Shown: positions 1 through 64,000 of the stretch, one piece after another | Layout of the letters: each line of letters starts with the position of its first letter | Numbering within the stretch: the first letter of the stretch is position 1 | Program-made: the position numbers and the translations under genes | Notes under the pieces: model-generated | What the model saw: only the letters and a program-made list of their open reading frames with translations | Database searches by the model: none | Told to the model about the DNA's origin: nothing | From: Prevotella sp. | GTDB lineage: Bacteria; Bacteroidota; Bacteroidia; Bacteroidales; Bacteroidaceae | Direction of reading: 5' to 3' | Assembly (NCBI GenBank): GCA_017557405.1 | Contig: JAFYYV010000002.1 | Location: forward strand, 36,049 to 100,048 | Length of the DNA stretch: 64,000 nt

Positions 1-265
1 CGAGAACTACGACCCTGACGTGCGAGTGGATATGGAAACCATTTTCAATCACTTAGTGCCCGAGAACCGCCCTGACTATGAGCATACGTTGGAGGGTTCA
101 GACGATATGCCTGCCCATGCGAAGTCGACCTTGAGCGGAGTAAGTCTGACTATCCCCATTACCAACGGCCGCTTGAACATGGGTACTTGGCAGGGCATCT
201 ATTTCTGTGAGTACCGCAATTATGGTGGTGCAAGGAAACTCGTGGTAACTATCATAGGAGAATAA
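1..265 (+). CDS. yjbQ: YjbQ/UPF0047 family protein, C-terminal part
   Basis: The reading frame is open from base 2, so the gene begins left of the window; about 87 C-terminal residues are present out of the roughly 140 usual for the family. The visible part carries the family core: an HAK motif (PAHAKSTLSG), then TIPITNGRLNMGTWQGIYF and a closing strand ending KLVVTIIGE. Family members are small proteins with weak thiamin-phosphate synthase activity reported in vitro; the physiological role is unsettled. It ends 15 bp before ridA and probably shares a transcript with it. Confidence 0.85.
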   Translation, partial: ENYDPDVRVDMETIFNHLVPENRPDYEHTLEGSDDMPAHAKSTLSGVSLTIPITNGRLNMGTWQGIYFCEYRNYGGARKLVVTIIGE

Positions 266-280
266 TACAAAACCATCAAT

Positions 281-661
281 ATGAAAGAAATCAACACAAA
301 AAAGGCTCCAGCAGCCATCGGACCTTACAGCCAAGCCATTCAAGTGGGCAATCTCGTCTATACCTCTGGGCAGATTCCCATCGACCCTGCCACAGGTGTT
401 TTCGTAGAGGGTGGTATCAAAGAGCAAACTCGTCAGGCTTTGACCAATGTGAAAGCTATCTTGGAAGAAGCTGGAGTGACGATGGGCAACGTTGTTAAAA
501 CCACTGTATTCATGGCTGATATGAACGACTTTGTCGACATGAACACCATCTATGCCGAGTTTTTCACACAGCCTTTCCCTGCTCGTTCGGCAGTTGCCGT
601 CAAGACTCTGCCCAAAGGTGCCTTAGTAGAGATTGAGGTCGTAGCAGAGATAGGCGAATGA
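281..661 (+). CDS. ridA: RidA family reactive intermediate/imine deaminase
   Basis: A full-length RidA (126 aa; the family is normally 125-130). RidA hydrolyses reactive enamine/imine intermediates released by PLP enzymes such as threonine dehydratase, as a soluble trimer. Seen here: the N-terminal signature IGPYSQAI at residues 13-20, TSGQIPIDP at 28-36, Arg102 in PARSAV and Glu117 in ALVEIEV. These two match Arg105 and Glu120 of E. coli RidA, so the deaminase-type site is intact. It lies between a yjbQ-like gene and an amino-acid symporter on the same strand with short gaps (15 and 40 bp), consistent with one operon tied to amino-acid metabolism. Confidence 0.95.
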   Translation: MKEINTKKAPAAIGPYSQAIQVGNLVYTSGQIPIDPATGVFVEGGIKEQTRQALTNVKAILEEAGVTMGNVVKTTVFMADMNDFVDMNTIYAEFFTQPFPARSAVAVKTLPKGALVEIEVVAEIGE

Positions 662-701
662 GAAGAACAAAAAAGTACTCTTGGTAACCCGATAACCGGC
701 G

Positions 702-2120
702 ATGAATGAACTGATTACCCAAATCAACGATGCCATTTGGGGCTATGTGCTGATTGGCGTCCTAGTGGCATGCGGACTTTGGTTCACATGGAAGACCAAA
801 GGCGTTCAGTTCCGTATGATTGGCGAGATGTTCAGACTTCTCACCGATTCGGCGACATCGGGTACCAACGACCTCACTGACAAGAATGCTAGACACAAGC
901 ACATCTCCTCTTTCCAAGCATTCGCAGTCTCTGTGGCCACCCGTGTGGGAACTGGAAACTTGGCGGGCGTAGCGACAGCCGTCGCCATTGGTGGCCCTGG
1001 AGCCATCTTTTGGATGTGGATCATCGCTTTGTTAGGGGCAGCAACAGCTTTCATCGAATCCACCCTCGCCCAGTTATTCAAACAAAGACGAAAGGATTCG
1101 TTCATTGGCGGACCAGCCTATTACATCTTGAAAGGACTTCATTGCAAATGGCTTTCCGTGCTTTTTGCCATACTGATGACCATCACCTTCGGTCTTTCTT
1201 ACAATTCCATACAGAGCAACACCATTTGTGGAGCCATGCAAGAGGCTTTCGGATGGGACCCGATGGTTGTAGGAATGGCGCTTTCCGCGATGGCTCTCAT
1301 CATTGTGTTCGGCGGCATTCATCGCATCGCCAATGTTAGTGCGGTGCTTGTCCCATTGATGGCCATCGGCTATTTCATCCTAGCTGTCGTGATTGTCATC
1401 ATGAATATCCATCTGCTGCCCCATGTGTTGAAGGTCATCGTCACCAATGCCTTCGGTTTCGAGCAATCAATCGGTAGTGCATTGGGAGCGACCATCATGA
1501 CAGGCGTGAAGCGTGGACTTTTCAGCAACGAGGCTGGAGAGGGAAGTGCACCGAATGTTGCTGCCACAGCTACTGTCTCTCATCCTGTGAAACAAGGATT
1601 GATTCAGGCTTTGGGCGTTTTTACTGATACGCTACTCGTCTGTTCGTGCACGGCTTTCGTTATTCTCATCAGCGGTCTTTACAACGTTCCCGAATTAAAC
1701 GGCATCGCGCTCACTCAGGCAGCTCTCAACTCCGAGATAGGTTCGTTCGGCCCCATCTTCATTGCAATAGCCATCTTCCTATTCGCCTTTTCCAGCATCA
1801 TTGGCAACTACTATTACGGCGAGGCAAACATCCGTTTTATGACTTCCAACCTCATCGTCCTCACCATCTATCGCATTCTATCGGCTGGAGTATTGGTGAT
1901 GTTCGGAGCGTTGGCAAGCCTCGAAATTGTTTGGAATCTAGGAGATTTTTGTATGGCGTTGCTTACTGCCTGCAACCTTGTTGCCATCATCGCCCTCGGC
2001 CAATATGCCTTCAGATTGCTCGACGATTATAGGCAACAGAAACGAAACGGCATCAAAGAACCTACTTTCCATCGCAGTCAATTGCCTGAGATTGAAAACG
2101 ATCTCGTTTGTTGGGACTAG
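702..2120 (+). CDS. Alanine/glycine:cation symporter family protein (AgcS)
   Basis: A 472-aa inner-membrane protein with about ten or eleven hydrophobic segments. The family signature is clear at residues about 70-106: SFQAFAVSVATRVGTGNLAG followed by VATAVAIGGPGAIFWMW. Further conserved stretches are FIGGPAYYI (about 134-142) and LFSNEAGEGSAPNVAA. AgcS proteins import alanine or glycine with Na+. The C-terminal 35 residues are hydrophilic. It is the last gene of the yjbQ-ridA-agcS run and is followed by a hairpin that probably ends the transcript. The exact substrate cannot be read from sequence. Confidence 0.92.
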   Translation: MNELITQINDAIWGYVLIGVLVACGLWFTWKTKGVQFRMIGEMFRLLTDSATSGTNDLTDKNARHKHISSFQAFAVSVATRVGTGNLAGVATAVAIGGPGAIFWMWIIALLGAATAFIESTLAQLFKQRRKDSFIGGPAYYILKGLHCKWLSVLFAILMTITFGLSYNSIQSNTICGAMQEAFGWDPMVVGMALSAMALIIVFGGIHRIANVSAVLVPLMAIGYFILAVVIVIMNIHLLPHVLKVIVTNAFGFEQSIGSALGATIMTGVKRGLFSNEAGEGSAPNVAATATVSHPVKQGLIQALGVFTDTLLVCSCTAFVILISGLYNVPELNGIALTQAALNSEIGSFGPIFIAIAIFLFAFSSIIGNYYYGEANIRFMTSNLIVLTIYRILSAGVLVMFGALASLEIVWNLGDFCMALLTACNLVAIIALGQYAFRLLDDYRQQKRNGIKEPTFHRSQLPEIENDLVCWD

Positions 2121-2158
2121 CATCGAAACAAAAGCAATATCAAGCATTTACAAAACGA

Positions 2159-2192
2159 AAAAGAGAAGAAATCCAAAGAATTCTCCTCTTTT
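2159..2192. terminator. Bidirectional rho-independent terminator
   Basis: A 12-bp stem with one G-U wobble in the minus-strand RNA (2159-2170 with 2181-2192) has A-rich and T-rich ends on both sides. It sits between the symporter gene (+) and tRNA-Leu (-), so it can end both transcripts. Confidence 0.7.
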
Positions 2193-2200
2193 ATAATAGT

Positions 2201-2281
2201 GCGCCTGACAGGACTCGAACCTGCACATCGGAAGATACTAGATCCTAAGTCTAGCGCGTCTACCAATTCCGCCACAGGCGC
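2201..2281 (-). tRNA. tRNA-Leu (anticodon TAG)
   Basis: Read on the minus strand this 81-nt sequence folds as a class II tRNA. The acceptor stem pairs GCGCCTG with CAGGCGC, the D-loop has TTGGTAGACGC, the anticodon stem CTAGA/TCTAG encloses loop CTTAGGA (anticodon TAG), there is a variable arm as in tRNA-Leu, and the T-arm has GGTTCGAGTCC. The CCA end is not encoded. Confidence 0.97.
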
Positions 2282-2359
2282 TAGTGACAAGTGACGGGAG
2301 CGTTCTTCCATGAAGCCTTGCAACCACAAGACGAACGAACACTTCGCCAATTGCGGGTG

Positions 2360-2367
2360 CAAAGATA
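2360..2367 (-). promoter_or_regulatory. -7 element for tRNA-Leu
   Basis: The minus strand reads TATCTTTG, matching the Bacteroidetes -7 consensus TAnnTTTG. A weak -33 (CTTG) lies 20 bp further upstream. Transcription would begin about 70 nt before the mature tRNA. Confidence 0.55.
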
Positions 2368-2428
2368 CAACAATCTGCGGGAACGAGCAAGTTTTTTATG
2401 TGAAAAATCATTGTGCCCCGCCCGATGG

Positions 2429-5344
2429 TCATCTCACTTTCACCTTGCGTATGCGATTGCCTTGTTTCACAATCACAATACCACGCTCTGGCGATTGCAG
2501 TCGTTGGCCGTTCATATTGAAGTATTCGATGGGGGCTGATAGATTCTGCGAATTGTCCGTCCACATCGACATGATGCCACTAGCAGCACCATTCTTAAAG
2601 TCTTCGATGGCCTTTTGAAGGTCATTTTTCTCTGTCTTCACATTTTCCACGCTCTCCTCCGTGGCAAATGAGAACGTCTCTTCAGCTTTCGTCAGGGCTT
2701 CCATCAGCAGTTCCACACCCTCACCCGAAGGATTCTCAGCCACAACCGTATAGGCCTCATTAATGGTTTGGGCCAACTCCATGTAGTAGCGATCGTTACC
2801 ATACCTTGTATCGAACGCCCTCACACCGCTTCGTTTGGTAATGGTCATCAGCGTGGCGAAAGGTGGTAGAGGAGAACCTTCGTCGGTAGGTCGATAATAG
2901 GGCAGATTGTTGTAGATTGTGAATGCCATCATATCCTTGCCCACCTCTGAGGCCATAGTGGATCCCACTAACTGTCCATCGGCTATAGAAGTCTCCGTTT
3001 GGACACCAATAGAAACATCATTGCTAGTAAAAACGTTGTTCCCGAGGTGGTCGATCATACACAATGCAATCGACATAGGCTCGGCATTGCGTTGCTGGTC
3101 TACTACAAGAGCAGTTCCTTCCAAGTCTTTTAATTGGCGAAGCAACATTCCCCGAGGGGCAGTAGCAGCAAAGGGGATAACCACATCGACCCATTCTCCC
3201 ACTTTCGCACGCTCCACGACAAATGTCGCCTTGCGGGCACTGAAAGTTTCCATAGGCATAAAATCGGCTTCACTCGTCAAAACCAGATTATCGCAAACGC
3301 CTTCGGCAATAGTATTTTTGGTGCCAGGAATGGGAGCAGCAACCACGAAGAGAGCATTGGGATTATCGGCTATAGGTTGCGTGTTCAAAGCCTTTGTGGC
3401 AGTAAAATCATACACACACACCTCTGCTCCACCCTTTTTCTGATTGAAGACATCATTGTTCCATGAACCCGTGACGATGGCCTTTCGTCCCTCAAAAGTC
3501 ACTTCGAGATCGGGTGCCAACACCTTGAAGAGAGCTATAGTATCGTTCGACTCATACGTGATTTCACTCGCCCTGCCCGCACGCACGCTCTTGTTCATCT
3601 CGGCCTTGTAGTAATTCCCAGGAGTAAGGTTATCGAAAACGAAAGAAACTGTCTTTCGCTCACCCACCTCAAATACCACATCAGTGAGGGTTTTCGAACC
3701 ACTAGGCGACCACTTTTTCGCCTCGGTATCATAAACAGAAAGCTTGCATTGCATGGTAGGTTGGCAGAAAGATCCTTCCTCACGATTTTGGAAGTCTGCC
3801 AAGATGTTCACCGATGTGTTGTTCACCACTTGAAACGCCATGTCGTTAAACGTCTCCGTCTCACTATTTGTTTCGGCTTTGAGGGAGTTTAAGTGTAGGT
3901 CGGCAATCGTAGGAACTACAGCCAACTTCATGGAGTCGAGCAGATTGTTTTTCGCATCACAAAGGAACACATAGATGTTGGTTTGGCGGATGGGCGAATA
4001 GATCCATTCAATCTCCGCCGACTTTCCCGAAGGAATGCTCACAGAGGCTAAAGGATCTTGCTCATAATTGTTCAGCATGTTGCTACTCGTCCCGCAATAG
4101 AGTTTGACAGAGTTGCATGCCAAAGTGCCGTTGTTATACACAGTGGCCTTTATCTTGTTGTCCACCTTCATATAGAGGCTACTCATGCGCACCAGTTCGC
4201 CCTTCAGGTTGGCTTTCTTGGGGGTTATCTGCGACAACAATGCCTGTCCCGAACTATACCCATTCATGCCTGTCTCGTCGTCCACAGTGTACCATCCATC
4301 ACCAGAGCCACCCCATCCGAAGTTAAAATGATAAAGTCCCGTAGAAGCCTGATAACCATCGAGAACCACAGCATGTCCACCATCATCGTTGGCACCTGAA
4401 TAGAGCATAGGGCGCCCTGACGACAGATTACTGTAAACCATACTTTCCCACCCCATCTGCGTATAATTCCATTTCTCACAATAGTTGTTCGACAGATTGA
4501 ATTGGTTATCCATAGCCTCTCCCATCTTGTCGGTGTTACCCGCTGTGGCAGTCCCGTCTTGATAACCATAACCCAAATGAGCACAAGTACCTAGTGCATA
4601 CATCAACACGGCTACTGCCGTGTCTTGCGCCGCCGAACCAGAACCTGACAGACGCATCAAGTCGTATCGCACGGGAGTGCCTTTAGGTAACGAATAAGTG
4701 ACAGGGGCATTGAACCAACTCTCGTTGTAGGTAGGTGTACTATAGAGTAATTCCGAAGGATTGTCACGACGAAAATAATAGACTACTTGCGCAGCAGCAG
4801 TGGCCTCGCATCCAGAGAGCGTTTTCTGCCCGTTGTCCGAACGACAGGGAGCAAAGATGTTGTAAGGATAGCCTTGATTCCAATGGGTGAGAATCAACGG
4901 CGCCACATCTTTCCAACTGCTCTTGAACGAATCCATCCCCTTGCGGGCGGCCTCTAGACGAGCACGTGCATTGCGACGCGCTGCAGGCCTCAAACCACTC
5001 TCCGTTTCGTTCTGCGATTGCTGTAGTTTTTCAATTTTTGTTGTCCATGTATCGAGCATGATACGCAACGGATCGGGCAAAGCATTGTAATCAAAATCGC
5101 CTTGGTCTGTATAGCCGATAATAGGAGTTGTTGCATCGTCTCCCGACACAATCACATAACCACGTCCCTCACCACGCGAGAAAACGTAGTATGGAGCCTG
5201 AGGAACGGCATCGGTCGAAACATCATTGATGCCCACAAATTCTTGTGCGATGATTCGCGCCTCAGCTTTGTCTATCGGATTTGCATGGAGTAACGGTGTG
5301 GTGGCAAGTGCCAATACCAGCAGAGTGTTCTTCAATTTTGTCAT
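2429..5344 (-). CDS. Secreted C10 family cysteine protease (streptopain-like)
   Basis: A 971-aa exported protein. Residues 1-22 form a signal peptide (MTKLKNTLLVLALATTPLLH), followed by a Spi/C10 propeptide with the strands YYVFSRGEGRGYVIVSGDD. The peptidase C10 domain has Gln157 (WNQGYPYN), catalytic Cys179 (LSGCEATAAAQVVYYF), catalytic His324 (GGHAVVLDGY) and the Trp loop FGWGGSGDGWY, in the same order as SpeB. About 600 further residues hold beta-rich, adhesin-like repeats. The last 30 residues (YFNMNGQRLQSPERGIVIVK) resemble a type IX secretion sorting tail, so surface display or release is likely. I chose the start at 5344 because the in-frame ATG at 5374 overlaps the -7 promoter box. 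It is monocistronic. Confidence 0.9.
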   Translation of the reverse strand: MTKLKNTLLVLALATTPLLHANPIDKAEARIIAQEFVGINDVSTDAVPQAPYYVFSRGEGRGYVIVSGDDATTPIIGYTDQGDFDYNALPDPLRIMLDTWTTKIEKLQQSQNETESGLRPAARRNARARLEAARKGMDSFKSSWKDVAPLILTHWNQGYPYNIFAPCRSDNGQKTLSGCEATAAAQVVYYFRRDNPSELLYSTPTYNESWFNAPVTYSLPKGTPVRYDLMRLSGSGSAAQDTAVAVLMYALGTCAHLGYGYQDGTATAGNTDKMGEAMDNQFNLSNNYCEKWNYTQMGWESMVYSNLSSGRPMLYSGANDDGGHAVVLDGYQASTGLYHFNFGWGGSGDGWYTVDDETGMNGYSSGQALLSQITPKKANLKGELVRMSSLYMKVDNKIKATVYNNGTLACNSVKLYCGTSSNMLNNYEQDPLASVSIPSGKSAEIEWIYSPIRQTNIYVFLCDAKNNLLDSMKLAVVPTIADLHLNSLKAETNSETETFNDMAFQVVNNTSVNILADFQNREEGSFCQPTMQCKLSVYDTEAKKWSPSGSKTLTDVVFEVGERKTVSFVFDNLTPGNYYKAEMNKSVRAGRASEITYESNDTIALFKVLAPDLEVTFEGRKAIVTGSWNNDVFNQKKGGAEVCVYDFTATKALNTQPIADNPNALFVVAAPIPGTKNTIAEGVCDNLVLTSEADFMPMETFSARKATFVVERAKVGEWVDVVIPFAATAPRGMLLRQLKDLEGTALVVDQQRNAEPMSIALCMIDHLGNNVFTSNDVSIGVQTETSIADGQLVGSTMASEVGKDMMAFTIYNNLPYYRPTDEGSPLPPFATLMTITKRSGVRAFDTRYGNDRYYMELAQTINEAYTVVAENPSGEGVELLMEALTKAEETFSFATEESVENVKTEKNDLQKAIEDFKNGAASGIMSMWTDNSQNLSAPIEYFNMNGQRLQSPERGIVIVKQGNRIRKVKVR

Positions 5345-5371
5345 ACTTCGGTTTGATGGTTGATGATTGGA

Positions 5372-5379
5372 CAAAGATA
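5372..5379 (-). promoter_or_regulatory. -7 element for the C10 protease gene
   Basis: The minus strand reads TATCTTTG (TAnnTTTG). No good TTTG at -33 is seen. Its position, overlapping the upstream in-frame ATG, supports translation starting at 5344. Confidence 0.6.
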
Positions 5380-5495
5380 ATCATTATAAACCAAACCCAA
5401 TGCATGCTTACAAACAATATAGGAAAGTTTAACTATCATGCCACACTAGGGATGTGTCGTTTTCACTGAAGAAAAACAGGATTTGACTGATTGTT

Positions 5496-5527
5496 TTTGG
5501 ACGTTCGCCCATTTCGTTGTATCTTTG
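5496..5527 (+). promoter_or_regulatory. Bacteroidetes-type promoter for the LytS/LytTR operon
   Basis: TTTG at 5496-5499 and TATCTTTG at 5520-5527 are separated by 20 bp, a full match to the -33/-7 pattern. The predicted transcription start (about 5533) excludes the upstream in-frame ATG at 5517 as the start codon of the kinase. The 5380-5495 stretch contains nothing else that I recognise. Confidence 0.75.
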
Positions 5528-5597
5528 TGTCATGCTTTTCCAAAAAGCGTTCAGATGCACAATAAAACGTGCCAATAGCCGTTTAAAAACAAAAAAC

Positions 5598-6824
5598 ATG
5601 TTGCCTATGGCAAAACGTTTACACTTAGGAAAAGAAAACCTTGTCTATCTCGGGCTTTGGTTCATCATGTTCCTTACACCAGTCCTCACCCAGTATTCCA
5701 GAAGTCACAATTCGGGAATTGATTTCAACTGGGGCGAGGTCTTCAACATCTGGAAAGTATATGCCGCCTATCTTGTGGTGTTTCTCATCCACAATTTCAT
5801 GTTGGCGCCCATACTGATACACAGGCATAAGAAAGTGATATATTTTGCCACCACCTTATGTCTCATCGCGTTATTCATCGTTTATCACTGCACCCAACGT
5901 CCCGAACTGCGCCATCCGCCAGGGCCACCTCCCCACATGATGGAAATGCGAAGCGAAGGGCCTCGTCCTCCACAAGACCGAATGGCACCCGACCGCACCA
6001 CTCGTCCACCCTTTGACGAATGGGACGAAAACCATGCCCCGATGAAGGGACAAAGAAATGGCAAACCTAGAAAAGAAGAACTTCCGCCATTGTTCTTCGG
6101 ACAAATGGACCTTGTGGGAGCTGTCGTCGTGATTTTGCTGATTGGCATGAACCTGGGCATCAAACTCTACTTCAAATCAGAAGAGAGAATGAAGGAAATG
6201 GAAAAACTGGAGAAGCAAAACCTGGAGCAGCAATTGGAATACTTGAAATTCCAAATCAACCCCCACTTCTTCATGAACACATTGAACAACATCCATGCAT
6301 TGGTAGACATCGAACCAGAGAAAGCCAAGAGCACTATATTGGAACTATCGAAACTGATGCGCTACGTGCTCTATGAAGGAGCCAAACAGACGGTACCCTT
6401 GAGTCGTGACATAGAATTCTTGAACAACTACATCACATTGATGCGACTGCGTTATAACGACAAAGTGAGAATCAACATCGACGTACCGACCATCATTCCA
6501 GACACTTCCATTCCACCCATGTTGTTCATCACATTCGTGGAAAATGCTTTCAAACACGGTGTGAGCTACCAGAAAGAATCATTCATCGACATCAAGATGA
6601 ACATTGACGAGCAACGCATCAACTTCATCTGTCGCAACAACAAACATCCCGAAAGTACTGCTGAGCAGGGAGGAGTAGGCTTGGCAAATGTCAAGCAAAG
6701 GCTGGCGCTCATTTACAGAGAGAATTATGCGCTGAACATCGATGATGGTGAACAGGAATACAATGTCGACCTGACTATCCCCACACAATTCCCCAATAAT
6801 CAACAAGCTTCACCCAAAACCTAA
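5598..6824 (+). CDS. LytS-type membrane sensor histidine kinase (His_kinase/HATPase)
   Basis: A 408-aa inner-membrane kinase. Three transmembrane segments lie in the first 100 residues (YLGLWFIMFLTPVLT, YAAYLVVFLIHNFMLAPI, VIYFATTLCLIALFIVY) and a fourth near 172-190 (GAVVVILLIGMNLGI). A short coiled coil leads to the PF06580 phosphoacceptor motif QINPHFFMNTLNNIH (His223) and a GHKL ATPase with FVENAFKHGV and GGVGLANVKQRL. The loop between the third and fourth segments is Pro/Met/His/Arg rich. Start at 5598 (or 5607) because the promoter's transcription start lies downstream of the longer frame. It is followed 15 bp later by its LytTR regulator. The signal is unknown. Confidence 0.92.
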   Translation: MLPMAKRLHLGKENLVYLGLWFIMFLTPVLTQYSRSHNSGIDFNWGEVFNIWKVYAAYLVVFLIHNFMLAPILIHRHKKVIYFATTLCLIALFIVYHCTQRPELRHPPGPPPHMMEMRSEGPRPPQDRMAPDRTTRPPFDEWDENHAPMKGQRNGKPRKEELPPLFFGQMDLVGAVVVILLIGMNLGIKLYFKSEERMKEMEKLEKQNLEQQLEYLKFQINPHFFMNTLNNIHALVDIEPEKAKSTILELSKLMRYVLYEGAKQTVPLSRDIEFLNNYITLMRLRYNDKVRINIDVPTIIPDTSIPPMLFITFVENAFKHGVSYQKESFIDIKMNIDEQRINFICRNNKHPESTAEQGGVGLANVKQRLALIYRENYALNIDDGEQEYNVDLTIPTQFPNNQQASPKT

Positions 6825-6839
6825 CACTCATCACTCAAT

Positions 6840-7562
6840 ATGATTAAATGTCTAGCCATCGATGACGAGCCCTTAGCTTTGCAACAGCTCGCTGCCTATA
6901 TCAAGAAAATCCAATATTTTGAGCTCGTGGCCGAATGCTCAAGTGCCGTCGAAGCAAAGGAAATCATGGAGAACGAGACCATTGATGCCATTTTCGTGGA
7001 TATCAACATGCCCGACCTCAATGGTATGGACTTCGTGAAATCGCTCGTTGCACCACCCATCGTGGTTTTCACAACCGCCTACTCCGAATATGCTGTTGAA
7101 GGATTCAAGGCTGGCGCTCTCAACTACCTACTGAAACCATTCGGTCTCGATGACTTCAAGCAATGCGCCGAACGCGTGAAACACCAATACGAATTGGAGA
7201 ATGCACAGAACAGTACCGTGTCGTCACCCGACGAAGACGATGCGCTCTTCCTGAAGACCGAACACCGCGTAGTGCGCATCAAGATGAGTGATATCAAGTA
7301 CGTGGAAGGCATGAGCGAATACTTGAAAATCTATTTCGACAACCAAAAACCGCTTGTTGTGCTGCTCTCCATGAAAAAACTGGAGGAACGGTTGCCTCAG
7401 CATTTCATGCGAATTCACCGCTCTTATATCATCAATCTCCGAAAGATACAGGAGGTTAACAAAAACCGTGTCATCATGGACGCCGACACCTACCTGCCTA
7501 TCGGTGACCTCTATCGTGAGGCTTTCAATAACTACATCAACTCTAAGTTCCTAGGAAAATAA
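6840..7562 (+). CDS. LytTR family DNA-binding response regulator
   Basis: A 240-aa cytoplasmic regulator. The receiver domain spans residues 1-115, with acidic pocket Asp8-Asp9, phosphoacceptor Asp54 (FVDINMPDLNG), Thr78/Thr79 and Lys99 (YLLKPFG). A LytTR DNA-binding domain follows at about 135-235 (FLKTEHRVVRIKMSDIKYVE, HRSYIINLRKI). The partner kinase is directly upstream on the same transcript. Target genes cannot be inferred here; the adjacent polyphosphate operon has its own promoter. Confidence 0.95.
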   Translation: MIKCLAIDDEPLALQQLAAYIKKIQYFELVAECSSAVEAKEIMENETIDAIFVDINMPDLNGMDFVKSLVAPPIVVFTTAYSEYAVEGFKAGALNYLLKPFGLDDFKQCAERVKHQYELENAQNSTVSSPDEDDALFLKTEHRVVRIKMSDIKYVEGMSEYLKIYFDNQKPLVVLLSMKKLEERLPQHFMRIHRSYIINLRKIQEVNKNRVIMDADTYLPIGDLYREAFNNYINSKFLGK

Positions 7563-7635
7563 TCAACAATCACCTCCGAAAACCAGCCCACCAACACCTT
7601 TTTCACGTGTAAAAATACCCTTTTTGTTGAATTTG

Positions 7636-7667
7636 TTTGCTCAATCGAAGAAAACAATGTAAATTTG
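7636..7667 (+). promoter_or_regulatory. Bacteroidetes-type promoter for the VTC operon
   Basis: TTTG at 7636-7639 and TAAATTTG at 7660-7667 are 20 bp apart. The leader to the first gene is about 20 nt. Confidence 0.75.
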
Positions 7668-7692
7668 CAGAGATAAACAAAAACAATCTATA

Positions 7693-8442
7693 ATGGACCA
7701 AATCCTGCAACAATTCACCCCTATCACGCTTGAGGAGATGAGCGGCATCAGATTGATGAACCGCATCGATACCAAGTTCGTGACGACGATGCCTATGCTG
7801 ATGCAGCTTTTGCAGATGGCTCAAGGGGAATATCGGGTGCAGGAAATCGGAAACGAGCGCAACATGCGTTATGACACGACCTACTTCGATACGCTCGATT
7901 TCAACATGTTCCACATCCATCAAACAGGTCACACCGGCCGACAAAAACTCCGCTTCCGCACTTACGTCAGCTCTAATCTGCAGTTTATGGAAGTGAAGAC
8001 GAAGAACAACCACGGACGCACGAAAAAGAAGCGCATTCAAGTGACCGACATGTCGCTCGACGACCAACTGAAAACCGACTTCCTTGGACAACATCTGCAC
8101 TACAACATCGATGACCTGCAACCTACCCTTCACAACTTCTTCAATCGCATCACACTCGTCAATCGTGCCGAAACAGAACGGTTGACCATCGATACATCGT
8201 TGCATTTCGACAATCTTATCACAGGGAAGCAGCGCGACATGGGACAATTGGTCATCATTGAGCTGAAACGAGATGGGCTCTGCCATTCTCCAGTACTTGA
8301 AATGTTGCGGTTGTTGCGGATTCACCCTCATGGATTCAGTAAATACTGCATGGGGAGCGCTTTCACAAACGACGGATTGCAAGTAAACCGATTCAAACCC
8401 AAACTGCGCGATGTGGAACGCATCCTTAGCACCGCCGAATGA
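7693..8442 (+). CDS. VTC domain polyphosphate polymerase
   Basis: A 249-aa protein of the VTC/triphosphate-tunnel fold, which in yeast Vtc4 polymerises polyphosphate from ATP. Tunnel motifs are visible in order: MNRIDTKFV (about 21-29), RYDTTYFDT (57-65), RQKLRFRTY (83-91), QFMEVKTKNNHGRTKKKR (98-115), RLTIDTSLHF (about 161-170), LVIIELKRDG and a C-terminal HGFSKYCMGSAF. The basic and acidic residues expected to line the tunnel are retained. No membrane segment is present; a partner membrane protein is encoded next. First gene of a three-gene operon with DUF4956 and DUF2490 genes, an arrangement known from other Bacteroidetes. Confidence 0.9.
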   Translation: MDQILQQFTPITLEEMSGIRLMNRIDTKFVTTMPMLMQLLQMAQGEYRVQEIGNERNMRYDTTYFDTLDFNMFHIHQTGHTGRQKLRFRTYVSSNLQFMEVKTKNNHGRTKKKRIQVTDMSLDDQLKTDFLGQHLHYNIDDLQPTLHNFFNRITLVNRAETERLTIDTSLHFDNLITGKQRDMGQLVIIELKRDGLCHSPVLEMLRLLRIHPHGFSKYCMGSAFTNDGLQVNRFKPKLRDVERILSTAE

Positions 8443-8483
8443 AACCAACTATAGTAAACAGATTAAAAACAAAACAATAACAA

Positions 8484-9155
8484 ATGAACTTACACAACCT
8501 TTTCACTCCTGATTTTATCGAGATGATGATCCGCTTCGTCATCTGCTTGGCTTTCAACTGGTTCATCATCGACCGCCTATACTATAAAAAGAGCAAGCGG
8601 CGTGATTTCTATTTCACCTTCCTGCTGACCAGCATCGCCATTTTCTTCCTCGTGTTCTTCATGATATTCGGACTCGACAAGCTGGGCGGGAAGACTTCGA
8701 TGGGTATCGGTATCGGACTCTTCGGTATCTTCTCCATCATGCGCTATCGCACCGATGCCATGCCTGTTCGCGAAATGACCTATCTCTTTGTCATCATCTC
8801 GCTCTCCGTAGTCAACGCCATAGCTAGTTCGGCAACATATGCTGAAATCATTGTCACCGATATTATTGTCACCTTTGCCATCTGGGTGTGCGAAAGAAGA
8901 CTGCGCATACAGTTCAGCAAACTCGTGCAATACGACCGTATCGAACTCATCAAACCCGAACGCTACGAAGAACTGAAAGCCGACGTTGAACAACGACTCG
9001 GCCTCGATGTCCTCAAGATTGAAGTGGGCTCCATCGATTTGCTACGCGATATGGCCATTCTACGCGTCTATTACAAAAGCAATGCCGGCACAGCCAGTTC
9101 GGTGGATCACAAGTTGAAGTTGAAGAACGAAGACCTCACAACCACTGACATCTAA
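8484..9155 (+). CDS. DUF4956 membrane protein
   Basis: A 223-aa protein with four hydrophobic segments in residues 10-130 (MIRFVICLAFNWFIIDRLYY, FTFLLTSIAIFFLVFFMIF, MGIGIGLFGIFSIMRY, LFVIISLSVVNAIASS) and a soluble C-terminal domain of about 80 residues. DUF4956 proteins are found next to VTC-domain polymerases. By analogy with yeast Vtc complexes, it may form the membrane channel or anchor for the polymerase; that is inference. It starts 41 bp after the VTC gene. Confidence 0.85.
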   Translation: MNLHNLFTPDFIEMMIRFVICLAFNWFIIDRLYYKKSKRRDFYFTFLLTSIAIFFLVFFMIFGLDKLGGKTSMGIGIGLFGIFSIMRYRTDAMPVREMTYLFVIISLSVVNAIASSATYAEIIVTDIIVTFAIWVCERRLRIQFSKLVQYDRIELIKPERYEELKADVEQRLGLDVLKIEVGSIDLLRDMAILRVYYKSNAGTASSVDHKLKLKNEDLTTTDI

Positions 9156-9178
9156 CAATCAATACCTAACAACGCTTT

Positions 9179-9961
9179 ATGAAAAAACTATTATCCATCA
9201 TGGCCGCCTTTATGTTTGCCATTGGAGGCTATGCACAAAGCGACGACTTCGGTATCTGGACTTCCATCGAGGCCCAGAAGAAAATCAATAAGAAGTTCAG
9301 CGTCGCTTTGGAAGGAGAACTACGCACACGCGACAATGTGAAAACCAACGACCGCTGGAGCATCGGGCTCGATGCTAGTTACAAACTCACGAAATGGTTG
9401 AAGGCATCAGCAGGATACACTTTCCTCTACGACAATAACGAGCGAATCTCATATTATGAAGAAGGCGACAGGAAAGTGGAGAGCGGAGCTGTCAACGTTG
9501 GCGACCCCAAGAAACGCGCCGAGTATTGGGCACCTCGCCACCGATTCAACGTCTCGCTCACAGCATCGCAGTCGTTCGGTAATCTCGAAGTCTCGCTTCG
9601 TGAGCGTTGGCAATACACCTACCGCCCCGAGAAGACTGTCAGTTCTCGCTATTCCTATTGGGATGAGGAATGGGATGAAGAGGAACACTCCTTCCGCGGA
9701 AAGGGCAAGAATGTGTTGCGTAGCCGTCTACAATTGGAATACAAACTGAAGTCCATCGGTTTGACTCCTTATGCCAACGTCGAGTTGTACAATGCATGGG
9801 ACGTGCAGAAAACACGCTACACCATTGGAACCGAATACAAGATTACGAAGCAACACGCTATGGAATTCTTCTATCGTTATCAAGACATCCGCAGCAACGA
9901 CGACTTTGAACCAGAGCCCGACATGCACATCTTGGGTATAGGATACAAATTCAAATTCTAA
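9179..9961 (+). CDS. DUF2490 outer-membrane beta-barrel protein
   Basis: A 260-aa exported protein. Residues 1-19 are a signal peptide ending GGYAQ. The rest is amphipathic beta strands with aromatic girdles (RWSIGLDASYKLTKWLKASA, YNAWDVQKTRYTIGTEYKI), and the final strand HILGIGYKFKF ends in phenylalanine as outer-membrane barrels do. The gene lies 23 bp after the DUF4956 gene and closes the operon, ahead of a strong terminator. Its role with polyphosphate is unknown; a conserved but uncharacterised partner. Confidence 0.85.
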   Translation: MKKLLSIMAAFMFAIGGYAQSDDFGIWTSIEAQKKINKKFSVALEGELRTRDNVKTNDRWSIGLDASYKLTKWLKASAGYTFLYDNNERISYYEEGDRKVESGAVNVGDPKKRAEYWAPRHRFNVSLTASQSFGNLEVSLRERWQYTYRPEKTVSSRYSYWDEEWDEEEHSFRGKGKNVLRSRLQLEYKLKSIGLTPYANVELYNAWDVQKTRYTIGTEYKITKQHAMEFFYRYQDIRSNDDFEPEPDMHILGIGYKFKF

Positions 9962-9970
9962 AAACAAACG

Positions 9971-10007
9971 AAAGAGGGCGCAGGAAATGTCTTCCTGCGC
10001 CCTCTTT
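9971..10007. terminator. Bidirectional rho-independent terminator
   Basis: A perfect 16-bp GC-rich stem (9971-9986 with 9992-10007) and a 5-nt loop, flanked by A and T runs. It lies between convergent genes and serves both. Confidence 0.9.
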
Positions 10008-10021
10008 TTATGTTCATAATA

Positions 10022-10690
10022 TCACTCCACTTCCTTCTCACTCGCCACACGGATAAATTTGCCATCTGGTGAATAGGCGCGAGTATAAGTGTAGCGCCCC
10101 ATCTCAATATCGTAACCATAGGAGGCGAGGACAATCTCCTCTTTTTCCCAATCAACATACTCCACACCCTCTGTGGTAGGGAGTTGCTTGGCCGTGTTCT
10201 TGTCGGGATCGATGATGTAAGTCCATACGTTGCGAGCGTCGGGGCATCCCTCCACAATCACCTTTCCCTTTGGAGTGAGATAAGCCTTGGATGCAATGGC
10301 AATCTGATCGATGGGCACATCCACGGCATCGGCCTCCTGCGCTTTCATTTTTTCCCACTGAGCCTCCGCCATAGGATTGGTATGGCAAAGATTACGCACC
10401 GTGCCTGTACGTTCATCGACCAACCAAACGGAATAAACACCTGCAAGGTCGTCTTCGTTGGGAGCCTGCTCCTCATTTACGTACACGGCCATCTGGTCAT
10501 GACTGTCCACACGCAGGGCAGACTTCGGCAACTCTTCACCTTTCTTTACTTCTTGTTCAGTTTGTTCGACAATACGCATCGTGTCGCGTACCTCCTGCCC
10601 ATCCTCTTGCATGGGTTGGCTTTTTTCACCATTGCCTTTGCACCCTGCTGAAAAGAGTGATAAGACAATGAAAAACATCATCTTCTTCAT
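10022..10690 (-). CDS. Hypothetical lipoprotein
   Basis: A 222-aa protein with a lipoprotein signal (MKKMMFFIVLSLFSAGC, lipobox SAGC, Cys17) followed by a charged linker (EKSQPMQEDGQEVRD). The folded part holds strands such as VDSHDQMAVYV and GVYSVWLVDERTGTVRNLCH and a repeat-like beta pattern. I do not recognise a family. It starts 28 bp after the next lipoprotein gene (10719-11423), with which it is probably co-transcribed, and ends at a strong terminator. Confidence 0.7.
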   Translation of the reverse strand: MKKMMFFIVLSLFSAGCKGNGEKSQPMQEDGQEVRDTMRIVEQTEQEVKKGEELPKSALRVDSHDQMAVYVNEEQAPNEDDLAGVYSVWLVDERTGTVRNLCHTNPMAEAQWEKMKAQEADAVDVPIDQIAIASKAYLTPKGKVIVEGCPDARNVWTYIIDPDKNTAKQLPTTEGVEYVDWEKEEIVLASYGYDIEMGRYTYTRAYSPDGKFIRVASEKEVE

Positions 10691-10718
10691 ATCTATTCTT
10701 TTTTAGTTGTATTCAACG

Positions 10719-11423
10719 TCAATCATCATCCTCCTCATCCAACTCTCCGTTTTTCTTCATTTCCGACTCCATCTCGCGCCATTCTTCACGCAGTTCCACC
10801 TGCTTCCACACTTCGTTCGCTGCATCTCCATTCATGCCGTCTATCCAGGTGATCTGCAAATGGTTGAGTGGACCACCCACCGTATAACTGAGCGTCTGTT
10901 TGGCTGACAACATGGCATCCCCCCAATAGCAGACCTCAAAATCCTTGGTGTAGCGTCCATCACCGCCCATGGTGGCTCGCGAATGACGCTTCAAGATTAC
11001 CATACCCGTATCATCTGTTCCCATTAGACGCCACGTGGCATAATCATGGTCAAATTCCGAACCATCCTTCTTATACTCTGCCTTGAGTGAATCGATTTCA
11101 GCCTTCAGCAACTTCAAAACCTGCGGTGCAAGATAACGGCGCAGGATGGATTCATCCCATTTCTCTTCACCCTTCTTGGGAGCATGGCTGTAAAACTCCT
11201 CTATCAATTGCACAGCCAGCGTGTCGCGCTCGGCTTGAGGAAGTTTCAAAAACTCATCGTCCTCGGCAGAAACCTTATTAGCAGCGGTCTGAGCAACCAT
11301 GCTGTCTTCTGCAACCGCATCACCACTCTTCGATTCGACCTTCCCACTACACGACATGGCAGCCGTTGATACGGCAGCCAAAACAAACAATATGAAAAAA
11401 TGGCGTCTCATGAGCTTGTTCAT
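10719..11423 (-). CDS. Hypothetical lipoprotein
   Basis: A 234-aa protein with lipobox AAMSC after a hydrophobic signal (FILFVLAAVSTAAM). A helical region with QLIEEFYSH and ILRRYLAPQVLKLLKAEIDS recalls DUF3828-like domains, then strands (YTKDFEVCYWGDAM, TLSYTVGGPLNHLQITWIDG); the tail is acidic. The start at 11423 (or the ATG at 11411) is preferred over 11477 because a complete promoter lies at 11465-11496. A 22-bp-period repeat array lies just upstream of that promoter. Function unknown. Confidence 0.7.
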   Translation of the reverse strand: MNKLMRRHFFILFVLAAVSTAAMSCSGKVESKSGDAVAEDSMVAQTAANKVSAEDDEFLKLPQAERDTLAVQLIEEFYSHAPKKGEEKWDESILRRYLAPQVLKLLKAEIDSLKAEYKKDGSEFDHDYATWRLMGTDDTGMVILKRHSRATMGGDGRYTKDFEVCYWGDAMLSAKQTLSYTVGGPLNHLQITWIDGMNGDAANEVWKQVELREEWREMESEMKKNGELDEEDDD

Positions 11424-11464
11424 CAATTTAGTCTTTAGTATTGAGCATATAAACGATTTCCTGA

Positions 11465-11496
11465 CAAAAATACACAATTATTCGCATTCCGCCAAA
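11465..11496 (-). promoter_or_regulatory. Promoter of the two-lipoprotein operon
   Basis: On the minus strand TTTG (11493-11496) and TATTTTTG (11465-11472) are 20 bp apart. The 22-bp repeat array begins about 33 bp upstream of the -33 element. Confidence 0.7.
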
Positions 11497-11528
11497 TCTT
11501 TTCAAAAGATAATGCAAAAATACGGAAT

Positions 11529-11622
11529 CCGTACATGCCACGTGTACAGTTAGTACAAACCACATGTACTACTAGTACAAGCCCTATGTACTGCTAGTAC
11601 ATGTGGCTTGTACTGATTTAAA
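11529..11622. repeat. 22-bp-period tandem array A
   Basis: TGTAC(T/A) occurs at 11543, 11565, 11587 and 11609, and TAGTACA at 11551, 11573 and 11595: both words repeat every 22 bp exactly. The units also form inverted repeats, the best being CCACATGTACTA (11560-11571) with TAGTACATGTGG (11595-11606). It sits between the stop of the beta-helix protein gene and the promoter of the lipoprotein operon. Confidence 0.85.
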
Positions 11623-11662
11623 GCTTATGTTTAAACAGATGTTGAACTTCTAGCCACCGCGA

Positions 11663-13858
11663 TTACTTGGCTGTAAAGCTATGGACGTTAGTGCTGCCCA
11701 CCGTCGAGGAACCGAGATAGAGGCCGTGGAAAACTGTAGTGGCATCAGTAGGAGGCGTTGTTGATGACCAGATGGTATAAGATCCGTTCTTCGTCATTCC
11801 CTTGGCTGTGACAAGCGACAGATTATTGGTAACCTTGGCCGCGAAGCTGTAAGTCACGAGATTGTTACCCGATGCATCAGCAAGCGTGTAATAGGTATTG
11901 GCGGCATAACTACTTGGCTTGGTGAGGAAAGCATAACCCTGTTTGGCATTCGAGACGGTACCCGACGTGCTGCTTTGCTTTCCTCCCGCACTGATGCCAA
12001 TGCCAGTGCCTGTAATCTGGATGTAATTGTTGTTGTCGCAATCGAAGCCTTCGTCAGGATCACCTTTGGTCATATAGGCCAACACAACACCATCCCCGAT
12101 GGTGATGGCCCCCGTGGTTTCCATATTGGAATCTACGGCATCGTTGCCTGTAGAGTAGCAGACGGAAACACCTCCGTTGAAAGAAATCTTACCCGCGGAA
12201 TTCATGCAATCATCATAGCATTCGAAATAATGTTTACCGCCACGGATATCGATGGCAGTCTTTGACTCTAAACCTTCAGCGCCATTGGTTTTCGTGTTCA
12301 CGGTAGTTTCGCCACCGTAGAGGATCGCAGCACAAATCACTTTGATGGCTTTGGAATCAGAACCTGCAGATTCTCTTCCACCACCGCCACCACCTGGTCC
12401 CCAACCACCAGGACCACCAGGGCCACCACCGCCGCCACTCGAACCACTACTACCGAGCGAGGCGCCTGTGGTATTGACAGTCAGGGTTGGACCTGTTCCA
12501 TCAGCGAGACCTTGTGTATAGGAACCCTTCACGTCCGTATATATAATCTTCAAGATCCTTCCAGTAGTAACCTTCTTTACCCCATAACCAGCACGAATGC
12601 CTTTACCACCAGTACCGTTCATATTGATGGTGATAGTGCCAGCGTTGAGCGCTATGTTCAGGGCTTTCAAACCCTTAGCGGTATAGTTGTCGCTACTGCC
12701 CGTCTGACCTGCACCACTATTGGTGATAGTCAATGTGCCACCATTAGTAGTAATGGCATCTTCTGCCGAAACACCGCGTCCTGCAGTACCCGTGATGGTC
12801 ATATTGATTGTTCCGCCATTCTGAGTGAACGATGCCGCCTTGATGCCCACCGTGTAGGATGGGTCGCTGGTGTTGGAAAGGTCAATAGCTCCACTAGCTT
12901 TCAAAGTGAGTGCGCCATCATTCACGATCACAGCACCTTCACTCTTGATGCACTTGGCAGCCTTGGCCGTGACATTAATGTCGAGCGTTCCACCCTTGAT
13001 AACGACCTCGCCCGTATTGTCTTCGTCTTCATCAGTGGAGATAACCTTGTCGTTGTCATCGGTTTCGAAACTCAATTGGATTCCATCGTCGCCCACGTTC
13101 TTAATGGTTACCGAACCGCCATTCTGTTGGAAGAACTGATTCACGTTGAATCCATCGCCTACAGCACCTAGAATATTGATGGTGCCTACGGTCTTCTTCA
13201 GTTGCACGTATTCCTTACCCCAGAAGGCATGAGCCGTGTTACCTGTGATGTTCAACGTGCCTCCGCCCTTGAACTCGGTATGACCTTTCACTGCAAAGCA
13301 AGCTTTCTGTTTTCCACCCGTTCCATCGGTCAACGTGTTGTTGGTACCATCGGCTAATTCAACTGAAATACGTTTCCCATCGCGGATATTGATAGCAGCA
13401 CTATCAGGATTGTTCAAAGTCAATCCGTTCAGGACGAACGAAGCTTTTAAGTCACCATCCATATAAAACGAACCATTGGAGGACGTTCCGCTGAGCGCGT
13501 AAGTGATTTCATCGGTCACGTTAGCGTCCTGCACAATACTCACATGAGCATTGCGAGTCGTAATCGTTAAGTTCTTGGCAATGTTTCCTGCCACTTTCAC
13601 AGCAGCGTTAGTGCCATTATAGCTCACACTCACGGTATTGTCTGTTACGGCCGTTTGGTCAATATACATGCTTTTCACCTCGCTCAAAGCAAAGGTCTTA
13701 CCCATGATTTCCACATCAGTACCATTGCTATACACCATATCCCCTGCTTGAGCGGCAGGAATCTGATACGTCACATTCCCCACTTCGACATTCAACGTTT
13801 GGGACTTGGACACAATGGCTATAGAAATAGCCGCAATAAGTATTATGATTCTTCTCAT
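11663..13858 (-). CDS. Secreted carbohydrate-binding domain-containing protein (Cthe_2159 / DUF4353 type)
   Basis: A 731-aa secreted protein with a signal peptide (MRRIIILIAAISIAIVSKSQ). Residues about 22-75 form a short beta module (VEVGNVTYQIPA, KTFALSEVKSMYI). The bulk is a parallel beta-helix-like repeat of short Gly/Asn/Thr turns (GGGTLNITGN, GGSVTIKNVGDDGIQL, GGTLDINVTAKAAKCIKSEG) typical of Cthe_2159, a polysaccharide-binding fold from Clostridium thermocellum. A Gly/Pro-rich stretch interrupts it near residues 465-495. Acidic Asp-rich loops suggest calcium sites (inference). Its start overlaps the stop of the small secreted gene upstream by ATGA, so translation is probably coupled. 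Confidence 0.8.
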   Translation of the reverse strand: MRRIIILIAAISIAIVSKSQTLNVEVGNVTYQIPAAQAGDMVYSNGTDVEIMGKTFALSEVKSMYIDQTAVTDNTVSVSYNGTNAAVKVAGNIAKNLTITTRNAHVSIVQDANVTDEITYALSGTSSNGSFYMDGDLKASFVLNGLTLNNPDSAAINIRDGKRISVELADGTNNTLTDGTGGKQKACFAVKGHTEFKGGGTLNITGNTAHAFWGKEYVQLKKTVGTINILGAVGDGFNVNQFFQQNGGSVTIKNVGDDGIQLSFETDDNDKVISTDEDEDNTGEVVIKGGTLDINVTAKAAKCIKSEGAVIVNDGALTLKASGAIDLSNTSDPSYTVGIKAASFTQNGGTINMTITGTAGRGVSAEDAITTNGGTLTITNSGAGQTGSSDNYTAKGLKALNIALNAGTITINMNGTGGKGIRAGYGVKKVTTGRILKIIYTDVKGSYTQGLADGTGPTLTVNTTGASLGSSGSSGGGGGPGGPGGWGPGGGGGGRESAGSDSKAIKVICAAILYGGETTVNTKTNGAEGLESKTAIDIRGGKHYFECYDDCMNSAGKISFNGGVSVCYSTGNDAVDSNMETTGAITIGDGVVLAYMTKGDPDEGFDCDNNNYIQITGTGIGISAGGKQSSTSGTVSNAKQGYAFLTKPSSYAANTYYTLADASGNNLVTYSFAAKVTNNLSLVTAKGMTKNGSYTIWSSTTPPTDATTVFHGLYLGSSTVGSTNVHSFTAK

Positions 13859-14262
13859 TTTACTGCGATTTTATAGATTTTGTCACTCTGCTTGACAATA
13901 TAAACGCCCATTGAGAGCATCTGTCTTGCTTGTTGGAGATTGCTGAATCTGCCCATGCTCACACCCGATGTTGTAAACACTTCCACCTCGGTATTGCTAT
14001 CTGTAGGCAGAGTCTCAACTATGTTAGTGACTGTAGAGTTCGTGAAATACATCTTGTTCAAATCCGAGAGACTGAAGGTTTGGTTCGTCTCACTATTCAC
14101 CGCCACCAACAGTCCGTTGGAAAAAGTGATTTTCAGGTTGCTGACCGAGAGGCAGGCCACAGTGCCATCGTTGCTTCGGAAAGCAAGATAATCATAGTCG
14201 GCAGCCTGGACAGAAAGGGCAAACGCCACGAAAACAATCGGTATTATCAATAATCGTTTCAT
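13855..14262 (-). CDS. Small secreted protein with type IX-like C-terminal tail
   Basis: A 135-aa protein: signal peptide (MKRLLIIPIVFVAFALSVQA), a beta module (YLAFRSNDGTVACLSVSNLK, FSLSDLNKMYF) and a C-terminal region EVFTTSGVSMGRF...GVYIVKQSDKIYKIAVK that resembles sorting or anchoring tails of Prevotella secreted proteins. The beta module recurs at the N-terminus of the downstream partner. The start at 14262 is chosen because residues upstream have no signal peptide and would overlap the -7 box. It is coupled by a 4-bp overlap to the large secreted gene. Precise function unknown. Confidence 0.7.
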   Translation of the reverse strand: MKRLLIIPIVFVAFALSVQAADYDYLAFRSNDGTVACLSVSNLKITFSNGLLVAVNSETNQTFSLSDLNKMYFTNSTVTNIVETLPTDSNTEVEVFTTSGVSMGRFSNLQQARQMLSMGVYIVKQSDKIYKIAVK

Positions 14263-14296
14263 AACCAAATAATGTCTTGATGGAATTGATGATGCC

Positions 14297-14304
14297 ACAA
14301 AGGT
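14297..14304 (-). promoter_or_regulatory. -7 element for the small/large secreted pair
   Basis: The minus strand reads TACCTTTG (TAnnTTTG). The usual -33 position falls inside the asd terminator hairpin and has no TTTG. Confidence 0.5.
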
Positions 14305-14305
14305 A

Positions 14306-14348
14306 CAAAAAAAATGCCTATTCACTTTCTTTTTTCAGTGAACAGGCA
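14306..14348 (-). terminator. Rho-independent terminator of asd
   Basis: On the minus strand a 12-bp stem (one G-U pair; 14337-14348 with 14315-14326), a 10-nt loop and a run of Ts (14306-14314). It lies about 55 bp after the asd stop. Confidence 0.85.
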
Positions 14349-14403
14349 AATAAATTCAGCAAAATGTGGATTAGAACCACTCTCTGCGTATATGAATTAG
14401 GTA

Positions 14404-15414
14404 TTATTTTACATTACCAACCTTGATAAGATATTCGGCAATCTGCACAGCGTTAAGGGCAGCACCTTTGCGGATCTGGTCGCCAGAAAGCCAGAAGGTC
14501 AAACCGTTTTCATCGGCCAAGTCCTTGCGAATGCGACCCACATAGACATCATCCTTACCTGCAGTCTCAAGCGGCATGGGATAAACAAGGTTCGAGGGAT
14601 CATCTTTCAATGTGCAACCAGGTGCAGCAGCGATGGCGGCACGAGCTTCCTCGACGCTGATAGGACGCTCTGTCTCAATCCAAACGCTCTCAGAGTGACT
14701 ACGCAATGAACTCACGCGTACACACATGGCAGAACAACGGGCATCGGTATGCATGATTTTTCGTGTCTCATTGAACATCTTCATCTCTTCCTTCGTGTAA
14801 CCGTTTTCGGTAAACACGTCAATCTGGGGAATCACGTTATAAGCCAACTGATGCGGGAACTTCTTGACTGTAACAGGCTGATCGTTCACTATTTCGTTAT
14901 ATTGTTGCTGTAATTCTGCCATAGCTGCGGCTCCTGCACCACTAGCACTCTGATAACTGGCCACATGGATGCGACGGATATGACTCAGGTTCTCAAGAGG
15001 CTGCAGAACTGTGACCATCATGATGGTAGTGCAATTGGGATTGGCGATGATGCCACGCGGACGATTCAATGCATCGTCAGGATTGCACTCAGGCACTACC
15101 AAGGGGACATCATCATCCATGCGGAAAGCACTCGAGTTATCAATCATCACGGCGCCATACTTCGTGATGGTCTCGGCAAACTCTTTGGAAGTACCACCAC
15201 CAGCTGACACAAAGGCGATGTCGATGTCGCGGAAGTCGTCATTGTGCTGCAGAAGTTTCACCTCATATTCTTTTCCTTTGAAGGTATATTTACGGCCAGC
15301 ACTACGCTCACTACCAAAAAGAACCAACTCATCCATCGGAAAAACACGCTCGGCGAGAATGCGCAGGAACTCTTGTCCCACGGCTCCGCTTGCACCAACA
15401 ATTGCTACTTTCAT
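14404..15414 (-). CDS. asd: Aspartate-semialdehyde dehydrogenase
   Basis: A 336-aa enzyme, the usual length. It makes L-aspartate 4-semialdehyde from aspartyl phosphate with NADPH, the branch point to lysine/diaminopimelate, threonine and methionine. Seen: nucleotide-binding GASGAVGQ at 7-14, [11 protein letters not shown] (70-80), the catalytic Cys128 in ANPNCTT, the [10 protein letters not shown] substrate loop (156-165) and catalytic His240 in SLRSHSES. Single-gene transcript with its own promoter and terminator. Confidence 0.97.
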
Positions 15415-15482
15415 CTTGATTAATTTCTCTTTATATTTTTATAATAGTTGTTGACTCAATCACAAATCATTTTTTTCGGCTG

Positions 15483-15490
15483 CAAAATTA
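15483..15490 (-). promoter_or_regulatory. -7 element for asd
   Basis: The minus strand reads TAATTTTG (TAnnTTTG), placing the transcription start about 60 nt before the asd start codon. No clear -33. Confidence 0.5.
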
Positions 15491-15570
15491 CAACTTTTCC
15501 CTCGTTTATGCGAATATTTGATATTTTTTTTGCACCTTTGCATAGCGAATTGCAAAACGAAGACATATTT

Positions 15571-17697
15571 ATGCCGAATTTATCCCAATATTTCCCCATT
15601 GCTGACCCTACGTTGATTTTCTTCGTAGTTTTGCTGATTATCCTATCGGCACCTATCATCATGGGAAAGCTACGCATTCCACATATCATCGGCATGGTAT
15701 TGGCTGGAGTTCTAGTGGGACAATACGGCTTAAATATTTTGAAGCGCGATGAGTCGTTTGAGCTTTTTGGAAAGGTGGGACTCTACTATATCATGTTCCT
15801 CGCCTCGCTCGAAATGGACATGGATGGACTTCGGAAGAACGCGAAACGCATAAGCATTTTCGGATTGCTGACCTTTGCTATTCCTTTTGGCGCCATGTTC
15901 CTTACTGCCATTACCTTATTGGGTTATTCGACGAAGACCTCATTCCTGATGGGTGCGTTGATGGCATCAAACACGTTGATAGCCTACCCCATTGTGGGAC
16001 GCTATGGTCTGCAACGCAAACCGAGCGTAACGTTGAGCGTAGGTGGTTCGATGCTCTCTCTGCTACTGGCACTCATTTGTTTGGCCGCACTCGTGGCTGC
16101 ACACGATGGCAACAGTGGATGGCTCTTCTGGCTATGGTTCTTGCTAAAGTTCGTGCTTTTTTGCGCCTTCCTGTTCTTCATCATCCCACGATTGGCTCGC
16201 TGGTTCCTACGCCGATACAGCGATGCCGTGATGCAGTTCATATTCGTGATGTCACTGCTCTTCATGAGTGCCGCATTGAGCGAGGCTGTCGGATTGGAAG
16301 GCATCGTGGGCGCATTCTTGTCAGGACTTATCCTGAACCGATACATCCCCCACGTGTCACCCTTGATGAATCGCATTGAATTCATCGGAAACGCACTCTT
16401 CATCCCCTATTTCCTTATTGGCGTGGGTATGCTTATCAATGTGCGGCTGCTCTTCGAAGGTGGCGCCATCATCTGGATAGTGCTGGCAATGGTGTTCTTC
16501 GGTACTTTCGGCAAGGCGGCTGCGGCTTATATTGCATGCCTATTCTTCCGCATGCCCGTCTCGTCAGGCCATATGATGTTCGGTCTGACCTCTGCCCACG
16601 CAGCTGGAGCCATTGCGATGGTCATGGTGGGAATGAACATTCACGTAGGTAATGGATATCTCGTGAGCGATGACATTTTGAATGGTGTCATTATCATGAT
16701 TCTCTTTACTTGTATCATCTCCACACTCGTTACGGAGGCAGCAGCACAACAAATCACCATCCGCGACAAAGATATGCCACGTGACGATGGAAATGCCGAT
16801 GGTGACGACGAGAAGATGCTCATTCCTGTGAAATATCCTGAATATGCCAACCGATTGATTAATCTGGCCATATTGACCCGCAATGCGAAACTGAACAGAG
16901 GATTGGTGGCGTTGAATGTTGTTTATGATGATGCCAACATGCGGCGCAATCAGGAAAACGGACAACAACTGCTTGAAAAAGTAACACAATATGCTGCAGG
17001 AAGCGATGTTAGAGTGCAAACACAAGTGCGCATCGCCGCCAACATCGCCAATGGCATCAAGCATGCTTTCAAGGAATTCCGTGCCAGCGAGATCATCATT
17101 GGCATGCACCAGCATAAAGAGGTGTCGCCAAAGTTCTGGGGCGAGTTCCACCAAAGCCTATTTAATGGGCTGAATCGCCAAATCATTATGGCACGACTGA
17201 AGCAACCGCTCAATACTGTACGACGTATCCAGGTGGCTGTGCCATCGAGAGCCCAATTCGAACCAGGTTTCTACCGATGGTTGGAACGTCTGTCACGTCT
17301 GGCCGAGAATCTGGAATGCCGCATCATCTTCCACGGACGTGACGATACTCTTGCTCTTTTGCGCGAATATGTGCAAAACCGCCACCAAAGCGTAAGGGCT
17401 GAGTATTTGTCAATGACACATTGGAACGAACTTCCACAACTCGCCGGCACCATCGCCGAAGATCATCTCTTCGTGGTGGTTACCGCCCGTAAAGGAACCG
17501 TTTCTTATAAGACAGCCATGGAGCGACTTCCCGAAGAACTGACACGTTACTTCAGCGGAACAAGCATGATGATTATCTTCCCCGATCAATTCGGCGACGC
17601 TATGGACGAAATGACATTCGCACAGCCACAACATACTGAGGAGCAAAGTGCTTACGATATTGTGCGCGGCTGGCTGAAACGGACAATAAAACTATAA
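15571..17697 (+). CDS. Cation:proton antiporter (CPA2, KefB-like) with C-terminal USP-like region
   Basis: A 708-aa protein. Residues 1-410 hold about 12 transmembrane helices of the Na+/H+ exchanger fold, including the conserved [20 protein letters not shown] (about 31-50), [17 protein letters not shown] in the core helix, and [18 protein letters not shown]. The C-terminal 280 residues are soluble with two universal-stress-protein-like halves ([38 protein letters not shown]), a common fusion in Bacteroidetes. The ion is unknown. The start at 15571 is preferred: the longer frame to 15448 adds a non-conserved, low-quality leader. The next gene follows after 5 bp, so they are co-transcribed. 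Confidence 0.88.
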
Positions 17698-17702
17698 AAA
17701 CA

Positions 17703-18470
17703 ATGATAGATATTCAAGGAATCACCAAAAGTTTCGGTTCACTACAAGTGCTCAAAGGCATCGACCTCCATATCGACAAAGGCGAGGTGGTCAGCATTGT
17801 GGGACCCAGTGGTGCTGGAAAGACAACACTATTGCAAATCATTGGTACACTCGATAAACCCGATGCTGGTACTGTGCATGTTGATGGAATCGACACTACC
17901 ACGCTTAGTCAGAAGAAATTGAGCGACTTCCGCAACCAGCACATCGGTTTTGTGTTCCAGTTCCACCAACTGCTACCCGAGTTCACGGCTATCGAAAATA
18001 TTATGATACCCGCCTTCATCGCAGGGAAATCACATAAAGAAGCCCAGCAACGAGCACAAGAGTTGCTCGATTTCATGGGACTTACTGAACGCGCTAGCCA
18101 TAAACCCGCTGAACTTTCGGGTGGTGAAAAGCAACGCATTGCTGTAGCTCGTGCATTGGTCAACAATCCTGCTGTGATTTTGGCAGATGAACCTAGTGGA
18201 AGCCTTGATAGCAAAAACAAAGCCGAACTGCATCAACTATTCTTCGACCTTCGCGATCGTTACGGACAAACTTTCGTGATTGTGACCCACGACGAGTCGT
18301 TGGCAAGCATTACCGACCGCACTATCCATCTGCGCGATGGTCTCATAGAAGATCCATCCCCACTCCCCACGTCAACAGAAGACGAGGAAGTTATCCAACA
18401 CCCAACACCCAACATCCAAGAAGAACCATGTCAAATCTCAGACTCGGCGACTACAATCGCCTCAGAATAA
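17703..18470 (+). CDS. ABC transporter ATP-binding protein, LolD-like
   Basis: A 255-aa ATPase of the MacB/LolD class. Walker [10 protein letters not shown] (34-42), Q-loop [18 protein letters not shown], signature [15 protein letters not shown], Walker [13 protein letters not shown] and switch His in VTHDES are intact. No permease gene is adjacent, so the transport partner (lipoprotein release or other) is unproven. After the conserved core ends (near residue 215) a 40-residue Pro/Glu/Thr-rich tail runs into the next gene: the last 43 bp overlap the start of the S1-domain gene in another frame. LolD proteins usually lack such a tail. Confidence 0.88.
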
Positions 18471-19288
18471 CCAAGAAAGTGGACTTCGGACTCTATCTCG
18501 ATGGAGGCCCCGAAGGCGAAATCCTACTTCCTGCGCGCTATGCGCCAGAAACGTACAACATAGGTGATGAACTGGATGTATTCATTTATCTTGACCAAAA
18601 TGAGATGCCTGTTGCCACCACCGAGAAGCCTTTCTGCAAAGTAGGCGATTTCGCTTATTTGGAAGTGGCGTGGGTTAACGAATATGGTGCTTTCCTAAAT
18701 TGGGGACTCATGAAAGACCTGTTCTGTCCTTTCCGCGAGCAAAAGCAACGGATGGAGATAGGTAAGAAATACATTGTACACGTACATATAGATCAAGATA
18801 GTTACCGCATCGTGGCATCGGCAAAAGTGGAACGCTATATGGCCGATCCTTTGGATGAGCAGCCAGATGCTCCCATCTATGGTTATAGCTCCAACACTCC
18901 CGTTTCTATCCTTGTCTGGCAAAAGACCGACTTGGGATTCAAAGTTATCGTCGACAACCGCTATCCTGGCCTTGTCTATGAAAAGCAGGTGTTCAAATAC
19001 ATCCATACTGGAGACCGCATGACCGCCTACATACAGAATGTTCGACCCGATGGAAAAATCGATGTGATGTTGCAACCTGCTGGAAGACAACAGACATTGG
19101 ATTTTTCCGATACTTTACTACAATACCTGAAAGATAACAATGGAAAATGTGATTTAGGAGACAAGAGCGACGCAGAAGATATCAAACGCCGATTTCAAGT
19201 CAGCAAAAAGACATACAAGAAAGCTATTGGCGACCTTTATAAACGCCATCTTATCAAAATCACAGAGAACGGAATAGAGCTAGTATAG
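18428..19288 (+). CDS. S1-like RNA-binding protein (CvfB/YitL family)
   Basis: A 286-aa cytoplasmic protein with three tandem S1-like OB folds: residues 1-62 ([19 protein letters not shown]), about 70-140 ([22 protein letters not shown]) and about 150-215 ([20 protein letters not shown]), then a winged-helix end ([20 protein letters not shown]). CvfB in Staphylococcus aureus affects virulence-gene expression by RNA binding; the role here is inferred only from family. Its start lies 43 bp inside the ABC ATPase gene. It meets a minus-strand lipoprotein gene 29 bp downstream with no evident terminator. Confidence 0.88.
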
Positions 19289-19317
19289 AGAATCCAGAAA
19301 CTATAATAAAGACAAGT

Positions 19318-19734
19318 CTATTTCTGCACTTCCCCTTCTACCACCAACGTCGTGGGACTATTCGACGCATTGCTATAAACGACTGCCGTTCTATAGAAAT
19401 GCGTTGTTGTTTTGTTTTCCGCCCCATCATAGATTAGACGGACGAATCCATTCTCTCCTTGTGCCAATGGCTCCTGCGTATACTCCACGGTCAGGCAATG
19501 ACAACTGGGTTCCACACGATTGATGACCAACGCAGCATCGCCAGCGTTGACAAACCAAAAGTCGTAGGTTTTCACCAAATCCTTGTCCACGCCTCCAAAT
19601 GCACCAAAGTCGTGCACAGAATCGGCAAACTCCATCATTGGTTCCCCCTCAATCGACTTTGCTGGCTGTTTATCGTTGCCACACGAAAGGAATATCCAAA
19701 AGGCTACAAGTGAAAGAATGGTTGTTTTTCTCAT
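19318..19734 (-). CDS. DUF1573 lipoprotein
   Basis: A 138-aa protein with signal and lipobox (VAFWIFLSCG), then one DUF1573 domain: FADSVHDFGAFGGVDKDLVK, TYDFWFVNAGDAALVI, VEPSCHCLTVEYT and VVEGEVQK. DUF1573 is an Ig-like fold found in large numbers in Bacteroidetes; it is probably periplasmic or surface. A paralogue is encoded at 23777-24199. It lies downstream of ompA across a hairpin. Start at 19734 fits the signal peptide. Confidence 0.85.
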   Translation of the reverse strand: MRKTTILSLVAFWIFLSCGNDKQPAKSIEGEPMMEFADSVHDFGAFGGVDKDLVKTYDFWFVNAGDAALVINRVEPSCHCLTVEYTQEPLAQGENGFVRLIYDGAENKTTTHFYRTAVVYSNASNSPTTLVVEGEVQK

Positions 19735-19780
19735 AAACGAATGATAAGACGAATGAAAACGATTCATTCTGTATAAAATA

Positions 19781-19813
19781 ATGACTCATTCGTGGAGACC
19801 ACGAATGAGTCAT
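19781..19813 (-). terminator. Hairpin terminator downstream of ompA
   Basis: A perfect 15-bp stem (19781-19795 with 19799-19813) and a 3-nt loop, 35 bp after the ompA stop. The following minus-strand tail is only moderately T-rich (TATTTTATAC). Processing or mRNA protection is an alternative role. Confidence 0.65.
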
Positions 19814-19847
19814 ATGATTATGGTCCTATTAAAGGAATCCGCGTCTC

Positions 19848-20975
19848 TTATTCAGCGATACAGATTGACACACGGTTCAGATCGTTCTCAGCGAACGGCT
19901 GTACACGTGAACCCTTGCTGTCCTTCATGATGCGGTCAGCAGGAATGTTGTACTTCTGAGTAAGCATGTTGGCAACAGCGTCAGCGCGACCAGCAGCCAG
20001 ACGGTCATTAATCTGGTCGTTACCAGTGCCAGCGTCAGCATAACCTGTTACGCTCACCTTAGCCTTCGGATACTTGTTCAGGTAATCAACGATCTCACGC
20101 ACTTTAGCCTCTTCAGTCTCAACAATCTTGGTGCTGTTAATGGTGAAGAAAACGTCACGACGCAACGGCTCGATCTTCACAGGAGGCTTCGGTGGCTCGG
20201 GTTTAGGCTGCACAGGTGCCACATATGTGTTTTGCTGAACAGGCTCTTCAACGGGCTCGATGAACGGCTCAACCTTCGTGTAAGCCTTGCCCAAGTTGAT
20301 GCGCAGACCAGCAAGAGCGTTGAAATACCAGTCGGGATTGTCACCCCACTTCGAGTTGTACTTGTCGTTCAGGATGTTGGCATTCCCCTCAAGCACCAGT
20401 TTCACAGCATCGCTCAGACGGAAAGCGAACTCCAGACCACCACGGCCGAACGGACGAACCTTCGTGCCGTCCCAGATGTTCTGCAGGTTGTAAGCGTCAA
20501 GCGAGTAAAGCTGCTTTGCGATGTCATTGGCTTCGTCATTCTTGAAGGCAATGTTGGCACCACCACCAAGGAACAAAGTCAGGTTGAAGAAGCGCTTCGG
20601 GTTATAGCCACAGAAAAGGTTCGAGAGGTTGAACATCAGGTCGAGACCTGGTGCCACATAATTGAACTTGTAATCCTTGTTGAAAGGAGTGCCAAGTTTC
20701 GCATCACGATAGTTGGCCCATCCACCTTTGCTCTGCCAGCCATTAGCCTGGATACGAGCAGCGAACACAGGGCTGAACTGATAACCCAAGCTGAGCTGTG
20801 CGTTCGGACTGAGAAGGTCCTTGAACTTAGCTTCACCAAGGGTGTACTGAGCACCACCCTGCAATGTTATGAAGGCGTGCTTCTTGAACTGATACTCAGG
20901 CTCTGCGCTCTGAGCCATTGCTGATGTCGACACCAGTGCCAACGCAGCAATCAATAACGATTTTAGTGACTTCAT
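19848..20975 (-). CDS. OmpA family outer-membrane protein
   Basis: A 375-aa exported protein: signal peptide ending SAMAQ, an N-terminal eight-strand barrel (residues about 30-225; ITLQGGAQYTLGEAKF, YNFLP-like aromatic strands, LAGLRINLGKAYTKVEPF), a Pro-rich linker (PKPEPPKPPVKIEP) and an OmpA-C peptidoglycan-binding domain (DVFFTINSTKI, SVTGYADAGTGNDQINDRLA, GRADAVANML, LNRVSICIAE). It tethers the outer membrane to the wall. A paralogue is encoded at 37262-38410. It begins 40 bp after the triplicated-domain gene, so it may be in the same transcript. Confidence 0.93.
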   Translation of the reverse strand: MKSLKSLLIAALALVSTSAMAQSAEPEYQFKKHAFITLQGGAQYTLGEAKFKDLLSPNAQLSLGYQFSPVFAARIQANGWQSKGGWANYRDAKLGTPFNKDYKFNYVAPGLDLMFNLSNLFCGYNPKRFFNLTLFLGGGANIAFKNDEANDIAKQLYSLDAYNLQNIWDGTKVRPFGRGGLEFAFRLSDAVKLVLEGNANILNDKYNSKWGDNPDWYFNALAGLRINLGKAYTKVEPFIEPVEEPVQQNTYVAPVQPKPEPPKPPVKIEPLRRDVFFTINSTKIVETEEAKVREIVDYLNKYPKAKVSVTGYADAGTGNDQINDRLAAGRADAVANMLTQKYNIPADRIMKDSKGSRVQPFAENDLNRVSICIAE

Positions 20976-21015
20976 AAATTAAATATTTAGTTAATAATAA
21001 TTACTCTTCTCCTGT

Positions 21016-23229
21016 TTACGGACATACGGGACGAATGGTCAAACCATACTCGCGATAAATGCCCGGCATAGGATTGGCATTAACATCAGTTGGATCCGAA
21101 TTGGCACTGAACTGCAGGTTCAATCCATAGTCGGTGTTACGCAGATTCAGCGAACTTGTCCAATATGCACCATATCGTCCATCTTGTTGTAATCTTCCAG
21201 TAGAACCCGTCTTCCATCCACATGCTGGCAGGAAGATGCTCTTCCCACTAGGACCTTTGACTATGAAGCCCGCAACATTAGATTTGTTATAATTGTCTGT
21301 CCACGTCCATGTGCATTCCGTCCACAGTTCACTCATTTCCGACTGTGTCGGTACACGCCATGTACTACCCCATATTTTGCGAGCGGCATCCCACTCGTAA
21401 TTGTCATTGGCATTGAAGGTTTTTCCCAAATCGTCATATGCCCCATTATGGTAATGGATATGAGAGGTTTTCGAATAATCACCATCTTCAGGCTCTGCAG
21501 TGTCGGCCCAAGCTATATAGTAACCGGCCTCCGTCGCACTCTTAGCACCCAAATTAAATTGAGCCCACTTCACACTCAAACCCAAATCAACAGCATTTTT
21601 CGGAGTCACCGAAGGACTGCTAGATTTGTCATAGACCGCACGAATCAACGAGCGGATATACTTGTAATTAGGTCTGGATACTGGCCCACTAGCTGTCCAT
21701 CTACAAAGGACAGGAAGAGTTCCATCAGATTCGATCTCAGCCGTCCAATAGTATATATACCTATTAAATTCAGCGCTCTGTGTACCTGAATAGTAACCAG
21801 CCGCAGGGAAGAAAATAGAATTTCCTGTTTTCTTGCTGGTCAAACAATAACCCGATATTGACGTACCTGTAGATGTCATGCGAGTCTCACGTACCTGAGT
21901 ACAGTTGCTAAACAATTCCTCAAAATCGGCAAATGTGGGCATACGCCATCCCTTGCCCCATTTCACATGTGCAACATCAAATTCAGTTCCAGCAATCGAA
22001 GTTCCCGTGAAACCTGGAGCATAGTCGGCTGGTCTCGTACTGGTCATGTCGCCACTCGTGTCACCCCAACCGAAATAAAGTCCTAAGTCATTACTCGACT
22101 GGGCACCCATGTCCCATTCAGCCCAATACACGCCACCACCCATGTCCACATAATTGGGCTCTGGGAAGCGCGAGGCAGTCTTGAACACCACTTCGTCTCC
22201 ATAGACAGGTATATCATCGACCAACACGTATGGACGTGCCTTGTAGGAAGTCTCTTCATCCAAATCCGTCAACGAGAAAACAGCGGTGTTAGTACCCATA
22301 TCAAGTGATCCGCTTCCTACTACTTTCTTACAACTGCCTCCATATTGCAAACTCACAGTCGACTTACCATACAAAACTCCATACTCGCCAGCCTTGTCGG
22401 CATCGCCCGTCAAAGTATAGGTAGCCCTAAAGTCAGCCTCGTCTAGGTAAATGCTCACATTGTCTTCATTGCAATGAAGCATTTCGATGGCAAGTTCCAC
22501 TTCAAGCCCCTCATCGCCATAGACAGGGCGAATCAACAATCCATAATAGCGTTTCAATGCTTCTAACGAAGGTTGACCTGTCTCATTAAACGAAAGTGAA
22601 AAGGCCGTTTCATCATCCTGCTTGTTATAGACACCCGTCCAATAAAATCCTTTGTTCTGGGCATCCTGAATCTCCTCCAACAAGCGTTGACCACCAGCAG
22701 GAAGGAAGATAGAGTTGTCGTTGCCTTCCACCAGATATCCCCAATTGCCTTCATCGTCTTGCGTCCATGTCCATTCACATTTGTCGATAAGGTCTTGCAT
22801 TTCCTTATCAGTGGGCAGACGCCACTTGTCACCCCACAATTTCTGGGCAATGTCGTAGCTACTGTTGTTCACGATATTGGCAGTAGGATGAGTAACTGGG
22901 AAATAACGAAGGTTATCTGTCATATTAATACCCGTCACATCGCCCCATCCAAAGTGAGTAAAGGTTACGCCTGCGTAATCAGGATTGGTAGTGGTGGCGG
23001 TCAGGTTGATAGGCGCCCACTTTACCGAAAGTCCCAAATCCACGGCCTCGGTAGATGCTGGAGCTGAGGACTCCAGCTCGTAATCATCTTTCTGGAAGGT
23101 AATATCCACCACATCCCACACATAGCGTTCAATGGTGGTGTCATTGAGTTGGATATACACTTTCTGCTGAGCTTGCGCCATAGTGGTACAAAGCAGCAGA
23201 AGTACACATGTCAATAAACTCTTCTTCAT
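21016..23229 (-). CDS. Secreted protein with three Fib_succ_major-like domains
   Basis: A 737-aa secreted protein: signal peptide (MKKSLLTCVLLLLCTTMAQA), a short N-terminal beta module (VYIQLNDTTIERYVWDVVDI), then three homologous domains at about 60-250, 355-530 and 545-737. Each opens with a (V)DLGLSVKWA-like strand and has a (K)WRLPT.xEM..L...C element and a SIFLPA.G strand. Between the first and second is an FN3-like segment (ATYTLTGDADKAGEYGVLYG). The pattern resembles the Fibrobacter major paralogous domain (TIGR02145). Only 3-9 bp separate it from the small secreted gene upstream. Ligand unknown. Confidence 0.8.
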   Translation of the reverse strand: MKKSLLTCVLLLLCTTMAQAQQKVYIQLNDTTIERYVWDVVDITFQKDDYELESSAPASTEAVDLGLSVKWAPINLTATTTNPDYAGVTFTHFGWGDVTGINMTDNLRYFPVTHPTANIVNNSSYDIAQKLWGDKWRLPTDKEMQDLIDKCEWTWTQDDEGNWGYLVEGNDNSIFLPAGGQRLLEEIQDAQNKGFYWTGVYNKQDDETAFSLSFNETGQPSLEALKRYYGLLIRPVYGDEGLEVELAIEMLHCNEDNVSIYLDEADFRATYTLTGDADKAGEYGVLYGKSTVSLQYGGSCKKVVGSGSLDMGTNTAVFSLTDLDEETSYKARPYVLVDDIPVYGDEVVFKTASRFPEPNYVDMGGGVYWAEWDMGAQSSNDLGLYFGWGDTSGDMTSTRPADYAPGFTGTSIAGTEFDVAHVKWGKGWRMPTFADFEELFSNCTQVRETRMTSTGTSISGYCLTSKKTGNSIFFPAAGYYSGTQSAEFNRYIYYWTAEIESDGTLPVLCRWTASGPVSRPNYKYIRSLIRAVYDKSSSPSVTPKNAVDLGLSVKWAQFNLGAKSATEAGYYIAWADTAEPEDGDYSKTSHIHYHNGAYDDLGKTFNANDNYEWDAARKIWGSTWRVPTQSEMSELWTECTWTWTDNYNKSNVAGFIVKGPSGKSIFLPACGWKTGSTGRLQQDGRYGAYWTSSLNLRNTDYGLNLQFSANSDPTDVNANPMPGIYREYGLTIRPVCP

Positions 23230-23238
23230 TATCACTTT

Positions 23239-23757
23239 TTATCTCTTGTAAATCTTAAATGACTGTTTATTGGTTTTGATCACGTAAAAACCGCGCTGCA
23301 AACTGCCGAGATGAATAGTCACCTCGTCGTCATTGCGCTCGGCATCCATCGACATGCGTTTGCCATCGATGGAGAAAAGAGCCACTTTCGTGACATCGTC
23401 CACGCCTGTCATGCGCACCGTTTGACCGTCCACATATTGGAAGGTGAAGAGGTTAGGCATCTCTTCCTCGTTGAGGGAAGTGACAGGACCTGGATCGTCT
23501 GACGACTGGGAGTTGTCGCCGAGATATATTCGTTTGATTAAAGAATAGTCAAATTGGGTAGTGAAATCATTGGATGTAATATAAACAACATCCTGGCCGA
23601 ACTCCACTTTCGGGGTGTCGGCCAAATAGAAATATTGATCAGCCTCGTCGGCATCATTGAATTCCACGATGAGTGCATCACTTGTATTGGCGGCATTGGC
23701 ACCTGCGAATACCGACAACACAGCGAACAGCAGCATATAGAACTTTCTTTGCAACAT
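23239..23757 (-). CDS. Small secreted protein with type IX-like C-terminal tail
   Basis: A 172-aa protein: signal peptide (MLQRKFYMLLFAVLSVFAGA), a beta module (ALIVEFNDADEADQYFYLAD, VYITSNDFTTQFDYSLIKRI), an acidic linker, then a tail ALFSIDGKRMSM...GFYVIKTNKQSFKIYKR resembling secreted-protein sorting tails. It has the same architecture as the small protein at 13855-14262 and likewise sits directly upstream of a large secreted partner. Start 23757 avoids overlap with the DUF1573 gene upstream and matches the signal peptide. Function unknown. Confidence 0.72.
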   Translation of the reverse strand: MLQRKFYMLLFAVLSVFAGANAANTSDALIVEFNDADEADQYFYLADTPKVEFGQDVVYITSNDFTTQFDYSLIKRIYLGDNSQSSDDPGPVTSLNEEEMPNLFTFQYVDGQTVRMTGVDDVTKVALFSIDGKRMSMDAERNDDEVTIHLGSLQRGFYVIKTNKQSFKIYKR

Positions 23758-23776
23758 CGTCAATATATAGTATTTT

Positions 23777-24199
23777 TTACTTTTTTTTGTAAGTAACATC
23801 TCCCACTATGTTATAATGGACAGGTTCCTTTGTACCATTCGAGAACACGACCAAGTGTTTTTTGATATGTCGGGCAGGATAGTTCGACATGTCGAACGTT
23901 CCTCGGATATGTCCTTTTGCCCCCGGCTCCACAAACGAGTCAACCGCATTAACCACCGTACACGAACAAGTGGATTTCACCTTATAGACGTTCAGCGTCT
24001 GTGAGCCGGTGTTACGGAACTCGATGTCGAAATCCTTGATAGGACTATTCTTATAGATGATGCCGAGATCACAAGAGTCGTGGGAGAACTCGAGTCGCGG
24101 CAAACGTGTCTGGTTGCCTTTGCAGGCCACAAGGGCGAGCAAAAAGACAACAGACAAGCCTTTGAGGAGATTATTGTTTGATAAACTCCACATTTCCAT
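23777..24199 (-). CDS. DUF1573 lipoprotein
   Basis: About 140 aa. Lipobox LVAC follows a hydrophobic stretch (GLSVVFLLALVAC). One DUF1573 domain: RLEFSHDSCDLGIIYKNSPI, DFEIEFRNTG-like strand, KSTCSCTVVNAVD and HYNIVGDVTYKKK. Two ATGs (24199 and 24193) are possible; both overlap the end of the upstream lipoprotein gene by about 20-29 bp, implying coupled translation. Paralogue of 19318-19734. Confidence 0.82.
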   Translation of the reverse strand: MEMWSLSNNNLLKGLSVVFLLALVACKGNQTRLPRLEFSHDSCDLGIIYKNSPIKDFDIEFRNTGSQTLNVYKVKSTCSCTVVNAVDSFVEPGAKGHIRGTFDMSNYPARHIKKHLVVFSNGTKEPVHYNIVGDVTYKKK

Positions 24200-24719
24200 T
24201 GTTGGTGTTTGACTCGTCGAACACATCATAGACTCCTTCAGCCTTGAGGTCGAGTAAAGTCAGATACCACTGCCCCTCTTTAAAGATGGGGTTGATATGC
24301 TGGGCAGTCACACCGATTTCCTTGTCGAGGTCACCCGACTTGATGATCTGCAACAAAATAGTAATATCGTTGTTACGTGCGCTACGAATCAGAAATCCCT
24401 TTTTCTTCACACCATAGATGTGGAATTTGCTAAGAACCGCCTTGTACTCTTTGGCCTCCTTGGGTTCCATTGGTACCACTTCTCCGTCTTTCAAACGGTT
24501 GAGCATATCGACAGCGGCATCTACATTGTTGTCGGCAAGCAGACCCATATACTGGTCGATGAGATTGTTAATAGCCAATGTATCTTCGGCGTCGGTCTTC
24601 AGTTCGGGTTCGGGCAAGAGCGGATTTTGATCCTGCTTCTTGTTGTCAGAACACGAAGAGCATGAACTGACAAAAACAATGGCTGAAAACAGCAAAATAG
24701 GGATGATAATACGTTTCAT
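24171..24719 (-). CDS. Hypothetical lipoprotein
   Basis: A 182-aa protein with lipobox VSSC after a hydrophobic signal (MKRIIIPILLFSAIVF), an unusual Cys cluster SSCSSCSD, then a helical NLIDQYMGLLADNNVDAAVD segment followed by strands GQWYLTLLDLKAEGVYDV, reminiscent of NTF2-like or DUF4878-type domains. First gene of the cluster running to ompA; it follows a terminator. Function unknown. Confidence 0.7.
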   Translation of the reverse strand: MKRIIIPILLFSAIVFVSSCSSCSDNKKQDQNPLLPEPELKTDAEDTLAINNLIDQYMGLLADNNVDAAVDMLNRLKDGEVVPMEPKEAKEYKAVLSKFHIYGVKKKGFLIRSARNNDITILLQIIKSGDLDKEIGVTAQHINPIFKEGQWYLTLLDLKAEGVYDVFDESNTNNGNVEFIKQ

Positions 24720-24737
24720 ATAGACTTGTTAAGTGAA

Positions 24738-24769
24738 AAAAGGGGAGGAGTATCAACCCCTCCCCTTTT
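24738..24769 (-). terminator. Rho-independent terminator of the coiled-coil lipoprotein gene
   Basis: On the minus strand an 11-bp GC-rich stem (24759-24769 with 24738-24748) is followed by six Ts. It lies about 20 bp past the stop codon at 24790. Confidence 0.9.
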
Positions 24770-24789
24770 GTTAGTATTCAAGAATCTGA

Positions 24790-27700
24790 TTAGAATTTCT
24801 TAGCCTGAGCCTTAGAAGGCTTGATGGTCACAATCACATTCTGGTAAACAGTACCCCAATAGTACTCAACCGAGACGGGCAGCTGAATCTGGAACTCATC
24901 AACCACGTTACTCAAGTTACGATACTGGAGCTTGCCTTCCTCGAGGTAGATGAAGTCAACATTGTCACTAACTTCTGTCAGTGGTACCCACTTGCCAGCA
25001 GGCTGAGACAGGTTGGTCAGCACATCAGGATTCGTGGAGACGTTGTCGCCTTCCTCAACACCCTGCAGCTTAACTGCCTGGATTCCGTAGAATGTCTTGT
25101 AGTCCAAACCAGAGGTCTCACCAGTCTCTTCGTCGGTCACAACTTCCTTCCAAGTGTCACGCCAATCGGTGTAAGAGAGCAGATCGTCGAGGAGGATGAT
25201 CTGAGGCTCATCACCATGCTCGTAAGAAGCATCCTGAACATCCTTACCAGTTCCTGCCACGTTGATCGGGCGGAGGAAGCGTACCAAGATGTTGTTGTTG
25301 GTGAGAGGAATCTCACAGATCTCAGACTGATCAGCAGTAGCGATAGCACCCTCTTCTGGTTTAGCAATCCAAGCGATGAGGCTAACCTCAGCCTTCAATA
25401 CATCGTCAGCGAGCTCGTTGTGAGCCTTGTAGTTCAACATAGCCTCAATGTAGCCATCGTTGTCCTCAGAGTGAACAAGAGCAATCTTCATGGTCTCAAG
25501 GTCATCACCCTCGATGGTAGCGATGAGCTCAGCGTCCAGAGGATTGGTAACGTATGCATAGAGGTTCTTACCACGCTTGAGCTGAGGATCGGTCACAGAC
25601 TTAATCTTGTTAACAGCAGCGACATCCAAGTCAGAAGCGAAGAGCTTGAAGCTTGTGAGCTTGTTCGGGGTCTTATAGTAACCCTTGAAGGTACCCACCT
25701 GCTTAGAAGACTCGAAGACGAAGTCGGTCTGGATGTTCTTCTTGTCGTAAGCCTTGTTGTTGTTAACCTTCTTACCATCGATCATGGTGTTGATAGTAAT
25801 CCACATGTTGGGCTGTACGGCATCATTCTTGAAGTTGCCTACGAAGACATCAGCGAATGTAGCGTCGAACGGATCAGCTGTCTCCTCGAAGAAGTCCTCA
25901 GGAACGAGGGTCTGAGTGTGAATCTCACGGAGACCACCATCACCTACGATGCTGTTAGAGTTCAGTGAGAACCAGTAGTTAGTAATCTTATGAGGATCGA
26001 AGTCAACTTCACCAGTCACAGTAGCCTTCTTGAAGGCGATGTTGTTAGGATCAGACTTGAAGATCACGAAGATGTCAGGATAAGTGTAGCTCTGGCTCTT
26101 CAGCAAGCAAGCCACTTCAACTTCCTTATTCTTCTTGAAGAGTTCGATAGCCTCGTCGGCAGTAACCTTCCACTCGAAGACAGAAGTACGAACACCATTC
26201 AGATCCTCATCGGGGAGATAAGTGATGGTACCAATCTTCTCAGAAACATTCTTCACAGCAACCCATTCACCCTTCTTGTTCTTGATGTACTGCTGAGCCT
26301 CATCGGGATTAGCAGTCAGTGTAGAACCGTCAGCAAGAGCGGGATCCTGATAGAGAGGACCAGCATTGCCATCCTGATCGAGATAGTTCTTCTCGAAGTC
26401 CTCACGAGAGAACTCTGCGGGCAGAGCATTGTGCTTCATCAAGTCGTACTGAGTCTCAATCCAAGTGGTCGTGCGACCATAAGGTGTAGAACCAGCACCG
26501 AAGCAGTCGTCATACTGGATGTATTCCCACTTGTCGGTAGAAGTGTAAGTTACAGATACACCAGGTGTGGGAACGATTTCAGCAGCGGTCTCAGAAATAC
26601 GTACGGGGATGTAACCATAGTCAAGCACGCGGCCAGTGGACGACTCAATCAGAGATACGCGCACGAGGGGCACACGGTCAACGGTTGTACGGCTCTGGTC
26701 AGCACCATAAGCCTGTTGCTTACCAGTCTTCTCCTCAGGAATCTGAGGACGGAGGGTAATACCATCTTCAGGATTGATGGCAGCCTGTGCAGACTCAGAA
26801 GTCTTGTTGGTACCAATGATGAACTTGGTGAGTTCGAACTTGTACTCAAGACCGTAGCTAGCGAGTTTCTCACTGCTCAGTTTCTCATGAGCACCGTCAA
26901 CAGTAGAGTAGTGTACCTCAACGAGCTTGCTGAGGTCGAGAGTTGCATTCCAATCGACAGTATCCTGACCTTCACCCAAAATGCCATCCTTCACGCGCTC
27001 AGTATTCTCAACGAAATACTTAGCCTCGTCAACAGTAGCAAAGAGGTGAGAGTGGTTCATGTCAATCTCCTTCTTGTTGTACTTAGCAACATAGTCGCAA
27101 GTACCGCAGTGAGTGTTGAGCAGACCAGTCATTGTAATCAGCTCAGGCTCCTTGTTGTTCACGATAGCGTGAGCCAGACGGACATCCTTAATCTGCTGAT
27201 ACTTCAAAGCAGCATAGTCAGAAGTGATAGTGGTATCACCCTTCTCACCCGAACGAACAGTAGCCTTGATAGCGAATACAGTCACAGAATCATCCCACAT
27301 GACAGACTTGATCTTCTCCTGATCGCGAACCTTCAGGTTCACATTCAGCATGCCATTCTCCACCCAGTAAGCGGGCTCCATAGCCTTGTTGACAGAAACA
27401 ACAGCCTGAGAAGAACGAGTGTAATAGTAATCATCGAACTCATAAGGTTTGTCGTCGTCTACTACAGAAACATCGAGGATGCTAGACAATTGAACGTTCG
27501 AAGGATTCATGTGATACTGGGCAACGAGGTTCAGCACCTTGAAGCTCTTCAGCGAGTCGTAACGCTCGTGAATGGTACGTGCGACATCCTCAGCAGCGAA
27601 GTCAACATTGGCTTCCTTACTGTTCTTGTTGTCGATAGTAGTACCCTTCTTCTCAGCGAGGTCAGCGTTGGCAGCGGGGATAGGAGTGCCCTTCTTAGCG

Positions 27701-29019
27701 TCGTCAACGAAGTAGTAGTACTCGAGAGAGAGCAGACGTGTAGCCTCAATACCATAGTAGTAGAAGTCGGGCTTGAAGACCAGCGAGCGGAGCTCACCCT
27801 TCACGAGAACGTTCAGAGCGTTAACGAAAGCTTCAACCTTGTCGAGCTTGTCAGAAACAGCCTGCAGAGTTTCCTCAACGTTGTCGATTCTGAGGTCGAG
27901 ACGAGGAATCTCAGTCTTAAGGGTCTCATTGATGGTGTTGATCTGAGCCTGGAGAGCAGCCTCGGCAGCCTTAATGGCAGCGTCGAGCTCACCATCAGCA
28001 GCCTTACGTGCAGCTTCTTCAGCAGCGTCAGCAGCCTCACGAGCGCTTGCCTCAGCAGCAACAGCAGCAGCAGCAGCGTCAGCAGACTCCTGAGCAGCGT
28101 TGGCAGCATCCTTAGCCTTACCAGCAGCCTCAGCAGCAGCGTCAGCAGCTTCCTTAGCCTTCTGAGCAGCAGCCAAAGCAGCCTCATCACCAGCCTTACG
28201 TGCGGTAGCCTCATCGTCGATGAGCTTCTTCAGATCGGCAACGACTTTGTCGAGTCCGAGAGCGTCGACACGCTCTTCAAGTTTCTTAAGGTCACTCTGG
28301 AGGTCACCAATAGTCTTGTTGAGCTCGGTCTTGAGAGCAGCAATCTTACCTTCGACATCGAGGTCGGCGATAGCCTTCTTCAACTCATCTTTCGTGACAT
28401 AAGCACCTTCAACAACCTTCAGGCGAGCGTCGATGTTGTTGATCTTCTCTTCCCACTTCTTGATAGCGTCGATCTGCTGTTGCAGGTCTTCCACGGCAGC
28501 CTTACGAGCAAGAACCTCGTCGTCGATACCCTTCTGGAGAGCACCGAACTTAGCTGTAGCGTCTACCATGTGGTCGGCAAGAGCTTGGTCAACAGCAGCA
28601 ATCTTGGCATAAACATCCTCCATTGCTTTGTTGAAATCCTCAATGCTTACCTTACTATTAGCCAAATCTTCCAGCTTCTTGATAGCCTCTTCGGCGGTAC
28701 CAATCTTAGCCTCGAGAGCAGCCTCGGCAGCTGTTGCACGAGCGATTTCTTTGGCCAGATTTTCAGCGTTAGCATCTGCGGCGTCCTTAGCCTTCTGGGC
28801 AAGAGATGCAATTTCAGCATCCTTAGCCTCAAGCTGTGTCTTCAAGTTAGCGATCTCGCTCTGGAGGTCAGCCTTCACTTGATTGATCGCAGGAGTAAGC
28901 GCGTTGATCTGAGTCTGCAAGTCCTGGATTTCATCATCGTAGTCCTTACAAGACGTCAAGTTTGCTGAAGCCAAGACGATGGCTCCGAGCATCAAAGAAC
29001 TTAAAAATTTTCTTTTCAT
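24790..29019 (-). CDS. Giant coiled-coil surface lipoprotein
   Basis: A 1409-aa lipoprotein. Signal and lipobox LTSC lie in MKRKFLSSLMLGAIVLASAN plus LTSCKDYDDEI. Residues about 22-400 are one long heptad-rich coiled coil, Ala/Lys/Glu rich (AAEAALEAKIGTAEEAIKKL, repeated KAKEAADAAAEAAGKAKDAA). The remaining 1000 residues are beta-rich (VEYYWGTVYQNVIVTI at the end), without a family that I recognise. The architecture suggests a lipid-anchored stalk holding a globular head away from the outer membrane (inference). The longer in-frame ORF to 29223 is rejected because the complete promoter at 29102-29133 lies within it. Monocistronic. Confidence 0.8.
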   Translation of the reverse strand: MKRKFLSSLMLGAIVLASANLTSCKDYDDEIQDLQTQINALTPAINQVKADLQSEIANLKTQLEAKDAEIASLAQKAKDAADANAENLAKEIARATAAEAALEAKIGTAEEAIKKLEDLANSKVSIEDFNKAMEDVYAKIAAVDQALADHMVDATAKFGALQKGIDDEVLARKAAVEDLQQQIDAIKKWEEKINNIDARLKVVEGAYVTKDELKKAIADLDVEGKIAALKTELNKTIGDLQSDLKKLEERVDALGLDKVVADLKKLIDDEATARKAGDEAALAAAQKAKEAADAAAEAAGKAKDAANAAQESADAAAAAVAAEASAREAADAAEEAARKAADGELDAAIKAAEAALQAQINTINETLKTEIPRLDLRIDNVEETLQAVSDKLDKVEAFVNALNVLVKGELRSLVFKPDFYYYGIEATRLLSLEYYYFVDDAKKGTPIPAANADLAEKKGTTIDNKNSKEANVDFAAEDVARTIHERYDSLKSFKVLNLVAQYHMNPSNVQLSSILDVSVVDDDKPYEFDDYYYTRSSQAVVSVNKAMEPAYWVENGMLNVNLKVRDQEKIKSVMWDDSVTVFAIKATVRSGEKGDTTITSDYAALKYQQIKDVRLAHAIVNNKEPELITMTGLLNTHCGTCDYVAKYNKKEIDMNHSHLFATVDEAKYFVENTERVKDGILGEGQDTVDWNATLDLSKLVEVHYSTVDGAHEKLSSEKLASYGLEYKFELTKFIIGTNKTSESAQAAINPEDGITLRPQIPEEKTGKQQAYGADQSRTTVDRVPLVRVSLIESSTGRVLDYGYIPVRISETAAEIVPTPGVSVTYTSTDKWEYIQYDDCFGAGSTPYGRTTTWIETQYDLMKHNALPAEFSREDFEKNYLDQDGNAGPLYQDPALADGSTLTANPDEAQQYIKNKKGEWVAVKNVSEKIGTITYLPDEDLNGVRTSVFEWKVTADEAIELFKKNKEVEVACLLKSQSYTYPDIFVIFKSDPNNIAFKKATVTGEVDFDPHKITNYWFSLNSNSIVGDGGLREIHTQTLVPEDFFEETADPFDATFADVFVGNFKNDAVQPNMWITINTMIDGKKVNNNKAYDKKNIQTDFVFESSKQVGTFKGYYKTPNKLTSFKLFASDLDVAAVNKIKSVTDPQLKRGKNLYAYVTNPLDAELIATIEGDDLETMKIALVHSEDNDGYIEAMLNYKAHNELADDVLKAEVSLIAWIAKPEEGAIATADQSEICEIPLTNNNILVRFLRPINVAGTGKDVQDASYEHGDEPQIILLDDLLSYTDWRDTWKEVVTDEETGETSGLDYKTFYGIQAVKLQGVEEGDNVSTNPDVLTNLSQPAGKWVPLTEVSDNVDFIYLEEGKLQYRNLSNVVDEFQIQLPVSVEYYWGTVYQNVIVTIKPSKAQAKKF

Positions 29020-29101
29020 ACGATTAATTTTTGTTAGACATATATGTAATAATAAAATTTCAGCTCTCAAGAATCTCAGCCTAAGAGATACAATTTCGCT
29101 G

Positions 29102-29133
29102 CAAATATAGAGATAATTATTAAAACGAGCAAA
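29102..29133 (-). promoter_or_regulatory. Promoter of the coiled-coil lipoprotein gene
   Basis: On the minus strand TTTG (29130-29133) and TATATTTG (29102-29109) are 20 bp apart. The leader is about 77 nt. Between here and asnS (29134-29313) the only structure seen is an imperfect hairpin at 29242-29281 downstream of asnS that lacks a T run. Confidence 0.78.
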
Positions 29134-29313
29134 TAAAAACGCGTTTTTTTTTGAAATTTTGTCAATAAAACGTGCATTTTGTGGGGTTTTCAGCGTTTTC
29201 AAGTGCATTTTGACCCCTTGCAACGTAAAATTGAATGAAATTTAACACGGTTTTTTGTTTTTTTATAAAACCGCGGTGTTACGCGTTGCTGTTCTTTTTT
29301 CTCTCCAAATGCT

Positions 29314-30747
29314 TTAGAACTCTGCATTCTTGGGGGTTCTCGGGAAGGGAATGACATCACGGATGTTCTGCATGCCGGTGACGAAGAGGATGAGTCGTTC
29401 GAATCCGAGTCCGAATCCTCCGTGTGGACATGTGCCATACTTTCGTGTGTCGAGATACCACCACATATCCTTCATAGGAATGTGACGGCTTTCAATTTCC
29501 CCGAGTAGCTTGTCGTAGTCTTCTTCGCGGACAGAGCCTCCGATGATCTCACCAATCTGCGGGAAGAGGACGTCGGTACCCTGAACAGTCTGCTCCATCT
29601 GCTTACCGTCGAGTTCGGGCAGCTGGTCGTCGATCTTCATGTAGAAGGCTTTGATCTTCTTAGGATAGTGGGTCATGATGACAGGCTTCTTGAAGTATTC
29701 CTCAACAAGGTAGCGTTCGTGCTCGCTGGCAAGGTCGTCGCCCCACTCGCATGGGAACTCGAACTTGCGTCCATCGCGGATGGCCTGTTGAAGGATACGG
29801 ATACCCTCGGTGTAGTCGAGTCGAACGAACTCGGTCTCAACAACGCTCTTCAAACGTTGGATGAGCGTATTGTCGATCATCTTGTTGAGGAAGGCAAGGT
29901 CGTCAGCGCAATGGTCGAGTGCCCACTGCACGCAATACTTGATGAAGTCTTCCTCGAGGTCCATGAGCTCAGGCAGGTCGATGAAGGCCACCTCAGGCTC
30001 GATCATCCAGAACTCTGCGAGATGTCGCGGTGTGTTGGAGTTCTCGGCGCGGAACGTAGGACCGAAGGTGTAGATAGCTCCGAGGGCAGTAGCACCGAGC
30101 TCGCCTTCGAGTTGTCCGGACACGGTGAGGGAGGTCATCTTTCCGAAGAAGTCGTCATCGTAGATGATATGTCCATCTTCATCTTTCTCCAAACGGTAGA
30201 GGTTCTTGGTGGTCACCTGGAACATCTGCCCTGCCCCCTCGGCATCGCTGGCGGTGATGAGAGGCGTATGGAAATAGAAGAATCCGTGGTCGTGGAAATA
30301 CTTATGGATAGCGATAGCCATATTGTGGCGTATGCGCATGACGGCTCCGAAAGTGTTGGTGCGCAGACGGAGGTGTGCATTCTTGCGCATCACCTCGAAG
30401 GACTGTCCTTTCTTCTGCATGGGGTAGTCGGTGGGACAGAGTCCGAGGATCTCAATGCGCTGGCACTGTATCTCGCTGGCCTGCCCTGCTCCCTGGCTTT
30501 CGACAAGGATACCATGTGCTGCGATACACGCACCAGTAGTGATGTCGCGAAGCGTTGCGTCGGTAGCGGAAGTCACTGGGCAGTCAGGTGCGACAACCAA
30601 CTGAATGTTGTTGATGGTAGAACCGTCGTTAAGAGCGATGAAGTCGACCGACTTGCTGGAGCGATGGGTTCGCACCCATCCCTTGACGAGAATCTCGTTG
30701 CCGAAGTCGGTGGACTTGAGAGCATCAATGATTTTTGTTCGGGTCAT
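29314..30747 (-). CDS. asnS: Asparagine--tRNA ligase
   Basis: A 477-aa class IIb aminoacyl-tRNA synthetase, normal length. An OB-fold anticodon-binding domain (residues 1-110; [20 protein letters not shown]) precedes the catalytic core with motif 2 ([20 protein letters not shown]) and motif 3 ([15 protein letters not shown]). The GFGLGFERL form and the Asn-type FRAENS loop fit AsnRS rather than AspRS. Essential for protein synthesis. It is followed on the minus strand by the separately promoted lipoprotein gene. Confidence 0.97.
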
Positions 30748-30756
30748 GATTTTTTT

Positions 30757-30865
30757 AGAGGGAGAGGAGGGAGAGGAGGGAGTGGAAGGAGTTAGAGGCC
30801 ATTAGCCTTTAGAAGGAGAGGAAGGAGTTAGAGGGAGTTAGAGGCCATTTGCCTTTAGAGGGAGT
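30757..30865. repeat. GA-rich repeats with AGGCCATTAGCCT-type palindromes
   Basis: GGAG runs lead into two direct copies of a 26-bp element beginning GGAGTTAGAGGCCATT at 30788-30813 and 30834-30859 (one mismatch). Each has a small inverted repeat AGGC-N5-GCCT or a variant. The rest of the gap to 30970 is a C/T-rich tract (CCTTCATCC repeats) and a TA run, with no gene. Confidence 0.7.
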
Positions 30866-30970
30866 AAGCCATTTGTTTACGCGTACATTATATTATATAT
30901 ATAAAGACCTTCATACCCTTCACCCTTTATCCTTCATCCTTCATCCTTGTTTAACCTTTCATTCTACCTG

Positions 30971-31351
30971 TTACTCCATTGAATTATTATACTTGTTTTC
31001 GTTTATACCTTTTATATATGCATTTAAGAAGAAACTAACTTCATTCACTTGAGAACGTAAGTCATTGTATGCGTCGAAAGAGATATAACCCAAGTCGCGC
31101 GAGAGAATGCAATAATAACGACTCTCTTCAAGACTCCCCTGCGCAATGTTCAAAAAGCGAAGCTTGTCAGCACGACTCAACTTTCCATACCCCTCTGCAA
31201 TATTGGCAGCAATGGATACTGCAGCACGTTGAAACTGAGAGGTCAGTCCTCGCCGCTCATCCGTCGGAAAAGCCTTTGTAATCCTATAGACAGACAGTAC
31301 AAGGCTATGAGCCTTCTGCCAAGCAAGAACGTCTTCGAAAGTTTTGCTCAT
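30971..31351 (-). CDS. Four helix bundle protein (S23/IVP family)
   Basis: A 126-aa helical protein. Family signatures: VLAWQKAHSLVLSVYRITKA at the start, RGLTSQFQRAAVSIAANIAE (about 34-53), GSLEESRYYCILSRDLGYI (about 72-90). Such proteins were first found in intervening sequences of 23S rRNA genes but also occur alone; a role in some diversity-generating or defence loci has been reported for relatives. Here it is free-standing between asnS and rluB, and repeats of one family flank it on both sides. Function unknown. Confidence 0.88.
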   Translation of the reverse strand: MSKTFEDVLAWQKAHSLVLSVYRITKAFPTDERRGLTSQFQRAAVSIAANIAEGYGKLSRADKLRFLNIAQGSLEESRYYCILSRDLGYISFDAYNDLRSQVNEVSFFLNAYIKGINENKYNNSME

Positions 31352-31364
31352 AGGGTTATTGTTT

Positions 31365-31460
31365 TAAGGAGAGGAGGGAGTCAGAGGGAGAGGAAGGAGT
31401 TAGAGACCATTAGCTTAACTATTGAAAGAGTATTAGCTTAACTATTGAAAGAGTATTGGC
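31365..31460. repeat. GA-rich repeat plus 23-bp tandem duplication
   Basis: A copy of the GGAGTTAGAG(A)CCATTAGC element at 31396-31416 is followed by a 23-bp direct duplication starting ATTAGCTTAACTATTG (31409-31431 and 31432-31454) and the beginning of a third unit. It lies downstream of rluB and upstream of the four-helix-bundle gene. Confidence 0.75.
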
Positions 31461-31539
31461 TTCCGCTTCATCTACTACCTCTGCTTCTTTTACTACCTTT
31501 ACTTCTCCTACATCTTCTTCCTTAACTTCTTCTACTACA

Positions 31540-32982
31540 TCATTCGAACGCACCCATGCGCAACATGTCGACTTCCTGTTCGGTAAGGAAGCGCCAGTCA
31601 CCACGACGAAGGTTCTTCTTGGTAAGTCCAGCGAAGAGCACGCGGTCGAGTTTGGTTACACGGTAGCCGAGGCTCTCGAAAATGCGACGCACGATGCGGT
31701 TCTTACCGCTGTGAATCTCGATGCCTACCTGAGACTTGTCGCGCTCGTCGCAATACTCAACGGCATCAGCATGCACCTCACCGTCTTCGAGCTGAATGCC
31801 CTCGGCAATCTGCTGGAGGTCGTGAGCGGTGACATTCTTGTCGAGATGCACGTGATAGACCTTCTTCTTGAGGAACTTGGGATGCGTGAGCTTAGAAGCC
31901 AAGTCGCCATCGTTGGTCAGCAAGAGCACACCCGTAGTGTTGCGGTCGAGACGACCAACGGGATAGATGCGCTCGGGGCAGACATCCTTGACGAGGTCCA
32001 TAACGGTCTTGCGCTGCTGGGGATCGTCGCTCGTGGTGACATAATCCTTGGGTTTGTTAAGCAGCACATAGACTTTCTTCTCCAAAGAGACGGGCTGTTC
32101 GTGGAACATCACCGTATCCGTGCGCATGACCTTTGTTCCGAGTTCGGTCACAACCTCACCATTCACGGTGACAACGCCAGCCTGGATGAACTCGTCGGCC
32201 TCGCGGCGCGAACACACGCCAGCATTGGCGAGGAACTTGTTCAGACGGATGGGCTCGTTGGGATCGATGTGCTCTTCCTTATATTCAATACGTTTCTTGA
32301 GACTATATTTTGCATTGGGGTCGTAGTCGGCTGAATGCTGACGATAGCCACCCTGAGGACGTTGGCCGTAACCGCCACGCTGCTGATAACCACCTCCCTG
32401 AGGACGCTGGCCATAGCCGCCACGCTGCTGATAGCCACCTTGCTGACGGGGCTGATAACCGCCACGCTGCTGATAGCCACCTCCCTGAGGACGCTGACCA
32501 TAGCCGCCACGCTGCTGATAACCGCCCTGCTGACGGGGCTGATAGCCACCCTGCTCGCCTTCGGCATTGTAACGCGGGCGATAGCCGCCCTGCTGACGGG
32601 GCTGATAACCACCCTGCTCACCCTCGGCATTGTAACGCGGACGATAGCCACCCTGCTGACGGGGCTGATAACCACCTTGGGGACGCTGGCCGTAGCCACC
32701 ACCTTGCTGATTGTTGTTAAAACGAGGACGATAGGGGCGCTGCTGGGGAGTGCCTGACTGCAATCCTGCGCCGAAACCTTCGGGGCGGAATGCGCCTCCA
32801 TCATCATTAGCCGAGGGACGCTCGGCGTTGAAAGGACGTTGTGCGTGGATACGCGGACGCTGCGGGCGTCCTCCTGCACGATAATCACGCTGATAATTGC
32901 CAGCCGGCTTGTAGCCCTCGCGGCTACCTTCGTTCTGCTCGGAAGACAAATCCTGAGTGTTGTTTTCTAATTCTAAATCCAT
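31540..32982 (-). CDS. rluB: 23S rRNA pseudouridine synthase (RluB-like) with long Gly/Gln/Arg repeat N-terminus
   Basis: 480 aa. Residues 1-235 are low-complexity: repeated GGYQPRQQGGY, RPRYNAEGEQ, QQRGGYGQRPQGGG blocks. Then an S4 RNA-binding domain (about 245-292; IRLNKFLANAGVCSRREADE) and an RsuA/RluB-type synthase with catalytic Asp346 in PVGRLDRNTTG. RluB enzymes convert a uridine in helix 80-90 of 23S rRNA; the exact target is inferred. The extension resembles RGG-type RNA-binding or condensate-forming regions and is longer than in ordinary RluB. A small hairpin (33005-33018) lies 23 bp before the start codon. Confidence 0.9.
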   Translation of the reverse strand: MDLELENNTQDLSSEQNEGSREGYKPAGNYQRDYRAGGRPQRPRIHAQRPFNAERPSANDDGGAFRPEGFGAGLQSGTPQQRPYRPRFNNNQQGGGYGQRPQGGYQPRQQGGYRPRYNAEGEQGGYQPRQQGGYRPRYNAEGEQGGYQPRQQGGYQQRGGYGQRPQGGGYQQRGGYQPRQQGGYQQRGGYGQRPQGGGYQQRGGYGQRPQGGYRQHSADYDPNAKYSLKKRIEYKEEHIDPNEPIRLNKFLANAGVCSRREADEFIQAGVVTVNGEVVTELGTKVMRTDTVMFHEQPVSLEKKVYVLLNKPKDYVTTSDDPQQRKTVMDLVKDVCPERIYPVGRLDRNTTGVLLLTNDGDLASKLTHPKFLKKKVYHVHLDKNVTAHDLQQIAEGIQLEDGEVHADAVEYCDERDKSQVGIEIHSGKNRIVRRIFESLGYRVTKLDRVLFAGLTKKNLRRGDWRFLTEQEVDMLRMGAFE

Positions 32983-33089
32983 AATTGTTAAACATTTTTC
33001 TTTTAAGCCTCACGGCTTAGGGTTAATAAATATAATTACTTCTATTATAATTTTATAATTCCTAATTCTCAAATTTTCAAATGACAATC

Positions 33090-34439
33090 TTACATTCCTG
33101 TGTAGTTTGACGGGGTGATGGCCATAAGCTCGGCCTTGACTGACGGACTGACGTCGAGCGACGAGATAAACTCGTGGATAGTGTCGGGTGTTAGCCGCTG
33201 GTTGGTACGGGTAAGTGCCTTCAGAGCCTCATAGGGATGAGGGTACGCCTCGCGGCGGAGGATGGTCTGAATGGCCTCGGCGACGACAGCCCAAGTATTG
33301 TCCAAGTCGGCCTGCAGGCGCTCGGCATTGAGGATGAGCTTGCGCAGTCCTTTGAGCGTACTCTGCACAGCGATGACGCTATGACCGAAAGGCACGCCCA
33401 CATTGCGGAGGACGGTGCTGTCGGTGAGGTCGCGCTGCAGTCGGCTGACGGGAAGCTTGGCGGCGAGGAACTGAAGAATGGCATTGGAGATGCCGAGGTT
33501 GCCCTCGCTATTCTCGAAGTCGATGGGATTCACCTTGTGGGGCATAGCGCTGCTTCCCACTTCTCCGGCCTTGATCTTCTGCTTGAAATAGTCCATCGAG
33601 ATATACATCCAGAAGTCGCGGTCGAGGTCGATGATGATCGTATTGATGCGACGCATAGCATCGAAAACTGCGCCAAGTGCATCGTAATTGGAAATCTGCG
33701 TGGTCCACTGCTCACGCTCCAAGCCCAGTTTCTCGGCAACGAAACGATTGCCGAATTCGCGCCAGTCGCGGTCGGGATAGGCCACATGGTGGGCGTTGAA
33801 GTTGCCTGTAGCACCTCCAAACTTGGCGGTGAGCTTGCAGGCGCGGAGGCTCTGCAACTGTTCGGTGAGTCGATAGACATAGACCATCACCTCCTTACCC
33901 AAACGTGTGGGCGAGGCTGGCTGTCCGTGAGTCTTTGCCAACATCGGCACTTCAGACCATTCGTCGGCATACTGTCGAAGCTGCTCGATGAGCTCTTCCA
34001 CTTGTGGGTAGAACACATCGGCGAGCGCCTCCTTCACAGAGAGAGGCACGCTGGTGTTGTTGATGTCTTGGGAAGTGAGACCGAAATGGATGAACTCCTT
34101 GAAAGCGTCGAGTCCGCCAATTTGGTCGAACTGCTCCTTAATATAATATTCTACAGCCTTGACGTCGTGGTTGGTGGTCTGCTCTATCTCCTTCACGCGG
34201 GCGGCGCCCTTCTCGTCAAAATTGCGATAGATATCGCGCAGACGTGGGAAGAGGTCGGCGGGGAACGCTGCCAATTGAGGCAACGGAAGCTCGCAGAGAG
34301 AGATGAAATACTCTATCTCCACACGGATGCGGTAGCGGATGAGCGCGTACTCTGAAAAATAGTCGGCAAGTGGTTGGGTTTTACTTCTGTAACGTCCGTC
34401 AATGGGGGAAATGGCGGTCAGCAAATCAAGATTCATCAT
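33090..34439 (-). CDS. purB: Adenylosuccinate lyase
   Basis: A 449-aa enzyme of the fumarase/aspartase superfamily acting twice in purine synthesis (SAICAR to AICAR, adenylosuccinate to AMP). Seen: IDGRYRSKTQPLADYFSEY at the N-terminus, FGLTSQDINNT, general-acid loop AKTHGQPASPT, and the signature GSSAMPHKVNPIDFENSEGN carrying the catalytic Ser. It resembles the E. coli PurB subtype. The start could be either of two adjacent ATGs. rluB lies 107 bp downstream on the same strand. Confidence 0.97.
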   Translation of the reverse strand: MMNLDLLTAISPIDGRYRSKTQPLADYFSEYALIRYRIRVEIEYFISLCELPLPQLAAFPADLFPRLRDIYRNFDEKGAARVKEIEQTTNHDVKAVEYYIKEQFDQIGGLDAFKEFIHFGLTSQDINNTSVPLSVKEALADVFYPQVEELIEQLRQYADEWSEVPMLAKTHGQPASPTRLGKEVMVYVYRLTEQLQSLRACKLTAKFGGATGNFNAHHVAYPDRDWREFGNRFVAEKLGLEREQWTTQISNYDALGAVFDAMRRINTIIIDLDRDFWMYISMDYFKQKIKAGEVGSSAMPHKVNPIDFENSEGNLGISNAILQFLAAKLPVSRLQRDLTDSTVLRNVGVPFGHSVIAVQSTLKGLRKLILNAERLQADLDNTWAVVAEAIQTILRREAYPHPYEALKALTRTNQRLTPDTIHEFISSLDVSPSVKAELMAITPSNYTGM

Positions 34440-34459
34440 TTCGTTTTCTTTTTCGGCTG

Positions 34460-34467
34460 CAAAATTA
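34460..34467 (-). promoter_or_regulatory. -7 element for purB
   Basis: The minus strand reads TAATTTTG; a TTTG occurs 22 bp further upstream (34490-34493), slightly longer than the usual spacing. 34500-34687 holds only A/T-rich and GATGAAAG-repeat sequence. Confidence 0.5.
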
Positions 34468-34687
34468 CAAATTATAATTGAAAACGGCTCAAAGAATATG
34501 AAAAAGGTTGTTAAAAGCGCACAAGGAAATAACTATTTTAGATGAAAGAAGAAAGATGAAAGATGAAAGGATGCTGAAAAAACATGACAAATTTTTGTCG
34601 ACTTTTTCGTTCAATCTAGAAAAGATAAACGAGTGAGAAAACGACTTTTCCACTCCAATTTCCTCATTTTTCACATACGAAATTGTC

Positions 34688-34819
34688 ACTTGTATCATCT
34701 GAGGCTCTCAGATGTGGTAAATGACACGCTTACTTGTGGCATCTGACACCCTCAAATGCCACATCTGACGGGCTCATTGCATAGCTTTTGGTGGTCAGAC
34801 GTATACCTCTGACAGGATT
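34688..34819. repeat. 22-bp-period tandem array B
   Basis: Six units in register. ATCTGA or a close variant falls at 34697, 34719 (AAATGA), 34741, 34763 and 34807 (CTCTGA), all multiples of 22 bp; the fifth unit (34776-34797) has drifted. CAGATGTGG (34709-34717) and CCACATCTG (34759-34767) are perfect inverted copies. It lies in the 628-bp gap between the ACT-protein gene and purB. From 34820 to 34960 I see nothing. Confidence 0.85.
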
Positions 34820-34966
34820 GTAAAATGTAAAGAAAACGGAAGTCGTTGATTTACAACATTTTCCAAAAACGCTCAAAACTCGCGTATTTGCTCACGAGAA
34901 ACATTTTTTTCAAAACGATGGCCTTCTCGTAGTACCAAAATTCAGAATTTTCTTTACATAATGAGA

Positions 34967-35010
34967 GGAAAGAAGAAAAGGAGTAGAAGGAGTAAAGGCC
35001 ACTAGCCTAA
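34967..35010. repeat. GA-rich repeat, third site
   Basis: A GGAGTAAAGGCCACTAGCC element preceded by GA-rich runs, related to the copies at 30.8 and 31.4 kb. It has AGGC-N5-GCCT dyad symmetry and lies about 60 bp after the ACT-protein stop. Confidence 0.6.
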
Positions 35011-35067
35011 CCAACTCAATAAATGTTGGTTTATTACTCCCTCTACTTCCCACTTCTTTTAAATATC

Positions 35068-35493
35068 CTACAACTTATAAAGGTCGTTCGCTGCAATGAG
35101 GTCCACCTTCTTCTGCTCAAGCAGCTTGTCGCATGCCTGCAGGTCGGTAGGACGAATCACGACATTTGCATAATCGCCCTGACTGAAGGAGTACATGTAC
35201 TCGATGAACACCCCATTGTCGGACAGATATTTCAACACAACGGCCAACGAGCCTGGCGTATTAGGACATGTGAAACCAATGACATCGGTCACTTTCAGGG
35301 CAAAGCCAGCAGCCTTGAGCACCTGATAAGCCTTGTCGGGATCGGAGACGATGCAACGCAAGATGCCGAAATCGCTGTTGTCGGCAATGCTCATAGCCGA
35401 GAGGTTGACACCAGCTGTGCCCAAAGCCTCGGTGACTTCTGTGAGTCGTCCCGATTTGTTTTCCAGGAAAATAGATAGTTGTTTTGCTAACAT
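35068..35493 (-). CDS. Tandem ACT domain protein
   Basis: A 141-aa cytoplasmic protein made of two ACT domains: residues 1-68 (QLSIFLENKSGRLTEVTEAL) and 70-141 (VIGFTCPNTPGSLAVVLKYL). ACT domains bind amino acids and regulate enzymes. The gene sits 34 bp after paaK; this pairing is frequent in Bacteroidales and suggests that it senses an aromatic or branched amino acid linked to the ligase (inference). Confidence 0.92.
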   Translation of the reverse strand: MLAKQLSIFLENKSGRLTEVTEALGTAGVNLSAMSIADNSDFGILRCIVSDPDKAYQVLKAAGFALKVTDVIGFTCPNTPGSLAVVLKYLSDNGVFIEYMYSFSQGDYANVVIRPTDLQACDKLLEQKKVDLIAANDLYKL

Positions 35494-35527
35494 AATGATA
35501 ATGTATTAATGTTTTTATGAAATGACA

Positions 35528-36826
35528 TTACAGGACGCGCTTGTCAATAACGCGCTTGGCCTTACCCGTGCTGCGCTCGATGGACTTGGGTTCGGCGAGT
35601 TTCACCTTGAATCCCAGACCAATAACAGAACGGAGCTCGGCTTCGAGTTTCTTCTGGAGGCCCACCATAGAAGCCATATCGTCGGTGAAGTACTCCTCGC
35701 GAACCTCAACACGCAATTCGGAAGTGTCGGTGTTGTTGACACGATCGACGGTGAGCAGATAATGGGGCTCGAACTCCTTCTGACTGAGGATGACGGCCTC
35801 GATCTGCGTGGGGAACACGTTAACGCCACGAATGATGAGCATGTCGTCGCAACGGCCCAAGATACGGTCCATGCGCACGAGAGTACGACCACATTCGCAA
35901 CGGTCGTAGTGGAGCGCCGTGAGGTCGTGTGTGCGATAGCGCAGCAAGGGCATTCCCTCTTTGGTGAGGTGGGTGAAGCAGAGTTCGCCGAAGGAACCTT
36001 CAGGCAACTGTTCGCCCGTTTTCGGGTCCACAATCTCTGGATAGAAATAGTCTTCGTTGAGGTGGGTCCCGTTCTGACACTCACACTCGTATCCGACACC
36101 CGGGCCGGCAATCTCAGAAAGGCCGTAGATGTCGTAGGCCTTGATGCCCAACGTCTCCTGCAGCTTCTGGCGCATGTTCTCTGTCCAAGGCTCAGCACCG
36201 AAAGCACCTACACGCAGTTTGAACTCGTCGCGCGCCCACTCACTCTCGCGCATAGCCTCACCGAGGAACATAGCGTAGCTAGGTGTGCAGCAGAGCACCG
36301 AAGTTCCGAAGTCGTGCATCAAAGTAATCTGCTTCTGCGTGTTTCCACTCGACATAGGGATAACGCTGGCGCCGATGTTCGTTGCACCATCGTGAGCGCC
36401 CAAACCACCCGTGAAGAGTCCGTAACCATAACTAACTTGGAAGATGTCGTCTTTCGTCGCACCATAAGCCGTGAAGGCTCTGGAAATGGCCTCCACCCAC
36501 ATGGCAATGTCCTTACGCGTGTGGAGCACGACGACGGGCTTACCCGTAGTTCCACTAGAGGCATGGATGCGAACGATCTGGCTCATCGGCACGGCAGCCA
36601 ACCCGAAAGGATAGTTGTCGCGCAAGTCTAGTTTGTCTGTGAAGGGTAACTTCGTGATGTCGTCTATATCACGAAAGTCGTCAGGAGTGAGGTCCATCTC
36701 CTGAAATTTCTTACGATAGAATGGCGTGTTATGATACACATAATCCACCATCTTTCTCAATCTAATGCTCTGAATCTCGCGAAGCTGTTCGCGGCTCATG
36801 CATTCCATGTTTTCGTTCCAAATCAT
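35528..36826 (-). CDS. paaK: Phenylacetate--CoA ligase family protein
   Basis: A 432-aa AMP-forming acyl-CoA ligase of the PaaK class. ATP-binding loop HASSGTTGKPVVVLHTRKD (about 90-108), adenylate motif YGLSEIAGPGVGYEC (about 236-250), RTHDLTALH, hinge DDMLIIRGVNVFPTQIEAVI and the catalytic Lys near the end (RSTGKAKRVIDKR) are all present. It activates aryl acetates such as phenylacetate or indoleacetate. No catabolic paa genes are nearby, so a role in reversible aromatic amino-acid/aryl-acid metabolism with an indolepyruvate oxidoreductase elsewhere is more likely (inference). Confidence 0.92.
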   Translation of the reverse strand: MIWNENMECMSREQLREIQSIRLRKMVDYVYHNTPFYRKKFQEMDLTPDDFRDIDDITKLPFTDKLDLRDNYPFGLAAVPMSQIVRIHASSGTTGKPVVVLHTRKDIAMWVEAISRAFTAYGATKDDIFQVSYGYGLFTGGLGAHDGATNIGASVIPMSSGNTQKQITLMHDFGTSVLCCTPSYAMFLGEAMRESEWARDEFKLRVGAFGAEPWTENMRQKLQETLGIKAYDIYGLSEIAGPGVGYECECQNGTHLNEDYFYPEIVDPKTGEQLPEGSFGELCFTHLTKEGMPLLRYRTHDLTALHYDRCECGRTLVRMDRILGRCDDMLIIRGVNVFPTQIEAVILSQKEFEPHYLLTVDRVNNTDTSELRVEVREEYFTDDMASMVGLQKKLEAELRSVIGLGFKVKLAEPKSIERSTGKAKRVIDKRVL

Positions 36827-36861
36827 AAGCTTCTATTAATAATTAGTAGTCTTAGATGATA

Positions 36862-36869
36862 CAAAAGTA
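36862..36869 (-). promoter_or_regulatory. -7 element for paaK-ACT operon
   Basis: The minus strand reads TACTTTTG (TAnnTTTG); the -33 position has only a partial match. Confidence 0.45.
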
Positions 36870-36981
36870 ATAAAAAGAAAGGAGATACAAGCGAAAAGTA
36901 GGAGAAAAGTAATAAACAAGGCGAAAAAAGATGATTTTCGTCAATCCAACGAATAAAGGAGGAAAGGATTGGACATAAAAA

Positions 36982-37009
36982 TCCCTGCAACCCCGAAGGG
37001 TCACAGGGA
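36982..37009 (-). terminator. Terminator of tRNA-Val
   Basis: On the minus strand TCCCTG pairs with CAGGGA around an inner CCC-TTCG-GGG hairpin (UUCG tetraloop), followed by TTTTT. It lies 11 bp after the tRNA. Confidence 0.85.
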
Positions 37010-37020
37010 AACACCCCAGT

Positions 37021-37094
37021 GGGCGCTGACGGATTCGAACCGCCGACCCTCTGCTTGTAAGGCAGATGCTCTAAACCAGCTGAGCTAAGCGCCC
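37021..37094 (-). tRNA. tRNA-Val (anticodon TAC)
   Basis: A 74-nt cloverleaf on the minus strand: acceptor GGGCGCT/AGCGCCC, D-arm TAGCTCAGCTGGTTTAGAGC, anticodon stem CTGCC/... with loop CTTACAA (anticodon TAC), T-arm GGCGGTTCGAATCCGTC. CCA is not encoded. Confidence 0.97.
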
Positions 37095-37115
37095 ATGCTT
37101 TCGTAAAAGCGAGTG

Positions 37116-37147
37116 CAAAGGTAATGCTTTTTTATGAAACCACCAAA
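37116..37147 (-). promoter_or_regulatory. Promoter of tRNA-Val
   Basis: On the minus strand TTTG (37144-37147) and TACCTTTG (37116-37123) are 20 bp apart, giving a leader of about 15 nt. Confidence 0.75.
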
Positions 37148-37261
37148 TTTTTTGACGAAAAAATTTCAATAGGTGGTTCATAAGAACACGCAAAAGCGAA
37201 AGTACCTCCTTGCAGGAAGCACTTCCGCTTTATATTACCATTTGAAAAAACGATGCAAGAA

Positions 37262-38410
37262 TTACTTGTTGACCATGACGGTAGCACGACGGTTGAAGGA
37301 GATGGGCGAAAGCTCATCAACACCACCGGCGGCAGCAGTCTGGATCTTGTCGCGGTTCACACCAATCTTGACAAGTTCCTCGGCAACAGTCTTTGCACGC
37401 TCTTCAGAGAGCCACTGGTTACGCTCGACAGAACCTGTTGCGCTGTCAGCATAACCTGTTACGAGCAGACCGAGATTGTTGTCGATAGCATACTTGGCAA
37501 TACCCTGAACGTTCACGAGATCCTTCTGAGAAGCAATGTTGGTCTTGTCGATGTTGAAGAATACTGAAACGGGAGTTCCAACAAATTCCTTAACATAAAC
37601 CTTCTCGGGCTGCTTGTTCTTCTCCTCTTCGTAGAGTTTCTTGTAGCGACCGCTCTCGTTGTAAGCATCGTTCAACTGAGCATTGAGGGCATCGATCTGA
37701 CTCTGGTGCAGAGCATTGATAGCGTCGATATCGGGCACCTTATCCCATGAAGCTTTACCCAAGTTGAAGGTCAGGCCCAACTCTGCATAGAGGTTGTTGT
37801 CCTTAGCTTCCCATCCGCGCTTGCCACTGATTGTGTTGCCGTCGAAGTCGGGCTCCAAACGGTTCCAACCGATTTCAAGGTTGAGAGCCACCTTCCTGCT
37901 CAAACGGAACTCATTGAGCAAACCGACATTGAGATCCATTGCATAGCGATTGGCGCTCATGTTGCGAGCCATACCACCACCAGCGAAGGGAATGAAATTC
38001 CAAACGCGATTAGGGTTGTAACCCAACAGCATGTTGCTCAGATTGAACAGCACCTGCTCGTTGGCAATCCAATAGTCGAAATCATCGGGATCGGGGCTAT
38101 CAATCTTCTTTCCTTTCAAGACCTGAACCTTCGTACGGAGTCCCAAGCCAGGAGTGAACCACTTACCAATAGCCAAAGCACCGCCAATGTTAGTGCGCTC
38201 GCCAGCGAAGAGTCCGAAGTGATCTCCATTGTTGAAGCCACGTCCATGCTCCTCACTCGAAATGAACGAATTGAAATCACCACCCACCTGAATGAACCAG
38301 TTGCTCCAGAATGAATTGGTAGCTACACTGTACTTCAGAGTAGGATCATCTTGTGCCATTGAAGACAAAGAGATGCTGGCCAAAGCCAATACAATAAATA
38401 ATTTTTTCAT
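37262..38410 (-). CDS. OmpA family outer-membrane protein
   Basis: A 382-aa exported protein: signal peptide (MKKLFIVLALASISLSSMAQ), an N-terminal barrel with WSNWFIQVGGDFNSF and LYAELGLTFNLGKASW strands (about 25-235), a coiled-coil linker (INALHQSQIDALNAQLNDAY) and an OmpA-C domain (VSVFFNIDKTNIASQKDLVN, LLVTGYADSATGSVERNQWL, SEERAKTVAEEL, SFNRRATVMVNK). It is a paralogue of the protein at 19848-20975. The start at 38410 is preferred over 38458 for the signal peptide. Confidence 0.93.
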   Translation of the reverse strand: MKKLFIVLALASISLSSMAQDDPTLKYSVATNSFWSNWFIQVGGDFNSFISSEEHGRGFNNGDHFGLFAGERTNIGGALAIGKWFTPGLGLRTKVQVLKGKKIDSPDPDDFDYWIANEQVLFNLSNMLLGYNPNRVWNFIPFAGGGMARNMSANRYAMDLNVGLLNEFRLSRKVALNLEIGWNRLEPDFDGNTISGKRGWEAKDNNLYAELGLTFNLGKASWDKVPDIDAINALHQSQIDALNAQLNDAYNESGRYKKLYEEEKNKQPEKVYVKEFVGTPVSVFFNIDKTNIASQKDLVNVQGIAKYAIDNNLGLLVTGYADSATGSVERNQWLSEERAKTVAEELVKIGVNRDKIQTAAAGGVDELSPISFNRRATVMVNK

Positions 38411-38477
38411 AACTATAAAATATTTATCAGATAAAAAAATGCTTCTAAAACGGCGCATTAATGCACCTATGTCGGGG

Positions 38478-38485
38478 CAAAGTTA
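38478..38485 (-). promoter_or_regulatory. -7 element for the 37-kb ompA
   Basis: The minus strand reads TAACTTTG; transcription would start about 60 nt before the ATG at 38410. Confidence 0.5.
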
Positions 38486-38585
38486 ATAATTTATTTCATA
38501 CAACAACATTTTTTTTCAAAAAAATTCATACAAAAATGCCAAAAATGTGTCATTTTTATGCTTTTTGCCCATAAAATCGGAGGAT

Positions 38586-40394
38586 TCAGCCTAAAAGACG
38601 CTCTATTTCGTCTTGTTTCAGGATTGCAAGGATTGTCTTGCCATTGGGAGCATAATTGGCGTTGGAACAGGCAAACAAACTGTTCACGATGTTCTCCATC
38701 TCTTCATTGTTGAGGACTTGCCCGTAGGGAATAGCGGCGTTACGCGCCAACGTCAAGGCCATCGACTTATCGAGTTCCTCACGTGCATCGCTCACTCTTT
38801 CCACTGCGGAAACTACCATGTCCTTAACAAGGGAAACGGCATTCAACCCATCAAGACCTGCAGGGATGGCATTGACAGCATAACTACCCTGCCCTAGATT
38901 GGACAGTTCGAAGCCCATGTCGGTCATTACTGGTTCGATTTTCTCCATGACAACACACTCGGAGGGCGAGAAACGAACAATCTCAGGAAAAAGGATCTTT
39001 TGGGAAGTCCATTGTTTACTCTTCTGCTGCTCTAAGAACTGCTCATATAAAATACGTACATGCGCGCGATGCTGATCAATAATCATCAATCCCGACTTCA
39101 CAGCTGTCATGATGTATCGCCCCTTATATTGATAATGAGCGGGTGACTTTTCGGCGATGACGTCAGCACCGACGGCATCTTCGAACTGACCTTCGAAAAT
39201 ATCAGATGGAGCCTCTTTCTTCTTCAACCCCTCATAAAGGCTTTCCCACTGAGAAGTGGGAGGCTTCGAGGTAGTTGATGGCGCTTCCTTGAATGGGTTG
39301 TATTGCGGATTGTAGGAAACCTTTGGAGCCAGGACCTGACTATTAGGCGAGAAAACAGGAATTTCAGGACGTCCATGTTCATCGAATTCAATCGAGGGGA
39401 CATCATTGAATAGTCCCACAGCCTCTTTCACGCATGCCGTCAATATCTGCCAGATAGCTTGCTCGTTCTCAAACTTGATTTCTGTTTTCACGGGGTGGAT
39501 GTTCACGTCGATATCTTCGGTAGGCACATCAAAATAGATGAAATAAGGAACTTGCTCGCCCGTCGGAACAAGTCGTTCGAACGCATTTTGCACCGCCTTA
39601 TGGAAATAAGGATGCTTCATGTAGCGTCCATTCACAAAAAAGAACTGAAGGGCGCCCTTCTTGCGGGCAGATTCAGGTTTCCCCACGAATCCAGAGATGC
39701 GACACATCGATGTATCCACCTTGACAGGAATGAGGTCCTGGTTCATCCGTTTACCAAAAACATCCACAATGCGCTGCCGTATATTCCCCGCTTTAAGGTT
39801 CAACATCTCGGTCCCATTACTGTGGAGAGTGAACGAGATGTCAGGATAAACCAATACGATACGCTCGAAAGCAGTCACGATATTGTTCAACTCGGTGGAG
39901 TTCGATTTCAAGAACTTCCGACGTGCAGGGACATTGAAAAAAAGATTCTCAACCAAGAAATTACTACCTTCTGGACATGAACAAGGCTCTTGTCCCAAGA
40001 ACTTTGAACCAGAAAGCGACAGATGGGTTCCCAATACTTCGCCACGCTGACAGGTCTTCAATTCAATCTGAGATACTGCTGCAATTGAAGCCAACGCTTC
40101 CCCACGGAATCCCATCGTATGCAAAGCAAAGAGGTCTTCAGCCTTACGAATCTTGGAGGTTGCATGACGCTCGAAAGCCAAACGGGCATCGGTGTCGGAC
40201 ATGCCCAAGCCGTCGTCGATTACCTGTATCGACGTGCGCCCTGCATCCACTACCAACACATGAATAGTGTGAGCATCGGCATCGACAGCATTCTCGACAA
40301 GTTCTTTGATAACACTTGCCGGACGCTGGATGACCTCGCCCGCCGCTATCTGATTGGCGACCGAATCTGGCAGAAGTTGTATAATATCGCTCAT
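38586..40394 (-). CDS. mutL: DNA mismatch repair protein MutL
   Basis: A 602-aa GHKL ATPase. N-terminal motifs: [19 protein letters not shown] (motif I), [11 protein letters not shown] (II), [21 protein letters not shown] (III), then the transducer domain with KTEIKFENE. The C-terminal dimerisation domain (about 420-602) has [12 protein letters not shown] where endonuclease-type MutLs have DQHA(X)2E(X)4E, and YAPNGKT where they have CPHGRP, so nicking activity is doubtful. It couples MutS mismatch recognition to downstream nucleases. Last gene of the OstA/foldase cluster; its start overlaps the stop of the OstA-like gene by ATGA. Confidence 0.96.
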
Positions 40395-42145
40395 TCTTCT
40401 TGCGTCTCTTGTTTCTCTTGGTTCTCTTGTTTATCCAGTTCCCCCAACTCGTTATCCACGAGTTCCCCTTTCTTTCCAGGAATCGCTGCACTATCAAGAG
40501 TTTGTAAAGGAGCGGCATGTCGTTCGATGACCTTCAACTCGGCACCAGCACCTTTTCCACGCCAATTGAAGACATCGTCCTTATCAACGGGGCGTACATG
40601 CTCGAACCATGCGAATTGGCTAAGCCGCATCTTCCCTGGAGGTATCTGCGTCATCGGATACAATGTACCAATGGCTTTGGGCATCCATATCTTCTCCAAC
40701 TTCCGTTGTTCGGAAAGATACATCTTCATCGTGTCGGTCTCCGTGTAGTTTAGCCCTATCATCGTCGTATCGGCCTCATCGATGGGATAATAAATCATGA
40801 GCACATTACCATAGGACACCACATGACGAATCTTCCCATCGGTAAAGAAAGACTTCATTTCCTTGGATGAAATCTGGTTATAATGGTCTTTGTCATCAAG
40901 GCGTTCCACACTGAGAGCCTGCCCTATAATATGAGCCATACGGACAGTCGTGTCTTGCATATAGACCTTAATGACCTCACCCAACAATTGGCGATCTTGA
41001 TTCCAAACAATGGGATCTCGATACATTGTGATACACGAATCCTTGGAGTTGTAAACCAATGAATCGCACACCGCCTGCACATCCACTCGATAGGCACGCA
41101 CCTTGTCGAAACAATGCACTTCACGATACACCGAGTCTGTATTGATGTGATACGTGTAGATTTTCATGGAGTCGCCATGCAGATAGAGCGTGTCTTTCTG
41201 TGAATAGTCGATGGCCAACGCACGACCTGTAGCAAATCCATAACCTGTTTGCTCGTTGTATTTCAAATGTCCACAATGGAGTTCGTTCTTATTCTCCTTG
41301 TCGATATAGATGACATCTCCGAACCCCTCGCTTTGGCCAGTCTTATCATCATAAAACAGACTGTCGCCCGTAATGGACTTTTGCTTATCCACTACCGTCG
41401 AACGTTTGTACATCTGCGCTTTGTTAGTCTTCGTGTCAAAGAATCCGTCATCAGTCTCGATGACACTCTCGTCTTGTGTGATGGTAGAAGGTCCTACGAT
41501 ATGAGCCACTGACGTGGCATTGTCGTAATACAGCGTATCGGTGGTAATGAGTCGATTGCCATTATAGAGTTTCACATCATAATAGAAGACCGCCTGACGA
41601 GTCTCGGTGTTGTATTCACCCCAGTCGGATACAAGGTTATCCTTCCCATCCACCAGTTTTCCGCCCTCCACGAAATAAGCGTTCTTATAAAGACGGTCGT
41701 AAGTCAGGCTATCTGTGTAAAGAGTCTGTCGATGATGTTTCAACACCACGTTCTTACTCGCCACCAACAGTTGGTCCGTACCATTGTATTTGGCCGTATT
41801 GCAAGTCAACGAAAGTGTATCACCCTGTTTGAAACGCACATGTCCAAAGGCATCAAAAGAATTTGACTCTTCAAAAAAATAGGCACTATCACACCACAGT
41901 TGAGCTCCCTGATGCCTGAAATGCACACGTCCCTTTGCTATCTGCGCATGGGGATTGACACCATACATGTCGTAACGCAATTCGTCGGAATGTACCAGAT
42001 AAACACGGTCATCCTTCGACTTTGCCTTACGTTTGCGTGCTGGGGTCATCGACTGCACCACACATAGCCCAAACAGGCATAGAACCATCAGCGTGACAAT
42101 TCTATGCCCGTTCAAAGAGCGGCATTTCTTATCGTTATCTGTCAT
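40391..42145 (-). CDS. OstA-like protein (LptA/LptD N-terminal-like)
   Basis: A 584-aa exported protein: N-terminal hydrophobic signal ([18 protein letters not shown]), then repeated beta strands of the OstA/LptA fold: [80 protein letters not shown]. LptA-type beta-jellyrolls carry lipopolysaccharide across the periplasm. The lptB ATPase is elsewhere in the window (54.6 kb). A basic, acidic-alternating C-terminal tail ([12 protein letters not shown] type) follows. Both ends overlap neighbours by 4 bp, so translation with the foldase gene and mutL is coupled. Confidence 0.85.
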
Positions 42146-43578
42146 TTAACCCAACCTTGATATTCGAATTCACAGTCTTTATACCTGTCGTTCATCCTCA
42201 CATAAGTACGTTTGATCTTGTCGGCCAACCAATCCTTTATGGCATCGGTTCGGCGTTTCTCCAACACCACGGCCTTCATGACTTGGAAATCCTCGGTAAT
42301 AGTGGCTCTATGCTCTTCGACACGATTCTTCAGTTTCACAATGGCACAGACCTGCTTCTGCGTGCGGGCATTAACCATAGTGAAAGCCTTCGACACTTGT
42401 CCCACCTTCAATGTGTCCACCACACGAGCCACTTCCATTGGCAAATCCTTCATCTGGAATCTCGACGAGCGTCCTTCCTCCGACACATTCGACATCAAAC
42501 CATGATTGTTTTTGGTGTCTTTGTCATCAGAAATAAAAGTAGCACCTTCTTCAAACGTGAATTTTCCATCACGGATATCATCGGCAATAGAATCTAATCG
42601 GGCTATTCCCTGCTCTATCGCCTCTTGTGTAACCTGAGGTTTGCGAAGGATATGGCGTACATTTACCTTATCACCACGTTTGTCAATAAGCTGAATAATA
42701 TGGTAGCCGAATTCCGATTCCACAATCTTTGAGATTTTCTTCGGATCGGTCAAATTGAAAGCCACGTTTGCGAATGCGGGATCCAAGTAAACACGTCCCA
42801 CATAGCCCAACTCACCACCTTTGCGGGCCGAACCGGAATCTTCAGAGTAGAGGAGAGCCAACGTGGCAAAGGTGGTCTCACCTTTGGTCACACGCTCCGT
42901 ATATTCTCTGAGTTGGTCCTTCACCCGATTGATTTCCTCAATTGAGATTTTCGGTTGAAGCGTGATAATCTCCACTTCCACTTCCGTGGGAACATAGGGG
43001 ATACTATCCTCAGGTACGTCTTTGAAATAGTTGCGCACATCGGCAGGAGTTACCGTGACATCTTCTACTAGTTTCATTCGCATCTTCTGCACCAACTGCG
43101 AGTTCTTGTAATCATCGCGCAAGTCCTGACGAATTTGCGAGATGCTCTTCATCTGATACTCTTCCAGTTTCTCCTGCGAACCCGCCAACTGAATCCAACG
43201 ATTCAATTGATCTTCCACGCCTTGCGATATATCCGACTCGGTTACTTCCAATGAGTCGATAGCCGCCTGATGCAAGAAAAGTTTCTGAACAGCCAACTGC
43301 TCAGGAATGGCACAGTCAGGATCACCGTTCCATTTCATACCTTCTTGTTCAGCCTGCATACGAAACACTTCGACATCCGACTTGAGAATGGGTTCATCGC
43401 CCACCACCCAAATCACTTCGTCGATGATACTGGTCTCAGGGATATCGGGAGCACTCACCTTTATCGCCGTCGAGTCGTTGTCAATAGCCAACGCCATACC
43501 TTGGCCAGCCTTGGCGCTGATAGCCGACAACAACAGCACAACTGCAAAAAGTGATATGATATATTTATTCTTATTCAT
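42142..43578 (-). CDS. Periplasmic SurA-like peptidylprolyl isomerase, two parvulin domains
   Basis: A 478-aa exported chaperone. Signal peptide (YIISLFAVVLLLSAISAKAG), N-terminal SurA-like segment (about 50-190; VGDEPILKSDVEVFRMQAEQ), first parvulin domain (about 195-310; LYSEDSGSARKGGELGYVGR, SEFGYHIIQLIDKRGDKVNV) and a second, more divergent one (about 312-430; RHILRKPQ, VSEEGRSSRFQMKDLP). SurA escorts outer-membrane proteins to the BAM complex. It overlaps the OstA-like gene by 4 bp and the upstream foldase gene by 8 bp, marking one envelope-biogenesis operon. Confidence 0.93.
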   Translation of the reverse strand: MNKNKYIISLFAVVLLLSAISAKAGQGMALAIDNDSTAIKVSAPDIPETSIIDEVIWVVGDEPILKSDVEVFRMQAEQEGMKWNGDPDCAIPEQLAVQKLFLHQAAIDSLEVTESDISQGVEDQLNRWIQLAGSQEKLEEYQMKSISQIRQDLRDDYKNSQLVQKMRMKLVEDVTVTPADVRNYFKDVPEDSIPYVPTEVEVEIITLQPKISIEEINRVKDQLREYTERVTKGETTFATLALLYSEDSGSARKGGELGYVGRVYLDPAFANVAFNLTDPKKISKIVESEFGYHIIQLIDKRGDKVNVRHILRKPQVTQEAIEQGIARLDSIADDIRDGKFTFEEGATFISDDKDTKNNHGLMSNVSEEGRSSRFQMKDLPMEVARVVDTLKVGQVSKAFTMVNARTQKQVCAIVKLKNRVEEHRATITEDFQVMKAVVLEKRRTDAIKDWLADKIKRTYVRMNDRYKDCEFEYQGWVK

Positions 43579-44998
43579 GTTTGTTCACCGTCTTCAATAC
43601 CGTTTCATCCACTTTCACGGCATACTTCTTGCGCAGTCCAGCCACCCATTCCTTCTCCAGTTGCTCTTGATAGTCGGTCAGCACCAGATTGCGCACGTCC
43701 TGATAGCTTTGCGGAGCCTTCAGTTTCTTTCCGAAAACTGCATCGTAGGGATAGTCTTTCAGTTGCTTCACTGTAGTGTCCTTCTTGAAAATCTCTCTGT
43801 CCACCAATGCATTATCGCCTTGCTTGAAGATTCCTTTCTCCACGCGGATACGGAGCACGGAATCATTGTTGAACGTTGTACGCAACTTCTCGGCCCATTG
43901 GTCGAAAGGCAAGTTTTTCACAGCAGCCTTCACAGCCTTCACGTCGGCAACGTCTTTCACATGGTAGGCGATGCCTTTGAAGCGCGGCTGTTCCCACTTA
44001 TACTTCTTCTTGTTCTTGTTGAAATAATTGGCCAAGCCAGCCTCGTCTTTGGCAGCCTTGTCCCAAACAGTGGAGTTGCTGATTTCATAAAGCAACAGGC
44101 CATCGTGATACTCCTGAATGAGATACTTCAAGTCCATATCCTCGGCCGACATCTCTGCAGCCTTGGCATCCAATATCTGGGCAGGAGTAACATGCTGTTC
44201 GGCGGCAATCTCCTTCAGTTTGTTGTCGATGATGCTCTCACGCAATCCACGCTGATCGATGAAACGCAGAATGTCAGCATGCACCGAGTCATAAGGGAAG
44301 AAGTTCCCTCTGTCTTTCATCAAGATGATGTGATAGCCGGCAGGTGAGAGAATGGGGGCACTCATCTCGCCTTTCGCCAAGGAATAAGCGACTTCATCGA
44401 ATTCTTTCAATGTCTGACCCTTCGTCAACCAAGGCAGTTCACCACCTTGAGCAGCAGAGCCCTTATCTTGAGACAAGCGACGAGCAAGGTCACCAAAATC
44501 AGCACCTTTCTTCAGGGCATTATAGATGGAGTCGATACGCACCTTGGCGGCATTCTGTTGTTCGACTGTAGCTTGCTGGCTCAACATTAGCAAGATATGG
44601 GCTGGCTTGATCATACCACCCATTGAGTCGATGCGTGTCTGGGTCTCTTTGTAAATCTTCTGAGCCTCAGCCTCCACGTCGGCATCAGTAATGAACACCG
44701 GACGGATTTGCTGGTCGCGATACGAAGCGAACTCCTGCTTGAACGAAGTCATCGTGTCCAACTTCGCGTCTTTGGCGGCCTCCACCTTCAGTTTATAGTT
44801 AATGAACAAGTCGAGATATTCCTCCACGTTCTTCTTGTCAATCACGCCCTCGGCATTGTTCTTGTTGAACGAATACTCAAATTCCGATCTCGGCACAGGT
44901 TGTCCGTTGATAACCATGATGACGGGATCTGAAGTTTGGGCGCTGGCAGTGGTGAAACCACAAATAGCGCAAATCGCGCACAACTTTCTAATATTCAT
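43571..44998 (-). CDS. Periplasmic SurA/PrsA-like peptidylprolyl isomerase, one parvulin domain
   Basis: A 475-aa exported protein: signal peptide (MNIRKLCAICAICGFTTASA), a helical N-domain (MVINGQPVPRSEFEYSFNKN), a clear parvulin domain at about 120-235 (IKPAHILLMLSQQA, LSQDKGSAAQGGELPWLTKG, SPAGYHIILMKDRGNFFPYD) and a long C-terminal domain (KYKWEQPRFKGIAYHVKDVA) that looks like a second degenerate parvulin or SurA core. It begins the foldase-OstA-mutL run, and guaB ends 50 bp upstream. Confidence 0.92.
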   Translation of the reverse strand: MNIRKLCAICAICGFTTASAQTSDPVIMVINGQPVPRSEFEYSFNKNNAEGVIDKKNVEEYLDLFINYKLKVEAAKDAKLDTMTSFKQEFASYRDQQIRPVFITDADVEAEAQKIYKETQTRIDSMGGMIKPAHILLMLSQQATVEQQNAAKVRIDSIYNALKKGADFGDLARRLSQDKGSAAQGGELPWLTKGQTLKEFDEVAYSLAKGEMSAPILSPAGYHIILMKDRGNFFPYDSVHADILRFIDQRGLRESIIDNKLKEIAAEQHVTPAQILDAKAAEMSAEDMDLKYLIQEYHDGLLLYEISNSTVWDKAAKDEAGLANYFNKNKKKYKWEQPRFKGIAYHVKDVADVKAVKAAVKNLPFDQWAEKLRTTFNNDSVLRIRVEKGIFKQGDNALVDREIFKKDTTVKQLKDYPYDAVFGKKLKAPQSYQDVRNLVLTDYQEQLEKEWVAGLRKKYAVKVDETVLKTVNKHE

Positions 44999-45047
44999 AA
45001 CTTCAAACATCTTATTTCCTTAATCACAAATCATGACTTGATGCGTC

Positions 45048-46547
<1,500 letters not shown>

Positions 46548-46557
46548 TTATTGCGTG

Positions 46558-46565
46558 CAAATTTA
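46558..46565 (-). promoter_or_regulatory. -7 element for guaB
   Basis: The minus strand reads TAAATTTG; the transcription start would be about 20 nt before the ATG. No clear -33. Array C lies about 115 bp further upstream. Confidence 0.5.
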
Positions 46566-46680
46566 GCAATAAAAATCCACATATCGCTTCCTTTTCAAGA
46601 AAAACTTACCTAATTAATACGATTTAACGTCACAGCTACTTGGGTTTTGCCGCGCCCAACAAACCCAAAGCCCACACCTG

Positions 46681-46812
46681 ATGCCGCCACTTGTATCCTC
46701 TCGAGTTGTCAGACATATCCTATGGCAAAGTAAAATAAACTATTTTGCAAAGTAAAATAGACTATTTTACCGACCAAAATAGACTATTTTACTTTCTTAT
46801 ATGTGGCATCTT
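46681..46812. repeat. 22-bp-period tandem array C
   Basis: Three strong units at 46725-46746, 46747-46768 and 46769-46790 share the palindromic core AAAATAGACTATTTT (first unit AAAATAAACTATTTT), exactly 22 bp apart. Two weaker units precede in register (46681-46702, 46703-46724; CCACTTGTATC resembles array B) and one follows (TGTGGCATCT). It fills the middle of the 314-bp gap between guaB and the TonB-domain gene. Confidence 0.88.
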
Positions 46813-46846
46813 GCTATTTCACATTCCATCAATGGATTCATCAAAC

Positions 46847-48175
46847 CTACTTTTTTCTCCTCGGTCTTTGCTTGGGAATCACACGTTTGAATACGAGCGT
46901 CTCAGCATTGAGACTTGAACTGGTGCGCGTCAGCGTGTTGATGCCACGCGTATAGAGGCGTTGTCCTTTCTTTGAAGCAGCCTGTTTATACAGGATTCCG
47001 AATTCTATATCATCGTTGACAACCTTGGCAATCTCGGGGGAAGCGGTAATGGTCACTGTGGTAGTCACATCCTTGCGTGTCATAGCTAAGTTGCACTTGT
47101 AGTCGTCTAGGATGAACTGGGCGTTCAAAGTTGTCGGTGTAGCGCTATCGATGGTATATTCAGCATCTTCGAGCAACTGGCGAGCCTCATCGATAGAGGC
47201 GGCGTTGAGCAATTTATCACCCAACAGAACGAAACCTGTATGGATGGTCATCTCGGCTTTTCCATCAACGATGGCACGCGGGGCAACATTGAAGTTCATA
47301 GGCACAACAGCCTCACGATAAGCTTCGGCGTATGTCTTCGCATCTGTTATCTTCAGATGCACTGCATATCCGTTATCATTGTCGCCGCGCATGATGGAGA
47401 GTTGCACTTCGCCAAGCGGAGTCGTCACTTTGTAATCGATGAAGGAGGTCTCATTGGTATAATAGCCTCGACCATATTTCTTGACGAAATAGTCCTTCAT
47501 ACTGTTGAACACCTGCTGCGCTTCTTGGGGTGAATAGCTATCCGCCGTGTGTCCTCCTACGAAATAGACGTGCTGACTACGGTCGCTCACGGCATAATAG
47601 AGTTTCCACAAGACGCGGTTGATTTGACCATCGAAAGATCGCATCTCTGTCTGTCCGTCATTGTGTTGGATGAAATTGCCTTTCACCTCAAAGCCCGCAT
47701 TAGCGAGTTTCTGGTCGAACACATCGTAACGTGAACCAAAAGGAATACCTTCGAAGACCATGAACCGATTATCAGACGAGAGGCGGAAAGAGATGGGCAA
47801 ATTTACCTCTCCTTTTGTTTTCTTCCCTTTCTTGAGCGCTGGAATCCACCTGGGCATACCCTGTACCAAGCGCAAAGCTTCTGCATCAAGGGTGGGCTCC
47901 ATGGATTGAGCCAACGAAATGTTCTTTAAAGTGCCGTTTTTCTCAACACTGAAATACACTACAACCTCGCCCTCAATGCCCTTTTCCATAGCACCGCCAG
48001 GATATTGCAGGTTCTCGGAGAGATAATGCCGCAACGCCTCTTCGCCGCCAGGGAATGAAGGAGGTTGAAGGTCAGTTGATTGTTGTGCAGATAATGTGAA
48101 GGGAAACAAGAAGGCAAACAAAGCCATCAGCCCTGTCTGCCTGAAAAGATGTTGTATGTTATTCATTGTTTTCAA
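46847..48175 (-). CDS. Exported TonB C-terminal domain protein
   Basis: A 442-aa protein: cleavable signal peptide (LFAFLFPFTLSAQQ), then a TonB-C domain at about 38-125 (PPSFPGGEEALRHYLSENLQ, IEGEVVVYFSVEKNGTLKNI, GMPRWIPALKKGK), then about 300 residues with no recognised family (VFDQKLANAGFEVKGNFIQH, YFVKKYGRGYYTNETSFIDY) and a basic end RPRRKK. Classical TonB has an uncleaved inner-membrane anchor and a Pro-rich spacer; here neither is seen. Its start overlaps the recQ stop by ATGA. Function unknown. Confidence 0.75.
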   Translation of the reverse strand: MKTMNNIQHLFRQTGLMALFAFLFPFTLSAQQSTDLQPPSFPGGEEALRHYLSENLQYPGGAMEKGIEGEVVVYFSVEKNGTLKNISLAQSMEPTLDAEALRLVQGMPRWIPALKKGKKTKGEVNLPISFRLSSDNRFMVFEGIPFGSRYDVFDQKLANAGFEVKGNFIQHNDGQTEMRSFDGQINRVLWKLYYAVSDRSQHVYFVGGHTADSYSPQEAQQVFNSMKDYFVKKYGRGYYTNETSFIDYKVTTPLGEVQLSIMRGDNDNGYAVHLKITDAKTYAEAYREAVVPMNFNVAPRAIVDGKAEMTIHTGFVLLGDKLLNAASIDEARQLLEDAEYTIDSATPTTLNAQFILDDYKCNLAMTRKDVTTTVTITASPEIAKVVNDDIEFGILYKQAASKKGQRLYTRGINTLTRTSSSLNAETLVFKRVIPKQRPRRKK

Positions 48176-50349
48176 TTTGCCATTTCAGATAAGAACTTGA
48201 TTCTAACAAGTCGGATTTCATCCTCGGAATAATCGCTTCCGAGCTCTTCCATAGCCGCATCAAGACTATCGGTCTCGCTTTCGCGGAAATATTCGAAGAT
48301 ATCGTCAACATGATCTTCGTCCATCACTTCATCAAGGAAATAGTCGATGTTGAGCTTTGTACCACTATAAACGATAGCCTCCACTTCATCGAGCAACTCA
48401 CTGAAGTCGAGCCCCTGTGCATTGGCGATGTCATCGAGTGCCACCTGTCGGTCGATGCTTTGTATGATCTTCACCTTCAGCATCGACTTCTTGGCCACAG
48501 TACGAACGCGCAATTCCTCAGGACGTTCTATCTCATTCTCCTCGCAATGACGACGAATGAGGTCGCAGAATGGTTGTCCATAGCGCTTTGCCTTGCCCGC
48601 ACCGACGCCTTGTATGTTCTGAAGTTCTTGCAACGTGATAGGATACATGGTAGCCATCTGCTCAAGCGACGGGTCTTGGAAGATGACATAAGGAGGAACC
48701 TCCATCTTTCGGGCCATATTCTTGCGCAAGTCTTTCAACATGGAATAAAGCTCGGGATCGAGCGCCGAACCTGTAGCCTCGTTGTTCTCGTCATCATCAT
48801 CGTCTTTGAACTCTGTGTCTTCAACAATCATGAACGAGCGAGGATTCTTGATGAATTTCTTTCCAGCAGAAGTGACTTTCAGAAGACCATAATTCTCAAC
48901 ATCCTTCTTCAAGAAGCCTGCAATAAGCGCCTGACGAATGACAGGATTCCAAATCTTCGGGTCTTCATCTTCACCAGCTCCGAACTCTTCGAGCAGATGA
49001 TGCTTATGCGAGGTAATGTCATCGGTGGGACGACCTTTCACAAAGTCGATGAGATAGTCCTGCCGGAAATTCTCCTTGATGGCCAGCACTGCCTGCAGGA
49101 TGACAAGCAACGCATCCTTCGCCTCACGTTTCTCTTTGGGATGCACACAGTTGTCGCAGTTATGACAATTGTCTTCCTTGTACTCTTCACCAAAGTAATG
49201 AAGCAACATCTTGCGCCGACAGACGGAAGACTCCGCATAGGCGGCTGTTTCCTGTAGGAGTTGGCGACCGATGTCTTGCTCAGCGACAGGTTTGCCCTCC
49301 ATGAACTTCTCCAACTTCTGCAAATCCTTGTACGCATAGAAGGCGATGCACATACCTTCTCCCCCATCGCGCCCTGCACGACCTGTCTCTTGATAGTAAC
49401 CTTCAAGGCTCTTGGGAATGTCGTAATGAATGACAAAGCGTACATCTGGCTTATCAATACCCATTCCAAATGCAATGGTGGCAACAATGATATCGATGCG
49501 CTCCATGAGGAAGTCGTCCTGCGTCTCTGAACGTGTCTGCGAATCAAGCCCAGCATGGTAGGCAGCTGCCTTAATCTCATTAGCCTGCAACACGGCAGCC
49601 AACTCCTCCACTTTCTTTCGAGAAAGACAATAGACAATGCCGCTCTTGCCTTGATTCTGCTTAATGAACTTGATGATCTGCTTGTCAATATCGGAAGTCT
49701 TCTGCCTTACTTCGTAATATAGATTGGGACGATTGAAAGAGCTCTTGAACTCCTTAGCGTCCAAGATGCCCAAACTCTTCTTGATATCTGTGCGAACCTT
49801 GTCGGTGGCTGTAGCTGTAAGAGCAATAACGGGGGCATTGCCAATCTTGTTGATAGTAGGACGAATATTGCGATACTCTGGGCGGAAGTCATGTCCCCAC
49901 TCCGAGATGCAGTGAGCTTCGTCAATAGCATAAAAAGAAATCTTGACCCCTTGGAGGAAAGCGACATTCTCCTCCTTGTTAAGCGACTCGGGAGCTACAT
50001 AGAGCAACTTCGTCTTTCCGCTACGCACATCATCGATGACCTGCTGGATAGCCGCTTTGTTGAGCGAAGAATTCAAATAGTGGGCGAGTCCCTCTTCTTC
50101 GCTGATGCCATTCACCACGTCAACCTGATTCTTCATCAATGCGATGAGCGGCGAAATCACGATGGCAGTACCATCCATGATGAGCGACGGCAACTGATAG
50201 CACAGGCTTTTTCCACCGCCTGTTGGCATCAACACAAACGTGTCGTTGCCAGCCAGCAAATTTTGAATGATGGCCTCTTGGTCGCCTTTGAAAGTGTCAA
50301 AGCCGAAGTAATGTTTAAGTTTCTTTGTCAGGTCAATTTTCTTTACCAT
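48172..50349 (-). CDS. recQ: ATP-dependent DNA helicase RecQ
   Basis: A 725-aa 3'-5' helicase. Walker A LMPTGGGKSLCYQLP (about 38-52), DEAH box AIDEAHCISEWGHDFRPEYR with the aromatic loop, motif VI (YQETGRAGRDGG), the RQC zinc cluster (CRRKMLLHYFGEEY, CHNCDNC), winged helix and an HRDC domain (about 535-610; YPITLQELQNIQGVGAGKAK). An additional C-terminal helical segment with acidic residues follows, as in other Bacteroidetes RecQ. It functions in recombination and fork repair. Placed 68 bp after clpX. Confidence 0.96.
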   Translation of the reverse strand: MVKKIDLTKKLKHYFGFDTFKGDQEAIIQNLLAGNDTFVLMPTGGGKSLCYQLPSLIMDGTAIVISPLIALMKNQVDVVNGISEEEGLAHYLNSSLNKAAIQQVIDDVRSGKTKLLYVAPESLNKEENVAFLQGVKISFYAIDEAHCISEWGHDFRPEYRNIRPTINKIGNAPVIALTATATDKVRTDIKKSLGILDAKEFKSSFNRPNLYYEVRQKTSDIDKQIIKFIKQNQGKSGIVYCLSRKKVEELAAVLQANEIKAAAYHAGLDSQTRSETQDDFLMERIDIIVATIAFGMGIDKPDVRFVIHYDIPKSLEGYYQETGRAGRDGGEGMCIAFYAYKDLQKLEKFMEGKPVAEQDIGRQLLQETAAYAESSVCRRKMLLHYFGEEYKEDNCHNCDNCVHPKEKREAKDALLVILQAVLAIKENFRQDYLIDFVKGRPTDDITSHKHHLLEEFGAGEDEDPKIWNPVIRQALIAGFLKKDVENYGLLKVTSAGKKFIKNPRSFMIVEDTEFKDDDDDENNEATGSALDPELYSMLKDLRKNMARKMEVPPYVIFQDPSLEQMATMYPITLQELQNIQGVGAGKAKRYGQPFCDLIRRHCEENEIERPEELRVRTVAKKSMLKVKIIQSIDRQVALDDIANAQGLDFSELLDEVEAIVYSGTKLNIDYFLDEVMDEDHVDDIFEYFRESETDSLDAAMEELGSDYSEDEIRLVRIKFLSEMAN

Positions 50350-50417
50350 ATTAGGTGTAGGGCGTTAGATAATTTAAGGATCTTTTTGTTGCGGAGAGAG
50401 GGCTATCCTCTCTCTTC

Positions 50418-51647
50418 TCATGCCGACAACAAATGTGATTTTTCGAGTTGTGCCTTGGCATACTCCAAAGTCACTTCGAAAGTCTTGGTGCGTTTGGATG
50501 GTATCTCGAACATGGCGTCCATCATGATGGTCTCTACGATAGAACGAAGTCCACGGGCGCCAAGTTTATATTCTACAGCCTTCTCCACGATGAAATCCAA
50601 CGTCTCGTTGGGGAACGTGAGTTTGATGCCGTCCATGTTGAAAAGCTTTTCATATTGCTTCACAATGGAGTTCTTGGGTTCCTCCAAGATGCGACGTAGT
50701 GCCGTGCGGTCAAGTGGATTCAGGTAAGTGAGCACGGGCAGACGACCAATAATCTCAGGAATCAAACCAAAAGACTTGAGGTCTTGCGGCAAAATATATT
50801 TCATCAGGTCGTTCTTGTCGATATTCCGCACATTCTGCACCGAATTGTATCCCACGACATGTGTGTTCAAACGTTGCGCAATCTTCCGCTCAATTCCATC
50901 GAAAGCACCTCCGCAGATAAACAAGATATTGCGAGTATCAACGTGGATATATTCTTGATCAGGATGTTTTCTTCCACCTTGTGGCGGAACATTCACCATC
51001 GTTCCTTCCAATAATTTCAATAATCCCTGCTGCACACCTTCACCACTTACATCTCGCGTGATACTGGGGTTATCACTCTTTCGGGCAATCTTGTCAATCT
51101 CATCGATGAACACGATGCCCCGCTCTGCAGCTGCGACATTATAGTCGGCCACCTGAAGCAATCGCGACAAGATGCTCTCCACATCCTCACCCACATAACC
51201 CGCTTCGGTGAACACGGTCGCATCGACAATAGTGAAAGGCACATCAAGCAGTTTAGCGATGGTGCGAGCCAGAAGAGTCTTTCCTGTTCCAGTAGAACCC
51301 ACCATGATGATGTTGCTCTTTTCTATCTCCACACCATTTTCGTCGTGGGGTTGCTGCAGGCGTTTATAATGATTGTAGACCGAGACTGCCAAATAGCGTT
51401 TTGCCTCGTCCTGTCCAATGACATATTGGTCAAGATGAGCCTTGATTTCCTTTGGCTTGGGCACTTTCTTCAGTTCGAACGAACTTTTGCCCTTTGCTTT
51501 GTCATCTTTCGACAACACGCCCGACGACTGCACAATCTCGTAGGCTTGGGTGGCACAATCTTCGCAGATATAACCATTCAACCCCGTGATGAGCAGCCGT
51601 ACTTCTTTTTCGCCTCTACCACAAAAATTACAAACTTTCTTCATCAT
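50418..51647 (-). CDS. clpX: ATP-dependent Clp protease ATP-binding subunit ClpX
   Basis: A 409-aa AAA+ unfoldase, normal length. N-terminal zinc-binding domain ([21 protein letters not shown]), Walker [14 protein letters not shown], Walker [14 protein letters not shown], pore region and sensor-2 with [10 protein letters not shown]. It feeds tagged substrates to ClpP. A short hairpin lies 17-24 bp after the stop (50394-50414) without a T run. clpP is 48 bp upstream. Confidence 0.98.
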
Positions 51648-51695
51648 TCGTCTATCATCTTTATTCTTTCATCCTCTAGGGGGACAAAAGGGCTC

Positions 51696-52364
51696 TCAAT
51701 CTTTCTTCCTCACCAACACCTGGTCAATCATACCATACTCCTTGGCCTCATCGGCAGTCATCCAATAGTTGCGATCGGAATCCTTCCATACCTTCTCATA
51801 CGGAGTGTGAGAGTGGTTCGAGATGATGGTATAGAGTTCCTTCTTGAACTTCTGAATCTCCTTGGCCTCAATCTCAATATCACTAGCTTGTCCCTGAACA
51901 CCTCCGAGCGGTTGGTGAATCATCACACGACTGTGGGTGAGTGCAGAACGCTTACCCTCTTGGCCAGCCACAAGCAGCACAGCAGCCATCGAAGCGGCCA
52001 TACCAGTGCAAATGGTGGCCACGTCGCTCGAAATGAACTGCATGGTGTCGTAGATTCCCAAACCAGCAGTCACGCTTCCACCCGGCGAGTTGATATAAAT
52101 CGAAATGTCCTTACCAGCATCCACACTGTCCAGATAGAGCAGCTGAGCCTGCAAGGTGTTGGCGGTGTAATCGTCAATCTCCGTTCCCAAGAAGATGATA
52201 CGGTCCATCATCAAGCGTGAGAAGACGTCCATTTGAGTCACATTGAGCTGACGCTCTTCAAGGATGTAAGGATTCAAATATTGAGCTTGCGCACTAATTA
52301 CACTATCCAGCGTCATGCTGCTCATACCCAAATGCTTGGTAGCATATTTTCTAAAGTCGTTCAT
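51696..52364 (-). CDS. clpP: ATP-dependent Clp protease proteolytic subunit ClpP
   Basis: A 222-aa serine protease. Start at 52364 (MNDFRKYATKHLG) matches family length; the longer frame lacks conservation. Catalytic Ser125 in CTGMAASMAAVLL, His150 in SRVMIHQPLGG and Asp in the KDSDRNYWM region, plus SPGGSVTAGLGIYDTM handle motif. Forms the barrel that degrades ClpX-delivered substrates. Co-transcribed with clpX. Confidence 0.97.
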   Translation of the reverse strand: MNDFRKYATKHLGMSSMTLDSVISAQAQYLNPYILEERQLNVTQMDVFSRLMMDRIIFLGTEIDDYTANTLQAQLLYLDSVDAGKDISIYINSPGGSVTAGLGIYDTMQFISSDVATICTGMAASMAAVLLVAGQEGKRSALTHSRVMIHQPLGGVQGQASDIEIEAKEIQKFKKELYTIISNHSHTPYEKVWKDSDRNYWMTADEAKEYGMIDQVLVRKKD

Positions 52365-52458
52365 TGTTTTGTTATTTGACTTTGTTGTTTGACATAATAC
52401 AGGTGTTCCACCTTCCATTCATTCACTCTTGGTCGATAAACATCGACCTTTCTAAAAA

Positions 52459-52466
52459 CAAAATTA
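52459..52466 (-). promoter_or_regulatory. Possible -7 element for clpP-clpX
   Basis: The minus strand reads TAATTTTG about 95 bp before the clpP start, downstream of the tig terminator. It lies in an A/T-rich tract, so the match is weak evidence. Confidence 0.35.
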
Positions 52467-52555
52467 AAAAAAAAAATCGACAATCATGCCACGTAGTGCA
52501 TGTTTTTTTCAGTTTTAACTATTTTTTTCGATTGATAGCCATCATCCACCACCAT

Positions 52556-52618
52556 AAAAAAAGCAGGTAATCACACGATTATCATGTGCGTAAAACACAT
52601 CATCATGCGATTACCTGC
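52556..52618 (-). terminator. Rho-independent terminator of tig
   Basis: A long hairpin (arms start at 52618 and end at 52563 on the minus strand, GCAGGTAATC paired with GATTACCTGC, with small internal mismatches) is followed by seven Ts (52556-52562). It separates tig from clpPX. Confidence 0.9.
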
Positions 52619-52649
52619 CAATATCGGCAAATAGCAATCTGCCTTGTGC

Positions 52650-54002
52650 TTATTCTGCCATGAGTTTGTTGAACTCATCGAGCGAAACCTTCTTCTCGTT
52701 AAGTTTCACAACATCCTTCAGGGCGGCAGTCAACTTCTTGTCGATGGCGCGATCAACATAGTTCTGGATGTTTTCCTCCTTCTTGAGCATCTCATCGGCA
52801 TAGTTGTTGAGATAGTCGTCAGGGACATTGTTCATGCCATACTGAGCAAACTGAGCGCGGGCGGCCTCACGGGCAGCAGTCTTCACATCGTTGTCGTCGA
52901 CCTTGATCTCTGTGGCGTTCACCAGCTGCTCCTTGATGAGGTGCCAAGCCAGTTCCTTGATGCTGCCTTCGTAGTTCTTCTCCACGTAGTCGGCATCCTT
53001 ATCCTGGTTGTTCTGCTGCATGATGCGCTTCAGCAGAGCATCGGGGAATGTCAAATCACCCACCTTCTGCTCCATGTACTTGCGAACATCCTGCAAGAAC
53101 TTCCAATCGCTGTTGCTCACGAGCTGAGCCTGAATCTCGCTGGCGATACGAGCACGGAACTCCTCTTCGCTCTTCACGGCGGCAGCACCATAAATCTGGT
53201 CGAACAACTCCTGATTCACCTCAGCCTTCTGATAACGGCTGATTTCCGTGATCTGATAGCTGAAGTCGCCAGTGTGGAAGCCTAGATCGGCCTTGTCAAC
53301 CTTGAGGAAAGAAGCCAGTTCGGCGTCACTCTCATAAGCCTTGCGAGGATTGAAAGTGATGATGTCGCCAAGCTTTGCGCCCTCGAAGAGTTTCTTCTGA
53401 TCCTCGTTCTTGACATAAGCAGGCATCACGATGGCTTCGCTCACCTCGATACCACCTTCCTTGGTGCTACCATCGGCCTCCAATTCGCGAAGGTCGCCCT
53501 TCAGCAAATCGTTTCCTTCGTAGCTTTCCACCTTCTCATATTGGCCGTTACGGCTGGCGAACATATCAACCTGCTGGTCGATGAGTTTGTCGTCAACGTC
53601 GATGGTATAATAATCGATGGCGTCCTTGCTTGTCAGTTCAGCTTTGAACTCGGGAGCCACTGCGATATCGAACTTGAATGTGTAGGGTGCATCGTGCTCC
53701 AAATCCACGGGATCAGCCTCCAAGTTTGGCATCGGCTCGCCCAGCATCTGGATGTTGTTGTCCTTCACGTATTTGTAAATCTGCTCACCAACGAACTTGT
53801 TGATAGCTTCCATTTTGACAGATGTGCCAAACTGACGCTGGATGAGACCCATGGGAACCATACCCGGGCGGAATCCAGGGATGTTGGCGCGTTTGCGATA
53901 ATCCTTCAATGTCTTCTCGACATTCTCCTTGTAATCGGCCTCTTCTACGGTGATGGTCAGCAGGCCGTTGATCTTGTCGTTGTTTTCAAATGAAATGTTC
54001 AT
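52650..54002 (-). CDS. tig: Trigger factor
   Basis: A 450-aa ribosome-bound chaperone. Ribosome-docking tail GFRPGMVPMGLIQRQFG at about 43-59 (a variant of the GFRxGxxP signature), a degenerate FKBP-like domain (DLLKGDLRELEADGSTKEGG, about 165-240) and a helical C-terminal substrate cradle (ATEIKVDDNDVKTAAREAAR). The PPIase active-site residues are poorly conserved, as in other Bacteroidetes. Own promoter and terminator. Confidence 0.95.
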   Translation of the reverse strand: MNISFENNDKINGLLTITVEEADYKENVEKTLKDYRKRANIPGFRPGMVPMGLIQRQFGTSVKMEAINKFVGEQIYKYVKDNNIQMLGEPMPNLEADPVDLEHDAPYTFKFDIAVAPEFKAELTSKDAIDYYTIDVDDKLIDQQVDMFASRNGQYEKVESYEGNDLLKGDLRELEADGSTKEGGIEVSEAIVMPAYVKNEDQKKLFEGAKLGDIITFNPRKAYESDAELASFLKVDKADLGFHTGDFSYQITEISRYQKAEVNQELFDQIYGAAAVKSEEEFRARIASEIQAQLVSNSDWKFLQDVRKYMEQKVGDLTFPDALLKRIMQQNNQDKDADYVEKNYEGSIKELAWHLIKEQLVNATEIKVDDNDVKTAAREAARAQFAQYGMNNVPDDYLNNYADEMLKKEENIQNYVDRAIDKKLTAALKDVVKLNEKKVSLDEFNKLMAE

Positions 54003-54052
54003 TTTCTTCTTTCGTTATATGTTATATTCTTGATAATTTTACAATTGAGGTG

Positions 54053-54060
54053 CAAAGTTA
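54053..54060 (-). promoter_or_regulatory. -7 element for tig
   Basis: The minus strand reads TAACTTTG, about 50 bp before the start codon. Array D begins about 80 bp upstream of it. Confidence 0.55.
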
Positions 54061-54141
54061 CACATTTTTCCTCGAATGGACTAACAATTGAGAAATAATT
54101 TGCTTTTTTTACATAAAACACCATAAAGTTATTAGCAATTA

Positions 54142-54251
54142 TCATGCCAAAGACCACAAATGACGTTGTTAAAGACCATCAATGACAAGGTCAAAGCTAT
54201 GCAATGACGAGGTCAAAGCTATGGAATGAGGGGCTCAATGCTATGCAATGA
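54142..54251. repeat. 22-bp-period tandem array D
   Basis: Five contiguous 22-bp units, each ending AATGA, at 54159, 54181, 54203, 54225 and 54247 (exact spacing). The three right-hand units share AAAGCTATG or CAATGCTATG cores, the two left-hand ones AAAGACCA. It lies in the 638-bp gap between lptB and tig. Confidence 0.92.
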
Positions 54252-54271
54252 CAACACCACTTTTTCCCGCG

Positions 54272-54590
54272 TGTGACAATTGGGACAATTAGACACCTCT
54301 TTTTTCTGCGCCCCGCTTTTCGCAGATATTCCTGAGTGATTGATTATCAATAAGTTATATAAAATATTTAATATATATTAATAATAATAACTATATATTT
54401 AACTATATATTAACATAGATATAGCCTGTTTTTATGGCTATTCTTATCGATTTTGATGGTTGTTGCTTCAATTTCAAGCAGAGGAACCCTACATTTTCAA
54501 CATGTCAAGAATCTCCTCCCCTTGGGGAAAGGTTGGGAGGGGACTCTCAAGTGTGTAAAAAACGACTGTCTAATTGTCCTAATTGTCACA
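54272..54590. repeat. 319-bp element bounded by 24-bp inverted repeats
   Basis: The left end 54272-54295 (TGTGACAATTGGGACAATTA...) and the right end 54567-54590 are inverted copies matching at 23 of 24 positions; each end is itself a tandem GACAATT repeat. The interior is A/T-rich (54340-54420), with a small ATAGCC/GGCTAT hairpin and a CCTCCCCTTGGGG...GGGAGGGG dyad, and has no open frame. No target-site duplication is evident. Could be a MITE-like remnant or a long-range RNA stem. Confidence 0.7.
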
Positions 54591-54640
54591 AAGTTGAAAA
54601 AGCACTGCCCTGAATCAACTTCCAGTTCGTGGCAAACACA

Positions 54641-55561
54641 TTAGAGGGCAACGGATTCGTTGGCACGTTTCTGCTCGTCCATGAGCTGGAAATCCTTCTT
54701 GCGGAGCTCGAACGATTCGGTGAGATACTTCTCGCGCACAATCTTGTTGGCAGCCAATTCCTCGGGCGTTCCTTGGAACAATATCTTACCCTCGAAGAGC
54801 AGGTAAGCACGGTCGGTGATAGCCAGCGTTTCATCCACGTTGTGGTCGGTGATGAGAATGCCTATGTTGCGGTATTTCAGGTGATACACAATCTGTTGGA
54901 TGTCTTCCACAGCAATAGGGTCAACGCCAGCGAAAGGCTCGTCGAGCATGATGAATTTGGGTTCAATGGCCAAGCAACGGGCAATCTCAGTGCGTCGGCG
55001 CTCACCTCCTGAAAGCTGGTCACCCTTGTTCTTGCGCACCTTCTGCAAACGGAACTCGCTAATCAGGCTTTCGAGTTTCTGCAGTTGATAATCGCGAGGC
55101 TTTCCTGTCATCTCGAGCACAGCCATGATGTTGTCCTCCACCGACATTTTGCGGAAAACCGAGGCCTCCTGCGGCAGATAGCCAATACCTGCACGAGCGC
55201 GCTTGTAGACGGGATAGTCGGTGATTTCGAGATCATCGAGATACACGTGGCCAGCATTTGGGATGACCAAACCTGTAGTCATATAGAAAGAGGTGGTCTT
55301 GCCAGCACCGTTCGGTCCCAACAAACCCACAATCTCGCCTTGGCGAACGTTGATGCTCACACCATTGGCCACCGTACGCTTTCCATAGATTTTCACCAAC
55401 CCTTCTGTACGCAACACCTTGCATTCCTTTTGGCTGGCGGGTGTTGGCTGTTCGGTGGTGGGTGATGGTTCTTGGATATCAGTCGCCTCGTCTATAATTT
55501 CAGACGTTGCTTCCTGCATATCGGCCGTTGTGTCTTGTATATTGATGTTCAAATCATCCAT
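54641..55561 (-). CDS. lptB: LPS export ABC transporter ATP-binding protein LptB
   Basis: 306 aa; ordinary LptB is about 240. Residues 1-50 are an acidic, Pro/Thr-rich extension ([20 protein letters not shown]). The ATPase core has Walker [16 protein letters not shown]-loop [20 protein letters not shown], signature [13 protein letters not shown], Walker [21 protein letters not shown] and switch [11 protein letters not shown], all diagnostic of LptB. Powers LPS extraction by LptFG. The start has no closer ATG before the core, so the extension is probably real. Divergent from mlaE. Confidence 0.94.
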
Positions 55562-55580
55562 AATCGAATTGTTTTGGCGG

Positions 55581-55588
55581 CAAAGTTA
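55581..55588 (-). promoter_or_regulatory. -7 element for lptB
   Basis: The minus strand reads TAACTTTG, giving a leader of about 13 nt. It shares a 99-bp divergent gap with the mlaE promoter. Confidence 0.5.
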
Positions 55589-55631
55589 CTATTTTTTTTC
55601 CATTCTTCAATATTATTTCCCCTCTTTTTCG

Positions 55632-55639
55632 TATCTTTG
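55632..55639 (+). promoter_or_regulatory. -7 element for mlaE-mlaF
   Basis: TATCTTTG on the plus strand, with the expected transcription start about 15 nt before the mlaE ATG. No clear -33. Confidence 0.55.
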
Positions 55640-55660
55640 CCGACATAAACCTGCAAGACT

Positions 55661-56407
55661 ATGCTCATTGTCAAAGCACTACAAACATTCGGACGCTATC
55701 TGATGCTCATGGGTCGCACTTTTTCAATGCCCGAGCGCATGCGCATGTTCTGGAAACAATATGTGAAGGAGATGTCGCAATTGGGTGTTGACAGCATCGG
55801 CATCGTGCTGCTCATCTCGTTTTTCATCGGCGCCGTCATCTGCATACAGATGAAGGTGAACATCGAAAGTCCGTGGATGCCGCGTTGGGTGGCAGGCTAC
55901 ACCACCCGCGAAATCATGCTGTTGGAATTCTCCAGCAGTATCATGTGTCTGATTCTGTCAGGAAAAGTAGGGTCGAACATTGCTTCGGAACTGGGAACCA
56001 TGCGCGTTACACAACAGATTGACGCGTTGGAGATCATGGGCGTGAACTCAGCCAGCTATCTCATCCTACCGAAGATTCTCGGATTGATCACCATCATGCC
56101 TTTCCTCGTGATATTCTCGTCGGCGACAGGCATATTGGGAGCTTACGGCACCGCCTATATCGGGCACATTTTGTCGCCCGAGGACCTGACAGAAGGCTTG
56201 CAACACTCGTTCGTGCCTTGGTTCATGTACATGTCGATCATCAAGAGCCTGTTCTTCGCGTTCATCATCTCGAGCGTCTCTTCATTCTACGGATACACCG
56301 TTGAGGGCGGCTCGGTGGAAGTGGGAAAAGCCTCGACAGACGCTGTGGTGTCATCGTCGGTTTTGATTTTGTTCAGTGACGTATTCTTAACACAGATTTT
56401 ATCATGA
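55661..56407 (+). CDS. mlaE: MlaE-type ABC transporter permease
   Basis: A 248-aa inner-membrane permease with about five hydrophobic segments and the family stretches LGVDSIGIVLLISFFIGAVI, TTREIMLLEFSSSIMCLILS, GKVGSNIASELGTMRVTQQI and DALEIMGVNSASYLILPKIL. MlaE with MlaF moves phospholipids between membranes to keep outer-membrane asymmetry. The MCE protein MlaD is not encoded directly after; it may be elsewhere. Overlaps mlaF by 4 bp (ATGA). Confidence 0.93.
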   Translation: MLIVKALQTFGRYLMLMGRTFSMPERMRMFWKQYVKEMSQLGVDSIGIVLLISFFIGAVICIQMKVNIESPWMPRWVAGYTTREIMLLEFSSSIMCLILSGKVGSNIASELGTMRVTQQIDALEIMGVNSASYLILPKILGLITIMPFLVIFSSATGILGAYGTAYIGHILSPEDLTEGLQHSFVPWFMYMSIIKSLFFAFIISSVSSFYGYTVEGGSVEVGKASTDAVVSSSVLILFSDVFLTQILS

Positions 56408-57237
56408 TCGAAGTATGTCATTTATATAAGTCGTTCGAAGACAAAGAAGTGCTGAAGGATATCAGTACGGTGTTCGAAGACGGCAAGACGAACCTCATCA
56501 TTGGCCAGTCGGGTTCTGGAAAGACCGTATTGATGAAAAACCTGGTGGGTCTTTTGGAACCTACAAGCGGTCAAGTGCTCTACGATGGGCGTGACTTCGT
56601 ACAGATGTCGAAGAAAGAGAAAGTAATGATGAGACGCGAGATGGGCATGATATTCCAGAGTGCCGCCCTCTTCGATTCGCTGTCTGTGTTGGAAAATGTG
56701 ATGTTCCCACTCGACATGTTCTCGCCGATGACATTTCGTGAACGTCAGCAACGTGCAATGGAATGCTTGGAGCGCGTGAACCTTCGTGGCGCCGAGAACA
56801 AATATCCAGCCGAGATATCGGGCGGTATGCAGAAACGTGTAGCCATCGCGCGAGCCATCGTGCTAAATCCGAAGTACTTGTTCTGCGATGAGCCGAATAG
56901 TGGTCTCGATCCGAAGACTTCGTTGGTAATCGACGACCTATTGTCGGGTATCACCCACGATTTGGGCATCACAACCATCATCAACACCCACGACATGAAT
57001 TCGGTGATGGGCATTGGTGAGAACATCATCTTCATCTACAAAGGTGAGAAGGAATGGCAGGGCGTTTCATCGCAAGTAATGCACTCAAGCAATCGTCGTC
57101 TGACAGACTTCATCTTCGCGAGCGACCTATTGAAGAACATGCGCGAAGTGGTCATTGAGAACGATATTGAGTTCGAACACAAAAAGCACTTGGAAGAAGG
57201 GGAAAATGCAGATTTACCACCTTCGCCAAATGCTTAA
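56404..57237 (+). CDS. mlaF: MlaF-type ABC transporter ATP-binding protein
   Basis: A 277-aa ATPase: Walker A GQSGSGKTVLMKNLVGLL (about 36-53), Q-loop MIFQSAALFDSLSVLENVMF, signature ISGGMQKRVAIARAI, Walker B YLFCDEPNSGLDPKTS and INTHDMNSVMGIGENI. The FxDEPxxGLDP form and SGGM signature are typical of MlaF/Mkl. The C-terminal 40 residues are charged. Coupled to mlaE; ends 20 bp from the opposing lipoprotein gene. Confidence 0.94.
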   Translation: MIEVCHLYKSFEDKEVLKDISTVFEDGKTNLIIGQSGSGKTVLMKNLVGLLEPTSGQVLYDGRDFVQMSKKEKVMMRREMGMIFQSAALFDSLSVLENVMFPLDMFSPMTFRERQQRAMECLERVNLRGAENKYPAEISGGMQKRVAIARAIVLNPKYLFCDEPNSGLDPKTSLVIDDLLSGITHDLGITTIINTHDMNSVMGIGENIIFIYKGEKEWQGVSSQVMHSSNRRLTDFIFASDLLKNMREVVIENDIEFEHKKHLEEGENADLPPSPNA

Positions 57238-57257
57238 CTATTGGAGGAGTATTTGGA

Positions 57258-57644
57258 TTATCGCAGATACCAAATACCTTTGCTTTCTATCATGGGAACA
57301 TTGACTTCCTCACTGGTGGAATCGCCATAAGTGAAGACGAGGAAGACATTAGCTGTATGAAGGGCGGTGTCGGCATCAGCATTCACGATGCGCGTCTCCT
57401 TGATGCCGCGGTGCTCTCGTTGTTGCTGCTTGATAAACATACGAGCGTTGGTAATAAGTCCCGAACGATAGCTTTCTGGAATGCTGTCGGGCATATAGTG
57501 TCCTTCAACGAAAGACTCGTATTTGCCCTTAAGCAGATAGTCGTAGTATTGCTTGGCAGCATGAGCGGCTTTGTCGGCAGGATTGATGCGTGAACAAGCC
57601 ACCAACACGAGTCCAAAGACAGCTATGTAAAACAGCTTTTTCAT
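57258..57644 (-). CDS. DUF4878-like lipoprotein
   Basis: A 128-aa protein with lipobox LVAC ([17 protein letters not shown]) and an NTF2-like/DUF4878 pattern: AAHAAKQYYDYLLKGKYESF, SGLITNARMFIKQQQREH, IVNADADTALHTANVFLVFT and IESKGIWYLR. Start 57644 shares one base with the der stop (TAATG), indicating coupling. Probably a small envelope protein; function unknown. Confidence 0.78.
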   Translation of the reverse strand: MKKLFYIAVFGLVLVACSRINPADKAAHAAKQYYDYLLKGKYESFVEGHYMPDSIPESYRSGLITNARMFIKQQQREHRGIKETRIVNADADTALHTANVFLVFTYGDSTSEEVNVPMIESKGIWYLR

Positions 57645-58957
57645 TATTTCTGACGAATGAAAACGTTGATGGGACAACCTGTCATCGGCCAGTTCTCGCG
57701 TATCTTGTTCTCGAGGAAACGACGATAGTTCTCCTTGATATACTGCGGCAGATTGGCATAGAACACGAAGGTGGGTATCTGCGTATCAGGAACCTGCGAA
57801 CAATACTTGATTTTAATGTATTTTCCCTTGATGCTGGGTGGTGGCGTAGCCTCGATGATGGGGAGCATCACCTCGTTGAGTTTCGTGGTTCCAACCTTCG
57901 CCTTGCGGTTTAGATAAACCTGCTTGGCTGTTTCGAGCACGCGGAAGATGCGTTGTTTGGTCAATGCCGAAGCAAAAATGATGGGGAAGTCGGTAAATGG
58001 AGCCATACGCTCACGAATAGCATTCTCGAACGTCTTGATGGCAATGGTCGACTTGTCTTCCACCAAATCCCACTTGTTGACAACCACCACAATTGATTTG
58101 TTGTTCTTCTGAATGATCTGGAAGATGTTCATATCTTGCGCCTCTATACCACGAGTAGAATCGATCATGAGAATGCAAACATCGCTGTTCTCAATGGCTC
58201 GGATAGAACGCATGACAGAATAGAACTCAAGATCCTCACTCACCTTGTTCTTGCGGCGAATACCGGCGGTGTCAACAAGATAGAAATCGAATCCGAATTT
58301 GTCGTAGCGCGTATAGATGCTGTCGCGTGTAGTACCAGCAATCTCAGTGACGATATTACGGTCTTCACCAATGAAAGCATTAATGAGACTCGACTTACCT
58401 GCATTCGGGCGTCCTACCACAGCAAAACGAGGAATACCTTCTTCAATTTGTTCATCAGTCACAGACGGCAGTTTCTCAATGATGAGATCGAGTAAATCGC
58501 CCGTTCCGCTACCTGTAGCCGAACTGATGCAATAAGGTTCACCCAAACCGAGTTTGTAGAACTCATACGAATCGTATATCTGTGTGCTGTTGTCGGCTTT
58601 GTTGGCCACCAACACGACAGGAAGTTTCGTACGACGCAGAATCTCTGCAACATCCTGATCAAGGTCGGTCAGGCCTGTGGTTACATCAACGAGGAAGAGC
58701 ACGAGGTCGGCTTCTTCAGTTGCCACAAGCACTTGTTTGCGAATCTCGCCTTCAAATATGTCGTCACTATTGACCACCCATCCACCGGTGTCAACCACCG
58801 AAAACTCATGTCCGCACCATTCGCATTTGCCATATTGGCGGTCGCGTGTAGTGCCTGCTTCAGGACTCACAATGGCACGACGGCTTTTTGTCAGTCGATT
58901 GAAAAGAGTGGACTTGCCTACATTGGGACGTCCTACGATTGCTACTAAATTTCCCAT
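57644..58957 (-). CDS. der: Ribosome biogenesis GTPase Der
   Basis: A 437-aa double-GTPase (EngA). First G domain with [19 protein letters not shown] and NKAD; second with [21 protein letters not shown] and NKWDLV; C-terminal KH-like domain. It acts in 50S subunit maturation. It is in the era-der cluster and touches both neighbours by one shared base (TAATG). Confidence 0.97.
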
Positions 58958-59355
58958 TATTCTATTACCTCCACAAGTTCAAATTTATATTTCTTGCCCC
59001 GGCTGTTGGTGAAAGTCCCTTTGAAACTATCGCCACGCAGTTCGCGCTGACCATCGAAGGTTCCCGTATGATTGCCTTTGGGCGTATATTCTTTCATAAC
59101 CATATGCATGCTGCCTTTTGTATTCACGGCTTCGTGCTTCACCAACTTCAGCGTGAAATGCGTCTTCGGGCGCTCGTCATAATAATAGTAGCCCGCCACT
59201 TCACCCTCGTTCCATACGGGTGGATACAGGAACAGCGTAATTGCGTATGGTCCTATCTTACCCGCGAACTTCGTCGTTTCTTTTTCTTGTGCTAAAGCGA
59301 TATTAACAGAAAGCACCACCGTGAGACACAACAACAGCATTCTCTTCATATTCAT
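58957..59355 (-). CDS. Hypothetical secreted protein
   Basis: About 132 aa with signal peptide ([20 protein letters not shown]). The mature part is beta-rich: [70 protein letters not shown]. No recognised family. Starts at 59355 or 59349 fit the era stop (59366). Its stop overlaps the der start by one base, so it is embedded in the era-der operon despite being exported. Confidence 0.7.
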
Positions 59356-59365
59356 TCCTCCCTTT

Positions 59366-60247
59366 TTAATCCGGATTATATCCAAAAGCGTCCAATTCGC
59401 GTTGTGAGTTTCGCCAATCCTTATCCACCTTCACATATGTCTCCAGATTGATTTTCTTTCCAAAGAACTTCTCCAATGCCTTTCTGCTTTCCATACCCAC
59501 TTTCTTCAAAGCCACACCTTGATGACCGATGATGATGCCTTTCTGGCTCTCGCGCTCTACATAGATGACGGCGTGAATATCAATGCGGTCTTCCGTCTCT
59601 TTGAACGAATCCACTCGAACCTCGACTGCATAAGGCACTTCCTTGTCGTAATAAAGCAGAATCTTCTCACGGATGATCTCGCTCACGAAGAAGCGTGCGG
59701 GTTTGTCGGTCAGTTGGTCTTTTTCGAAATAAGGTGGCGAATCGGGCAACAGTTCTTTGATACGTTTCAACAACATGTCAACACCAAATTTGTTTGCTGC
59801 CGAGATGGGAAGTATCTCAGCATTGGGCAGCAACGAATGCCACTTCTCAACCAAGTTGCCAAGCGTCTGTTGGTCGCTTAGGTCAATCTTATTGATGAGC
59901 AGCAAGACAGGGATCTTCATCTTCGCCACCTTCTCCAAGAAATCCATGTTCTTCTCGGGGTTCTCCACCACGTCGGTCACATAGAGCAGCACATCGGCAT
60001 CAGCCAGCGCACTTTCCGAAAACGCCAGCATCATCTCCTGCATCTTGTAGTTGGGCTTCAAGACGCCAGGCGTGTCGCTGAAGACAATCTGCATGTCGTC
60101 AGTGTTTACAATGCCCATGATGCGATGTCGCGTTGTCTGTGCCTTGAAAGTGGCTATCGAGATGCGTTCACCCACGAGTTGGTTCATCAGCGTTGATTTG
60201 CCAACGTTGGGATTGCCTACGATATTTACGAAACCTGCTTTGTGCAT
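59366..60247 (-). CDS. era: GTPase Era
   Basis: A 293-aa protein: GTPase domain with [14 protein letters not shown] (about 10-23), FSDTPG, LLINKIDLSD, SAANKFGVD, and a KH RNA-binding domain at the C-terminus (GIIIGHQGVALKKVGMESRK, the GxxGxxL-like core). Era helps 16S rRNA 3'-end processing and 30S assembly. fabH ends 147 bp upstream. Confidence 0.97.
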   Translation of the reverse strand: MHKAGFVNIVGNPNVGKSTLMNQLVGERISIATFKAQTTRHRIMGIVNTDDMQIVFSDTPGVLKPNYKMQEMMLAFSESALADADVLLYVTDVVENPEKNMDFLEKVAKMKIPVLLLINKIDLSDQQTLGNLVEKWHSLLPNAEILPISAANKFGVDMLLKRIKELLPDSPPYFEKDQLTDKPARFFVSEIIREKILLYYDKEVPYAVEVRVDSFKETEDRIDIHAVIYVERESQKGIIIGHQGVALKKVGMESRKALEKFFGKKINLETYVKVDKDWRNSQRELDAFGYNPD

Positions 60248-60394
60248 ATTCTTATGTTTTGATGTTGAATTGTATGAAACAAAATTCAGGAGTCAACAAG
60301 CCCAGAAGTCCACACATGCCCGCACCCGTCAAAGGCGCATCGAGAACATGCAAGAACTACTGTAACTCCTTGGCTCCTGAGTTTCTTTATCCAG

Positions 60395-61414
60395 TTACTT
60401 TTTGGTCGCTGCTGTAGCGCCGTCGTAAGCCCACTTGAAGAGCGAGGCTCCATGCGTGAAACCTGCTCCAAACGCGGTAAGCACCACGTTGTCGCCTTTC
60501 TTGAAGTTCTTCTCGTTGTCCCAAATCGCAAGCGGAATGGTTGCACCACTCGTGTTACCATACCGTTCGATGTTGACCACAATCTTCTCCATCGGCAGAT
60601 CGATACGCTTGGCGACTGCCTCGATGATGCGCAGGTTAGCCTCGTGAGGCACCACCCAATTCACATCTTCGTTGGTCAATCCATTGCGTTTCAAAACCTC
60701 AGTCACGTCGTCGGCCATGCTAGTCACAGCATAACGGAACACCGTGCGACCCTCTTGGTAGATGTAATGCAAACGATGCGACACCGTGAAATGCGAAGGA
60801 GGACAAACCGATCCACCTGCCTTCATATGAAGGAACGGAAGACCTTTGCCGTCGGTGCGGAAATAGGCGTCTTGCATACCGACGCCTTCCTCCTCTGTAG
60901 CTTCCACCATCACAGCTCCAGCGCCATCACCGAAAAGCACACATGTCTGGCGATCGGTGTAATCCACCATCGACGACATTTTGTCGGCGCCTATCACGAT
61001 GATTCGCTTGCAACGACCGCATTTGATCATCGACGAAGCGAGGTCAAGGGCATACATGAATCCGGCGCAAGCAGCCGACGTGTCGAACGCAAACGCATTC
61101 TTAAGACCCAGTTTGCCCACTACCACCGAAGCCGTAGGGGGGAATTTGTAGTCGGGAGTGGTTGTAGCGACAATCAATGCATCGATGGTATCAGGATCAA
61201 CGCCCGTCTTCTGAAGCAGCATTTTGGCGGCTTTGCGAGCCATGTAGCTCGTGCCCAAACCCTCTTCTGTCAGGATATGGCGTTCTTTGATACCTACACG
61301 CGTCATGATCCACTCGTCGTTGGTGTCTACCATCCGAGCCAGCTCCTCATTAGTGAGAATGTAGTCGGGAACGTATCCACCCACGCCAGTGATAATCGCG
61401 TTTATCTTTCCCAT
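60395..61414 (-). CDS. fabH: 3-oxoacyl-ACP synthase III (FabH)
   Basis: A 339-aa condensing enzyme that starts fatty-acid synthesis from acetyl-CoA (or branched primers) and malonyl-ACP. Catalytic triad Cys116 (DTSAACAGFMYAL), His257 (WVVPHEANLRI) and Asn287 (RYGNTSGATIPLAI) is complete. Follows rpmF by 3 bp, the conserved yceD-rpmF-fabH order. Confidence 0.97.
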   Translation of the reverse strand: MGKINAIITGVGGYVPDYILTNEELARMVDTNDEWIMTRVGIKERHILTEEGLGTSYMARKAAKMLLQKTGVDPDTIDALIVATTTPDYKFPPTASVVVGKLGLKNAFAFDTSAACAGFMYALDLASSMIKCGRCKRIIVIGADKMSSMVDYTDRQTCVLFGDGAGAVMVEATEEEGVGMQDAYFRTDGKGLPFLHMKAGGSVCPPSHFTVSHRLHYIYQEGRTVFRYAVTSMADDVTEVLKRNGLTNEDVNWVVPHEANLRIIEAVAKRIDLPMEKIVVNIERYGNTSGATIPLAIWDNEKNFKKGDNVVLTAFGAGFTHGASLFKWAYDGATAATKK

Positions 61415-61417
61415 TGA

Positions 61418-61603
61418 TTATTCTGCAACTTCCTGAACGATAGCGACTTTTCCTCTGTAGTAGCCACAGGTGGGACATACAGTGTGGTAAACATAGTATG
61501 CGCCACAGTTGGGGCAAACTGCCAGCGTGGGAGCCACTGCCTTATCATGAGTTCTTCTTTTCAGTGTACGAGTCTTCGACTGTCTTCTTTTAGGATGTGC
61601 CAT
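61418..61603 (-). CDS. rpmF: 50S ribosomal protein L32
   Basis: 61 aa, basic N-terminus (MAHPKRRQSKTRTLKRR) and an intact zinc ribbon: Cys30, Cys33, Cys43 and Cys46 in CPNC and CPTC. Lies between the DUF177 gene and fabH, 27 and 3 bp away. Confidence 0.98.
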   Translation of the reverse strand: MAHPKRRQSKTRTLKRRTHDKAVAPTLAVCPNCGAYYVYHTVCPTCGYYRGKVAIVQEVAE

Positions 61604-61630
61604 AATACTATTAACTTTTAAATTATATTT

Positions 61631-62158
61631 TTATTCTTTTATTTTCAAATTCTTCAACTTTTCCCAGCGCGGGTCAATTGGCTCTTCTTCCGTTTCGCCT
61701 ATGTGCGTTGCATTGAGTTCGTCAAGCACCTTCGTCATCGCAGGATTGCATTCTCCCGGCGCATGTACATGCTTGATGGGAATGTCGAGAGCCACAAACT
61801 CATAGATGACCCACGACACATCGAGCGTTCCTTCATTCTCGTCAACGGTCACGAGTTCGTCATCTGTGTTGCTTTCTTCCATGCCGAATTGAGCGACCAG
61901 TCGGTTTCTGACATCAATGGGTTGCTCCATATCGTCCAAACACAAGTCGCAGGGCACGTGTACCACTCCCACGCAATGGAATTCCAGCTCAAACACGTCG
62001 CCCATTCTCTTCACATCCAAGTCGACATGTATATCGCCACGCTCCACTTCTGGGGCATCGATCGCCTTAAAGTAATCGTCGTTTAAATCGAACTGGAAAT
62101 GCGAAACGCCATCCTCCAGCCGCTTCAGATTGATCTGTAAGGTATCCAATGTACACAT
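61631..62158 (-). CDS. DUF177 (YceD) family protein
   Basis: A 175-aa protein with the family CDLCLDDM motif (about 83-90) in HVPCDLCLDDMEQPIDV, and an acidic C-terminal half. YceD/DUF177 proteins are encoded next to rpmF and in plants take part in 23S rRNA maturation. First gene of the rpmF-fabH-era-der run. The predicted promoter lies only about 8 bp before the ATG, so the mRNA may be leaderless. Confidence 0.92.
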   Translation of the reverse strand: MCTLDTLQINLKRLEDGVSHFQFDLNDDYFKAIDAPEVERGDIHVDLDVKRMGDVFELEFHCVGVVHVPCDLCLDDMEQPIDVRNRLVAQFGMEESNTDDELVTVDENEGTLDVSWVIYEFVALDIPIKHVHAPGECNPAMTKVLDELNATHIGETEEEPIDPRWEKLKNLKIKE

Positions 62159-62166
62159 TTGGGGTG

Positions 62167-62174
62167 CAAAGTTA
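62167..62174 (-). promoter_or_regulatory. -7 element for the DUF177-rpmF-fabH operon
   Basis: The minus strand reads TAACTTTG. Only eight bases separate it from the annotated ATG at 62158, implying a very short or no 5' leader. 62175-62367 is A/T-rich with no other feature seen. Confidence 0.5.
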
Positions 62175-62367
62175 CTATTTTTTTCCGAGATAAAAAAAGA
62201 ATTCCCGATTTTTTAATTTATTTCAAAACAAAAATATAGGAAAACCGCTTTTCCATGAAAATCATTTTGTCAACAAAAAGAATTATTTCGCGACACTATG
62301 CTACCAAAAAGGTTGAATTTAATAACCAATTTGTTGAAAGTTTTTACCTTTTCTCTTGTTTTCTCAT

Positions 62368-62455
62368 AGCTATGCTTTAAGCGAATAAAAGCTATGCTTT
62401 GATCGACCAAAAGCATAGCTTTGACCCTTCAAAAAGCATGCTTTCATTTTGTCAA
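62368..62455. repeat. 22-bp-period tandem array E
   Basis: GCTTT falls at 62374, 62396, 62418 and 62440, exactly 22 bp apart. Units share palindromic cores AAAGCTATGCTTT or AAAGCATAGCTTT, and the last AAAGCATGCTTT. It sits about 30 bp past the stop of the sensor-kinase gene in the 327-bp gap to the DUF177 gene. Confidence 0.9.
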
Positions 62456-62485
62456 AAACCTTCTCTTGGCAAAAGAGTCATTCTT

Positions 62486-63652
62486 CTATCGTTTCAGTTC
62501 GATGCGGAATGTCGTACCCTTTCCTAATTCGCTACTCTTCACGAAGATACGCCCATGATGGTATTCCTCCACGATGCGTTTCGCGAGTGAAAGTCCTAAT
62601 CCCCATCCACGCTTCTTCGTAGTGAATCCAGGACGGAAAACATTGCTGATGTCTTTCTTCGGAATTCCCTTTCCTGTATCGCTTATCTCGACGGCCACGA
62701 TATCATCCTCGACGTTCATAAACAACGTGATGACGCCCTCTCCACCCATCGCATCGACGGCGTTTTTGCACAAATTCTCCACTACCCATTCGAAAAGCGA
62801 AGCATTAATGCGCACGATGATGTCTTCGGGTGGGAATATGCGTTTCATCATCACCTTGCTCGATGTGCGACGATCCATGTATTCTATTACATGATCCATC
62901 ACCTCTATCAAACTCGATGGTACTGGCTCGGGAAGCGAACCTATCTTCGAGAAGCGGTCGGCTATCAGTTGTAAACGTTTCACGTCTTTGTCCATTTCAG
63001 GAATCAGCGTGTCGTCAGGATAGGTTTCCTTCAGTATTTCCGTCCAAGCCATCAAACTTGAGATAGGCGTTCCCAACTGATGTGCGGTTTCTTTCGACAA
63101 ACCTACCCACACTTTGTTTTGTTCAGCGCGTTTCGAGGTCAATAGCGCGAATATCGCCACAACAACGAATATCAGAACAACTCCTAACTGCACATAAGGA
63201 TAGACTTCCAATCGCTTCAACATCAGCGAATCATCGTAGCACACATCGATATAATCTCCCTTCTGCGAACCATCGTCCAAATCGATCCGAATGAACCTTC
63301 CTGCTGCCTCCATTCTTTTTCCCATTGCCGAAATGGCAGCAAGGCTGTCCGCTTGATTGTCGGCTTTCACCTTCAAGTTTCTATAAATCTGCACCGTTCC
63401 CAGCGAATCCATAACAATCACGGGAATCGTTGTGTTGTCCTCAATCACCTTCAACACGAGGTTCATGCCCGCATTTTCGTCGTCATAGTTCAGCGTTCGC
63501 ATCGCCTCGGCCCATATAGCCATTTTCTTGTGCTCTTCCTCATACAAATCGCGAATCAGAATATTCGACACCACCAATGAGGCTACGGCTATCACCACAG
63601 CCATAACCATCAACAGTATCTTCACTTGTCTGATTCTATCTGTCCATTGCAT
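62486..63652 (-). CDS. Membrane sensor histidine kinase (HAMP-less, HisKA-like)
   Basis: A 388-aa kinase. Two transmembrane helices (ILLMVMAVVIAVASLVVSNI near 13-32; VQLGVVLIFVVVAIFALLTS near 172-191) bracket a periplasmic sensor domain of about 140 residues. H-box SKETAHQLGTPISSLMAW with phosphoacceptor His, N-box VENLCKNAVDAMGG, G1 ISDTGKGIP, G2 RGWGLGLSLAKRIVEEY. The HQLGTP variant is common in Bacteroidetes. No response regulator lies nearby, so it is an orphan. Start 63652 places the first TM helix correctly. Confidence 0.93.
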   Translation of the reverse strand: MQWTDRIRQVKILLMVMAVVIAVASLVVSNILIRDLYEEEHKKMAIWAEAMRTLNYDDENAGMNLVLKVIEDNTTIPVIVMDSLGTVQIYRNLKVKADNQADSLAAISAMGKRMEAAGRFIRIDLDDGSQKGDYIDVCYDDSLMLKRLEVYPYVQLGVVLIFVVVAIFALLTSKRAEQNKVWVGLSKETAHQLGTPISSLMAWTEILKETYPDDTLIPEMDKDVKRLQLIADRFSKIGSLPEPVPSSLIEVMDHVIEYMDRRTSSKVMMKRIFPPEDIIVRINASLFEWVVENLCKNAVDAMGGEGVITLFMNVEDDIVAVEISDTGKGIPKKDISNVFRPGFTTKKRGWGLGLSLAKRIVEEYHHGRIFVKSSELGKGTTFRIELKR

Positions 63653-63803
63653 GCTATAATAACGTGAAACTCCGGAAGTTATTGCACCAGCAACAAAAAC
63701 TATACCATGCAACAACCATACAACAACTTTGCAACACTATACAATATAGTACTATACTATAATACTATACTGTACAGAACAATACAAAACCATACAAAAC
63801 AAA

Positions 63804-63837
63804 TCCGCCCCGCCACTCTTCCGAGTAGCAGGGCGGA
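63804..63837 (-). terminator. rRNA operon terminator
   Basis: On the minus strand, downstream of 5S, TCCGCCC pairs with GGGCGGA (outer arms 63831-63837 and 63804-63810) with an inner GC/ACTC stem, followed by ATTTGTTTTG. Confidence 0.8.
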
Positions 63838-63865
63838 CGAGCCGTTGCGGCTGATGATTGAAAAA

Positions 63866-63974
63866 AGGCGGCCACCTACTCTCCCGCATTGCATCGCAGT
63901 ACCATCGGCGCAGGCGGGCTTAACTTCTCTGTTCGGGATGGGAAGAGGTGGGGCCCCGCCGCGATAACCACCTC
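63866..63974 (-). rRNA. rrf: 5S ribosomal RNA
   Basis: About 109 nt on the minus strand match Bacteroidetes 5S: helix I GGTGGTTATCGCGGCGGGG at the 5' side, the loop CCCATCCCGAACAGAGAAG, and the 3' side GCGGGAGAGTAGGTGGCCGCC. 23S and 16S would lie beyond the right edge. Exact ends are approximate. Confidence 0.95.
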
Positions 63975-64000
63975 AAAAGGGGGGGACACGCGGACAACAA

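Follow-up and report, generated by a model that had tools for sequence, protein, structure and literature searches.

A close published parallel to the repeats analysed here is BrickBuilt of Porphyromonas gingivalis, described as dispersed intergenic elements in which imperfect tandem repeats of 23 nt lie between a leader and a tail, with traits of minisatellites and MITEs (Klein et al. 2015, PMC4596501). According to that paper each element carries a single 23-nt repeat, present in 1 to 22.8 repeats, and the paper also cites 22-nt repeats from the P. gingivalis W83 genome paper (PMC4596501); the first-pass annotation of the present locus had pointed to such a precedent. REP/BIME sequences are presented as short extragenic palindromes falling into the GTAG and CGTC superfamilies (PMC3733652), while the small Streptomyces protein BldC is reported to form cooperative multimers on direct repeats in DNA (PMC5859096). 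DNA-structure features of prokaryote genomes have been the subject of a survey (PMC4060949). Among the titles and opening lines of abstracts listed in searches of the open-access literature, no 22-bp sequence-divergent set is described in Prevotella.

The window, a stretch of 64,000 nucleotides from a Prevotella genome, contains five intergenic arrays, two of which lie inside dispersed elements (fam2, locus L304, and fam3, locus L338), while a separate element adjoins a third:

11529..11617, minus strand: array A, about four units AGTACA-N7-TGTACT-N3 with a period of 22
34573..34958, plus strand: fam2 element, consisting of leader, array B and tail
34686..34817, plus strand: array B, about six 22-bp units with the mixed words TGTGGCAT, GCATAGC and GTATACC, inside the fam2 element
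46722..46800, plus strand: array C, three to four 22-bp units, each made of AAAATAG-A-CTATTTT and a 7-bp spacer
54147..54256, plus strand: array D, five units TCAAAG-N5-CWWTGA-N5, with the words GACCA and CTATGC
54269..54590, plus strand: separate element adjoining array D, with terminal inverted repeats of about 34 bp beginning GTGTGACAATTGGGACAATTAGACA
62258..62455, plus strand: fam3 element, consisting of a leader and the four-unit array E
62365..62452, plus strand: array E, four 22-bp units with the word AAAGCTATGCTTT

Tandem Repeats Finder reports period 22 at 11531-11601, 46725-46790, 54148-54252 and 62368-62422; array B, the more degenerate one at 34.7 kb, is absent from its list, and its period of 22 was established by eye and by alignment with sister copies. 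Lag 22 is the top lag in the intergenic sequence of the window (5 hits vs a shuffle mean of 0), and the word pattern of array A recurs on contigs C9, C43 and C48 of the same genome. Several finer claims of the first-pass annotation were borne out in part. The words said to be shared between arrays are present in D and E (AAAGCTATGC), B and E (GCATAGCTTT) and B and C (TGTGGCATCT), although in C the word lies outside the array. Co-directional flanking genes are found at all five arrays under our own choice of ORFs, with an ambiguous right-hand gene at 35.0 kb, but this is not a general property, as the 12 classifiable arrays of an unbiased genome sample lie in 5 co-directional, 4 convergent and 3 divergent gaps. 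Dyad symmetry, attributed to most units, shows enrichment across the arrays as a whole (mean z 0.90 for 14 arrays and 1.01 for 30) but is weak in single arrays, reaching p≤0.05 in 3/14, 4/30 and, in the window, 1/5; the whole-unit circular score is only weakly informative because random spacers are counted in.

The 22-bp period extends well beyond the window. Intergenic arrays with this period number 14 in an unbiased 400-kb sample of the genome, whereas other periods average 0.32 (maximum 2). The arrays are nearly absent from genes, inside which the first-pass annotation placed none: lag 22 gives 3 hits in ORFs of the genome, vs an other-lag mean of 1.11. In same-genus genomes the autocorrelation peak again stands above background, with 30 hits at lag 22 vs a mean of 1.52 (maximum 6) at other lags, and here it is formed by other words. 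In other families of the order lag 22 gives a single hit vs a mean of 0.36. Although 9 of the 12 sampled same-genus genomes have a lag-22 hit, the peak is uneven, since two of them (G026 and G003) supply 15 of 28 hits and a third (G019) shows no hit over 100 kb. The lag, dyad, spacer and array-length analyses excluded low-complexity hits, relatives being left unfiltered in one analysis. The word-pattern search returned at least 108 stretches, and 12 of 80 listed loci, not labelled as Prevotella or kin, were left out. On viral contigs 7 stretches match the pattern, of which 3, judged by eye, are 22-bp arrays (L384, L389 and L386), the first two from one IMG/VR contig; the remaining viral stretches have other spacings or resemble chance matches, and a phage origin of the arrays was set aside.

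What is conserved in this set is length rather than sequence. When the gaps around four unrelated-looking words were left free, a spacing of 22 was recovered in 35/35, 28/30, 102/105 and 26/26 of the partly overlapping matches listed. The split of the unit around the half-sites varies by family (5+5, 7+3, 8+2, 4+6 and 0+12), while the total period stays at 22. The proposal of a length-conserved, sequence-divergent set thus survives its refutation test, given a peak over background and relatives whose arrays keep the period with different words. Stop codons in every reading frame were considered as a source of the period and rejected by eye, as the GTTCGCGAAC family does not fit.

Within the genome, the half-sites form an ordered lattice: TCAAAG/CTTTGA recurs in the same orientation at 22, 44 and 66 bp and in the opposite orientation at 11, 33 and 55 bp, with single counts elsewhere, in a sample of 44 sources of which 23 had been chosen by the AAAGCTATGC pattern. 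Identity in the three central spacer columns is 0.37-0.42 between neighbouring units vs 0.25-0.32 between arrays (145 units, each retained for at least 4 of 6 TCA/TGA letters, which biases those six columns upward); spacers are therefore near random even between neighbours, which indicates that the units are not fresh tandem copies. A column-conservation test on 30 aligned fam2 copies is free of this selection bias. Half-site columns are conserved at 0.93, compared with 0.78 for spacers, 0.80 for words, 0.81 for the leader, 0.85 for the tail and 0.84 for base-matched leader and tail columns; they stand above the rest of the array (permutation p=0.0002) and are the highest of the 22 phases. The array is of full length in 27/30 copies, two being 22 bp shorter and one 10 bp shorter. 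In one fam3 copy (L342) the lattice is kept with a different word set.

That a repeat-spreading process accounts for the set, an alternative raised at the outset, is also partly right, in that many arrays do sit inside dispersed multi-copy elements. Fam2 occupies at least 32 places of the genome (at least 250 bp each; best 40 of 190 candidates scored), two of which, having no locus, were left out of the alignment, and fam3 occupies at least 21. The fam2 probe, run against 118 relatives and the genome itself with scoring of 5 candidates for each genome listed, found weak fragments in 3 relatives. By eye, TTTTGTC[AG]A is all that the two fam2 borders have in common, and it is inverted from one border to the other; the fam3 borders repeat the same word directly. 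No offset or length of target-site duplication stands out against mismatched pairings in the 30 fam2 copies, the best signal being one of 2 bp (6 observed vs 2.2 expected) among about 2700 combinations.

The reading we tentatively prefer, at a probability of about 0.45, is that the arrays are half-site lattices on a 22-bp frame, read by putative DNA-binding proteins and often carried by non-autonomous elements. These proteins, probably dimeric, would line up end to end, their 22-bp footprint setting the period, and a separate reading protein may exist for each word family. Carriage of many arrays on dispersed intergenic elements of leader, array and tail, similar to BrickBuilt, would explain how many copies there are, why they lie between genes and why the words are specific to a species. 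Binding could serve either the spread of the element or the folding or insulation of the chromosome. Protein binding, already suggested in the first-pass annotation, is thus supported in part and indirectly, by the lattice and by the conservation of half-site columns. It should be noted that several observations count against a lattice explanation, among them the unevenness of the lag-22 peak over same-genus genomes. A pure helical-phase constraint would allow a period of 21 as well, yet 21 is rare in same-genus genomes (2 hits vs 30 for 22); a single dimer geometry would not predict half-site spacing that varies by family; and one family in G026 has a period of 23. A broader version, which we regard as doubtful, posits a true genus-wide 22-bp ruler, in which fast-evolving putative DNA-binding (or copying) proteins would each have their own palindromic word, at up to about 100 intergenic arrays in each genome; the length would be fixed while the word changed from species to species.

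The constancy of the total period over unrelated-looking words, combined with a variable half-site partition, would also be expected of a copying or integration mechanism that itself measures out 22 bp and builds arrays of any sequence, which no protein need read. Two fam2 arrays lacking exactly one unit, and several arrays of identical or near-identical units among those listed for one genome (G419), point the same way. We nevertheless consider this process unlikely, because neighbouring spacers in the Prevotella genome differ almost as much as those of separate arrays, half-site columns exceed the remaining columns in conservation and fam2 arrays are mostly of full length. The last two observations also weigh against minisatellites that are passengers of MITE-like elements (the interpretation given to BrickBuilt), lack a function and owe their period to descent. 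Such passengers would fit the position of the arrays between leader and tail, the conservation of the whole fam2 array (0.83), which is no higher than that of its flanks, and the history of array D, which lies upstream of gene 52650-54002 (judging from its start, we take it to be trigger factor) and was not seen beside the counterpart of that gene in relatives. Descent leaves the common period of unrelated-looking words unexplained, however, and fam2 copies give no target-site duplication signal, so that we find this account improbable.

Structured RNA or hairpin DNA, in which palindromic units would fold on transcription and act in termination, processing or 3'-end protection, emerges weakened as an alternative and is retained as a rival with a small chance of being correct. 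On both strands, good folds are obtained for arrays A, C and E (z -6.5/-6.0, -4.2/-3.8 and -3.5/-3.5) and moderate ones for B (-2.2/-3.3), and z falls below -2 in 14/36 arrays of the genome vs 6/40 controls (medians -1.8 vs -0.9). Array D shows no tendency to fold (z -0.2 and 0.04), and the fam2 consensus folds only weakly over 373 columns, at -6.6 and -8.3 kcal/mol, even though these values beat column shuffles, which destroy the palindromes too (-0.55, sd 1.06, and -1.2, sd 1.4). Rfam, searched over the window at gathering thresholds, matches only 5S rRNA and two tRNAs and nothing at the arrays, and the convergent and divergent gaps noted above likewise speak against structured RNA as a general cause.

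Repeat families are usually defined by sequence, whereas here length is the conserved character and sequence is free. This would imply a length-measuring factor acting at perhaps 100 sites in the genome, a figure scaled up to 3.56 Mb from the 14 arrays of the 400-kb sample. The genus concerned is a major one in the rumen and gut, and any single array could be used as bait for such a factor.

Among known systems, BOX elements of Streptococcus pneumoniae are modular and intergenic, their outer modules enclosing a tandemly repeated inner one, and resemble the present elements in both respects; we know of no multi-word 22-bp rule for them. The ends of Tn7 and phage Mu carry repeated 22-bp transposase binding sites, a likeness in length, but these are not palindromic lattices as the arrays are. 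BldC offers a precedent for the binding model from another phylum, with no link from a BldC relative to the arrays. CRISPR was rejected on the layout of the repeats, as spacers here measure 5 bp and a complete unit 22 bp, where CRISPR would have long repeats separated by unique spacers that are also long. A minisatellite produced by slippage was rejected too, in view of the spacer identities and the 27/30 full-length fam2 arrays, the near-identical G419 units notwithstanding. Like REP/BIME, the arrays are short extragenic palindromes in many copies and several families per genome; unlike them, the consensus unit lacks a GTAG or CGTC tag and follows a strict 22-bp tandem lattice. REP with RAYT was rejected as well, the 3.2-kb locus of the only match to the Y1 transposase PF01797 in the genome (24.9 bits vs a cut-off of 23) being free of lag-22 arrays. 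With BrickBuilt, from the same phylum, fam2 and fam3 share the multi-copy intergenic plan of a tandem repeat between leader and tail, although IS5-like terminal inverted repeats of the GAGACCTTTGCA type were not seen by eye at fam2 borders. The comparison is one of architecture, in which the Prevotella arrays differ by a period of 22 rather than 23, by a unit number mostly fixed per type, and by several unrelated-looking words and several leader and tail types spread over many species.

The five intergenic arrays of the window share a 22-bp period: Tandem Repeats Finder returned it for four of them, and the fifth (array B, at about 34.7 kb), more degenerate but still of period 22, is a member of a family present at 32 or more places in the genome.

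Array A: 11529..11617, minus strand
Array B: 34686..34817, plus strand
Array C: 46722..46800, plus strand
Array D: 54147..54256, plus strand
Array E: 62365..62452, plus strand

Twenty-two is also the top lag (repeat spacing) in the window's intergenic sequence, with 5 matches against a shuffle mean of 0. The genome-wide intergenic peak anticipated by the first-pass annotation was found when 400 kb of the same genome, taken as 20 spaced 20-kb stretches, was sampled. The 33.8 kb of intergenic sequence in this sample has 14 arrays with lag 22 and 11 with lag 44, versus a mean of 0.32 and a maximum of 2 for the other 44 lags of the range 15-60; ORFs gave 3 matches at lag 22 versus a mean of 1.11. 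With our choice of ORFs, minus-strand genes flank all five window arrays on both sides, in agreement with their earlier placement between co-directional genes. A clean 23-bp tandem repeat (ATTAGCTTAACTATTGAAAGAGT, 96% matches), unlike the 22-bp arrays, occupies 31409-31462 of the window.

Across 36 arrays and 145 units of this genome, the unit consensus is TCAWWG-N5-CWWTGA-S-NNN-S. TCAAAG and CTTTGA words are spaced by 22, 44 and 66 bp in the same orientation and by 11, 33 and 55 bp in the opposite one, with single counts elsewhere. In its three central spacer columns a unit differs from its neighbours (identity 0.37-0.42) almost as much as from units of other arrays (0.25-0.32), and neighbours are therefore not recently copied from one another.

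Same-genus genomes (57 stretches, 119.7 kb intergenic) show the same peak with other words, holding 30 matches at lag 22 versus a mean of 1.52 and a maximum of 6; other families of the order (40 stretches, 52.7 kb intergenic) do not, holding 1 versus 0.36. The spread within the genus is uneven, with at least one match in 9 of 12 tabulated genomes (nine in G026, six in G003, none in 100 kb of G019), and part of the two-copy matches may be chance. The phenomenon may extend beyond the genus, judging from a small sample of the family's other genera, in which eight short stretches yielded one array, two copies of the near-perfect palindrome TTTATCAC[AG]CGTGATAAA 22 bp apart.

Genomes G003 and G026 use the words GTATAA/TTATAC, GTTCGCGAAC and TTTCA[CT]CATGGTGA, G024 uses GGTAATC/GATTACC and AAACGTTT, and further words occur elsewhere. 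Words were searched for as patterns with free gaps; matches within one array overlap, so that the counts are not independent events. The AAAGCTATGC pattern gave period 22 in 35 of 35 own-genome matches and 10 of 10 in another genome (G012), with controls at 0 in both; GCTATGCTTT, across 301 genomes of the family, in 21 of the 22 matches listed; and GTTCGCGAAC, found in 2 of 100 genomes, in all 26 listed (13 places, both strands; controls 0). AGTACA...TGTACT...AGTACA matched in 9 of 200 genus genomes, with period 22 in 28 of the 30 matches listed, and its backward control matched in 3 genomes. For GTATAA...TTATAC...GTATAA (6 of 100 genomes), 102 of the 105 matches listed have period 22, the exceptions being 23, 24 and 26. 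Its backward control, AATATG..CATATT..AATATG, was not silent: G093 has 204 matches on the forward and 205 on the reverse strand, and G017, G427 and G428 have 5 to 11 on each strand. The likely reason is that, reversed, the pattern is the word of another palindromic array family in those genomes. Spacers of the AGTACA family are partitioned 7+3 in most genomes, 8+2 in the four matches from contig 24 of G521 and 5+5 in G453, where the only match could be chance, the sum always giving period 22. The conserved character is length, not half-site geometry, and the earlier description of a length-conserved, sequence-divergent set stands. Two 22-bp AAAGCATAGCTTT arrays (L384, L389) also occur in IMG/VR contig UViG_2558860931, listed as viral.

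Spreading of repeats, one of the origins proposed earlier, finds partial support, as arrays B and E sit in multi-copy dispersed elements. Fam2, the element of array B, gave no sign of target-site duplication. It measures about 385 bp and has at least 32 places of 250 bp or more, a lower bound since 40 of 190 candidates were scored; fam3, the element of array E, has 21. Of the 30 fam2 copies aligned, 27 have the array at full length, two lack 22 bp of it and one lacks 10 bp. The distance from leader word to end word in fam3 is 115 bp in 17 of 20 copies measured and 116 bp in 3, one further copy being misread. Half-site columns of fam2 are conserved at 0.93, compared with 0.78 for spacers, 0.80 for words, 0.81 for leader and 0.85 for tail (0.84 for base-matched leader and tail columns; permutation p 0.0002), and the half-site phase is the best conserved of all 22 phases. 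The fam2 leader and tail have counterparts in rumen relatives: over 98 bp the leader in L078 (Prevotella sp. RGIG7148) is 92% identical, and L047 and L064 (Prevotellaceae RUG11493) have shorter matches. For this reason the host is presumed to be a rumen Prevotella. One fam3 copy (L342, contig 8 of the own genome) combines the usual leader and lattice with another word set (AAAGACCAC), as if the words had been exchanged in place.

Array D adjoins an element with terminal inverted repeats of about 34 bp (54269-54590), related copies of which exist elsewhere in the genome (best 96% identity to the query copy, in L026). The array lies in the 638-bp gap upstream of gene 52650-54002, which we take to encode trigger factor; its counterparts in the two nearest relatives (71% identity) measure 115 and 191 bp. 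Loci of 29 relatives showed no lag-22 array directly upstream of this gene; 25 of them are real tests, as four (L268, L270, L274, L283) were discounted for another ORF picked, ORF overlap or a contig end. When ORFs are left unmasked, two of these 29 loci carry 22-bp arrays of two additional words elsewhere in the neighbourhood: AAATCAATTTGATTTAC.. about 1.1 kb upstream of the gene in G006 (L267 3930-4021), and AACAATGTTATTAACTTTGTTG on its downstream side in G028 (L271 1135-1187 and 1242-1335). In L009, L010, L013 and L025 the array starts, by eye, directly behind a terminator-like hairpin with a T run, which suggests a preferred place just after such hairpins.

Structured RNA, also proposed earlier, draws on the folding of arrays A, C and E (strong) and B (moderate) and on a fam2 consensus fold that clearly beats column shuffles (-0.55, sd 1.06; -1.2, sd 1.4), but that fold is weak in absolute energy (-6.6 and -8.3 kcal/mol, 373 columns) and array D does not fold at all. 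Fold z lies below -2 in 14 of 36 arrays (median -1.8) and in 6 of 40 control stretches (median -0.9). Because array D has the lattice without the fold, folding may be a by-product of palindromic words. As to a protein bound along a 22-bp row, exact spacing and constrained half-sites fit the footprint of a putative protein, while the helical phase invoked for it fits less well, spacing 21 being rare. That the total stays constant while the half-site partition varies speaks more for a footprint or a copying ruler than for a single dimer geometry or for helical phase. The simplest model to cover the exact spacing together with free spacers, constrained half-sites and the change of words is a lattice of operator half-sites, which putative dimeric proteins would read, binding cooperatively with a footprint of 22 bp, and which non-autonomous dispersed elements would carry.

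An exception to the rule of 22 is a 23-bp repeat family beside some 22-bp arrays of G026; for three of the four copies a 22-bp GTATAA array is no more than about 110 bp away, an arrangement that resembles a composite element.

Copies of the 23-bp repeat family in genome G026
L212, 13962-14007
L213, 7973-8020
L214, 16093-16140
L215, 14794-14921

The BrickBuilt minisatellite/MITE of Porphyromonas gingivalis has a repeat of 23 nt (PMC4596501), and on that account it shares its length with the G026 family and differs from the arrays described here, whose period is 22.
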